This document shows positions 1-64,000 of a DNA stretch of 64,000 nt, piece by piece; within the stretch, counting starts at the first letter, position 1, and the number at the start of each line of letters is the position of its first letter. The DNA comes from Antedon mediterranea (Eukaryota; Echinodermata; Crinoidea; Comatulida; Antedonidae). The notes under the pieces were generated by a model. That model had not been told where the DNA came from. It saw nothing but the letters and a program-made list of their open reading frames with translations, and did no database searches. Location: assembly GCF_964355755.1 (NCBI RefSeq), contig NC_092676.1, forward strand, positions 9,034,288-9,098,287, in the 5' to 3' direction. Position numbers and translations under genes: made by a program.

Positions 1-305
1 CGAGAAGTGTTTACACCTACTTGTTCATTCCTTGCAAGACATGCTTCCTGATGATGTCATCATCATGTCAACCCAATCACGTGTGTCCTCCGCAAGTAAA
101 AACGCACTTGATGAACTAGAAAAGGAAATAACTACAAAACTTAAAATTCTAACCGCTCACAAATTTGATGACAAAGTGGAAGAAGTGAAAGATGATAAAG
201 AAAAAAAAAACAAAATCTGTAGAAGAGTGGAGGAAAGAGTTTAGACAAGACAAGAATATTTCTTACAAAAAACGCTGCTTGCTTATTTTTATTGCTAAGG
301 TCAAG
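1..305 (+). pseudogene. Terminal exon of unrecognised plus-strand gene, unit 1, frameshifted
   Basis: This is the same exon seen intact at 41327-41660 and 61764-62097, here entering the window already inside the exon. The frame GAG AAG TGT is open from base 2 until an A-run at 201-210. That run is ten A's here and nine in the other units. The extra A shifts the frame, giving a stop at about 242-244 instead of the shared ending SGGSLHQA. The extra A could be real or a homopolymer error. The protein is lysine and glutamate rich and I recognise no family in it. Confidence 0.4.
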
Positions 306-1502
306 TCTGGGGGGTCACGTCATCAAGCCTAGATACTTAGAGTATCCTATTACAAACAAAAACTTCAATGGACTGTTTTGATAATAATTCAATGATTATC
401 TGACAGTGAATTATAGTACCCATGTAATATCATGGGACTCATAAATACCAGAAATGCTTTGGGATTTGTTATTAGACTCTTTTCCCAGCCGTTTTTTGGA
501 TTCAATACCTATAAATTATAGTCGAGTTTCCATTTTAACAAAAATGTCAAAGTGTAGTATTATACTGCTGCTTGATTTCATCTAATGAATGAGTTATCTC
601 GTATGACGTAGCGGGCTAGAGCAGCAGCGTGAAAAAACTTAAAGAAGTGGAATCTTAATAAAAGTGATTGTTGCGAAAAGTGTTGTATAGAAAGAGAAAG
701 TGAAAAACATATGTTGTACACCTGTAACAGCATTCAATCAGATTTGAGGAAGTTCCGTAAACTGATCGTTAAATGTATTCCGACTAATGAAACATTACGG
801 TCAGGTTTCCCCGAATGGTAAGACATAATTATAGGAACTCAGAACACGCTTGTTAATGAACTCATCTCTTTATTTACATTTAGTATTTACAAATCTTTCA
901 TTATTATAAAACAAGCAAACGGATTATCACTTGGAATTTATTTAAGATTTAATTAATAAAAGCAATATTATGTTCAAAATGTAAAACTATACAATTTTAT
1001 AAAAGTATCCAAACAAAACATAATCTTATAATGCAATATACCATTTTATCATATTTATTTATATTATATCGAATCTCTTTTTAATACTGAATATCAATCT
1101 TTATATCGTTTTAGCTCTGTAATATAAATTTTCTCTGTATACATGTTTGTTTTATCTAGACTTCAACACAATTTCAAAATATTTTACATAATCTTCCTCT
1201 GTCTGTGTAATATCACTTAAATATTCATTGATAAATAGATAGATAGACAGACATATATACTGTAACCTTCACCATATTGTTGTTTATCATTGCAATAAAA
1301 GTGGGTTGCCCCCACAAAAGAGAAAAAAAATATATATTGCTGAAATTAAGCCTCAATAAATAATATTGTTGAGAAGAGGAACACATTTATACAGTATATA
1401 ACTATATCCCATTTTCATGCATAAAGCAATAGTATCTGCCTCTGAAGCACCACCATCAAGATATTATTTTTTTTAAATATATCCCATGTATAAGCAATAT
1501 TA
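245..1502. other. Intergenic AT-rich spacer between plus-strand exon and PFAS 3' end, unit 1
   Basis: I see no open coding sequence here. The stretch contains a short GATA/GACA microsatellite near 1235-1255 and many A/T runs. It should hold the 3' untranslated region and polyadenylation site of PFAS (minus strand) and of the plus-strand exon, which converge here. The same spacer recurs at about 21769-22954, 41661-42851 and 62098-63286. Confidence 0.5.
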
Positions 1503-3650
1503 TTATCTATCTGCCTCTGACGTCTCCAAGCACCATGAACAAGCATTTTGGAACATTTTCATCCACGGTGACGCTTGTAATGTCTCCCGCCAATCTTGCG
1601 GCATCCATGGCCATTGCCACGTCAAAGTTGTACGCTCTGGATGAGGCATGATCGCCAGATGACGGCCATCTGCGGAGCAAATTGCCGCTACGCCATTGGG
1701 TGAGCCATTGGGGTTCAACGGGTATTCAGTTGTCACTTCTCCTTTGTCATCGACAAAGCGCACTGGTGCAAGATTTTCAGACAGAACTGTGTCTTTTGTT
1801 TCTTTGTTAGAAAACTTCATGTGCCCTAGAGAGAAACAATTTGAGTTGAGTAAATTTAATAACATTTTTAGTTAAATTAAAATATAAGTTTGTACTAAGC
1901 ATCCATCATTATCAAGAGGTATCAATATCTAACCTTCTCCATGCTGTGTCCAGACACCAAGCACAGAGCCTTCCATTCCTTTCAGCATTAAAGCAGGGCT
2001 TTCATTAATCTTTACAGCAACAAAACGAGACTCAAAACGCTCGGAAAGATTATGAGCAAGATGGACTCCTTGCTGAGCTGATGCTGCGTCTAAAAGACAA
2101 TAACAAATAATTCATAATAAACAGTCTGTCAACAAATGGATATCAAAAAGTAGTTCATATTTTCTTTTTATTTGTCAAAGAGGCATTACCTGCTTTACAC
2201 CGGTGTCCTACTACCACTAAACTACTTACTAAATATACCTCATGATACCTTACCTGTAGTAAGCTCCTTGGTGACATCTGGAGCAACCCAGCCTAGCAGG
2301 CCCATTAGTTGGCAGCCATTGCATACACCCAGTGAGAAAGTGTCTTTCCTTGCTCTAAATGCATCAAACTGAGCACGCACAGCTGGGTTGAACAAAATAG
2401 TTGCTGCCCAACCTAAAATGATTAATAAACATTATTTAAATAAACTAGAATAAATATTTATTTAGGTTACTATCTGTCTAATACTAGTATAATACTTGGT
2501 TACTGCTCCAGCATGTATTTTTGCTATGCTACAAAAAGTGCAATCAGAAAAATATACCTTTTGCAGAACCACAAACGTCTGCAAAACTGAAGCCACCAAC
2601 AAAAACTACTCCACGGAATTGATCGAGGGTGACTTTCCCGCAAGCTAAATCTTGCATATTGACGTCCCATGTTTCAAAGCCAGCCATGTGTAGTGTTGAA
2701 CTCATCTCTCGATCTCCATTACTGCCTTCCTCACGGATCACAGCAACCTTTGGTTTCATTCCATCTATGGAAGGCCAATTATGATTATGTATATGGTAAC
2801 TAATGAGCCAAATTTAACTCGTATTACTTTAACAAATTAAAATTCAGAACAAGATAATCAATATTCCAAAATTGGTTCTAACCTTTAGAGCATCCCTTTT
2901 TAACAGAATTCAAATTTGTTGCAACGGGGTAAAAGGTTAATTTAAATGGTGGTGCTGTTCTATTTGCTAAATTGCGTTGCTCCACTTCAACACACTCTGG
3001 ATTTGCTTGTAGTTTTTCCAGTTGAAAACTAGTCTCTTCCCACACGTCTCTAAGAACAGTCATCTTTTCATTCAAGACTTCTTTCTCATTTACCGAGATG
3101 ACAACCTATAATTTACATGTAAAATATTCAGATTCATTCTAAAAACCATCATAAATGATAAATGATCGTAAATAAATGTTCAAATATTGCTTCCATTTAA
3201 AAAAAAAAAAACTTACCATTGACCCTTGACCTGATCCACTAGAGTGACCAATTAGAGAACAAGGGACATTATTGTCACTGAACTGTCTACAAATGTCCTC
3301 ACTAGCATTAGCTGTTACTTCTAACACCAGCCCTACTTCTTCAGCAAACAGAATATCAATTGCAGTTACTGAAAATAAATATATAAAGTCTTACAATGTA
3401 TTATTGCTTACCAGAGGTTCTGGAACCATATGAAAGATTAAAATGACACTTTACAGATCCATTCGAGGCATTTATAGAGATAGCATAATGCTTACCATCA
3501 GGTTCGGAAAGTTTGACGTCAATACCACAATTCCCAGAAAACGCCATTTCTAATAATGTTGTTACAATACCGCCATCACTAATATCATGACCAGCTGATA
3601 TTTTTCTATCCACAAAAGGATACAAAAGACAAAGTTGAATTCATATCTCT

Positions 3651-3803
3651 AAAGCTCTGTCTACACTATCAAACTTTATGTGATGTGATATGCCCATATA
3701 TGGACATGATATCATATCACTACCATTTTTGGGCATTTCACTAGCCTATTTAGGCGCATCACATTTTTTTGTCAAACTAGTTTCATAGTGTAGACAGCGC
3801 TTT
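3651..3803. mobile_element. Short inverted-repeat element (MITE) in PFAS intron 14, unit 1
   Basis: About 150 bp. It begins AAAGCTCTGTCTACACTATC and ends with a near-perfect inverted copy (GTGTAGACAGCGCTTT). The interior is rich in palindromes such as TATGGACATGATATCATATC. It has no coding capacity. A shorter relative lies in intron 5 (7439-7544). Equivalent copies are at 25104-25256 and 45000-45152. Confidence 0.7.
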
Positions 3804-5109
3804 ATATTATAACTACAAGTAAATGAATTTATTGTAAACGTCTAATTAATAAGTCTATGAAAATGACTACCTTTGATAAGATTTTGCGTTGTGTTGAAAG
3901 CCCTTACAAACGTTTCCGGTTCATCGAGATCAGGCGAGGATTGTCCGAGTTGATTATAGCACTGAGCGAGAGCACTACCACCTAACCGGTTATGCCTTTT
4001 ACCAAATGAAACCCAGAGCAAAGTCCCTGAAATAGAATATGTAAAGTCTTGTTTATAAATATATTATATTTTTTGTTTGTTTAGGTAGTTAATTTAATTG
4101 TACCTAACAAAATGTGCAATGTTATATTCACTTTACCTTTACTGTCTGGACATTTAAGGTCAGGGGTCACAGTTGCAGTAATATCTGGGCATGCCACATA
4201 CACAGACACAACCAATGCACCTAAAAAATTGTAATTGATATTTCATTATTAGTAAGTAAATGGGAAAAAAAAGTGTATTAGTGTATTCAAGCTTAACTTA
4301 TTAAAATAATTCACAAGATTGTACATCAGACACTATACTAGTTATTAACAAGCATGAAATGTCTAACCTGGAGCTTTGATCGTTTCAGAGCCTATCCTGG
4401 CAGCCATACTCAAAGAGTCCTTCCCACCATCCACAGCAACACCCAACTTGCCCATCACCTCGCATGCATCATACAATGCAGCACCCTCACCAGGAAGCTT
4501 CGCTGGCCACATCCAGTTACTGCTACATTTGACATCTTTAAGATCGGAGACCCTAGCAAACACAAGATTGGTAAGGGCTTCTCCTACAGACATCCTGGCA
4601 CCACAGCCAGGATCGACTAACCCTTTAATAGGCTGCTCTCCAATGGCTGTAGCTGAGCCTACAGTTTCAAAGTGGGAGAGTGCGATAACAGCAACATCAG
4701 CGAGTGGTGTGTGCAGGGGGCCTACACATTGCTGCTGGGCTATCAGGCCCGTGACAGCACGATCAACCTAACAGAAACAATATATCCTGGTTATACACTT
4801 TCCATATTCCTTCACACAAATAAATTATGCAATATTAAAGATAAACAGATCTTTACCTTATTAGTCAAAAATCTTTTACTGGCTACTGAAGGTAGACGCA
4901 GAACACGGTCGAGTGCACATCGGACAGTCAACCCATCAGGTAGTGTTAACTGCTTAAGTTTTGGTTTACATCGATCATACTTGAAAACCTGAGAGAAAAA
5001 AAAATATAATTCTATATAATTTTACAGACAGAAAGAGACACTATTATTATAACACATAATTATTTTCAATGGTTATTTATGATGAAATCTGTGAGATTGA
5101 GAAAAAGTG

Positions 5110-5180
5110 ACCTCAGCTGAGATTTGAACCTGGAATCTTCTGCTTGATATGCAGACATCCTACCATTACACCACTGATGC
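5110..5180 (-). repeat. tRNA-like sequence (tRNA pseudogene or SINE head) in PFAS intron 10, unit 1
   Basis: Read on the minus strand it starts GCATCAGTGGTGTAATGGTA (A-box-like). It has a 5-bp anticodon stem TCTGC/GCAGA around the loop ATATCAA, and a B-box-like GGTTCAAATCTC. Six of seven acceptor-stem positions pair (one as G-T), but the T-stem has two mismatches. The start resembles a glycine tRNA, while the loop would place ATC as anticodon. Best read as a decayed tRNA or tRNA-derived SINE. Confidence 0.6.
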
Positions 5181-5583
5181 ATTCATGGTATGGTTCAAAC
5201 TTATTACCGACACTACTCTACTATCAAGTCTCCATCATACCTTTTGCGGCATCTTCCCAAGAACCCATTCAAGTTGGAGATCAACTGGATAAGTAAGTGC
5301 TGTTCTTTTTATGCTTGGAGGTTCTGCATCACCCTTACCAGCTTCCACTTTCTTTTCCACCTCAAGACGAATCTGAAACAAAACAAAATATTTTTGTATT
5401 GCAAAACTCTTATGCACTCTATCTGTGCATGAAAAGGCATTCTTCAAAATTAGTAACACTGTAGTATTTAAACGTGTTTTTTCATACTTATCCCACAGTA
5501 AGCACAAACTTGCCAATTACAGGATGGATAAAATATTTTATAGTTGATCGTGCTTATAAACTAAGTTTTATTTCAGGCTTAGG

Positions 5584-5670
5584 GAGTGAAGTTGAAAGAG
5601 TCGTGAGTTACAACCCTTGACCTTGGAATTGGAAGGCAAGCATGTTAAACCACCAAGCAACAGCTCCACT
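5584..5670 (-). repeat. Second tRNA-like sequence in PFAS intron 9, unit 1
   Basis: On the minus strand: GGAGCTGTTGCTTGGTGGTT (A-box-like), CCTTCCAATTCCAAGG, then AAGGGTTGTAACTCACG (B-box-like). This is the layout of a tRNA-derived SINE head, too degenerate to be a working tRNA. Equivalents lie at 27050-27151 and 46935-47018. Confidence 0.45.
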
Positions 5671-7438
5671 AAAAAAATTTAGAATAAAGTAGGTAAAAAA
5701 AATCATCCAAATATTACCTTCCCATCACCTGTAATGTCACCAACAAAAACAGCTGGACATTTCTCTCTGTCACAAATATCTAGAAGTTTTTCTTGATCCT
5801 CAGATCGTATTAGTATGGCATTGGACTCCTGGTATTCTGCACCCCATAGTTCTAAGGTGTTGATGGTTGGATCACCTAGTTGGAATTCCTTAGCTTTTAT
5901 TAGAGCACCTGCAGGTTCACATATCTCCTTTAAAACATTACCTGTACACAAAAAAATGATTTAATTGGTCAGATGTTAGCCATAGTTTGACATAAAAATA
6001 AGTACATTTGTCTGACAAAGTGTCCCCTTAATAGGGATGTCCCAAATGAGGGGTGCTACTGTACTTAGTAAAATAATAAAAATAAGCACATTGCATGCAA
6101 ACTCACCATTGCCTCCAGCTCCTTGATCATGTATACTACATATAGGGTTTGTATCAACCATCTCAATGCACGCCCTTATAACTCGGTTTAGTTTCTGTTC
6201 CATCTCCGCATCACCGCGCTGCACGGCTTCGAAGTCCAGTTTTTCTGTATTGTCACCTTGAACTTGAATGGAAGATGCAGCGCCCCCACCGACTCCGATG
6301 CGATAGATTGGTCCACCAAGTTTTACAATTTTCATTCCTGCATGGTAAACAATTATTGATCAGTCAATAATTAGTTTTCAATGGAGAAATAAAAACAAAA
6401 TATTTTATCAGGTTACTATAATCTTATTTTATATGACAGACATATAATATCTATGTGGAGACAACAATAATAAGAATTGTACAGTATTTTTTATGGTGTT
6501 GTATTTAGTTTGTTTAACAAACCTTTTTCTGCTTCGTCTTTAGTCGCATGCATACTCTCAAGCATCCCAATACCCCCGCTGAACATAATGGGCTTGACCC
6601 ACTCTCTTCTGTCGCTCTCAGAAAGCATCATGCCAAATGAACGAGAGAAACCGGTTAGAACGGGTTCACCAAACTTGTTGCCGTAGTCAGATGCACCATT
6701 GCTGGCCTTTACAGCAACCGACAGAGCAGGCGCCATGTTGCTAGGATAAACCATATTTTTGTCCTCCCATGGAAGGTCATACCCTGTTTAAACAAATGTT
6801 CAATCAATGATAATAAATAATTAATTACACTGAATATATAACATTTATAAAAAGCAAAATTATGTAATTAAACAAGCAATTATGCCTGTTCACTGCATGC
6901 GTTACTTAATATCTTTCATCCCATACTCTATTTATACATATAAGTGCCAGTAAATGAATATCTTTTAATTGTTGTTACTTTGCAAATCTTTGATAAGGTT
7001 TATCCTTTATATCTGTATATTTGTTATGTTTTATTTTCTGTTATATTTGTATTTATTTTGATTTTTGAGCGAGTAAAGTCTGACATCAATTTTCATAAGG
7101 ACTACAAAATCTAATTTTTAGATTTATATAATTTACCTGGAATGTTCAAATTTCCAAAACAGTAGCCTGCAGTGCCAGCCACTACATGTGCCCCCTTCCC
7201 TGCAGCCTGAACATCACGTATCCTACCCCCAGTACCAGTTGTAGCCCCTGGGAAAGGTGCAACCCCAGTTGGAAAGTTATGGGTCTCTGCTGTGAAGATG
7301 ATATGCCTGAGTGGTTCAGATTCCTCCATCACACTTGCTGACCCGGGATTGGCTGGTTTGAGAACTTTGACCTTATGGCCTTTGATTGCACTGAAAATCA
7401 AGTAAAGTCATCAAAGTGAGAAAAAACAGACAACATTT

Positions 7439-7544
7439 AAAGCTCTGTCTGTCCCCAAATATGGTAGTGATATGACATCATCATATCCATATATGGGCAC
7501 ATCACATTTTTTTACATAAAAGTTGATAGTGTAGACAGAGCTTT
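7439..7544. mobile_element. Short inverted-repeat element (MITE) in PFAS intron 5, unit 1
   Basis: About 106 bp with the same ends as the intron 14 element: AAAGCTCTGTCT on the left and GTGTAGACAGAGCTTT on the right. It shares inner words such as CATATATGGGCACATCACATT. This is probably an internally shortened member of the same family. Confidence 0.65.
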
Positions 7545-10302
7545 AGGCAATACTTTGTGGTTCAACAAAATGTGAATAAATATCATTTACGATGGAAATT
7601 ATGCCTGTAGTATTTTATGGGCTATTTCATGACACCTTCTAGAACTAATAATTTCAGGTATAATGCCTAATTCTGTCCAGCACAACAAGATTTATACAAG
7701 AGTCATAGACACCATTCCAGTGAACTATATCAGGATTCGATTCGGAAAATATGGATATAAATATAAAAGCCACGTAAAATGTTAAGATACCTGCTGTTAT
7801 CCGAGAATTTAATGACGTTGTTATCATTGCTGGTAGCTTGCGTTGACATCACCATCTTGAATAAAGAATGATCTTTTTCTTCTCCATCGATTACCATCTT
7901 ACCCTTAAAAAACCAATGACGACTATGCTCACTAGAAAGAAGACAGAAAGCAAGAAAAAACCATTTGTAGGAATATTTTCAGGAATTTCTAAATACAGTA
8001 ATGAAAGCTGAGAAATGTTGCATAGATGAACAGAATTTAAGTAAAGAATGGTCTATGTCTTAGGATTATCCATGGTTACAAATACTATTTTACTTTATTT
8101 TAGGCTAGAAGGCAATAGACAATGCCACAATTGTTTTTCACCTGTTTTTTTTTTAGGTATATATTGAGGCAGATGGTATCTTTGTTCTTTTTGACTGTTT
8201 TACTTCATTTACTTTATTTTTACCTCATTTTGATTTAGCTATTTAGCATATTCTATTTATATCTCTATCCAATCACTGATAAACTCACAGCATTGCAATA
8301 CTGTATTTTCAATAATTTAGGTTTGTATTAAATAAAGATATTACTTTTACAAGACAGTAAAGAATGTAAATAAATATTCATGACCATCATTCACAGATGG
8401 TAAAACTTCATGCGACTAAAACTAAAGTGCTTTGTACCTGTTAGACTGAGCCAAGTCAAAGAGTTCAACACTTGTTGGATTCCGTTTAACCTTTTCAATA
8501 AACATGTTGGTGTAAAAGTCTATGTCCCACGTATCAAAGGCAAGTCCTGCAGTAAAGAATAATACAAAATGTTTATAATGCAATATTAATAATAGAAATT
8601 TTCATCAACCATTTATTGGTCATGATAAGCTTTGGTTTATAAATTCAATAACAATGAATTCTTAAATGAACAATGTATCCACAGACCGATTAAATAATTA
8701 CTGTACAGTAATATTAACTGGTTACTAGAACACACTTAAAAGAATATGAAATCATGTTGGATGTTAAGCTAAATGTAATGTTAAAGACCTATTCCCTACA
8801 ATTTTTGCCTTGTCTTTTCTGTTTTATGGTAAATTATGATAAAAAGAAAGAAACAATACACATGCACAATGCATGTTATGATTTATAGAAAGTCTCTAAA
8901 TGATTAGAATCAACTTATTTTTCAAATTTTTAACAGTTTTAAAGACGAAAAAGTTATCGCATACATATTTATTTTTACATTAAATGTAGTTTGTGACCTA
9001 TAATTAGATCTAAAAACGTAGGAAATGGGACTTTAATCATAATATAATGATATACAGTATCAACACAAAGTTACCTATATTAATTTTAAAGTTAAGTTAA
9101 TAATAGAAAAAACTGAAATAGAATTAAAAAACACAGGAGTTTAACACAGTTCAAAGATCATCTATACTTGGGAAACATGATTGAGAGTACTACAATCACC
9201 TAATTCTTTGTTTGCCTTTTCCAGAGCAACTTTTCCTTCACCTATAACATCAATTTCAAAGACTTCTTCTGGTTTAGCTTTAATTTCAAAGCTGCTGATT
9301 GGTTCGTGGTAGCGACATTCCGTCATACGATCGTGAAGTACGGCTACCAGTAGCTTCTCTTCCTCGGGGCTGATAGACGCAGCAATGCCATGATCGTCGG
9401 CTACGTTTATAAGATAGCGAATAGAACGCTCAATACGAGTCACATGGTTGATTCCAGCCGATTGGCAGATTGAGACGGCATTTGTTGACCAGGCCGTAGA
9501 GAAGTTCAACCTGTGTGTATAAAAATTAAACTTATTATATCATATACAGTAGATAGTGTAATGTAATGTCCATGATATTAAATATACAGTCAACATATTC
9601 TGCCATGCATGTTTATGCCCACCTTTCTTAATTTATGCCTATTACCTTATTGAACAACAAAAATTATGACTTTTACTTTTTCAGATATTACCTACCGAAT
9701 AACAAAACATACAGTATTATTTATTAATACTTATTCTCAACTGAAACCGACACTAACACTGTACGACTAGACAAGAAGGGTAATTTGTTAATTAAAAAAC
9801 ATTTTCTGACCTAGGCCCAATTTCAATCAGAAGTCCATCAGGTTCTTGATCATCTTCAACTATGATTGACTTGGTCAGCAGACTAAATTCTTCAAAAGGG
9901 GTACCTAAGATCCATTGTATTTTCTTCTGTTCTTCACCACTGAGTCAATCTATGAAAATAATACACAGTTTAATTGACATTTTCAAAATAATATTAGTTT
10001 GGCAAAAAATTTATTAAAATTTAAATTAGAAAGGAAGAGTACCTACCTCCGTTTACTTCCACATTAAAACAAATTTCCGTTTTTAAATCTTGCAATTTAG
10101 AATTTTCCAACTGCTTTGCTAATTTCTTCCACAAAACATTTGAAGCCCCTGGGAGTAATGCCGGACTTTTATAAAACCGAGTAATGATAGTCATATTCTT
10201 TAAAAAAATAAATTATTAAATATTAGATCTATATTATTTTATATATTATTATTTATTATTATTGATGTTTACACTAAAAAAGTATAACTATAAAGTATAT
10301 GA

Positions 10303-10880
10303 CTTATAATAATAATAATAATAAGCTTTATTTAATCACGGATACTTAACTTCAACTGAAAGTTGTTTTTCAGTAAGACCGTGTTTAAAGGAAAACACCA
10401 ACAAAAATAAATGTAAAAAGACCTTAATTACTATCAAAAGAGATAAAAAAACAAAAAAACAATTACAATGAAATAAAATGAACCAAGGGTACACTTACTA
10501 ACTATAAAATTAAATAATACACTACATTTAAATAAAGCTACATGAAATTAGCAGTTAACAGTTTCTTAAAAAGAGAGACACTGTTCACATTTTTAATATC
10601 TTCATTTAGCTCATTCCTAACCTTGGCACCTCTATATGATAAGCTACGTTTTTGGTTTTGGTACTATTAAATTTGCCTTAGTTCTAATATTATAGTAATT
10701 GTTTTTGATATTGAATTTATTTTTATTAAATATGGAGGTGCAAGGTTGTTCATAATCTTAAACATAACAATAGCTTCATTTACATATAATATTTCATCTA
10801 AGTTCATCCAATTTAGACTTTGTAGAGCTTGAGTACTAGAGTGATCTGTAATTCGCGTAGCTTCAGAGTCGATGTGGCAA
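10303..10880 (-). mobile_element. 5'-truncated non-LTR retrotransposon 3' end, unit 1
   Basis: On the minus strand the frame reads NWMNLDEILYVNEA, then VMFKIMNNLAPPYL and, after frameshifts, LSYRGAKVWNELNEDI. This is the usual end of a CR1/L2/Jockey-type reverse transcriptase protein. It is followed by a short untranslated tail ending AATAAAGC and a (TTA)n run at about 10303-10325. The reverse transcriptase core is missing, so it is a 5'-truncated copy. The upstream edge near 10880 is uncertain because another coding-like frame overlaps it. Its tail ends about 110 bp from the PFAS start codon. Confidence 0.75.
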
Positions 10881-13306
10881 GGTTAGATGGTGGTTGTTGT
10901 ACGGTATCACCAAGCACATCAAACGTGTTACTTGAGATTGTGCTAATGCCATTTTGTTTACAGTATAGATTAGGTTTAGATACAAACTTTTTGGGTATTG
11001 CTAAACTGCGCAAACAACAACAAAAGCTGCGCAAACCTCCTTCAAAACAATTATTATTGATTAGAACACAACTAGAACTATATAGGGAGACAATTTATGG
11101 GAAAAAGAATTTAAAATTCCTTTAAGTTTGCCTTTTTTTGGGTGAAAAACTTCAATTTTTGGGAAAATTACTGATTTAACAGCGCAAAGAACAAAAAAAG
11201 CTGCGCAAACCTCTCTCAAAACAATTAATATTGATAGAACACAACTAGAACTATATAGTGAGACAATTTATGAAGAAAAAAATTGAAATTCCTTTAAGTT
11301 TGCCTTTTTTTGGGTGAAAAACTTCAATTTTTGGGAAAATTACTGATTTCACAGCGCAAACAACAAAAAAAGCTGCGCAAACCTCCTTTAAATCAATTAA
11401 TATTGATTAGATAACAACTAGAACTATATAGGGAGACAATTTATGGGAAAACAAATTTGAATTTCCTTTGAGTTTGCCTTTTTTTGGGTGAAAAACTTCA
11501 ATTTTTGGGAAAATTACTGATTTCACAGCGCAAACCCCCAAAAAAGCTGCGCAAACCTCCTTCAAAACAATTAATATTGATAGAACACAACTAGAACTAT
11601 ATAAGGAGACAATTTATGGGGAAAAAAATTGAAATTCCTTTAAGTTTGGCTTTTTTTGGGTGAAAAACTTCAATCTTTGGGAAAATTACTGATTTCACAC
11701 CACAAACAACAAAAAAAGCTGCAAAACCTCCTTCAAAACAATTAATATTGATAGAACACAACTAGAACTATATAGGGAGACAATTTATGGGAAAAAAATT
11801 GAAATTCCTTTAAGTTTGCTTTTTTTTTGGTGAAAAACTTCAATTTTTGGGAAAATTACTTATTTCACAGCGCAAACAAAAAAAAAAGCTGCGCAAACCT
11901 CCTTTAAATCAATTAATATTGATAGATAACAACTAAACTATATAGGGAGACAATTTATGGGAAAACAAATTTGAAATTCCTTCAAGTTTGCCTTTTTTGG
12001 GTTAAAAACTATTAATGTTAAGTAAACTTAAAGGAATTTCAAATTTGTTTTCCCATAAATTGTTTCCCTATATAGTTCTAGTTGTGTTCTATCAATATTA
12101 ATTGATTTAAAGGAGGTTTGCGCAGCTTTTTTTGTTGTTTGTGCTGTGAAATCAATAATTTTCCCAAAAATTGAAGTTTTTCACCCAAAAAAAAGAAAAC
12201 TTAAAGGAATTTCAAATTTGTTTTCCCATAAATTGTCTCTTTATATAGTTCTAGTTGTTATCTAATCAATATTAATTGATTTAAAGGAGGTTTGCGCAGC
12301 TTTTTTTTTAGGTTTGCGCTGTGAAATCAGTAATTTTCCCAAAAATTGAACTTTTTACCCAAAAAAAGGCAAACTTAAAGGAATTTGAAATTTTTTTCCC
12401 ATAAATTGTCTCCCTATATAGGTCTAGTTGTGTTTTAATCAATATTAATTGATTTAAAGGAGGTTTGCGCAGCTTTTTTTGGAGGTTTGCGCTGTGAAAT
12501 CAGTAATTTTCCCAAAAATTGAAGTTTTTCACCCAAAAAAAGTCAAACTTAAAGGAATTTTATATTTTTTCCCCATAAATTGTCTCCCTATATAGGTCTA
12601 GTTGTGTTTTAATCAATATTAATTTTTTTGTTGTTTGCGCAGTTTAGCAATACCCAACTTTTTAGGTAGTTCAAATTCAGGTTCACTTGCAATATTCTGT
12701 AAACTAAGAATTTGTTGCTCAAGAGACCAGTTTCTTTCACTCATTTCTTTAAAAGCTTTACTAAGGTGAACAAAATTTGAATGGATTTCTTGAATTAGTG
12801 TAGCTGTTGTTTTAATTCAGAAACTTTCTCATCAGTTTGCTTTATTTTCAGCTTTAGTGATGGGATCTGGTCCCATTATTTAGGTGTTTGAGTTGAACAA
12901 TCAATTGCTTTCACAAACTCAGAGGATTTACAATTCTGACTGTAATCGTTGAGTGTTATTTCTTCAATTAACGGCGCTGTTCCAATATTTAGCTCGTCTT
13001 TTTTTATTTCCTTTCATAATCATAGCTTAATTTTCTGAATAGATCAATATTATCAGGAGTCGATGTTTCAAATGCAAGCCTATCAAAATGACTTCTAAGT
13101 TCATCATATGCAAAGCCATAAAAGCTAGAGTTTGTTGTATCTAGAATGCTTGGAGCTTTTATATGACCATAGCTAGGCCACTGGTTTTCCATTGTTAGCT
13201 TTGTTTGAAATTGGGCGGAAAAAGCTTGTGTACTTACTTGAACAATAGAAAGCTGGTGTATCAATTGTTCTTGCTTGAGCCTAAGATCCTCAACATGAAA
13301 AAACAC
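10881..13306 (-). pseudogene. Degenerate coding-like sequence, possible coiled coil, split by a transposon, unit 1
   Basis: On the minus strand a coding-like path runs from 13306 (GTG, no ATG) through HFDRLAFETSTPDNIDLFRK, a frameshift, ELNIGTAPLIEEITLNDYSQ, an in-frame stop, LKLKIKQTDEKVSELKQQL and a second frameshift. It then gives FKEMSERNWSLEQQILSLQ and NIASEPEFELP. It resumes on the far side of the 10993-12655 element with KKFVSKPNLYCKQNGIS. The lysine, glutamate and leucine spacing suggests a coiled coil. I do not recognise a family. It could be an old host gene or a retrotransposon first ORF. GTAAGT after LSIVQ could be a splice donor. Confidence 0.4.
10993..12655. mobile_element. hAT-like nonautonomous element built of two head-to-head tandem arrays, unit 1
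   Basis: The ends are inverted repeats starting GGGTATTGCTAAACTGCGCA (23 bp perfect) and are flanked by the 8-bp direct repeat AACTTTTT (10985-10992 and 12656-12663). An 8-bp duplication fits the hAT superfamily. Inside, units of about 172 bp repeat about six times in one orientation (to about 11998), then about three and a half times inverted. The arms meet at CTATTAATG near 12009-12017. Each unit holds two GCGCAAAC words and TTGGGTGAAAAACTTCAATT. There is no transposase. The whole can fold into a long hairpin. Confidence 0.75.
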
Positions 13307-15620
13307 TTAATATCCTGCTTATAATATTGACTTTGACAATAAAAATTACATCTCCGTGTTGAGAAAATAACAGTTTAGACAATTTATCAGTCACTAGGTG
13401 GTAGAAAGTTGAAAACTATTTTATGGAGAAGATTTTTCAATAGCTTTTTTCAAGAGCTTCTTGGCTTGGCTAAGTCGAAACTGGTTTTAATTAATTAATT
13501 TTATCCTAAAAAAGTACAAGATTGCCCATATATTATTAGGCTATCTAGGACCAGGTTCTTTCTATGAATATAGGCTAGGCTATATTTATATGTAACTCGG
13601 CGTTTACGCCAAAAAAACATGAGCCTGGTTTTTATTTAGTAGGCCTAGCCTAGTCGACAACATCATTCCCGCACTTTCATCGTTCATTTTATAAGTTGTC
13701 CGTCCTAAATAAGGGCCTAGCTAGGCTTACCTAGCCCATTAAGCCTAGCCTAAATTGTAGTCATCAGAAAGAGCACTAATAAAAAAAACAGATGCACAAT
13801 AAGTAATCACAAACTCAGAGGATTTACAATTCCGACTGTAATCGTTGAGTGTTATTTTTTCAATTAACGGCGCTGTTTCAATATTTAGCTCGTCTTTTTT
13901 TATTTCCTTTCATAATCATAGCTTAATTTTCTGAATAGATCAATATTATCAGGAGTCGATGTTTCAAATGCAAGCCTATCAAAATGACTTCTAAGTTCAT
14001 CATATGCAAAGCCATAAAAGCTAGAGTTTGTTATATCTAGAATGCTTGGAGCTTTTATATGACCATAGCTAGGCCACTGGTTTTCCATTGTTAGCTTTGT
14101 TTGAAATTGGGCGGAAAAAGCTTGTGTACTTACTTGAACAATAGAAAGCTGGTGTATCAATTGTTCTTGCTTGAGCCTAAGATCCTCAACATGAAAAAAC
14201 ACTTAATATCCTGCTTATAATATTGACTTTGACAATAAAAATTACATCTCCATGTTGAGAAAACAACAGTTTAGACAATTTATCAGTCACTAGGTGGTAG
14301 AAAGTTGAAAACTATTTTATGGAGAAGATTTTTCAATAGCTTTTTTCAAGAGCTTCTTGGCTTGGCTAAGTCGAAACTGGTTTTAATTAATTAATTTTAT
14401 CCTAAAAAAGTACAAGATTGCCCATATATTATTAGGCTATCTAGGACCAGGTTCTTTCTATGAATATAGGCTAGGCTATATTTATATGTAACTCGGCGTT
14501 TACGCCAAAAAAACATGAGCCTGGTTTTTATTTAGTAGGCCTAGCCTAGTCGACAACATCATTCCCGCACTTTCATCGTTCATTTTATAAGTTGTCCGTC
14601 CTAAATAAGGGCCTAGCTAGGCTTACCTAGCCCATTAAGCCTAGCCTAAATTGTAGTCATCAGAAAGAGCACTAATAAAAAAAACAGATGCACAATAAGT
14701 AATCACAAACTCAGAGGATTTACAATTCTGACTGTAATCGTTGAGTGTTATTTCTTCAATTAACGGCGCTGTTTCAATATTTAGCTTGTCTGTTTTTATT
14801 TCCTTTCATAATCATAGCTTAATTTTCTGAATAGATCAATATTATCAAGAGTCGATGTTTCAAATGCAAGCCTATCAAAATGACTTCTAAGTTCATCATA
14901 TGCAAAGCCATAAAAGCTAGAGTTTGTTATATCTAGAATGCTTGGAGCTTGTATATGACCATAGCTAGGCCACTGGTATTCCATTGTTAGCTTTGTTTGA
15001 AATTTGGCGGAAAAAGCTTGTGTACTAATACTTGAACAATAGAAAGCTGGTGTATCAATTGTTCTTGCTTGAGCCTAAGATCCTCAACATGAAAAAACAC
15101 TTAATATCCCGCTTATAATATTGACTTTGACAATAAAAATTACATCTCCATGTTGAGAAAACAACAGTTTAGACAATTTATCAGTCACTAGCTGGTAGAA
15201 AGTTGAAAACTAATTTATAGAGAAGATTTTTCAATAGCTTTTTTCAAGAGCTTCTTGGCTTGGCTAAGACTGTCGAAACTGGTTTTAATTAATTAATTTT
15301 ATCCTAAAAAAGTACAAGATTGCCCATATATTATAGGCTATCTAGGACCAGGTTCTTTCTATAAATATATGCTAGGCTATATTTATATGTAACTCGGCGT
15401 TTACGTCAAAAAAACATGAGCCTGGTTTTTATTTAGTAGGCCTAGCCTAGTCGACAACATCATTCCCGCACTTCCATCGTTCATTTTATAAGTAGTCCGT
15501 TCTAAATAAAAGGGCCTACCCTAGGCCTAGCTAGCTAGGCTTACCTGCCCATTAGGCCTAGCCTAAATTGTAGTCATCAGAAAGAGCACTAATCAAAAAA
15601 CAGATACACAATAAGTAATC
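12912..15620. repeat. Three tandem copies of an 896-bp segment, unit 1
   Basis: Copies start with CACAAACTCAGAGGATTTAC at 12912, 13808 and 14704. Each carries the 5' part of the degenerate minus-strand coding-like sequence (open stretches 13004-13306, 13900-14202, 14796-14984), then a noncoding part rich in AGGCCTAG. The third copy is slightly longer and has its own markers (GACTGTCGAAAC, AATTTATAGAGAAG). Unit 2 has two copies and unit 3 one. Confidence 0.88.
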
Positions 15621-18600
15621 AATGATATATCAATATTTTAACACACAAACAGAAAATGAAACCAACTTACAGTATGTTTAGAACGGGGCTAAGCTTGCAA
15701 ACAAATACTGTGTAGGCTAGGCCTACTACTCTCTCCGCGAGCGTAAACATCATTTAATCCACATGTGTTCGGTCATAGAGAAAAGTTTACTTTCTATTGA
15801 CTATGCATGGTTCGGTACGGTCTGATGATTTTGAAGAGCGCCACCAATAATTTAGTAAGTGAGTCAAAAGGTTGATACGAAGAATTAATAATGTCATTGA
15901 ATGATATAATAATTGCATAATAATAAAGTAATACTAATTATAATCGAATGAAGAAATGATACATTTATTCTATAATATCATTCGTAATAAAAAAAATTTA
16001 CACAATTACGATTATTGACTCATTTAAAATCATGAACGATGCGAGTTGCGAACCTTTCAATTGATTTGATTAAAAATGACTATAGGAGGCTCCAAATATC
16101 TACGAAATATGTTATCCGAGATACAGAACAAAGAATTTGTAAACCAATTGAATATTTTTAATGACAGTAAATATGAAAATGTGTGTGTTTATTAGAGTGT
16201 GCATATCCATTCAACAGTATCGACTGTAAACATCGTGAGGTGGTTTCCACATTCGTATGATCAAACGGTACAGGGTATGATCAACTAGCGTTCGTGTTCC
16301 CACCTATAATCATCCATTCATAGAAGTACTGATGAAGATATCAATCTGTGGCAACAATAGAATGGACCCGAGACCTGGCTATCTTCGACTTTTAAATGAT
16401 AGAAAGTTTTGAAAATTTTGTTTCTAGAAATGTACGTTGTATGATGTATAGGCCTATGTTTATTAAAAAATTGTTGTAGTTTTCTAAATTACATTGTACA
16501 AGTTGCGAAGAGGAAACTGTTATTTGATCGTAAGTTAACGTGTACATAAAGCAAAACTATCCATCCATAGGGTCATTTATCTTTTGCTAATTAATCTCCT
16601 CTTGCTTGATTGCACTCAAGCAACAATACTACCATTGTAATAGCACAATGGAAGATTAAAAGATAAACTAAATCACACAGTACAGTCTAAATACTAAAAC
16701 AACTAAAACAATTCAATACAAAACTTAATTTAAAGGTATTAGATCAGGCATCAAGTCTGCCCAAAATAATGATAAAAGTATGCACATCACTCACCTAAAA
16801 TAGAGAGCCAATATCCTCATTGAGTGCATGGAGGTATACCTCCATGTTGAGTGTAATAAAAATAACTTCAAAACTTTAAGTGTACAAACTGTACAACGTG
16901 TAAATATCACAATCTTCTTTAGCTTGAATTGTACTTTAAACTTAGTACTCTTTTAGTATACCGTATATAATATATATATATATGTCTTTCAGTACTTTCA
17001 AATAGGTTCTCGAACTCAACGTTGTTCGAAATGTAAAAGTATATAAAGTTGAAATTTAATTAAAGTTGGAGTGTCCAGCACGTCCGATGGCAAGAGGCAA
17101 AGAGAAAGAAATCTCCCAAAACATACCCTAATGTCATCCAAAATTGTCAAACAAGGTTTACCCCTATTGGTCCATTCTTGTTACTAGGCAAAACTCAAGA
17201 GGGGTAAATTGACCGATTGGTCAATTCCCAAATTTAGGACCTCCCATTTAAATAGATAAACATGTAAGAAGATTAAAACAGAACAAAGAGAATTCTTAAA
17301 AGGATTAATTAACAAAATGATTAAAACATATGCAGTTCCAAGGAAAAGCAATATAATGCAAACATCTTAATGCTATATTGATAAACAATCTTGCCCACCC
17401 ACTGCACCCAGCTGCATTACATTGTAGGTACATTGGAAAATAATAAAAAGTAAAGGAAAAGAAAACATGTCTAAAACATGACAGGGTTACATCCTCCCCT
17501 AACTTAAATTGCTACCTTCGGGAGCAAAAACACAAAATATCAAACATTACAAGTAGAGTCACCAGTCAAAGTGGAAAAAAAAAAAGGATTAAAATCGTAT
17601 CTGTTTAATTTATCTTGGTGAACAGGAAGTGTGATATAAACTCATTCTGCCTGGACACAATTTCAGTAATATTCACAATAACTTTTTCGTTATTAAGTTG
17701 ATTGCTATAGTCTTGAATTTTTTGAAGAATTATTATAGATTTTTTTGCAACAAAATCTTTCCAGTAGTTCAAAAGTTATGATAAAATATCTAATTTTTCT
17801 GAGATATCCTTGTGGCTATTCTAATTATTACACACACCCCACTGCTCAAATGCATGTTGGCTATTCCAAACTTGCTGGCTAGTCTGAAGATAGTACAGTT
17901 GGTAGGGATTCTCATAGAGATATTTTCACTATAATATATCTATGGCATTCTCAATGTGTACACATAAGTAATTAAATAATTCCTTGCTGTTGGAAGTTTA
18001 TTTTTAATATCAATAAAGTAAATAACAAAATAAAGAATTAGCTATAATTATAACACATTTAAAATGAATGCCTTTTATAATTAGTTACCTAAAGTAACTT
18101 TACTCCACTTTTTTTTACATATAATATAATAATTTATTTGGAAGCTACACTTTTGAAACAGTGGCACACTTCTTGAATGAAGGTGCATCCAGAGTAAGTA
18201 AAATAAATAAATATTATTTAACAATAGGCCTATTAGTACAAGAGTCAACTTATTTGACAAAAGAACGCATTTCAATTAGTCAATTTACATGTTGAAAAAT
18301 AATCAAAATATTCATTAAGTACCTAAATATAATTACAATTTTCACTTTAATGTGTTTTTATTATTCTGTGCCTGCTAATTTTTTAGATAGACAATATAAT
18401 GAACAAAGAACAGAATCCAATAAACATTAAAGGAAATGAACTAGGCCTACAGACCTATTGTTAATTTGTAGAGTCCTATGAAAAGAAATTTGAAGAACAA
18501 AAGGCATAATGGGTGGAAACCATTATACAGAATATAATAGATGATATCAGTAATGTGTAAATGTACTGGTGGTGTAAAGAAAAGGTAAAACAAAAAGAGA

Positions 18601-19590
18601 TATCTTTTGATTTGTTAAATCTAGGCCAGTAGGTAGGTAGGTCTGTTACCATGTTTGTTTAAAACAATCAGGACAGACGATGGACTCGGACAGCCAGGCC
18701 CATAAATAAAATAGGGAGAGGCTTAGGCCATTCCTAGACATAACCGCAAAATAATCAATTAAACTCTTAAAATCAATCTAACCCCAATAAACTGAACTTA
18801 AATAATCTTTTCTATATCAGTAAAATCGTGCGTGAACTATAGTCAAAACCCGCTAAAAACTCGGGCCTGTCGCGTTGGGCCCAATGTTGGTAGCAGGCTA
18901 CTTATCCATGTGTGTATTATCGTTTACATTTTCGTTGGAGATTTTCAGTGTAGTTTTGAAAAGAAATGATGTTAGTCTTATACTAATACTAAATTAATTA
19001 GATTATTTTACGGAAAATATATTTTTATTAAAATTATAATTTTAATCGCAGAAAATAAATTTTGGAGAGTTTAACATAAATAAAAAGCCTGATTGATAAC
19101 AAAATAATTGCATCACCTTTTATTTTAACCCTGTGAAATGCGATTGTGTTTTGAAACTATAGGGTGGGTGTTTTCCAATGTTATTTTTAGTGCGCATATT
19201 TTGCTCACCACCGGCATCTGTGCTTATTTTTGAAATACTTAATAATAGATAAAATACATTTTAATATATAATAATATAAAATATATATTATATAATATAA
19301 TTTTATTTATATGAATTTTATTGCGTATTTATTTTAAAATATGCAAATATGCCTCAATTATTAGTGACAAAGGACAAGGAAGCCCGGGTCAAAAACATAT
19401 TCACACGTCGTCCACGATAAACACATTTTAAATTTAAAACAAAACATAGTAATTATTGTAATTTTGAATTGGTATAGGTCACATCTTTAAAATATAAGTT
19501 TCCTAATAATTATCTTCTAATGATCATGAATTATTATTAAAATAAAATATACATGTCACATGTCGCCCTGCCAAACTAAACTTTATGAAA
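15621..19590. other. Long noncoding stretch with no recognised gene, unit 1
   Basis: I see no credible coding sequence. Contents: a short hairpin (TTGCTTGATTGCACTCAAGCAA near 16600), a perfect 20-bp palindrome at 16827-16846, a (TA)n tract near 16968-16982, a TAGGTAGGTAGG run near 18629, and a nearly pure A/T tract near 19258-19320. A 69-codon plus-strand ORF that is open in the other two units is interrupted here by TAG at 16193-16195. Equivalents: 35276-39244 and 55988-59924. Confidence 0.5.
16827..16846. repeat. Perfect 20-bp palindrome, unit 1 only
   Basis: CATGGAGGTATACCTCCATG equals its own reverse complement. Units 2 and 3 have one mismatch (ACCACCATG). Confidence 0.8.
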
Positions 19591-19810
19591 GGAGCTTTGC
19601 GTTGCGTGTGTAAACTCTCCAGAGTCAGGAGAGTTAGCCTGCTAAACTTTACATTGGAAGAATAGGGATGGAGCTTTGCGTCCGCAAACTCTCCAGAGTC
19701 ACGAGAGAGTTAGCCTGCTAAACTTTACATTGGGAGAATAGGAAATAGAGCTTTGCGTCCGCAAACTCTCCGGAGTCACGAGAGAGAGTTAGCCTGCTAA
19801 ACTTTACCGG
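19591..19810. repeat. Three tandem repeats of about 78 bp, unit 1
   Basis: Repeats begin GGAGCTTTGCG at 19591 and 19670 and AGAGCTTTGCG at 19747. Each holds a small dyad (CTCTCCAGAGTCACGAGAGAG) and TTAGCCTGCTAAACTTTAC. They are richer in G and C than the surroundings. They sit about 270 bp beyond the gypsy tail, so they could be part of a decayed LTR, but I see no clear TG...CA ends. Confidence 0.7.
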
Positions 19811-20076
19811 AAGAAAGGCGATTGTTTCGCCTGAACGGTTTTCTATTCAAAGCATACAGGCAAGCATTGCACTGGTAGGTGGGGGGAAGACAACAGATAG
19901 AACAGCATTCGTGTTCTAAGATCTTGGCTCTTTAAGGAAATTAAATATACTTTTCTTACTTTCAAAATACGTTATATTTGATGGATTTTTACAAATCAAG
20001 GATAAATTTGTATGTTTTAAATACTTCTAAACACATTTATCTTGTTTAAAGTGATGAAATATGTTTCTGAAAAAAG

Positions 20077-21392
20077 TTAGGATATGCTGTAAAAACTTGT
20101 AGTAGGCCTACACATGTTATCAGGGATGGGTTCAACAGACTGTGAAAGTTCAGTAATAGTAGGTTCAACAATAGGTTCAATAATGGGTTCAATATTAGGT
20201 TCAATAATAGGAGTATCATTAGGTAAATCAATAATGGGACTTGGAAGAATCTCGGTATCTTCAAAACAAAGTTGAGAAACAGACACAGGCTCAGGGCAAG
20301 GTTGGAGGGATCATGGTGCGGAATCTAAACAAGATTGCGGGATGAGTAGAGGTTCAGAACAAGATTGCGGGATGAGTAGAGGTTCAGCACAAGCCACAGG
20401 AGAATCAAGAATAGTGACAGAAAGTTTAGGACTGGGTACAGATGATACTGGGGAGTCAACTACAGCTGGCTCTACATCTGTTGCAACTTCACTTGCTTCT
20501 TTAACATCAAACTCACAAAAACTGACGTGACTACAGACTCGATGCTCTCGTCAAAGAACGCATTTACAGGACTACTATCAGTGGAAACATTTCCAGCACT
20601 AATATGAGATATATAGCAGGAGTAGTTTCATGGACAAATTCTTGGGCATCTACATTCAGCGGAAAATGGGGTGAAATGGACGAAACTGTAAACGTTTCTA
20701 CAGGGAGTGTGACTGAGAAGTCTAATGAGACTAGCATTGTAACCTCCTTCTCACTGGATTCACCACTGTCATCATGCTCGCTCTCAGTGACATGAACTTT
20801 TGCCTTAGACCGCGTGTAATAGGGCGGTTTATCTTCTGTTTAGTAGGTTTTGCTGGTGGATCTTCTTTGTTTAAATAGTCGATGGGCAGAAGTATGTTTC
20901 GATGTAGTGTTCGTAGGCCTACTCGACCACTATTTGATTCTGGCTTCACACGGAGTCCCACTGGTCAGCGAGTTTGTGTTTACCCTGTAGTCCCAGATTT
21001 CGAATCAACACTCGATCACCTGGATGAAGATCATTGACTCGTACTTTCAAATCATGTCGAACTTTGTTCTTGCGTGCTGACTTCGCTGCCTCTTCAGATG
21101 CCATTTGATAGGCAAGCGATAGTTGGTCTCTCAGATCGTTGACGTACTTTATGGGGTCAGCGTTACCAAATCCATCTGGGCTAATTCCAAACCGTAAGTC
21201 AACAGGAAGTCTCGCCTCTCGTCCGAACATCAGAAAATAAGGTGAGAAACCTGTACTGTCATGCTTCATACAGTTGTAAGCATGAACCAAAGCACTGATA
21301 TAGCGACTCCAGCTTTCCTTCTTTTCGCCTTCGAGTGTATACCTAACATATTCATTAAAGTTCGATTAAAGCGTTCAGGTTGTGCTAGATTA
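20077..21392 (-). mobile_element. Ty3/gypsy retrotransposon integrase C-terminus, degenerate, unit 1
   Basis: Read on the minus strand: QPERFNRTLMNM, a one-base frameshift, EKKESWSRYISALVHAYN, then STGFSPYFLMFGREARLPVD (21290-20946 is open). GDRVLIRNLGLQGKHKLADQW and GLRTLHRNILLPIDYL follow. These are hallmarks of the gypsy integrase end. A proline, serine and glutamate rich tail follows with a 30-bp duplication (PLLIPQSCSE twice) and IIEP-type repeats, ending at 20077. The integrase catalytic core, reverse transcriptase and Gag are absent. A 2-bp insertion near 20815 adds another frameshift in this unit. Confidence 0.85.
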
Positions 21393-21430
21393 AACTCACT
21401 CACTCTCTTAACTATCTTTTAACTTCCCAG

Positions 21431-21768
21431 AGACGAGAAGTGTTTACACGTACCTACTTGTTCATTCCTTGCAAGACATGCTTCCTGATGATGTCATCAT
21501 CATGTCAACCCAATCACGTGTGTCCTCCGCAAGTAAAAACGCACTTGATGAACTAGAAAAGGAAATAACTACAAAACTTAAAATTCTAACCGCTCACAAA
21601 TTTGATTACAAAGTGGAAAAAGTGAAAGATGATAAAGAAAAAAAAACAAAATCTGTAGAAGAGTGGAGGAAAGAGTTTAGACAAGACAAGAATATTTCTT
21701 ACAAAAAACGCTGCTTGCTTATTTTTATTGCTAAGGTCAAGTCTGGGGGGTCACTTCATCAAGCCTAG
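21431..21768 (+). pseudogene. Terminal exon of unrecognised plus-strand gene, unit 2, with a 4-bp insertion
   Basis: It follows a good splice acceptor (pyrimidine-rich, ending AACTTCCCAG at 21430). The frame is broken near its start by four extra bases (TTTACACGTACCTACTTG where the other units read TTTACACCTACTTG). From the internal ATG at 21469 it stays open to TAG at 21766-21768. The composition is acidic and basic with EEWRKEFRQDKN. Family unknown. Confidence 0.4.
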
Positions 21769-22954
21769 ATACTTATCCTTTTACAAAAAAAAACTTCAAT
21801 GGACTGTTTTGATAATAATTCAATGATTATCTGACAGTGAATTATAGTACCCATGTAATATCATGGGACTCATAAATACCAGAAATGCTTTGGGATTTGT
21901 TATTAGACTCTTTTCCCAGCCGTTTTTTTGGATTCAATACCTATAAATTATAGTCGAGTTTCCATTTTAACAAAAATGTCAAAGTGTAGTATTATACTGC
22001 TGCTTGATTTCATCTAATGAATGAGTTATCTCGTATGACGTAGCGGGCTAGAGCAGCAGCGTGAAAAAACTTAAAGAAGTGGAATCTTAATAAAAGTGAT
22101 TGTTGCAAAAAGTGTTGTATAGAAATAGAAAGTGAAAAACATATGTTGTACACCTGTAACAGCATTCAATCAGATTTGAGGAAGTTCCGTAAACTGATCG
22201 GTTAAATGTATTCCGACTAATGAAACATTACGGTCAGGTTTCCCCGAGTGGTAAGACATAATTATAGGAACTCAGAACACGCTTGTTAATGAACTCATCT
22301 CTTTATTTACATTTAGTATTTACAAATCTTGCATTATTTATAAAACAAGCAAACGGATTATCACTTGGAATTTATTTAAGATAGAACTATTTAAAAAAAT
22401 TTAATTAATAAAAGCAATATTATGTTCAAAATGTAAAACTATACAATTTTATAAAAGTACCCAAACAAAACATAATCTTATAATGCAATATACCATTTTA
22501 TCATATTTATTTATATTATATCGAAACTCTTTTTAATACTGAATATCAATCTTTATATCGTTTTAGCTCTGTAATATAAATTTTCTCTGTATACATGTTT
22601 GTTTTATCTAGACTTCAACACAATTTCAAAATATTTTACATAATCTTCCTCTGTCTGCGTAATATCACTTAAATATTCATTGATAAATAGATAGATAGAC
22701 AGACATATATACTGTAACCTTCACCATATTGTTGTTTATCATTGCAATAAAAGTGGGTTGCCCCCACAAAAGAGAAAAAAAATATATATTGCTGAAATTA
22801 AGCCTCAATAAATAATATTGTTGAGAAGAGGAACACATTTATACAGTATATAATTATATCCCATTTTCATGCATAAAGCAATAGTATCTGCCTCTGAAGC
22901 ACCACCAACAAGATATTATTTTTTTAAAATATATCCCATGTATAAGCAATATTA
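21769..22954. other. Intergenic spacer, unit 2
   Basis: Equivalent of 245-1502, AT-rich with no credible gene. It lacks AGAGTATCC after the stop of the plus-strand exon (units 1, 3 and 4 have it). It has ATAGAACTATTTAAAAAA near 22382, which unit 1 lacks. Confidence 0.45.
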
Positions 22955-25900
22955 TTATCTATCTGCCTCCGACGTCTCCAAGCACCATGAACAAGCATTT
23001 TGGAACATCTTCATCCACGGTGACGCTTGTAATGTCTCCCGCCAATCTTGCGGCATCCATGGCCATTGCCACGTCAAAGTTGTACGCTCTGGATGAGGCA
23101 TGATCGCCAGATGACGGCCATCTGCGGAGCAAATTGCCGCTACGCCATTGGGTGAGCCATTGGGGTTCAACGGGTATTCAGTTGTCACTTCTCCTTTGTC
23201 ATCGACAAAGCGCACTGGTGCAAGATTTTCAGACAGAACTGTGTCTTTTGTTTCTTTGTTAGAAAACTTCATGTGCCCTAGAGAGAAACAATTTGAGTTG
23301 AGTAAATTTAATAACATTTTTAGTTAAATTAAAATATAAGTTTGTACTAAGCATCCATCATTATCAAGAGGTATCAATATCTAACCTTCTCCATGCTGTG
23401 TCCAGACACCAAGCACAGAGCCTTCCATTCCTTTCAGCATTAAAGCAGGGCTTTCATTAATCTTTACAGCAACAAAACGAGACTCAAAACGCTCGGAAAG
23501 ATTATGAGCAAGATGGACTCCTTGCTGAGCTGATGCTGCGTCTAAAAGACAATAACAAATAATTCATAATAAACAGTCTGTCAACAAATGGATATCAAAA
23601 AGTAGTTCATATTTTCTTTTTACTTGTCAAAGAGGCATTACATGCTTTACACCGGTGTCCTACTACCACTACACTACTTACTAAATATACCTCATGATAC
23701 CTTACCTGTAGTAAGCTCCTTGGTGACATCTGGAGCAACCCAGCCTAGCAGGCCCATTAGTTGGCAGCCATTGCATACACCCAGTGAGAAAGTGTCTTTC
23801 CTTGCTCTAAATGCATCAAACTGAGCACGCACAGCTGGGTTGAACAAAATAGTTGCTGCCCAACCTAAAATGATTAATAAACATTATTTAAATAAACTAG
23901 AATAAATATTTATTTAGGTTACTATCTGTCTAATACTAGTATAATACTTGGTTACTGCTCCCGCATGTATTTTTGCTATGCTACAAAAAGTGCAATCAGA
24001 AAAGTATACCTTTTGCAGAACCACAAACGTCTGCAAAACTGAAGCCACCAACAAAAACTACTCCACGGAATTGATCGAGGGTGACTTTCCCGCAAGCTAA
24101 ATCTTGCATATTGACGTCCCATGTTTCAAAGCCAGCCATGTGTAGTGTTGAACTCATCTCTCGATCTCCATTACTGCCTTCCTCACGGATCACAGCAACC
24201 TTTGGTTTCATTCCATCTATGGAAGGCCAATTATGATTATGTATATGGTAACTAATGAGCCAAATTTAACTCGTATTACTTTAACAAATTAAAATTCAGA
24301 ACAAGATAATCAATATTCCAAAATTGGTTCTAACCTTTAGAGCATCCCTTTTTAACAGAATTCAAATTTGTTGCAACAGGGTCAAAGGTTAATTTAAATG
24401 GTGGTGCTGTTCTATTTGCTAAATTGCGTTGCTCCACTTCAACACACTCTGGATTTGCTTGTAGTTTTTCCAGTTGAAAACTAGTCTCTTCCCACACGTC
24501 TCTAAGAACAGTCATCTTTTCATTCAAGACTTCTTTCTCATTTACCGAGATGACAACCTATAATTTACATGTAAAATATTCAGATTCATTCTAAAAACCA
24601 TCATAAATGATAAATGATCGTAAATAAATGTTCAAATATTGCTTCCATTTAAAAAAAACAAAAACTTACCATTGACCCTTGACCTGATCCACTAGAGTGA
24701 CCAATTAGAGAACAAAGGACATTATTGTCACTGAACTGTCTACAAATGTCCTCACTAGCATTAGCTGTTACTTCTAACACCAGCCCTACTTCTTCAGCAA
24801 ACAGAATATCAATTGCAGTTACTGAAAATAAATATATAAAGTCTTACAATGTATTATTGCTTACCAGAGGTTCTGGAACTATATGAAAGATTAAAATGAC
24901 ACTTTACAGATCCATTCGAGGCATTTATAGAGATAGCATAATGCTTACCATCAGGTTCGGAAAGTTTGACGTCAATACCACAATTCCCAGAAAACGCCAT
25001 TTCTAATAATGTTGTTACAATACCGCCATCACTAATATCATGACCAGCTGATATTTTTCTATCTACAAAAGGATACAAAAGACAAAGTTGAATTCATATC
25101 TCTAAAGCTCTGTCTACACTATCAAACTTTATGTGATGTGATATGTCCATATATGGACATGATATCATATCACTACCATTTTTGGGAATTTCACTACCCT
25201 ATTTAGGCGCATCACATTTTTTTGTCAAACTAGTTTGATAGTGTAGACAGCGCTTTATATTATAACTACAAGTAAATGAATTTATTGTAAACGTCTAATT
25301 AATAAGTCTATGAAAATGACTACCTTTGATAAGATTTTGCGTTGTGTTGAAAGCCCTTACAAACGTTTCCGGTTCATCGAGATCAGGCGAGGATTGTCCG
25401 AGTTGATTATAGCACTGAGCGAGGGCACTACCACCTAACCGGTTATGCCTTTTACCAAATGAAACCCAGAGCAAAGTCCCTGAAATAGAATATGTAAAGT
25501 CTTGTTTATAAATATATTATATTTTTTGTTTGTTTAGGTAGTTAATTTAATTGTACCTAACAAAATGTGCAATGTTATATTCACTTTACCTTTACTGTCT
25601 GGACATTTAAGGTCAGGGGTCACAGTTGCAGTAATATCTGGGCATGCCACATACACAGACACAACCAATGCACCTAAAAAATTGTAATTGATATTTCATT
25701 ATTAGTAAGTAAATGGAGTAAAGAAGTGTATTAGTGTATTCAAGCTTAACTTATTAAAATAATTCACAATATTGTACATCAGACTCTATACTAGTTATTA
25801 ACAAGCATGAAATGTCTAACCTGGAGCTTTGATCGTTTCAGAGCCTATCCTGGCAGCCATACTCAAAGAGTCCTTCCCACCATCCACAGCAACACCCAAC

Positions 25901-28900
25901 TTGCCCATCACCTCGCACATAGCCTCGCATGCATCATACAATGCAGCACCCTCACCAGGAAGCTTCGCTGGCCACATCCAGTTACCGCTACATTTGACAT
26001 CTTTAAGATCGGAGACCCTAGCAAACACAAGATTGGTAAGGGCTTCTCCTACAGACATCCTGGCACCACAGCCAGGATCGACTAACCCTTTAATAGGCTG
26101 CTCTCCAATGGCTGTAGCTGAGCCTACAGTTTCAAAGTGGGAGAGTGCGATAACAGCAACATCAGCGAGTGGTGTGTGCAGGGGGCCTACACATTGCTGC
26201 TGGGCTATCAGGCCCGTGACAGCACGATCAACCTAACAGAAACAATATATCCTGGTTATACACTTTCCATATTCCTTCACACAAATAAATTATGCAATAT
26301 TAAAGATAAACAGATCTTTACCTTATTAGTCAAAAATCTTTTACTGGCTACTGAAGGTAGACGCAGAACACGGTCGAGTGCACATCGGACAGTCAACCCA
26401 TCAGGTAGTGTTAACTGCTTAAGTTTTGGTTTACATCGATCATACTTGAAAACCTGAGAGAAAAAAAAATATAATTCTATATAATTTTACAGACAGAAAG
26501 AGACACTATTATTATAACACATAATTATTTTCAATGGTTATTTATGATGAAATCTGTGAGATTGAGAAAAGGTGACCTCAGCTGAGATTTGAACCTGGAA
26601 TCTTCTGCTTGATATGCAGACATACTACCATTACACCACTGATGCATTCATGGTATGGTTCAAACTTATTACCGACACTACTCTACTATCAAGTCTCCAT
26701 CATACCTTTTGCGGCATCTTCCCAAGAACCCATTCAAGTTGGAGATCAACTGGATAAGTAAGTGCTGTTCTTTTTATGCTTGGAGGTTCTGCATCACCCT
26801 TACCAGCTTCCACTTTCTTTTCCACCTCAAGACGAATCTGAAACAAAACAAAATATTTTTGTATTGCAAAACTCTTATGCACTCTATCTGTGCATGAAAA
26901 GGCATTCTTCAAAATTAGTAACACTGTAGTATTTAAATGCGTTTTTTCATACTTATCCCACAGTAAGCACAAACTTGCCAATTACAGGATGGATAAAATA
27001 TTTTATAGTTTATCGTGCTTATAAACTAAGTTTTATTTCAGGCTTAGGGAGTGAAGTTGAAAGAGTCGTGAGTTACAACCCTTGACCTTGATTGAACCCT
27101 TGACCTTGGAATTGGAAGGCAAGCATGTTAAACCACCAAGCAACAGCTCCACTAAAAAAATTTAGAATAAAGTAGGTAAAAAAAATCATCCAAATATTAC
27201 CTTCCCATCACCTGTAATGTCACCAACAAAAACAGCTGGACATTTCTCTCTGTCACAAATATCTTGAAGTTTTTCTTGATCCTCAGATCGTATTAGTATG
27301 GCATTGGACTCCTGGTATTCTGCACCCCATAGTTCTAAGGTGTTGATGGTTGGATCACCTAGTTGGAATTCCTTAGCTTTTATTAGAGCACCTGCAGGTT
27401 CACATATCTCCTTTAAAACATTACCTGTACACAAAAAAATGATTTAATTGGTCAGATGTTAGCCATAGTTTGACATAAAAATAAGTACATTTGTCTGACA
27501 AAGTGTCCCCTTAATAGGGATGTCCCAAATGAGGGGTGCTACTGTACTTAGTAAAATAATAAAAATAAGCACATTGCATGCAAACTCACCATTGCCTCCA
27601 GCTCCTTGATCATGTATACTACATATAGGGTTTGTATCAACCATCTCAATGCACGCCCTTATAACTCGGTTTAGTTTCTGTTCCATCTCCGCATCACCGC
27701 GCTGCACGGCTTCGAAGTCCAGTTTTTCTGTATTGTCACCTTGAACTTGAATGGAAGATGCAGCGCCCCCACCGACTCCGATGCGATAGATTGGTCCACC
27801 AAGTTTTACAATTTTCATTCCTGCATGGTAAAAAATTATTCATCAGTCAATAATTAGTTTTCAATGGAGAAATAAAAACAAAATATTTTATCAGGTTACT
27901 ATAATATTATTTTATATGACAGACATATAATATCTATGTGGAGACAACAATAATAAGAAGTACAGTATTTTTTATGGTGTTGTATTTAGTTTGTTTAACA
28001 AACCTTTTTCTGCTTCGTCTTTAGTCGCATGCATACTCTCAAGCATCCCAATACCCCCGCTGAACATAATGGGCTTGACCCACTCTCTTCTGTCGCTCTC
28101 AGTAAGCATCATGCCAAATGAACGAGAGAAACCGGTTAGAACGGGTTCACCAAACTTGTTGCCGTAGTCAGATGCACCGTTGCTGGCCTCTACAGCAACC
28201 GACAGAGCAGGCGCCATGTTGCTAGGATAAACCATATTTTTGTCCTCCCATGGAAGGTCATACCCTGTTTAAACAAATGTTCAATCAATGATAATAAATA
28301 ATTAATTACACTGAATATATAACATTTATAAAAAGCAAAATTATGTAATTAAGCAAGCAATTATGCCTGTTCACTGCATGCGTTACTTAATATCTTTCAT
28401 CCCATACTCTATTTATACATATAAGTGCCAGTAAATGAATATCTTTTAATTGTTGTTACTTTGCAAATCTTTGATAAGGTTTATCCTTTATATTTGTATA
28501 TTTGTTATGTTTTATTTTCTGTTATATTTGTATTTATTTTGATTTTTGAGCGAGTAAAGTCTGACATCAATTTTCATAAGGACTACAAAATCTAATTTTT
28601 AGATTTATATAATTTACCTGGAATGTTCAAATTTCCAAAACAGTAGCCTGCAGTGCCAGCCACTACATGTGCCCCCTTCCCTGCAGCCTGAACATCACGT
28701 ATCCTACCCCCAGTACCAGTTGTAGCCCCTGGGAAAGGTGCAACCCCAGTTGGAAAGTTATGGGTCTCTGCTGTGAAGATGATATGCCTGAGTGGTTCAG
28801 ATTCCTCCATCACACTTGCTGACCCGGGATTGGCTGGTTTGAGAACTTTGACCTTATGGCCTTTGATTGCACTGAAAATCAAGTAAAGTCATCAAAGTGA

Positions 28901-31690
28901 GAAAAAACAGTATAGGTTCATTGACAACATTTAAAGCTCTGTCTGTCCCCAAATATGGTAGTGATATGACATCATCATATCCATATATGGGCACATCACA
29001 TTTTTTTACATAAAAGTTGATAGTGTAGACAGAGCTTTAGGCAATACTTTGTGGTTCAACAAAATGTGAATAAATATCATTTACGATGGAAATTATGCCT
29101 GTAGTATTTTATGGGCTATTTCATGACACCCTCTAGAACTAATAATTTCAGGTATAATGCCTAATTCTGTCCAGCACAACAAGATTTATACAAGAGTCAT
29201 AGACACCATTCCAGTGAACTATATCGTGATTCGATTCGGAAAATATGGATATAAATATAAAAGCCACGTAAAATGTTAAGATACCTGCTGTTATCCGAGA
29301 ATTTAATGACGTTGTTATCATTGCTGGTAGCTTGCGTTGACATCACCATCTTGAATAAAGAATGATCTTTTTCTTCTCCATCGATTACCATCTTACCCTT
29401 AAAAAACCAATGACGACTATGCTCACTAGAAAGAAGACAGAAAGCAAGAAAAAACCATTTGTGGGAATATTTTCAGGAATTTCTAAATACAGTAATGAAA
29501 GCTGAGAAATGTTGCATAGATGAAAAGAATTTAAGTAAAGAATGGTCTATGTCTTAGGATTATCCATGGTTACAAATACTATTTTACTTTATTTTAGGCT
29601 AGAAGGCAAATAGACAATGCCACAATTGTTTTTCACCTGTTTTTTTTTTCAGGTATATATTGAGGCAGATGGTATCTTTGTTCTTTTTGACTGTTTTACT
29701 TCATTTACTTTATTTTTACCTCATTTTGATTTAGCTATTTAGCATATTCTATTTATATCTCTATCCAATCACTGATAAACTCACAGCATTGCAATATTGT
29801 ATTTTCAATAATTTAGGTTTGTATTAAATAAAGATATTACTTTTACAAGACAGTAAAGAATGTAAATAAATATTCATGACCATCATTCACAGATGGTAAA
29901 ACTTCATGCGACTAAAACTAAAGTGCTTTGTACCTGTTAGACTGAGCCAAGTCAAAGAGTTCAACACTTGTTGGATTCCGTTTAACCTTTTCAATAAACA
30001 TGTTGGTGTAAAAGTCTATGTCCCACGTATCAAAGGCAAGTCCTGCAGTAAGAATAATACAAAATGTTTATAATGCAATATTAATAATAGAAATCTTCAT
30101 CAACCATTTATTGGTCATGATAAGCTTTGGTTTATAAATTCAATAACAATGAATTCTTAAATGAACAATGTATCCACAGACCGATTAAATAATTACTGTA
30201 CAGTAATATTAACTGGTTACTAGAACACACTTAAAAGAATATGAAATCATGTTGGATGTTAAGCTAAATGTAATGTTAAAGACCTATTCCCTACAATTTT
30301 TGCCTTGTCTTTTCTGTTTTATGGTAAATTATGATAAAAAGAAAGAAACAATACACATGCACAATGCATGTTATGATTTATAGAAAGTCTCTAAATGATT
30401 AGAATCAATTTATTTTTCAAATTTTTAACAGTTTTAAAGACGAAAAAGTTATCGCATACATATTTATTTTTACATTAAATGTAGTTTGTGACCTATAATT
30501 AGATCTAAAAACGTAGGAAATGGGACTTTAATCATAATATAATGATATACAGTATCAACACAAAGTTACCTATATTAATTTTAAAGTTAAGTTAATAATA
30601 GAAAAAACTGAAATAGAATTAAAAAACACAGGAGTTTAACACAGTTCAAAGTTCATCTATACTTGGGGAACATGATTGAGAGTACTACAATCACCTAATT
30701 CTTTGTTTGCCTTTTCCAGAGCAACTTTCCCTTCACCTATAACATCAATTTCAAAGACTTCTTCTGGTTTAGCTTTAATTTCAAAGCTGCTGATTGGTTC
30801 GTGGTAGTGACATTCCGTCATACGATCGTGAAGTACGGCTACCAGTAGCTTCTCTTCCTCGGGGCTGATAGACGCAGCAATGCCATGATCGTCGGCTACG
30901 TTTATAAGATAGCGAATAGAACGCTCAATACGAGTCACATGGTTGATTCCAGCCGATTGGCAGATTGAGACAGCATTTGTTGACCAGGCCGTAGAGAAGT
31001 TCAACCTGTGTGTATAAAAATTAAACTTATTATATCATATACAGTAGATAGTGTAATGTAATGCCCATGATATTAAATATACAGTCAACATATTCTGCCA
31101 TGCATGTTTATGCCCACCTTTCTTAATTTATGCCTATTACCTTGTTGAACAACAAAAATTATGACTTTTACTTTTTCAGATATTACCTACCGAATAACAA
31201 AACATACAGTATTATTTATTAATACTTATTCTCAACTGAAACCGACACTAACACTGTACGACTAGACAAGAAGGGTAATTTGTTAATTAAAAAACATTTT
31301 CTGACCTAGGCCCAATTTCAATCAGAAGTCCATCAGGTTCTTGATCATCTTCAACTATGATTGACTTGGTCAGCAGGCTAAATTCTTCAAAAGGGGTACC
31401 TAAGATCCATTGTATTTTCTTCTGTTCTTCACCACTGAGGCAATCTATGAAAATAATACACAGTTTAATTGACATTTTCAAAATAATATTAGTTTGGCAA
31501 AACAATTTATTAAAATTTAAATTAGAAAGGAAGAGTACCTACCTCCGTTTACTTCCACATTAAAACAAATTTCCGTTTTTAAATCTTGCAATTTAGAATT
31601 TTCCAACTGCTTTGCTAATTTCTTCCACAAAACATTTGAAGCCCCTGGGAGTAATGCCGGACTTTTATAAAACCGAGTAATGATAGTCAT
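22955..31690 (-). CDS. PFAS: Phosphoribosylformylglycinamidine synthase copy 2, 21 exons, intact
   Basis: Exons 5' to 3' on the minus strand: 31690-31543, 31444-31306, 31005-30695, 30042-29934, 29425-29285, 28871-28618, 28264-28004, 27820-27590, 27424-27201, 26837-26706, 26453-26322, 26232-25821, 25673-25590, 25479-25324, 25062-24949, 24821-24670, 24557-24335, 24216-24010, 23864-23706, 23541-23386, 23277-22955. The junctions I checked are GT-AG. The product is about 1355 residues. Domain order: N-terminal PurS-like part (residues 1-200); linker with HWFFKG (about 240); first FGAM synthase half with [10 protein letters not shown] and [12 protein letters not shown] (about 305-335) and HDQGAGGNG (about 525); second half with [10 protein letters not shown] (about 810) and [10 protein letters not shown] (about 915); class I glutamine amidotransferase domain from [11 protein letters not shown] (about 1080) with catalytic Cys in GVCNGCQL (about 1170) and MPHPE (about 1310). 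Exon 12 keeps [10 protein letters not shown], four residues longer than copies 1 and 3 and matching the animal length as I recall it. I see no stop or splice lesion. The ATG sits about 110 bp from a retrotransposon tail. Confidence 0.93.
25104..25256. mobile_element. MITE in PFAS intron 14, unit 2
   Basis: Same element and same site as 3651-3803. Its right inner arm reads TCAAACTAGTTTGATAG, restoring a better inverted repeat than units 1 and 3, which have TTTCATAG. Confidence 0.65.
26575..26645 (-). repeat. tRNA-like sequence in PFAS intron 10, unit 2
   Basis: Same sequence and site as 5110-5180, with a D-arm change (GTAGTATGT for GTAGGATGT). Confidence 0.55.
27050..27151 (-). repeat. Second tRNA-like sequence in PFAS intron 9, unit 2, with an 18-bp internal duplication
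   Basis: Same as 5584-5670, but CCCTTGACCTTG is repeated with a short ATTGAA spacer, lengthening the element by 18 bp in this unit only. Confidence 0.45.
28933..29038. mobile_element. MITE in PFAS intron 5, unit 2
   Basis: Same element as 7439-7544. It is preceded here by an extra TATAGGTTCATTG of about 13 bp that units 1 and 3 lack. Confidence 0.6.
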
Positions 31691-31800
31691 ATTCTTTAAA
31701 AAAATAAATTATTAAATATTAGATCTATATTATTTTATATATTATTATTTATTATTATTGATGTTTACACTAAAAAAGTATAACTATAAAGTATATGACT

Positions 31801-32540
31801 TATAATAATAATAATAATAAGCTTTATTTAATCACGGATACTTAACTTCAACTGAAAGTTGTTTTTCAGTAAGACCGTGTTTAAAGGAAAACACCAACAA
31901 AAATAAATGTAAAAAGACCTTAATTACTATCAAAAGAGAAAAAAAAAAAAAAAAACAATTACAATGAAATAAAATGAAACAAGGGTACACTTACTAACTA
32001 TAAAATTAAATAATACACTACAGTACATTTAAATAAAGCTACATGAAATTAGCAGTTAACAGTTTCTTAAAAAGAGAGACAGTGTTCACATTTTTAATAT
32101 CTTCATTTAGCTCATTCCAAACAATTACAATGAAATAAAATAAAACAAGCGTACACTTACTAACTATAAAATTAAATAATACACTACATTTAAATAAAGC
32201 TACATGAAATTAGCAGTTAACAGTTTCTTAAAAAGAGAGACACTGTTCACATTTTTAATATCTTCATTTAGCTCATTCCTAACCTTGGCACCTCTATATG
32301 ATAAGCTACGTTTTTGGTTTTGGTACTATTAAATTTGGCTTAGTTCTAATATTATAGTAATTGTTTTTGATATTGAATTTATTTTTATTAAATATGGAGG
32401 TGCAAGGTTGTTCATAATCTTAAACATAACAATAGCTTCATTTACATATAATATTTCATCTAAGTTCATCCAATTTAGACTTTGTAGAGCTTGAGTACTA
32501 GAGTGATCTGTAATTCGCGTAGCTTCAGAGTCGATGTGGC
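31801..32540 (-). mobile_element. Non-LTR retrotransposon 3' end, unit 2, with an internal tandem duplication
   Basis: Same insertion as 10303-10880, with tail (TAA)n at 31801-31820. A segment of about 165 bp is present twice in tandem (31955-32118 and 32121-32279), only in this unit. The first copy has ACAGTACATTT where the second has ACATTT. Confidence 0.72.
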
Positions 32541-33856
32541 AAGGTTAGATGGTGGTTGTTGTACGGTATCACCAAGCACATCAAACGTGTTACTTGAGAT
32601 TGTGCTAATGCCATTTTATTTACAGTATAGAATAGGTTTAGATACAAACTTTTTGGGTATTGCTTTTTTTGTTGTTTGCGCTGTGAAATCAATAATTTTC
32701 CCAAAAATTGAAGTTTTTCACCCAAAAAAAAGGAAACTTAAAGGAATTTCAAATTTGTTTTCCCATAAATTGTCTCCTTATATAGTTCTAGTTGTTATCT
32801 AATCAATATTAATTGATTTAAAGGAGGTTTGCGCAGCTTTTTTTTTAGGTTTGCGCTGTGAAATCAGTAATTTTCCCAAAAATTGAAGTTTTTTACCCAA
32901 AAAAAGGCAAACTTAAAGGAATTTTAAATTTTTTCCCCATAAATTGTCTCCCTATATAGGTCTAGTTGTGTTTTAATCAATATTAATTGATTTAAAGGAG
33001 GTTTGCGCAGCTTTTTTTGGAGGTTTGCGCTGTGAAATCAGTAATTTTCCCAAAAATTGAAGTTTTTCACCCAAAAAAAGTCAAACTTAAAGGAATTTTA
33101 TATTTTTTCCTCATAAATTGTCTCCCTATACAGGTCTAGTTGTGTTTTAATCAATATTAATTTTTTTGTTGTTTGCGCAGTGTTTGCGCAGTTTAGCAAT
33201 TACCCAACTTTTTAGGTAGTTCAAATCCAGGTTCACTTGCAATATTCTGTAAACTAAGAATTTGTTGCTCAAGAGACCAGTTTCTTTCACTCATTTCTTT
33301 AAAAGCTTTACTAAGGTGAACAAAATTTGAATGGATTTCTTGAATTAGTGTAGCTGTTGTTTTAATTCAGAAACTTTCTCATCAGTTTGCTTTATTTTCA
33401 GCTTTAGTGATGGGATCTGGTCCCATTATTTAGGTGTTTGAGTTGAACAATCAATTGCTTTCACAAACTCAGAGGATTTACAATTCTGACTGTAATCGTT
33501 GAGTGTTATTTCTTCAATTAACGGCGCTGTTCCAATATTTAGCTCGTCTTTTTTTATTTCCTTTCATAATCATAGCTTAATTTTCTGAATAGATCAATAT
33601 TATCAGGAGTCGATGTTTCAAATGCAAGCCTATCAAAATGACTTCTAAGTTCATCATATGCAAAGCCATAAAAGCTAGAGTTTGTTATATCTAGAATGCT
33701 TGGAGCTTTTATATGACCATAGCTAGGCCACTGGTTTTCCATTGTTAGCTTTGTTTGAAATTGGGCGGAAAAAGCTTGTGTACTTACTTGAACAATAGAA
33801 AGCTGGTGCATCAATTGTTCTTGCTTGAGCCTAAGATCCTCAACATGAAAAAACAC
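32541..33856 (-). pseudogene. Degenerate coding-like sequence split by a transposon, unit 2
   Basis: Same path as 10881-13306, interrupted by the shortened element at 32655-33205. An open stretch of 100 codons lies at 33554-33856, ending in the same stop after SYDYERK. Confidence 0.38.
32655..33205. mobile_element. hAT-like element with one array arm lost, unit 2
   Basis: Same insertion site and same 8-bp flanks (32647-32654 and 33206-33213). The left end is cut to GGGTATTGC and joins directly to right-arm sequence (TTTTTTGTTGTTTGCGCTGTG). Only about three right-arm units remain. The right end reads GTTTGCGCAGTTTAGCAATTACCC with one extra T. Confidence 0.72.
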
Positions 33857-35275
33857 TTAATATCCTGCTTATAATATTGACTTTGACAATAAAAATTACA
33901 TCTCCATGTTGAGAAAACAACAGTTTAGACAATTTATCAGTCACTAGGTGGTAGAAAGTTGAAAACTATTTTATGGAGAAGATTTTTCAATAGCTTTTTT
34001 CAAGAGCTTCTTGGCTTGGCTAAGTCGAAACTGGTTTTAATTAATTAATTTTATCCTAAAAAAGTACAAGATTGCCCATATATTATTAGGCTATCTAGGA
34101 CCAGGTTCTTTCTATGAATATAGGCTAGGCTATATTTATATGTAACTCGGCGTTTACGCCAAAAAAACATGAGCCTGGTTTTTATTTAGTAGGCCTGGCC
34201 TAGTCGACAACATCATTCCCGCACTTTCATCGTTCATTTTATAAGTTGTCCGTCCTAAATAAGGGCCTAGCTAGGCTTACCTAGCCCATTAAGCCTAGCC
34301 TAAATTGTAGTCATCAGAAAGAGCACTAATAAAAAAAACAGATGCACAATAAGTAATCACAAACTCAGAGGATTTACAATTCCGACTGTAATCGTTGAGT
34401 GTTATTTCTTCAATTAACGGCGCTGTTTCAATATTTAGCTCGTCTTTTTTTATTTCCTTTCATAATCATAGCTTAATTTTCTGAATAGATCAATATTATC
34501 AGGAGTCGATGTTTCAAATGCAAGCCTATCAAAATGACTTCTAAGTTCATCATATGCAAAGCCATAAAAGCTAGAGTTTGTTATATCTAGAATGCTTGGA
34601 GCTTTTATATGACCATAGCTAGGCCACTGGTTTTCCATTGTTAGCTTTGTTTGAAATTTGGCGGAAAAAGCTTGTGTACTTACTTGAACAATAGAAAGCT
34701 GGTGTATCAATTGTTCTTGCTTGAGCCTAAGATCCTCAACATGAAAAAAACACTTAATATCCCGCTTATAATATTGACTTTGACAATAAAAATTACATCT
34801 CCATGTTGAGAAAACAACAGTTTAGACAATTTATCAGTCACTAGGTGGTAGAAAGTTGAAAACTAATTTATAGAGAAGATTTTTCAATAGCTTTTTTCAA
34901 GAGCTTCTTGGCTTGGCTAAGACTGTCGAAACTGGTTTTAATTAATTAATTTTATCCTAAAAAAGTACAAGATTGCCCATATATTATAGGCTATCTAGGA
35001 CCAGGTTCTTTCTATAAATATATGCTAGGCTATATTTATATGTAACTCGGCGTTTACGTCAAAAAAACATGAGCCTGGTTTTTATTTAGTAGGCCTAGCC
35101 TAGTCGACAACATCATTCCCGCACTTCCATCGTTCATTTTATAAGTAGTCCGTTCTAAATAAAAGGGCCTACCCTAGGCCTAGCTAGCTAGGCTTACCTG
35201 CCCATTAGGCCTAGCCTAAATTGTAGTCATCAGAAAGAGCACTAATCAAAAAACAGATACACAACAAGTAATCAA
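33462..35275. repeat. Two tandem copies of the 896-bp segment, unit 2
   Basis: Copies start at 33462 and 34358, exactly 896 bp apart. The first matches the first-copy type and the second the last-copy type of unit 1. Open stretches are 33554-33856 and 34450-34710. Confidence 0.88.
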
Positions 35276-38200
35276 TGATATATCAATAATTTAACACACA
35301 AACAGAAAATGAAACCAACTTACAGTATGTTTAGAACGGGGCTAAGCTTGCAAACAAATACTGTGTAGGCCTACTACTCTCTCCGCGAGCGTAAACATTA
35401 TTTAATCCACATGTGTTCGGTCATAGAGAAAAGTTTACTTTCTATTGACTATGGTTCGGTACGGTCTGATGATTTTGAAGAGCGCCACCAATAATTTAGT
35501 AAGTGAGTCAAAAGGTTGATACGAAGAATTAATAATGTCATTGAATGATATAATAATTGCATAATAATAAAGTAATACTAATTATAATCGAATGAAGAAA
35601 TGATACATTTATTCTATAATATCATTCGTAATAAAAAATATTTACACAATTACGATTATTGACTCATTTAAAATCATGAACGACGCGAGTTGCGAACCTT
35701 TCAATTGATTTGATTAAAAATGACTATAGGAGGCTCCAAATATCTACGAAATATGTTATCCGAGATACAGAACAAAGAATTTGTAAACCAATTGAATATT
35801 TTTAATGACAGTAAATATGAAAATGTGTGTGTTTATTGGAGTGTGCATATCCATTCAACAGTATCGACTGTAAACATCGTGAGGTGGTTTCCACATTCGT
35901 ATGATCAAACGGTAGCCTACAGGGTATGATCAACTAGCGTTCGTGTTCCCACCTATAATCATCCATTCATAGAAGTACTGATGAAGATATCAATCTGTGG
36001 CAACAATAGAATGGACCCGAGACCTGGCTATCTTCGACTTTAAAATAATAGAAAGTTTTGAAAAATTTGTTTCTAGAAATGTACGTTGTATGATGTATAG
36101 GCCTATGTTTATTAAAAAATTGTTGTAGTTTTCTAAATTACATTGTACAAGTTGCGAAGAGAAAACTGTTATTTGATCGTAAGTTAACGTGTACATAAAG
36201 CAAAACTATCCATCCATAGGGTCATTTATCTTTTGCTAATTAATCTCCTCTTGCTTGATTGCACTCAAGCAACAATACTACAATTGTAATAGCACAATGG
36301 AAGATTAAAAGATAAACTAAATCACACAGTACAGTCTAAATACTAAAACAACTAAAACAATTCAATACAAAACTTAATTTAAAGTATTAGATCAGGCATC
36401 AAGTCTGCCCAAAATAATGATAAAAGTATGCACATCACTCACCTAAAATAGAGAGCCAATATCCTCATTGAGTGCATGGAGGTATACCACCATGTTGAGT
36501 GTAATAAAAATAACTTCAAAACTTTAAGTGTACAAACTGTACAACGTGTAAATATCACAATCTTCTTTAACTTGAATTGTACTTTAAACTTAGTACTCTT
36601 TTAGTATACCGTATATAATATATATATATATGTCTTTCAGTACTTTCAAATAGGTTCTCGAACTCAACGTTGTTCGAAATGTAAAAGTATATAAAGTTGA
36701 AATTTAATTAAAGTTGGAGTGTCCAGCACGTCCGATGGCAAGAGGCAAAGAGAAAGAAATCTCCCAAAACATACCCTAATGTCATCCAAAATTGTCAAAC
36801 AAGGTTTACCCCTATTGGTCCATTCTTGTTACTAGGCAAAACTCAAGAGGGGTAAATTGACCGATTGGTCAATTCCCAAATTTAGGACCTCCCATTTAAA
36901 TAGATAAACATGTAAGAAGATTAAAACAGAACAAAGAGAATTCTTAAAAGGATTAATTAACAAAATGATTAAAACATATGCAGTTCCAAGGAAAAGCAAT
37001 ATAATGCAAACATCTTAATGCTATATTGATAAACAATCTTGCCCACCCACTGCACCCAGCTGCATTACATTGTAGGTACATTGGAAAATAATAAAAAGTA
37101 AAGGAAAAGAAAACATGTCTAAAACATGACAGGGTTACATCCTCCCCTAACTTAAATTGCTACCTCCAGGAGCAAAAACACAAAATATCAAACATTACAA
37201 GTAGAGTCACCAGTCAAAGTGGAAAAAAAAAGGATTAAAATCGTATCTGTTTAATTTATCTTGGTGAACAGGAAGTGTGATATAAACTCATTCTGCCTGG
37301 ACACAATTTCAGTAATATTCACAATAACTTTTTCGTTATTAAGTTGATTGCTATAGTCTTGAATTTTTTGAAGAATTATTATAGATTTTTTTGCAACAAA
37401 ATCTTTCCAGTAGTTCAAAAGTTATGATAAAATATCTAATTTTTCTGAGATATCCTTGTGGCTATTCTAATTATTACACATACCCCACTGCTCAAATGCA
37501 TGTTGGCTATTCCAAACTTGCTGGCTAGTCTGAAGATAGTACAGTTGGTAGGGATTCTCATAGAGATATTTTCACTATAATATATCTATGGCATTCTCAA
37601 TGTGTACACATAAGTAATTAAATAATTCCTTGCTGTTGGAAGTTTATTTTTAATATCAATAAAGTAAATAACAAAATAAAGAATTAGCTATAATTATAAC
37701 ACATTTAAAATGAATGCCTTTTATAATTAGTTACCTAAAGTAACTTTACTCCACTTTTTTTTACATATAATATAATAATTTATTTGGAAGCTACACTTTT
37801 GAAACAGTGGCACACTTCTTGAATGAAGGTGCATCCAGAGTAAGTAAAATAAATAAATATTATTTAACAATAGGCCTATTAGTACAAGAGTCAACTTATT
37901 TGACAAAAGAACGCATTTCAATTAGTCAATTTACATGTTGAAAAATAATCAAAATATTCATTAAGTACCTAAATATAATTAATAATTAATTTCACTTTAA
38001 TGTGTTTTTATTATTCTGTGCCTGCTAATTTTTTAGATAGACAATATAATGAACAAAGAACAGAATCCAATAAACATTAAAGGAAATGAACTAGGCCTAC
38101 AGACCTATTGTTAATTGTAGACTCCTATGAAAAGAAATTTGAAGAACAAAAGGCATAATGGGTGGAAACCATTATACAGAATATAATAGATGATATCAGT

Positions 38201-39244
38201 AATGTGTAAATGTACTGGTGGTGTAAAGAAAGGGTAAAACAAAAAGAGATATCTTTTGATTTGTTAAATCTAGGCCAGTAGGTAGGTAGGTCTGTTACCA
38301 TGTTTGTTTAAAACAATCGCAGGACAGACGATGGACTCGGACAGCCAGGCCCATAAATAAAATAGGGAGAGGCTTAGGCCATTCCTAGACCTAACCGCAA
38401 AATAATCAATTAAACTCTTAAAAATCAATCTAACCCCAATAAACTGAACTTAAATAATCTTTTCTATATCAGTAAAATTGTGCGTGAACTATAGTCAAAA
38501 CCCGCTAAAAACTGGGGCCTGTCGCGTTGCGCCCAATGTTGGTAGCAGGCTACTTATCCATGTGTGTATTATCGTTGACATTTTCGTTGGAGATTTTCAG
38601 TGTAGTTTTGAAAAGAAATGATGTTAGTCTTATACTAATACTAAATTAATTAGATTATTTTACGGAAAATATATTTTTATTAAAATTATAATTTTAATCG
38701 CAGAAAATAAATTTTGGAGAGTATAATATAAATAAAAAGCCTGATTGATAACAAAATAATTGCATCACCTTTTATTTTAACCTTGTGAAATGCGATTGTG
38801 TTTTGAAACTATAGGGTGGGTGTTTTCCAATGTTATTTTTAGTGCGCATATTTTGCTCACCACCGGCATCTGTGCTTATTTTTGAAATACTTAATAATAG
38901 ATAAAATACATTTTAATATATAATAATATAAAATATATATTATATAATATAATTTTATTTATATGAATTTTATTGCGTATTTATTTTAAAATATGCAAAT
39001 ATGCCTCAATTATTAGTGACAAAGGACAAGGAAGCCCGGGTCAAAAACATATTCACACGTCGTCCACGATAAACACATTTTAAATTTAAAACAAAACATA
39101 GTAATTATTGTAATTTTGAATTGGTATAGGTCACATCTTTAAAATATAAGTTTCCTAATAATTATCTTCTAATGATCATGAATTATTATTAAAATAAAAT
39201 ATACATATGTCACATGTCGCCCTGCCAAACTAAACTTTATGAAA
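35276..39244. other. Long noncoding stretch, unit 2
   Basis: Equivalent of 15621-19590. It agrees with unit 3 rather than unit 1 at most differing sites, for example ACTATGGTTCGGTACGG, where unit 1 has an extra GCAT. A 69-codon ORF at 35720-35929 (+) is open but has no recognisable family. Confidence 0.45.
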
Positions 39245-39698
39245 GGAGCTTTGCGCTGCGTGTGTAAACTCTCCAGAGTCAGGAGAGTTAGCCTGCTAAT
39301 AGTTAACATATGGTAAATCAGTTGCTTATACATATACAAGTTAAGCTTAGTACTTACAAAATAAGAACATATCAATAGCTTAAACAAACTCTCAACCAAA
39401 ACTGTAGTAACATAGCGAGAGCCAACAAAACGAACAAAAAACCCGCTCTGCTTACGCACGGTCTTTTATCACACAGTGTCACCTGTATTCCAATTACAGA
39501 ATGACTACGCAGCGCCCTCAATACTCAATTCATCACATTTACATTGGAAGAATAGGGATGGAGCTTTGCGTCCGCAAACTCTCCAGAGTCACGAGAGAGT
39601 TAGCCTGCTAAACTTTACATTGGGAGAATAGGAAATAGAGCTTTGCGTCCGTAAACTCTCCGGAGTCACGAGAGAGAGTTAGCCTGCTAAACTTTACC
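39245..39698. repeat. The 78-bp tandem repeats, unit 2, interrupted by an insertion
   Basis: Same three repeats as 19591-19810. The first is split from its 3' part by 238 bp of foreign sequence at 39300-39537. Confidence 0.7.
39300..39537 (-). mobile_element. 238-bp insertion of unknown family, unit 2 only, possible solo LTR
   Basis: Present only here; units 1 and 3 show the uninterrupted GCCTGCTAAACTTTAC. The two bases AC of the target are missing and no clean target duplication is seen. On the minus strand it reads TGTGATGAATTGAGTATTGA at one end, with GATAAAAGACCGTGCGTAAG (TATA-like) inside, and finishes near ATATGTTAACTA. TG at the start and the TATA-like box suggest a solo LTR fragment, but the end is not CA. 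Confidence 0.5.
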
Positions 39699-39961
39699 GG
39701 AAGGCGATTGTTTCGCCTGAACGGTTTTCTATTCAAAGCATACAGGCAAGCATTGCACTGGTAGGTGGGGGAAGACAACAGATAGAACAGCATTCCTGTT
39801 CTAAGATCTTGGCTCTTTAAGGAAATTAAATATACTTTTCTAACTTTCAAAATACGTTATATTTGATGGATTTTTACAAATCAAGGATAAATTTGTATGT
39901 TTTAAATACTTCTAAACACATTTATCTTGTTTAAAGTGATGAAATATGTTTCTGAAAAAAG

Positions 39962-41287
39962 TTAGGATATGCTGTAAAAACTTGTAGTAGGCCTACACAT
40001 GTTATCAGGGATGGGTTCAACAGACTGTGAAAGTTCAGTAATAGTAGGTTCAACAATAGGTTCAATAATAGGTTCAATATTAGGTTCAATAATAGGTTCA
40101 ATAATAGGAGTATCATTAGGTAAATCAATAATGGGACTTGGAAGAATCTCGGTATCTTCAAAACAAAGTTGAGAAACAGACACAGGCTCAGGGCAAGGTT
40201 GGAGGGATCATGGTGCGGAATCTAAACAAGATTGCGGGATGAGTAGAGGTTCAGAACAAGATTGCGGGATGAGTAGAGGTTCAGCACAAGCCACAGGAGA
40301 ATCAAGGATAGTGACAGAAAGTTTAGGACTGGGTACAGATGATACTGGGGAGTCAACTACAGCTGGCTCTACATCTGTTGCAACTTCACTTGCTTCTTTA
40401 ACATTACACTCACAAAAACTGGCGTGACTACAGACTCGATGCTCTCGTCAAAGGACGCATTTACAGGACTACTATCAGTGGAAACATTTCCAGCACTAAT
40501 ATGAGATATATAGCAGGAGTAGTTTCATGGACAAATTCTTGGGCATCTACATTCAGCGGAAAATGGGGTGAAATGGAAGAAACTGTAAACGTTTCTACAG
40601 GGAGTGTGACTGAGAAGTCTAATGGGGACTAGCATTGTAACCTCCTTCTCACTGGATTCACCACTGTCATCATGCTCGCTCTCAGTGACATGAACTTTTG
40701 CCTTAGACCGCGTAATAGGGCGGTTTATCTTCTGTTTAGTAGGTTTTGCTGGTGGATCTTCTTTGTTTAAATAGTCGATGGGCAGAAGTATGTTTCGATG
40801 TAGTGTTCGTAGGCCTACTCGACCACTATTTGATTCTGGCTTCACACGGAGTCCCACTGGTCAGCGAGTTTGTGTTTACCCTGTAGTCCCAGATTTCGAA
40901 TCAACACTCGATCACCTGGATGAAGATCATTGACTCGTACTTTCAAATCATGTCGAACTTTGTTCTTGCGTGCTGACTTCGCTGCCTCTTCAGATGCCAT
41001 TTGATAGGCAAGCGATAGTTGGTTTCTCAGATCGTTGACGTACTTTATGGGGTCAGCGTTACCAAATCCATCTGGGCTAATTCCAAACCGTAAGTCAACA
41101 GGAAGTCTCACCTCTCGTCCGAACATCAGAAAATAAGGTGAGAAACCTGTACTGTCATGCTTCATACAGTTGTAAGCATGAACCAAAGCACTGATATAGC
41201 GACTCCAGCTTTCCTTCTTCTCGCCTTCGAGTGTATACCTAACATATTCATTAAAGTTCGATTAAAGCGTTCAGGTTGTGCTAGATT
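39962..41287 (-). mobile_element. Ty3/gypsy integrase C-terminus, degenerate, unit 2
   Basis: Same fragment as 20077-21392. The integrase part 41186-40842 is open. A one-base insertion (GGGGAC for GGGAC near 40625) shifts the frame in the following 110-codon segment. The IIEP tail has one more 12-bp repeat than unit 1. Confidence 0.85.
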
Positions 41288-41326
41288 AAACTCACTCACT
41301 CTCTTAACTATCTTTTAACTTCCCAG

Positions 41327-41660
41327 AGACGAGAAGTGTTTACACCTACTTGTTCATTCCTTGCAAGACATGCTTCCTGATGATGTCATCATCATGTCAA
41401 CCCAATCACCTGTGTCCTCCGCAAGTAAAAACGCACTTGATGAACTAGAAAAGGAAATAACTACAAAACTTAAAATTCTAACCGCTCACAAATTTGATGA
41501 CAAAGTGGAAGAAGTGAAAGATGATAAAGAAAAAAAAACAAAATCTGTAGAAGAGTGGAGGAAAGAGTTTAGACAAGACAAGAATATTTCTTACAAAAAA
41601 CGCTGCTTGCTTATTTTTATTGGTAAGGTCAAGTCTGGGGGGTCACTTCATCAAGCCTAG
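41327..41660 (+). CDS. Probable terminal exon of an unrecognised plus-strand gene, unit 3
   Basis: A pyrimidine tract and CAG acceptor (41324-41326) precede an open frame DEKCLHLLVHSLQDMLPDD that runs through KSVEEWRKEFRQDKNISY to TAG at 41658-41660. It is about 110 codons, charged, with a possible short helix around ALDELEKEITTKLKIL. No upstream exon could be recognised; the preceding sequence is gypsy remnant, so any 5' exons may lie outside the repeat unit or be lost. I recognise no family. The intact frame in units 3 and 4 and the good acceptor favour a real or recently lost exon. Confidence 0.42.
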
Positions 41661-42851
41661 ATACTTAGAGTATCCTATTACAAACAAAAACTTCAATGGA
41701 CTGTTTTGATAATAATTCAATGATTATCTGACAGTGAATTATAGTACCCATGTAATATCATGGGACTCATAAATACCAGAAATGCTTTGGGATTTGTTAT
41801 TAGACTCTTTTCCCAGCCGTTTTTTGGATTCAATACCTATAAATTATAGTCGAGTTTCCATTTTAACAAAAATGTCAAAGTGTAGTATTATACTGCTGCT
41901 TGATTTCATCTAATGAATGAGTTATCTCGTATGACGTAGCGGGCTAGAGCAGCAGCGTGAAAAAACTTAAAGAAGTGGAATCTTAATAAAAGTGATTGTT
42001 GCGAAAAGTGTTGTATAGAAATAGAAAGTGAAAAACATATGTTGTACACCTGTAACAGCATTCAATCAGATTTGAGGAAGTTCCGTAAACTGATCGTTAA
42101 ATGTATTCCGACTAATGAAACATTACGGTCAGGTTTCCCCGAGTGGTAAGACATAATTATAGGAACTCAGAACACGCTTGTTAATGAACTCATCTCTTTA
42201 TTTACATTTAGTATTTACAAATCTTGCATTATTTATAAAACAAGCAAACGGATTATCACTTGGAATTTATTTAAGATAGAACTATTTAAAAAAATTTAAT
42301 TAATAAAAGCAATATTATGTTCAAAATGTAAAACTATACAATTTTATAAAAGTATCCAAACAAAACATAATCTTATAATGCAATATACCATTTTATCATA
42401 TTTATTTATATTATATCGAATCTCTTTTTAATACTGAATATCAATCTTTATATCGTTTTAGCTCTGTAATATAAATTTTCTCTGTATACATGTTTGTTTT
42501 ATCTAGACTTCAACACAATTTCAAAATATTTTACATAATCTTCCTCTGTCTGTGTAATATCACTTAAATATTCATTGATAAATAGATAGATAGACAGACA
42601 TATATACTGTAACCTTCACCATATTGTTGTTTATCATTGCAATAAAAGTGGGTTGCCCCCACAAAAGAGAAAAAAAATATATATTGCTGAAATTAAGCCT
42701 CAATAAATAATATTGTTGAGAAGAGGAACACATTTATACAGTATATAATTATATCCCATTTTCATGCATAAAGCAATAGTATCTGCCTCTGAAGCACCAC
42801 CATCAAGATATTATTTTTTTTAAATATATCCCATGTATAAGCAATATAATG
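41661..42851. other. Intergenic spacer, unit 3
   Basis: Equivalent of 245-1502 with nothing gene-like. GCAATATAATGTTATC replaces GCAATATTATTATC just beyond the PFAS stop codon. Confidence 0.45.
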
Positions 42852-45800
42852 TTATCTATCTGCCTCTGACGTCTCCAAGCACCATGAACAAGCATTTTGG
42901 AACATCTTCATCCACGGTGACGCTTGTAATGTCTCCCGCCAATCTTGCGGCATCCATGGCCATTGCCACGTCAAAGTTGTACGCTCTGGATGAGGCATGA
43001 TCGCCAGATGACGGCCATCTGCGGAGCAAATTGCCGCTACGCCATTGGGTGAGCCATTGGGGTTCAACGGGTATTCAGTTGTCACTTCTCCTTTGTCATC
43101 GACAAAGCGCACTGGTGCAAGATTTTCAGACAGAACTGTGTCTTTTGTTTCTTTGTTAGAAAACTTCATGTGCCCTAGAGAGAAACAATTTGAGTTGAGT
43201 AAATTTAATAACATTTTTAGTTAAATTAAAATATAAGTTTGTACTAAGCATCCATCATTATCAAGAGGTATCAATATCTAACCTTCTCCATGCTGTGTCC
43301 AGACACCAAGCACAGAGCCTTCCATTCCTTTCAGCATTAAAGCAGGGCTTTCATTAATCTTTACAGCAACAAAACGAGACTCAAAACGCTCGGAAAGATT
43401 ATGAGCAAGATGGACTCCTTGCTGAGCTGATGCTGCGTCTAAAAGACAATAACAAATAATTCATAATAAACAGTCTGTCAACAAATGGATATCAAAAAGT
43501 AGTTAATATTTTCTTTTTACTTGTCAAAGAGGCATTACCTGCTTTACACCGGTGTCCTACTACCACTAAACTACTTACTAAATATACCTCATGATACCTT
43601 ACCTGTAGTAAGCTCCTTGGTGACATCTGGAGCAACCCAGCCTAGCAGGCCCATTAGTTGGCAGCCATTGCATACACCCAGTGAGAAAGTGTCTTTCCTT
43701 GCTCTAAATGCATCAAACTGAGCACGCACAGCTGGGTTGAACAAAATAGTTGCTGCCCAACCTAAAATGATTAATAAACATTATTTAAATAAACTAGAAT
43801 AAATATTTATTTAGGTTACTATCTGTCTAATACTAGTATAATACTTGGTTACTGCTCCAGCATGTATTTTTGCTATGCTACAAAAAGTGCAATCAGAAAA
43901 ATATACCTTTTGCAGAACCACAAACGTCTGCAAAACTGAAGCCACCAACAAAAACTACTCCACGGAATTGATCGAGGGTGACTTTCCCGCAAGCTAAATC
44001 TTGCATATTGACGTCCCATGTTTCAAAGCCAGCCATGTGTAGTGTTGAACTCATCTCTCGATCTCCATTACTGCCTTCCTCACGGATCACAGCAACCTTT
44101 GGTTTCATTCCATCTATGGAAGGCCAATTATGATTATGTATATGGTAACTAATGAGCCAAATTTAACTCGTATTACTTTAACAAATTAAAATTCAGAACA
44201 AGATAATCAATATTCCAAAATTGGTTCTAACCTTTAGAGCATCCCTTTTTAACAGAATTCAAATTTGTTGCAACGGGGTCAAAGGTTAATTTAAATGGTG
44301 GTGCTGTTCTATTTGCTAAATTGCGTTGCTCCACTTCAACACACTCTGGATTTGCTTGTAGTTTTTCCAGTTGAAAACTAGTCTCTTCCCACACGTCTCT
44401 AAGAACAGTCATCTTTTCATTCAAGACTTCTTTCTCATTTACCGAGATGACAACCTATAATTTACATGTAAAATATTCAGATTCATTCTAAAAACCATCA
44501 TAAATGATAAATGATCGTAAATAAATGTTCAAATATTGCTTCCATTTAAAAAAAAAAAAACTTACCATTGACCCTTGACCTGATCCACTAGAGTGACCAA
44601 TTAGAGAACAAGGGACATTATTGTCACTGAACTGTCTACAAATGTCCTCACTAGCATTAGCTGTTACTTCTAACACCAGCCCTACTTCTTCAGCAAACAG
44701 AATATCAATTGCAGTTACTGAAAATAAATATATAAAGTCTTACAATGTATTATTGCTTACCACAGGTTCTGGAACCATATGAAAGATTAAAATGACACTT
44801 TACAGATCCATTCGAGGCATTTATAGAGATAGCATAATGCTTACCATCAGGTTCGGAAAGTTTGACGTCAATACCACAATTCCCAGAAAACGCCATTTCT
44901 AATAATGTTGTTACAATACCGCCATCACTAATATCATGACCAGCTGATATTTTTCTATCTACAAAAGGATACAAAAGACAAAGTTGAATTCATATCTCTA
45001 AAGCTCTGTCTACACTATCAAACTTTATGTGATGTGATATGCCCATATATGGACATGATATCATATCACTACCATTTTTGGGCATTTCACTACCCTATTT
45101 AGGCGCATCACATTTTTTTGTCAAACTAGTTTCATAGTGTAGACAGCGCTTTATATTATAACTACAAGTAAATGAATTTATTGTAAACGTCTAATTAATA
45201 AGTCTATGAAAATGACTACCTTTGATAAGATTTTGCGTTGTGTTGAAAGCCCTTACAAACGTTTCCGGTTCATCGAGATCAGGCGAGGATTGTCCGAGTT
45301 GATTATAGCACTGAGCGAGGGCACTACCACCTAACCGGTTATGCCTTTTACCAAATGAAACCCAGAGCAAAGTCCCTGAAATAGAATATGTAAAGTCTTG
45401 TTTATAAATATATTATATTTTTTGTTTGTTTAGGTAGTTAATTTAATTGTACCTAACAAAATGTGCAATGTTATATTCACTTTACCTTTACTGTCTGGAC
45501 ATTTAAGGTCAGGGGTCACAGTTGCAGTAATATCTGGGCATGCCACATACACAGACACAACCAATGCACCTAAAAAATTGTAATTGATATTTCATTATTA
45601 GTAAGTAAATGGAGTAAAGAAGTGTATTAGTGTATTCAAGCTTAACTTATTAAAATAATTCACAAGATTGTACATCAGACACTATACTAGTTATTAACAA
45701 GCATGAAATGTCTAACCTGGAGCTTTGATCGTTTCAGAGCCTATCCTGGCAGCCATACTCAAAGAGTCCTTCCCACCATCCACAGCAACACCCAACTTGC

Positions 45801-48800
45801 CCATCACCTCGCACGCATCATACAATGCAGCACCCTCACCAGGAAGCTTCGCTGGCCACATCCAGTTACCGCTACATTTGACATCTTTAAGATCGGAGAC
45901 CCTAGCAAACACAAGATTGGTAAGGGCTTCTCCTACAGACATCCTGGCACCACAGCCAGGATCGACTAACCCTTTAATAGGCTGCTCTCCAATGGCTGTA
46001 GCTGAGCCTACAGTTTCAAAGTGGGAGAGTGCGATAACAGCAACATCAGCGAGTGGTGTGTGCAGGGGGCCTACACATTGCTGCTGGGCTATCAGGCCCG
46101 TGACAGCACGATCAACCTAACAGAAACAATATATCCTGGTTATACACTTTCCATATTCCTTCACACAAATAAATTATGCAATATTAAAGATAAACAGATC
46201 TTTACCTTATTAGTCAAAAATCTTTTACTGGCTACTGAAGGTAGACGCAGAACACGGTCGAGTGCACATCGGACAGTCAACCCATCAGGTAGTGTTAACT
46301 GCTTAAGTTTTGGTTTACATCGATCATACTTGAAAACCTGAGAGAAAAAAAAATATAATTCTATATAATTTTACAGACAGAAAGAGACACTATTATTATA
46401 ACACATAATTATTTTCAATGGTTATTTATGATGAAATCTGTGAGATTGAGAAAAAGTGACCTCAGCTGAGATTTGAACCTGGAATCTTCTGCTTGATATG
46501 CAGACATCCTACCATTACACCACTGATGCATTCATGGTATGGTTCAAACTTATTACCGACACTACTCTACTATCAAGTCTCCATCATACCTTTTGCGGCA
46601 TCTTCCCAAGAACCCATTCAAGTTGGAGATCAACTGGATAAGTAAGTGCTGTTCTTTTTATGCTTGGAGGTTCTGCATCACCCTTACCAGCTTCCACTTT
46701 CTTTTCCACCTCAAGACGAATCTGAAACAAAACAAAATATTTTTGTATTGCAAAACTCTTATGCACTCTATCTGTGCATGAAAAGGCATTCTTCAAAATT
46801 AGTAACACTGTAGTATTTAAATGTGTTTTTTCATACTTATCCCACAGTAAGCACAAACTTGCCAATTACAGGATGGATAAAATATTTTATAGTTTATCGT
46901 GCTTATAAACTAAGTTTTATTTCAGGCTTAGGGAGTGAAGTTGAAAGAGTCGTGAGTTACAAACCTTGACCTTGGAATTGGAAGGCAAGCATGTTAAACC
47001 ACCAAGCAACAGCTCCACTAAAAAAATTTAGAATAAAGTAGGTAAAAAAAATCATCCAAATATTACCTTCCCATCACCTGTAATGTCACCAACAAAAACA
47101 GCTGGACATTTCTCTCTGTCACAAATATCTTGAAGTTTTTCTTGATCCTCAGATCGTATTAGTATGGCATTGGACTCCTGGTATTCTGCACCCCATAGTT
47201 CTAAGGTGTTGATGGTTGGATCACCTAGTTGGAATTCCTTAGCTTTTATTAGAGCACCTGCAGGTTCACATATCTCCTTTAAAACATTACCTGTACACAA
47301 AAAAATGATTTAATTGGTCAGATGTTAGCCATAGTTTGACATAAAAATAAGTACATTTGTCTGACAAAGTGTCCCCTTAATAGGGATGTCCCAAATGAGG
47401 GGTGCTACTGTACTTAGTAAAATAATAAAAATAAGCACATTGCATGCAAACTCACCATTGCCTCCAGCTCCTTGATCATGTATACTACATATAGGGTTTG
47501 TATCAACCATCTCAATGCACGCCCTTATAACTCGGTTTAGTTTCTGTTCCATCTCCGCATCACCGCGCTGCACGGCTTCGAAGTCCAGTTTTTCTGTATT
47601 GTCACCTTGAACTTGAATGGAAGATGCAGCGCCCCCACCGACTCCGATGCGATAGATTGGTCCACCAAGTTTTACAATTTTCATTCCTGCATGGTAAACA
47701 ATTATTCATCAGTCAATAATTAGTTTTCAATGGAGAAATAAAAACAAAATATTTTATCAGGTTACTATAATCTTATTTTATATGACAGACATATAATATC
47801 TATGTGGAGACAACAATAATAAGAAGTACAGTATTTTTTATGGTGTTGTATTTAGTTTGTTTAACAAACCTTTTTCTGCTTCGTCTTTAGTCGCATGCAT
47901 ACTCTCAAGCATCCCAATACCCCCGCTGAACATAATGGGCTTGACCCACTCTCTTCTGTCGCTCTCAGAAAGCATCATGCCAAATGAACGAGAGAAACCG
48001 GTTAGAACGGGTTCACCAAACTTGTTGCCGTAGTCAGATGCACCGTTGCTGGCCTCTACAGCAACCGACAGAGCAGGCGCCATGTTGCTAGGATAAACCA
48101 TATTTTTGTCCTCCCATGGAAGGTCATACCCTGTTTAAACAAATGTTCAATCAATGATAATAAATAATTAATTACACTGAATATATAACATTTATAAAAA
48201 GCAAAATTATGTAATTAAGCAAGCAATTATGCCTGTTCACTGCATGCGTTACTTAATATCTTTCATCCCATACTCTATTTATACATATAAGTGCCAGTAA
48301 ATGAATATCTTTTAATTGTTGTTACTTTGCAAATCTTTGATAAGGTTTATCCTTTATATTTGTTATGTTTTATTTTCTGTTATATTTGTATTTATTTTGA
48401 TTTTTGAGCGAGTAAAGTCTGACATCAATTTTCATAAGGACTACAAAATCTAATTTTTAGATTTATATAATTTACCTGGAATGTTCAAATTTCCAAAACA
48501 GTAGCCTGCAGTGCCAGCCACTACATGTGCCCCCTTCCCTGCAGCCTGAACATCACGTATCCTACCCCCAGTACCAGTTGTAGCCCCTGGGAAAGGTGCA
48601 ACCCCAGTTGGAAAGTTATGGGTCTCTGCTGTGAAGATGATATGCCTGAGTGGTTCAGATTCCTCCATCACACTTGCTGACCCGGGATTGGCTGGTTTGA
48701 GAACTTTGACCTTATGGCCTTTGATTGCACTGAAAATCAAGTAAAGTCATCAAAGTGAGAAAAAACAGACAACATTTAAAGCTCCTACTGTCCCCAAATA

Positions 48801-51542
48801 TGGTAGTGATATGACATCATCATATCCATATATGGGCACATCACATTTTTTTACATAAAAGTTGATAGTGTAGACAGAGCTTTAGGCAATACTTTGTGGT
48901 TCAACAAAATGTGAATAAATATCATTTACGATGGAAATTATGCCTGTAGTATTTTATGGGCTATTTCATGACACCTTCTAGAACTAATAATTTCAGGTAT
49001 AATGCCTAATTCTGTCCAGCACAACAAGATTTATACAAGAGTCATAGACACCATTCCAGTGAACTATATCGTGATTCGATTCGGAAAATATGGATATAAA
49101 TATAAAAGCCACGTAAAATGTTAAGATACCTGCTGTTATCCGAGAATTTAATGACGTTGTTATCATTGCTGGTAGCTTGCGTTGACATCACCATCTTGAA
49201 TAAAGAATGATCTTTTTCTTCTCCATCGATTACCATCTTACCCTTAAAAAACCAATGACGACTATGCTCACTAGAAAGAAGACAGAAAGCAAGAAAAAAC
49301 CATTTGTAGGAATATTTTCAGGAATTTCTAAATACAGTAATGAAAGCTGAGAAATGTTGCATAGATGAAAAGAATTTAAGTAAAGAATGGTCTATGTCTT
49401 AGGATTATCCATGGTTACAAATACTATTTTACTTTATTTTAGGCTAGAAGGCAAATAGACAATGCCACAATTGTTTTTCACCTGTTTTTTTTTTCAGGTA
49501 TATATTGAGGCAGATGGTATCTTTGTTCTTTTTGACTGTTTTACTTCATTTACTTTATTTTTACCTCATTTTGATTTAGCTATTTAGCATATTCTATTTA
49601 TATCTCTATCCAATCACTGATAAACTCACAGCATTGCAATACTGTATTTTCAATAATTTAGGTTTGTATTAAAATTAAATAAAGATATTACTTTTAAAAG
49701 ACAGTAAAGAATGTAAATAAATATTCATGACCATCATTCACAGATGGTAAAACTTCATGCGACTAAAACTAAAGTGCTTTGTACCTGTTAGACTGAGCCA
49801 AGTCAAAGAGTTCAACACTTGTTGGATTCCGTTTAACCTTTTCAATAAACATGTTGGTGTAAAAGTCTATGTCCCACGTATCAAAGGCAAGTCCTGCAGT
49901 AAAGAATAATACAAAATGTTTATAATGCAATATTAATAATAGAAATCTTCATAAACCATTTATTGGTCATGATAAGCTTTGGTTTATAAATTCAATAACA
50001 ATGAATTCTTAAATGAACAATGTATCCACAGACCGATTAAATAATTACTGTACAGTAATATTAACTGGTTACTAGAACACACTTAAAAGAATATGAAATC
50101 ATGTTGGATGTTAAGCTAAATGTAATGTTAAAGACCTATTCCCTACAATTTTTGCCTTGTCTTTTCTGTTTTATGGTAAATTATGATAAAAAGAATGAAA
50201 CAATACACATGCACAATGCATGTTATGATTTATAGAAAGTCTCTAAATGATTAGAATCAACTAATTTTTTAAATTTTTAACAGTTTTAAAGACGAAAAAG
50301 TTATCGCATACATATTTATTTTTACATTAAATGTAGTTTGTGACCTATAATTAGATCTAAAAACGTAGGAAATGGGACTTTAATCATAATATAATGATAT
50401 ACAGTATCAACACAAAGTTACCTATATTAATTTTAAAGTTAAGTTAATAATAGAAAAAACTGAAATAGAATTAAAAAACACAGGAGTTTAACACAGTTCA
50501 AAGTTCATCTATACTTGGGGAACATGATTGAGAGTACTACAATCACCTAATTCTTTGTTTGCCTTTTCCAGAGCAACTTTCCCTTCACCTATAACATCAA
50601 TTTCAAAGACTTCTTCTGGTTTAGCTTTAATTTCAAAGCTGCTGATTGGTTCGTGGTAGCGACATTCCGTCATACGATCGTGAAGTACGGCTACCAGTAG
50701 ATTCTCTTCCTCGGGGCTGATAGACGCAGCAATGCCATGATCGTCGGCTACGTTTATAAGATAGCAAATAGAACGCTCAATACGAGTCACATGGTTGATT
50801 CCAGCTGATTGGCAGATTGAGACGGCATTTGTTGACCAGGCCGTAGAGAATTTCAACCTGTGTGTATAAAAATTAAACTTATTATATCATATACAGTAGA
50901 TAGTGTAATGTAATGTCCATGATATTAAATATACAGTCAACATATTCTGCCATGCATGTTTATGCCCACCTTTCTTAATTTATGCCTATTACCTTGTTGA
51001 ACAACAAAAATTATGACTTTTACTTTTTCAGATATTACCTACCGAATAACAAAACATACAGTATTATTTATTAATACTTATTCTCAACTGAAACCGACAC
51101 TAATACTGTACGACTAGAAAAGAAGGGTATTTTGTTAATTAAAAAACATTTTCTGACCTAGGCCCAATTTCAATCAGAAGTCCATCAGGTTCTTGATCAT
51201 CTTCAACTATGATTGACTTGGTCAGCAGGCTAAATTCTTCAAAAGGGGTACCTAAGATCCATTGTATTTTCTTCTGTTCTTCACCACTGAGGCAATCTAT
51301 GAAAATAATACACAGTTTAATTGACATTTTCAAAATAATATTAGTTTGGCAAAACAATTTATTAAAATTTAAATTAGAAAGGAAGAGTACCTACCTCCGT
51401 TTACTTCCACATTAAAACAAATTTCCGTTTTTAAATCTTGCAATTTAGAATTTTCCAACTGCTTTGCTAATTTCTTCCACAAAACATTTGAAGCCCCTGG
51501 GAGTAATGCCGGACTTTTATAAAACCGAGTAATGATAGTCAT
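42852..51542 (-). CDS. PFAS: Phosphoribosylformylglycinamidine synthase copy 3, 21 exons, open but with suspect substitutions
   Basis: Exons 5' to 3' on the minus strand: 51542-51395, 51296-51158, 50857-50547, 49893-49785, 49270-49130, 48729-48476, 48130-47870, 47686-47456, 47290-47067, 46721-46590, 46337-46206, 46116-45717, 45569-45486, 45375-45220, 44958-44845, 44717-44566, 44454-44232, 44113-43907, 43761-43603, 43438-43283, 43174-42852. About 1351 codons, open throughout, with the exon 2 Cys codon and the exon 15 acceptor intact, unlike copy 1. Exon 3 carries three changes the other copies lack: LNFST to LKFST, ERSIRY to ERSICY, and EEEKLL to EEENLL. The Asn of LNFST is conserved in animal PFAS as I recall it. 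Exon 12 lacks the same four residues as copy 1, with a different junction sequence. The glutaminase motifs GVCNGCQL and MPHPE are present. It could be functional, impaired or early in decay. Confidence 0.88.
45000..45152. mobile_element. MITE in PFAS intron 14, unit 3
   Basis: Same element and position as 3651-3803, with the same inverted ends. Confidence 0.65.
46459..46529 (-). repeat. tRNA-like sequence in PFAS intron 10, unit 3
   Basis: Same sequence and site as 5110-5180, with the GTAGGATGT version. Confidence 0.55.
46935..47018 (-). repeat. Second tRNA-like sequence in PFAS intron 9, unit 3
   Basis: Same as 5584-5670. One substitution (ACAAACC for ACAACCC) weakens the B-box-like motif. 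Confidence 0.4.
48778..48883. mobile_element. MITE in PFAS intron 5, unit 3
   Basis: Same element as 7439-7544. Its left end is altered to AAAGCTCCTACTGTCC, so the inverted repeat is weaker here. Confidence 0.6.
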
Positions 51543-51651
51543 ATTCTTTAAAAAAATAAATTATTAAATATTAGATCTATATTATTTTATATATTATTAT
51601 TTATTATTATTGATGTTTACACTAAAAAAGTATAACTATAAAGTATATGAC

Positions 51652-52228
51652 TTATAATAATAATAATAAGCTTTATTTAATCACGGATACTTAACTTCAA
51701 CTGAAAGTTGTTTTTCAGTAAGACCGTGTTTAAAGGAAAACACCAACAAAAATAAATGTAAAAAGACCTTAATTACTATCAAAAGAGATAAAAAAAAAAA
51801 AACCAATTACAATGAAATAAAATGAAACAAGGGTACACTTACTAACTATAAAATTAAATAATACACTACAGTACATTTAAATAAAGCTACATGAAATTAG
51901 CAGTTAACAGTTTCTTAAAAAGAGAGACACTGTTCACATTTTTAATATCTTCATTTAGCTCATTCCTAACCTTGGCACCTCTATATGATAAGCTACGTTT
52001 TTGGTTTTGGTACTATTAAATTTGGCTTAGTTCTAATATTATAGTAATTGTTTTTGATATTGAATTTATTTTTATTAAATATGGAGGTGCAAGGTTGTTC
52101 ATAATCTTAAACATAACAAAAGCTTCATTTACATATAATATTTCATCTAAGTTCATCCAATTTAGACTTTGTAGAGCTTGAGTACTAGAGTGATCTGTAA
52201 TTCGCGTAGCTTCAGAGTCGATGTGGCA
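51652..52228 (-). mobile_element. Non-LTR retrotransposon 3' end, unit 3
   Basis: Same insertion as 10303-10880, without the duplication seen in unit 2. Its TAA run is shorter. Confidence 0.72.
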
Positions 52229-54905
52229 AGGTTAGATGGTGGTTGTTGTACGGTATCACCAAGCACATCAAACGTGTTACTTGAGATTGTGCTAATGCCA
52301 TTTTGTTTACAGTATAGATTAGGTTTAGATACAAACTTTTTGGGTATTGCTAAACTGCGCAAACACTGCGCAAACAACAACAAAAGCTGCGCAAACCTCC
52401 TTCAAAACAATTATTATTGATTAGAACACAACTAGAACTATATAGGGAGACAATTTATGGGAAAAAGAATTTAAAATTCCTTTAAGTTTGCCTTTTTTTG
52501 GGTGAAAAACTTCAATTTTTGGGAAAATTACTGATTTAACAGCGCAAAGAACAAAAAAAGCTGCGCAAACCTCTTTCAAAACAATTAATATTGATAGAAC
52601 ACAACTAGAACTATATAGTGAGACAATTTATGGGGAAAAAAATTGAAATTCCTTTAAGTTTGCCTTTTTTTGGGTGAAAAACTTCAATTTTTGGGAAAAT
52701 TACTGATTTCACAGCGCAAACAACAAAAAAAGCTGCGCAAACCTCCTTTAAATCAATTAATATTGATTAGATAACAACTAGAACTATATAGGGAGACAAT
52801 TTATAGGAAAACAAATTTGAATTTCCTTTGAGTTTGCCTTTTTTTGGGTGAAAAACTTCAATTTTTGGGAAAATTACCGATTTCACAGCGCAAACCCCCA
52901 AAAAAGCTGCGCAAACCTCCTTCAAAACAATTAATATTTATAGAACACAACTAGAACTATATAAGGAGACAATTTATGGGGAAAAAATTTGAAATTCCTT
53001 TAAGTTTGCCTTTTTTTGGGTGAAAAACTTCAATTTTTGGGAAAATTACTGATTTCACAGCACAATTTGCCTTTTTTTGGGTTAAAAACTATTAATGTTA
53101 AGTAAACTTAAAGGAATTTCAAATTTGTCTTCCCATAAATTGTCTCCCTATATAGTTTAGTTGTTATCTATCAATATTAATTGATTTAAAGGAGGTTTGC
53201 GTAGCTTTTTTTGTTGTTTGCGCTGTGAAATCAATAATTTTCCCAAAAATTGAAGTTTTTCACCCAAAAAAAAGAAAACTTAAAGGAGTTTCAAATTTGT
53301 TTTCCCATAAATTGTCTCCTTATATAGTTCTAGTTGTTATCTAATCAATATTAATTGATTTAAAGGAGGTTTGCGCAGCTTTTTTTTTTGGTTTGCGCTG
53401 TGAAATCAGTAATTTTCCCAAAAATTGAAGTTTTTTACCCAAAAAAAGGCAAACTTAAAGGAATTTTAAATTTTTTCCCCATAAATTGTCTCCCTATATA
53501 GGTCTAGTTGTGTTTTAATCAATATTAATTGATTTAAAGGAGGTTTGCGCAGCTTTTTTTGGAGGTTTGCGCTGTGAAATCAGTAATTTTCCCAAAAATT
53601 GAAGTTTTTACCCAAAAAAAGGCAAACTTAAAGGAATTTTAAATTTTTTCCCCATAAATTGTCTCCCTATATAGGTCTAGTTGTGTTTTAATCAATATTA
53701 ATTGATTTAAAGGAGGTTTGCGCAGCTTTTTTTGGAGGTTTGCGCTGTGAAATCAGTAATTTTCCCAAAAATTGAAGTTTTTCACCCAAAAAAAAGAAAA
53801 CTTAAAGGAATTTCAAATTTGTTTTCCCATAAATTGTCTCCTTATATAGTTCTAGTTGTTATCTAATCAATATTAATTGATTTAAAGGAGGTTTGCGCAG
53901 CTTTTTTTTTAGGTTTGCGCTGTGAAATCAGTAATTTTCCCAAAAATTGAAGTTTTTTACCCAAAAAAAGGCAAACTTAAAGGAATTTTAAATTTTTTCC
54001 CCATAAATTGTCTCCCTATATAGGTCTAGTTGTGTTTTAATTAATATTAATTGATTTAAAGGAGGTTTGCGCAGCTTTTTTTGGAGGTTTGCTCTGTGAA
54101 ATCAGTAATTTTCCCAAAAATTGAAGTTTTTCACCCAAAAAAAGTCAAACTTAAAGGAATTTTATATTTTTTCCTCATAAATTGTCTCCCTATATAGGTC
54201 TAGTTGTGTTTTAATCAATATTAATTTTTTTTTTTTTTGCGCAGTGTTTGCGCAGTTTAGCAATACCCAACTTTTTAGGTAGTTCAAATTCAGGTTCACT
54301 TGCAATATTCTGTAAACTAAGAATTTGTTGCTCAAGAGACCAGTTTCTTTCACTCATTTCTTTAAAAGCTTTACTAAGGTGAACAAAATTTGAATGGATT
54401 TCTTGAATTAGTGTAGCTGTTGTTTTAATTCAGAAACTTTCTCATCAGTTTGCTTTATTTTCAGCTTTAGTGATGGGATATGGTCCCATTATTTAGGTGT
54501 TTGAGTTGAACAATCAATTGCTTTCACAAACTCAGAGGATTTACAATTCTGACTGTATTCGTTGAGTGTTATTTCTTCAATTAACGGCGCTGTTCCAATA
54601 TTTAGCTCGTCTTTTTTTATTTCCTTTCATAATCATAGCTTAATTTTCTGAATAGATATCAGGAGTCGATGTTTCAAATGCAAGCCTATCAAAATGACTT
54701 CTAAGTTCATCATATGCAAAGCCATAAAAGCTAGAGTTTGTTATATCTAGAATGCTTGGAGCTTTTATATGACCATAGCTAGGCCACTAGTTTTCCATTG
54801 TTAGCTTTATTTGAAATTGGGCGGAAAAAGCTTGTGTACTTACTTGAACAATAGAAAGCTGGTGCATCAATTGTTCTTGCTTGAGCCTAAGATCCTCAAC
54901 ATGAA
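52229..54905 (-). pseudogene. Degenerate coding-like sequence split by a transposon, unit 3
   Basis: Same path as unit 1, interrupted by the element at 52342-54268. The 100-codon open stretch is broken here by a 7-bp deletion near 54655 (CAATATT missing) and by TGG to TAG in the NQWPSYG motif near 54788. Confidence 0.38.
52342..54268. mobile_element. hAT-like element with arms of unequal length, unit 3
   Basis: Flanked by AACTTTTT at 52334-52341 and 54269-54276. The terminal inverted repeat extends to about 33 bp here, since both ends include an extra ACTGCGCAAA. The left arm has about four units, the right arm about six. The junction is near 53065-53100. The right arm contains a larger duplicated block: 53250-53590 resembles 53780-54110. 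Confidence 0.75.
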
Positions 54906-55987
54906 AAAACACTTAATATCCTGCTTATAATATTGACTTTGACAATAAAAATTACATCTCCATGTTGAGAAAACAACAGTTTAGACAATTTATCAGTCAC
55001 TAGCTGGTAGAAAGTTGAAAACTAATTTATAGAGAAGATTTTTCAATAGCTTTTTTCAAGAGCTTCTTGGCTTGGCTAAGACTGTCGAAACTGGTTTTAA
55101 TTAAAGATGTATTGTCCCTTTGACTAATTCCAAAAAAATAAAAAATAAAAGATTTCAAAAAAAGGTGGGTCATTTTGAAGTATCATAATAGTTATTAACT
55201 ATCACCAAAAATGTTTCGAAAAAAAAAAATTTTTAACTGAAATACAGACGTTTTTTTGTTAAAAAAATAACTTTGACTTCCAGTCAAAGTTTTCAATCAA
55301 AACATATCCCATAATGAAACGCGTTTGTTTGGCTACTCTGTATGCATAATCATAAAACTTCCTCATGATCTGTGTGAAAATACCTTCTTAACCGTGACGA
55401 GTTGTAAACAATCCTAATTTAGCATATGCATAATGCGTACTCATGGTTTGAAATCTTTGTTTACTTTCGCTCGTGACGATTTTCCAGATGAAATGTAATC
55501 AAACTAATTTACCTGTTAATTACGTAAACTTGTTGTTTTTGGCTCAAATTTTCGACTTAAAGTGAATAACTTTAATATTACTTTGATATGGCCACTTTAA
55601 ATTTAGAATATTTTGACCTTCATTTTTTTGTGTTTCAAGGGACAATACATCTTTAATTAATTTTATCCTAAAAAAGTACAAGATTGCCCATATATTATAG
55701 GCTATCTAGGACCAGGTTCTTTCTATAAATATATGCTAGGCTATATTTATATGTAACTCGGCGTTTACGTCAAAAAAACATGAGCCTGGTTTTTATTTAG
55801 TAGGCCTAGCCTAGTCGACAACATCATTCCCGCACTTCCATCGTTCATTTTATAAGTAGTCCGTTCTAAATAAAAGGGCCTACCCTAGGCCTAGCTAGCT
55901 AGGCTTACCTGCCCATTAGGCCTAGCCTAAATTGTAGTCATCAGAAAGAGCACTAATCAAAAAACAGATACACAACAAGTAATCAAT
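54525..55987. repeat. Single 896-bp segment with a transposon inside, unit 3
   Basis: The left end has first-copy features (GCGCTGTTCCAATATTTAGC) and the right part has last-copy features (AATTTATAGAGAAG, GACTGTCGAAAC), so it looks like a fusion of the outer copies. It is enlarged by the 548-bp element at 55105-55652. Confidence 0.85.
55105..55652. mobile_element. 548-bp nonautonomous DNA transposon with TTAA target duplication, unit 3 only
   Basis: It begins AGATGTATTGTCCCTTTGAC and ends TTTCAAGGGACAATACATCT, inverted repeats of about 18-20 bp with one indel. TTAA flanks both sides (55101-55104 and 55653-55656). The empty site is visible in unit 1 near 15287-15300 and in unit 2 near 34940. 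TTAA duplication is typical of piggyBac-type elements. There is no transposase frame. Confidence 0.82.
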
Positions 55988-58900
55988 GATATATCAATAA
56001 TTTAACACACAAACAGAAAATGAAACCAACTTACAGTATGTTTAGAACGGGGCTAAGCTTGCAAACAAATACTGTGTAGGCCTACTACTCTCTCCGCGAG
56101 CGTAAACATTATTTAATCCACATGTGTTCGGTCATAGAGAAAAGTTTACTTTCTATTGACTATGGTTCGGTACGGTCTGATGATTTTGAAGAGCGCCACC
56201 AATAATTTAGTAAGTGAGTCAAAAGGTTGATACGAAGAATTAATAATGTCATTGAATGATATAATAATTGCATAATAATAAAGTAATACTAATTATAATC
56301 GAATGAAGAAATGATACATTTATTCTATAATATCATTCGTAATAAAAAATATTTACACAATTACGATTATTGACTCATTTAAAATCATGAACGACGCGAG
56401 TTGCGAACCTTTCAATTGATTTGATTAAAAATGACTATAGGAGGCTCCAAATATCTACGAAATATGTTATCCGAGATACAGAACAAAGAATTTGTAAACC
56501 AATTGAATATTTTTAATGACAGTAAATATGAAAATGTGTGTGTTTATTGGAGTGTGCATATCCATTCAACAGTATCGACTGTAAACATCGTGAGGTGGTT
56601 TCCACATTCGTATGATCAAACGGTAGCCTACAGGGTATGATCAACTAGCGTTCGTGTTCCCACCTATAATCATCCATTCATAGAAGTACTGATGAAGATA
56701 TCAATCTGTGGCAACAATAGAATGGACCCGAGACCTGGCTATCTTCGACTTTAAAATAATAGAAAGTTTTGAAAAATTTGTTTCTAGAAATGTACGTTGT
56801 ATGATGTATAGGCCTATGTTTATTAAAAAATTGTTGTAGTTTTCTAAATTACATTGTACAAGTTGCGAAGAGAAAACTGTTATTTGATCGTAAGTTAACG
56901 TGTACATAAAGCAAAACTATCCATCCATAGGGTCATTTATCTTTTGCTAATTAATCTCCTCTTGCTTGATTGCACTCAAGCAACAATACTACAATTGTAA
57001 TAGCACAATGGAAGATTAAAAGATAAACTAAATCACACAGTACAGTCTAAATACTAAAACAACTAAAACAATTCAATACAAAACTTAATTTAAAGTATTA
57101 GATCAGGCATCAAGTCTGCCCAAAATAATGATAAAAGTATGCACATCACTCACCTAAAATAGAGAGCCAATATCCTCATTGAGTGCATGGAGGTATACCA
57201 CCATGTTGAGTGTAATAAAAATAACTTCAAAACTTTAAGTGTACAAACTGTACAACGTGTAAATATCACAATCTTCTTTAACTTGAATTGTACTTTAAAC
57301 TTAGTACTCTTTTAGTATACCGTATATAATATATATATATATGTCTTTCAGTACTTTCAAATAGGTTCTCGAACTCAACGTTGTTCGAAATGTAAAAGTA
57401 TATAAAGTTGAAATTTAATTAAAGTTGGAGTGTCCAGCACGTCCGATGGCAAGAGGCAAAGAGAAAGAAATCTCCCAAACATACCCTAATGTCATCCAAA
57501 ATTGTCAAACAAGGTTTACCCCTATTGGTCCATTCTTGTTACTAGGCAAAACTCAAGAGGGGTAAATTGACCGATTGGTCAATTCCCAAATTTAGGACCT
57601 CCCATTTAAATAGATAAACATGTAAGAAGATTAAAACAGAACAAAGAGAATTCTTAAAAGGATTAATTAACAAAATGATTAAAACATATGCAGTTCCAAG
57701 GAAAAGCAATATAATGCAAACATCTTAATGCTATATTGATAAACAATCTTGCCCACCCACTGCACCCAGCTGCATTACATTGTAGGTACATTGGAAAATA
57801 ATAACATGACAGGGTTACATCCTCCCCTAACTTAAATTGCTACCCCCGGGAGCAAAAACACAAAATATCAAACATTACAAGTAGAGTCACCAGTCAAAGT
57901 GGAAAAAAAAAGGATTAAAATCGTTTCTGTTTAATTTATCTTGGTGAACAGGAAGTGTGATATAAACTCATTCTGCCTGGACACAATTTCAGTAATATTC
58001 ACAATAACTTTTTCGTTATTAAGTTGATTGCTATAGTCTTGAATTTTTTGAAGAATTATTATAGATTTTTTTGCAACAAAATCTTTCCAGTAGTTCAAAA
58101 GTTATGATAAAATATCTAATTTTTCTGAGATATCCTTGTGGCTATTCTAATTATTACACATACCCCACTGCTCAAATGCATGTTGGCTATTCCAAACTTG
58201 CTGGCTAGTCTGAAGATAGTACAGTTGGTAGGGATTCTCATAGAGATATTTTCACTATAATATATCTATGGCATTCTCAATGTGTACACATAAGTAATTA
58301 AATAATTCCTTGCTGTTGGAAGTTTATTTTTAATATCAATAAAGTAAATAACAAAATAAAGAATTAGCTATAATTATAACACATTTAAAATGAATGCCTT
58401 TTATAATTAGTTACCTAAAGTAACTTTACTCCACTTTTTTTTACATATAATATAATAATTTATTTGGAAGCTACACTTTTGAAACAGTGGCACACTTCTT
58501 GAATGAAGGTGCATCCAGAGTAAGTAAAATAAATAAATATTATTTAACAATAGGCCTATTAGTACAAGAGTCAACTTATTTGACAAAAGAACGCATTTCA
58601 ATTAGTCAATTTACATGTTGAAAAATAATCAAAATATTCATTAAGTACCTAAATATAATTAATAATTAATTTCACTTTAATGTGTTTTTATTATTCTGTG
58701 CCTGCTAATTTTTTAGATAGACAATATAATGAACAAAGAACAGAATCCAATAAACATTAAAGGAAATGAACTAGGCCTACAGACCTATTGTTAATTGTAG
58801 ACTCCTATGAAAAGAAATTTGAAGAACAAAAGGCATAATGGGTGGAAACCATTATACAGAATATAATAGATGATATCAGTAATGTGTAAATGTACTGGTG

Positions 58901-59924
58901 GTGTAAAGAAAGGGTAAAACAAAAAGAGATATCTTTTGATTTGTTAAATCTAGGCCAGTAGGTAGGTAGGTCTGTTACCATGTTTGTTTAAAACAATCAG
59001 GACAGACGATGGACTCGGACAGCCAGGCCCATAAATAAAATAGGGAGAGGCTTAGGCCATTCCTAGACCTAACCGCAAAATAATCAATTAAACTCTTAAA
59101 AATCAATCTAACCCCAATAAACTGAACTTAAATAATCTTTTCTATATCAGTAAAATTGTGCGTGAACTATAGTCAAAACCCGCTAAAAACTGGGGCCTGT
59201 CGCGTTGGGCCCAATGTGTTGGTAGCAGGCTACTTATCCATGTGTGTATTATCGTTGACATTTTCGTTGGAGATTTTCAGTGTAGTTTTGAAAAGAAATG
59301 ATGTTAGTCTTATACTAATACTAAATTAATTAGATTATTTTACGGAAAATATATTTTTATTAAAATTATAATTTTAATCGCAGAAAATAGATTTTGGAGA
59401 GTATAATATAAATAAAAAGCCTGATTGATAACAAAATAATTGCATCACCTTTTATTTTAACCTTGTGAAATGCGATTGTGTTTTGAAACTATAGGGTGGG
59501 TGTTTTCCAATGTTATTTTTAGTGCGCATATTTTGCTCACCACCGGCATCTGTGCTTATTTTTGAAATACTTAATAATAGATAAAATACATTTTAATATA
59601 TAATAATATAAAATATATATTATATAATATAATTTTATTTATATGAATTTTATTGCGTATTTATTTTAAAATATGCAAATATGCCTCAATTATTAGTGAC
59701 AAAGGACAAGGAAGCCCGGGTCAAAAACATATTCACACGTCGTCCACGATAAACACATTTTAAATTTAAAACAAAACATAGTAATTATTGTAATTTTGAA
59801 TTGGTATAGGTCACATCTTTAAAATATAAGTTTCCTAATAATTATCTTCTAATGATCATGAATTATTATTAAAATAAAATATACATATGTCACATGTCGC
59901 CCTGCCAAACTAAACTTTATGAAA
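55988..59924. other. Long noncoding stretch, unit 3
   Basis: Equivalent of 15621-19590. Compared with units 1 and 2 it lacks about 30 bp near 57800 (AAAAGTAAAGG and following). The 69-codon ORF at 56431-56640 (+) is open and identical to that of unit 2. Confidence 0.45.
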
Positions 59925-60144
59925 GGAGCTTTGCGCTGCGTGTGTAAACTCTCCAGAGTCAGGAGAGTTAGCCTGCTAAACTTTACATTGGAAGAATAGG
60001 GATGGAGCTTTGCGTCCGCAAACTCTCTAGAGTCACGAGAGAGTTAGCCTGCTAAACTTTACATTGGGAGAATAGGAAATAGAGCTTTGCGTCCGTAAAC
60101 TCTCCGGAGTCACGAGAGAGAGTTAGCCTGCTAAACTTTACCGG
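59925..60144. repeat. Three tandem repeats of about 78 bp, unit 3
   Basis: Uninterrupted version of the repeats at 19591-19810, with minor substitutions (CTCTCTAGAGTC in the second). Confidence 0.7.
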
Positions 60145-60406
60145 AAGGCGATTGTTTCGCCTGAACGGTTTTCTATTCAAAGCATACAGGCAAGCATTGC
60201 ACTGGTAGGTGGGGGGAAGACAACAGATAGAACAGCATTCGTGTTCTAAGATCTTGGCTCTTTAAGGAAATTAAATATACTTTTCTAACTTTCAAAATAC
60301 GTTATATTTGATGGATTTTTACAAATCAAGGATAAATTTGTATGTTTTAAATACTTCTAAACACATTTATCTTGTTTAAAGTGATGAAATATGTTTCTGA
60401 AAAAAG

Positions 60407-61724
60407 TTAGGATATGCTGTAAAAACTTGTAGTAGGCCTACACATGTTATCAGGGATGGGTTCAACAGACTGTGAAAGTTCAGTAATAGTAGGTTCAACA
60501 ATAGGTTCAATAATAGGTTCAATATTAGGTTCAATAATAGGTTCAATAATAGGAGTATCATTAGGTAAATCAATAATGGGACTTGGAAGAATCTCGGTAT
60601 CTTCAAAACAAAGTTGAGAAACAGACACAGGCTCAGGGCAAGGTTGGAGGGATCATGGTGCGGAATCTAAACAAGATTGCGGGATGAGTAGAGGTTCAGA
60701 ACAAGATTGCGGGATGAGTAGAGGTTCAGCACAAGCCACAGGAGAATCAAGGATAGTGACAGAAAGTTTAGGACTGGGTACAGATGATACTGGGGAGTCA
60801 ACTACAGCTGGCTCTACATCTGTTGCAACTTCACTTGCTTCTTTAACATTACACTCACAAAAACTGGCGTGACTACAGACTCGATGCTCTCGTCAAAGGA
60901 CGCATTTACAGGACTACTATCAGTGGAAACATTTCCAGCACTAATATGAGATATATAGCAGGAGTAGTTTCATGGACAAATTCTTGGGCATCTACATTCA
61001 GCGGAAAATGGGGTGAAATGGAAGAAACTGTAAACGTTTCTACAGGGAGTGTGACTGAGAAGTCTAATGGGACTAGCATTGTAACCTCCTTCTCACTGGA
61101 TTCACCACTGTCATCATGCTCGCTCTCAGTGACATGAACTTTTGCCTTAGACCGCGTAATAGGGCGGTTTATCTTCTGTTTAGTAGGTTTTGCTGGTGGA
61201 TCTTCTTTGTTTAAATAGTCGATGGGCAGAAGTATGTTTCGATGTAGTGTTCGTAGGCCTACTCGACCACTATTTGATTCTGGCTTCACACGGAGTCCCA
61301 CTGGTCAGCGAGTTTGTGTTTACCCTGTAGTCCCAGATTTCGAATCAACACTCGATCACCTGGATGAAGATCATTGACTCGTACTTTCAAATCATGTCGA
61401 ACTTTGTTCTTGCGTGCTGACTTCGCTGCCTCTTCAGATGCCATTTGATAGGCAAGCGATAGTTGGTTTCTCAGATCGTTGACGTACTTTATGGGGTCAG
61501 CGTTACCAAATCCATCTGGGCTAATTCCAAACCGTAAGTCAACAGGAAGTCTCGTCCGAACATCAGAAAATAAGGTGAGAAACCTGTACTGTCATGCTTC
61601 ATACAGTTGTAAGCATGAACCAAAGCACTGATATAGCGACTCCAGCTTTCCTTCTTCTCGCCTTCGAGTGTATACCTAACATATTCATTAAAGTTCGATT
61701 AAAGCGTTCAGGTTGTGCTAGATT
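60407..61724 (-). mobile_element. Ty3/gypsy integrase C-terminus, degenerate, unit 3
   Basis: Same fragment. The 131-codon segment 61301-60906 is the longest open version of the tail. A 7-bp deletion near 61551 (GTCTCGTCCG where other units read GTCTCGCCTCTCGTCCG) breaks the integrase frame open in units 1 and 2. Confidence 0.85.
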
Positions 61725-61763
61725 AAACTCACTCACTCTCTTAACTATCTTTTAACTTCCCAG

Positions 61764-62097
61764 AGACGAGAAGTGTTTACACCTACTTGTTCATTCCTTG
61801 CAAGACATGCTTCCTGATGATGTCATCATCATGTCAACCCAATCACCTGTGTCCTCTGCAAGTAAAAACGCACTTGATGAACTAGAAAAGGAAATAACTA
61901 CAAAACTTAAAATTCTAACCGCTCACAAATTTGATGACAAAGTGGAAGAAGTGAAAGATGATAAAGAAAAAAAAACAAAATCTGTAGAAGAGTGGAGGAA
62001 AGAGTTTAGACAAGACAAGAATATTTCTTACAAAAAACGCTGCTTGCTTATTTTTATTGGTAAGGTCAAGTCTGGGGGGTCACTTCATCAAGCCTAG
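61764..62097 (+). CDS. Probable terminal exon of an unrecognised plus-strand gene, unit 4
   Basis: Encodes the same protein as the exon at 41327-41660, with the same acceptor and a synonymous change (CCTCTGCAAG for CCTCCGCAAG). Open from the acceptor to TAG. Family unknown. Confidence 0.42.
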
Positions 62098-63286
62098 ATA
62101 CTTAGAGTATCCTATTACAAACAAAAACTTCAATGGACTGTTTTGATAATAATTCAATGATTATCTGACAGTGAATTATAGTACCCATGTAATATCATGG
62201 GACTCATAAATACCAGAAATGCTTTGGGATTTGTTATTAGACTCTTTTCCCAGCCGTTTTTTGGATTCAATACCTATAAATTATAGTCGAGTTTCCATTT
62301 TAACAAAAATGTCAAAGTGTAGTATTATACTGCTGCTTGATTTCATCTAATGAATGAGTTATCTCGTATGACGTAGCGGGCTAGAGCAGCAGCGTGAAAA
62401 AACTTAAAGAAGTGGAATCTTAATAAAAGTGATTGTTGCGAAAAGTGTTGTATAGAAATAGAAAGTGAAAAACATATGTTGTACACCTGTAACAGCATTC
62501 AATCAGATTTGAGGAAGTTCCGTAAACTGATCGTTAAATGCATTCCGACTAATGAAACATTACGGTCAGGTTTCCCCGAATGGTAAGACATAATTATAGG
62601 AACTCAGAACACGCTTGTTAATGAACTCATCTCTTTATTTACATTTAGTATTTACAAATCTTGCATTATTTATAAAACAAGCAAACGGATTATCACTTGG
62701 AATTTATTTAAGATAGAACTATTTAAAAAAATTTAATTAATAAAAGCAATATTATGTTCAAAATGTAAAACTATACAATTTTATAAAAGTATCCAAACAA
62801 AACATAATCTTATAATGCAATATACCATTTTATCATATTTATTTATATTATATCGAATCTCTTTTTAATACTGAATATCAATCTTTATATCGTTTTAGCT
62901 CTGTAATATAAATTTTCTCTGTATACATGTTTGTTTTATCTAGACTTCAACACAATTTCAAAATATTTTACATAATCTTCCTCTGTCTGTGTAATATCAC
63001 TTAAATATTCATTGATAAATAGATAGATAGACAGACATATATACTGTAACCTTCACCATATTGTTGTTTATCATTGCAATAAAAGTGGGTTGCCCCCACA
63101 AAAGAGAAAAAAAATATATATTGCTGAAATTAAGCCTCAATAAATAATATTGTTGAGAAGAGGAACACATTTATACAGTATATAACTATATCCCATTTTC
63201 ATGCATAAAGCAATAGTATCTGCCTCTGAAGCACCACCATCAAGATATTATTTTTTTTAAATATATCCCATGTATAAGCAATATTA
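62098..63286. other. Intergenic spacer, unit 4
   Basis: Equivalent of 245-1502 with nothing gene-like. It has the ATAGAACTATTT segment of units 2 and 3, but shares CCCCGAATGG with unit 1. Confidence 0.45.
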
Positions 63287-64000
63287 TTATCTATCTGCCT
63301 CTGACGTCTCCAAGCACCATGAACAAGCATTTTGGAACATTTTCATCCACGGTGACGCTTGTAATGTCTCCCGCCAATCTTGCGGCATCCATGGCCATTG
63401 CCACGTCAAAGTTGTACGCTCTGGATGAGGCATGATCGCCAGATGACGGCCATCTGCGGAGCAAATTGCCGCTACGCCATTGGGTGAGCCATTGGGGTTC
63501 AACGGGTATTCAGTTGTCACTTCTCCTTTGTCATCGACAAAGCGCACTGGTGCAAGATTTTCAGACAGAACTGTGTCTTTTGTTTCTTTGTTAGAAAACT
63601 TCATGTGCCCTAGAGAGAAACAATTTGAGTTGAGTAAATTTAATAACATTTTTAGTTAAATTAAAATATAAGTTTGTACTAAGCATCCATCATTATCAAG
63701 AGGTATCAATATCTAACCTTCTCCATGCTGTGTCCAGACACCAAGCACAGAGCCTTCCATTCCTTTCAGCATTAAAGCAGGGCTTTCATTAATCTTTACA
63801 GCAACAAAACGAGACTCAAAACGCTCGGAAAGATTATGAGCAAGATGGACTCCTTGCTGAGCTGATGCTGCGTCTAAAAGACAATAACAAATAATTCATA
63901 ATAAACAGTCTGTCAACAAATGGATATCAAAAAGTAGTTCATATTTTCTTTTTATTTGTCAAAGAGGCATTACCTGCTTTACACCGGTGTCCTACTACCA
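63287..64000 (-). CDS. PFAS: Phosphoribosylformylglycinamidine synthase copy 4, last two exons, cut by the window
   Basis: Only exon 21 (63609-63287, ending in TAA) and exon 20 (63873-63718) lie in the window; exon 19 begins beyond it. They encode the end of the glutamine amidotransferase domain, including MPHPE and [13 protein letters not shown]. In this stretch copy 4 matches copy 1 at sites where copies 2 and 3 differ, for example GGAACATTTTCATCC at 1552 and 63336 and TTTTTATTTGTC at about 2165 and 63949. The state of the rest of the gene cannot be judged. Confidence 0.9.

Follow-up and report, generated by a model that had tools for sequence, protein, structure and literature searches.

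PFAS (phosphoribosylformylglycinamidine synthase) is a large enzyme of the purine pathway and, to our knowledge, a single-copy gene in most animals; as far as is known, the described PFAS and PurL systems with which we compare the crinoid locus, E. coli purL and the protein of PDB 9n9w, which we take to be human, have one gene each. The Antedon mediterranea locus shares with them homology over the full length of the protein and the glutaminase motifs GVCNGCQ and MPHPER, but it consists of twelve tandem copies, plus one elsewhere. Its arrangement recalls the Sdic array of Drosophila (PMC10589255) and the antifreeze-protein arrays of polar fish (PMC13032017), which are likewise reported as highly similar genes in tandem, so that copy counts and assembly call for caution. 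In contrast to both, the gene repeated here is a 21-exon housekeeping metabolic gene, with its probable source kept on another contig. The nearest parallel for adjacent purine genes is the PPAT-PAICS pair, which is reported to have a common bidirectional promoter (PMC2444028). Here, too, two purine-pathway genes lie side by side in divergent orientation; unlike that pair, they are copies of PFAS and GART that were joined by duplication, and GART lacks its 5' end. Lineage-specific change in PFAS copy number is also seen in Pristionchus, most species of which are reported to have lost the genes of de novo purine synthesis, among them pfas-1 (PMC9526060); there the change is a loss, whereas here it is an amplification. 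Among the matches listed from the open-licence literature, there is no report of a PFAS array. The coexistence of intact, shortened, broken and mosaic copies with a retained probable source and a duplicated partner gene allows the question of dosage versus unstable DNA to be asked of metabolic genes.

In the window, by which we mean the whole 64,000-nucleotide stretch analyzed, a tblastn search with E. coli PurL finds most of the PFAS protein three times on the minus strand and, of a fourth copy, the 3' end; PurL residues 209-1290 are matched exon by exon. The first-pass annotation had placed complete genes at 1503-10194 (copy A, unit U03), 22955-31690 (copy B, U04) and 42852-51542 (copy C, U05), with a fourth (copy D, U06) entering at 63287. 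The limits are exact and each gene has 21 exons, but copy A cannot be retained as a working gene. The entry of copy D, of which only the last exons (63287-64000) lie in the window, follows from a match at C7:9097559.

Copy B is intact. Its spliced model has canonical splice sites and an open frame of 1355 amino acids, and residues 4-1351 align with residues 4-1337 of 9n9w at 1783 bits, so that the homology to a known PFAS extends over the full length. Both copy B and a separate PFAS gene on contig C5 retain GVCNGCQ and MPHPER, the Cys and His-x-Glu elements that presumably serve catalysis in the glutaminase. By homology, reading frame and motifs copy B is PFAS, and FGAM synthase activity is predicted for its product. 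Copy C is open but shortened, 12 bp (four amino acids) being absent from exon 12 (45717-46116). Copy A is non-functional: codon 51 in exon 2 is an in-frame TGA (9945-9947) where B and C have TGC, the exon-15 acceptor (3610-3611) has changed from AG to GG, and exon 12 has a 12-bp loss. Copy D, taken whole, is broken by TGA and acceptor lesions identical to those of A.

The earlier proposal of a tandem array of four or more units is borne out in the assembly and extends well beyond the window. At least 12 PFAS copies form one array on contig C7 (8.997-9.265 Mb; copies from C7:8997722 to 9235167), all head-to-tail on the same strand, 98-100% identical and spaced 13-25 kb from start to start. On its left the array is flanked by a further repeated block, which contains histone genes. 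When the twelve copies and the intact C5 gene were surveyed for lesions, six of the twelve carried a lesion of the stop, splice or frameshift type, two were open but without four residues that C5 has and with which 9n9w aligns, and four were fully intact. C5 and six array copies have canonical splice sites and a frame that is open once spliced; the other six do not.

Large parts of the array are repeated at close to identity. A three-unit A-B-C block recurs at 99.84% over 66.9 kb with an offset of 61.8 kb, and a pair of 12-kb blocks, offset by 20.4 kb, is 99.99% identical; a 38-bp loss in U09 sits exactly at the junction of one such near-identical block. These features are what would be expected if haplotypes or repeats had been wrongly joined in tandem during assembly. 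We consider such an artefact very unlikely, given the graded divergence among copies, the presence of five distinct small lesions, the mosaic copy described below and the differing spacer lengths; moreover, the 292,565 bases of C7 that were read contain no N, and two haplotypes alone would not yield twelve units. Exchange between units has left its own traces. U11 is a clean mosaic in which 10 consecutive A-type sites are followed by 39 B-type sites, and 539 of 3003 informative column pairs are incompatible with one tree. The mosaic copy and the 61.8-kb three-unit repeat together point to unequal crossing-over as the likely agent of amplification.

Eleven places in the array carry pieces of about 302 bp from the last exon of the neighbour of C5 PFAS. 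In the window one lies at 1-242 on the plus strand, cut by the window start, with others at 21373-21678, 41269-41570 and 61706-62007. An earlier exon of this neighbour matches FANCB, and by position and orientation the last-exon fragment would belong to that gene. Because the array units carry this piece, C5 is probably the source of the array; U01, which has neither the neighbour-exon piece nor the upstream block considered next, counts against the explanation that we favor. The proximal upstream sequence that the array copies have in common with C5 amounts to no more than about 54-66 bp. The next shared block lies some 4-9 kb upstream in array units (20 kb in the last), displaced by inserted repeats: the block homologous to 0.6-1.2 kb upstream of C5 PFAS is found at 15567-16232 on the minus strand, 5.4-6.0 kb upstream of A, at 35220-35876 (3.5-4.2 kb upstream of B) and at 55931-56587 (4.4-5.0 kb upstream of C). 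With so short a proximal flank and the next block so distant, expression of the array copies is doubtful. We do not assert that a promoter was lost in the array and kept at C5, about 175 bp of the C5 upstream region being a dispersed repeat. The 5' part of the array has diverged further from C5 than the rest (dS 0.124 in exons 1-3; 5-9% upstream). One simple duplication event does not account for this difference, but it would be expected if the 3' part had been converted afterwards.

The spacers are rich in repeats. A 172-174 bp satellite occupies 11008-12624, upstream of copy A, and recurs at 32662-33162 and 52364-54226, while 896-bp tandem repeats are present in three copies in unit A (12911-15621), two in B (33461-35274) and partially in C (54524-55104). 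A LINE-like fragment on the plus strand (633-1330, its end read from the sequence) has an A-rich tail next to the PFAS 3' flank; its zf-RVT match (633-821, E 0.0035) is below the cut-off. A minus-strand ORF fragment at 20946-21365, which we take from its residues to be integrase-like, has no Pfam match.

We think it probable that this is a young birth-and-death array with few usable copies, derived from a C5 duplicate and amplified by unequal crossing-over. An intron-bearing, DNA-level duplicate of the C5 PFAS locus, together with the end of the neighbour's last exon, would have been placed on C7 and have stayed under purifying selection there. Unequal crossing-over between tandem units would later have amplified it to about twelve units of 13-25 kb, while variants were shuffled, and intact and broken copies alike propagated, through exchange and conversion. 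The outcome would be the present four fully intact copies, two open but shortened copies and six pseudogenes, with the C5 gene kept. The intact array copies may be expressed and add some enzyme.

Rates of change bear on whether any copy is used. Between C5 and copy B, divergence is 1.67% in exons and 2.95% in introns 4-20; over exons 4-21, dS is 0.047 and dN 0.0078, a ratio of 0.17. The 21 replacements in these exons compare with about 43 expected from the intron rate by our own arithmetic, and neutrality of the seed copy is rejected in a Poisson test, though a rough one. Judged by these substitution rates, the seed copy was under constraint, with dN/dS about 0.17. Inside the array, the changes borne by at least one fully intact copy are 5 replacement and 10 silent (p 0.0003 against neutrality), a class in which some changes are nevertheless carried mostly by broken copies; those confined to damaged or shortened copies are 17 replacements or stops and 7 silent (p 0.46). 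Both numbers are small, and the contrast between the two classes reaches only Fisher p 0.045. Changes in intact copies alone sum to 2 replacement and 1 silent, too few for a test. In these counts one three-state column was dropped, nine columns without a C5 state were polarized by majority, and the intron counts use the C5 alignment for polarity only. Within the limits of such small numbers, the damaged-only changes look neutral and those common to intact copies appear depleted of replacements.

The first-pass annotation had offered increased purine supply or passenger status as alternatives, and a mixture of the two is supported: most copies look like passengers, since eight of the twelve are damaged or shortened, and some may be used, since variation that includes intact copies appears depleted of amino-acid changes. 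The birth-and-death reading and its two functional rivals share one origin and differ only in function, so our degrees of belief in them are not exclusive. Neutral amplification of an unstable, repeat-rich segment, with every array copy dispensable, has in our judgment a real chance of being correct, though somewhat short of even. Six copies with disabling lesions and two shortened ones, the neutral pattern of their private changes, the satellites and the LINE-like and integrase-like fragments of the spacers, and the repeated histone-bearing block on the left would all fit it, but constraint on the seed copy and the apparent depletion of replacements where intact copies share variation (5 replacement, 10 silent) argue otherwise. 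Alternatively, selection may have favored the array because additional PFAS would raise purine synthesis, for instance in a high-need tissue. The four fully intact array copies beside the C5 gene and the same apparent depletion of replacements are consistent with such adaptive dosage; set against the eight damaged or shortened copies and the 54-66 bp of upstream flank that survive beside the gene, we regard it as unlikely.

A second gene of the pathway also bears on dosage. GART carries out steps 2, 3 and 5 of the pathway to which PFAS belongs, and the right end of the array adjoins a 5'-truncated GART duplicate, the full-length gene lying 7 Mb away at C7:16.4 Mb. The duplicate has dS 0.052, a noncoding divergence of 4.81% and a dN/dS of 0.18, a sign of constraint that would favor dosage, although the loss of its first ~200 residues speaks against it; its frame comes from a stop-forbidding script, so that openness is partly built in. 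Nor is pathway-wide duplication supported, which also weighs against dosage: ATIC, PAICS and ADSL_C appear at one locus each (2, 4 and 1 exon matches), in family searches by exon that are insensitive here, since a Pfam FGAR-AT_linker search gives no match though the PFAS gene is present. GATase_7 matches were too unspecific to identify PPAT. We had entertained the idea that the PFAS and GART duplications were exactly the same age, on the strength of 7.5% divergence in PFAS introns and 7.45% in the noncoding sequence of the GART duplicate. Intron 3, however, was misaligned and contributed 187 of the 337 copy B intron substitutions; the corrected noncoding values are 2.95% (introns 4-20) and 4.81%, the two duplicates come close to each other in dS alone (0.047 and 0.052), and the idea was dropped. 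It is conceivable, if distinctly unlikely, that C7 acquired a second, derived purine locus, in which copies of C5 PFAS and of the GART gene at C7:16.4 Mb stood divergently, both constrained, before PFAS was amplified. A deletion at the edge of the array would then have fused the PFAS 3' flank with an intron of GART, whose 5' end was lost in the process, and an AIRS-GARFT remnant may still be made. At one junction of the duplicate's modelled frame (9270046-9270415) there are three frame-compatible joins.

The window covers positions 9034288-9098287 of contig C7. On its minus strand, three series of matches to E. coli PurL residues 209-1290 are accompanied by one partial series. In a splice model adjusted using an alignment of three copies, copy B comprises 21 exons encoding 1355 residues, and because this protein matches the PFAS of PDB entry 9n9w over its whole length (1783 bits), we assign the product as PFAS; the 9n9w protein we take to be human. 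The gene limits in the first-pass annotation agree to the base with those found here. Its proposal of a tandem array of at least four units is borne out and extended by a DNA search of the genome (354 Mb, 18 contigs) with copy B, which returned at least 12 full-length matches on contig C7, from 8997722 to 9235167, at 98-100% identity. A protein search located an additional PFAS gene on contig C5, at ~27.103-27.108 Mb. These counts are lower bounds, since both searches scored only the best candidates (39 for DNA, 34 for protein).

We examined C7:8987723-9280287 together with 20 kb of C5, and there are no N bases in either the 292,565 bases of the C7 stretch or the C5 piece. By homology, the array spans C7 8996956 to 9265277. 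Its last unit is partial and is split by inserts of ~16 kb and 3.5 kb, the larger (C7:9238351-9254364) containing tandem repeats with a 371-bp offset in self-comparison. A 172-174 bp satellite at 11008-12624 and 52364-54226 of the window lies in two opposite orientations within one spacer, and its copy number varies from unit to unit. The left edge of the array adjoins another irregularly repeated block (C7:8952177-8996950), which carries genes for H2A and H1 and, judging by their residues, H4-like genes.

An exon-by-exon survey of lesions in the 12 array copies (U01-U12) and the C5 gene found four array copies intact (U02, U04, U07 and U12, where U04 is copy B), two shortened and six broken. 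The shortened copies, U05 (copy C) and U08, have open frames lacking 12 bp of exon 12; the C5 protein has the four residues that this removes, and they are aligned in 9n9w. Among the broken copies, U03, U06 and U10 (U03 and U06 being copies A and D) combine the 12-bp loss with a TGA at codon 51 and a lost exon-15 acceptor. Of these lesions U11 shows only the TGA; U01 has a 23-bp loss in exon 3, and U09 a 38-bp loss in exon 16 plus the 12-bp loss. The C5 gene has an open frame with its stop codon, and at codon 351 it encodes Arg, versus His in the array and 9n9w.

The A-B-C order is repeated over 66.9 kb at 99.84% identity (offset 61.8 kb), U11 changes from A-type over the first 10 diagnostic sites to B-type over the following 39, and 539 of 3003 pairs of informative columns are incompatible. 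U09 matches the C type at 44 of 46 sites, the last two, past a block junction, being A-type. Such repeated order, mosaics and incompatible columns are what unequal crossing-over and conversion leave behind; an assembly error at the U08/U09 junction is possible. The 38-bp exon loss of U09 (C7:9161113) coincides exactly with the point where near-identical blocks meet (12 kb, 99.99%, offset 20.4 kb).

Downstream of the C5 PFAS, tail to tail, lies a gene, one exon of which gives a match to Fanconi anaemia group B protein (FANCB; E 1e-19). From position and orientation, we infer that the long frame nearest PFAS is the last exon of this neighbour; a FANCB match to that frame was looked for and not found. 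A ~302-bp piece of the frame recurs at 11 array sites (94-96%), one in each unit except U01. The array thus carries a torn piece of the C5 neighbour, which, at the level of sequence, points to the C5 locus as its probable source. A block 0.6-1.2 kb upstream of the C5 PFAS also recurs at 11 other sites, every one on C7: ten fall between array genes, and the remaining one lies in the partial unit that ends the array. Its distance upstream of the closest PFAS start is 3.9-9.0 kb within units and 19.9 kb for the last, with satellites and other repeats in between.

Over exons 4-21, dN/dS between the C5 gene and copy B is 0.17 (dN 0.0078, dS 0.047), and divergence is 2.95% in introns 4-20 versus 1.67% in coding sequence. 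Had the seed copy been neutral, roughly 43 replacements would be expected, against the 21 observed (Poisson p 0.00016). Divergence between C5 and the array is higher in exons 1-3 (dS 0.124) and upstream (5-9%), with a break in PFAS intron 3 (C5:27110100) between 5-16% on the 5' side and mostly 1-4% on the 3' side (500-bp windows); it is possible that the 3' part of PFAS was converted between C5 and C7. Within the array, coding changes comprise 21 replacement, 17 silent and one stop (binomial p 0.003 against a neutral share of 0.776), and 71 intron changes compare with 39 coding (p 0.02). Where at least one carrier is an intact copy, the changes number 5 replacement, 10 silent and 37 intron; the remainder are 16 replacement, one stop, 7 silent and 34 intron. 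The replacement-to-silent difference between these classes gives a Fisher p of 0.045, changes confined to intact copies being few. We read the C7 locus as a birth-and-death array descended from a once-constrained duplicate, with most copies as passengers and some that could add enzyme.

At the right edge, array homology stops at 9265277, 14 bp beyond a LINE-like tail in the PFAS 3' flank, and after 23 bp outside both homologies, GART intron homology starts at 9265301 on the plus strand. In the first exon of this 5'-truncated GART duplicate (C7:9265301-9276168), similarity to E. coli PurD starts at residue 198, and in the GART gene at C7:16.381-16.396 Mb it starts at residue 2; homology to the GART locus extends beyond the gene, to 9276168. 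Introns of the two diverge by 4.8%, and the modelled coding sequences give dN/dS 0.18 (dS 0.052). An open frame in the truncated copy is possible under this model, which excludes stops by design and has one ambiguous junction. The matches found for ATIC, PAICS and ADSL_C lie at one locus apiece. That two duplicated genes of one pathway lie so close together is striking, yet as a single case it may be coincidence. At C7:16385721-16385975, the complete GART reads NCRLGDPE, versus NCRFGDPE in the truncated copy.
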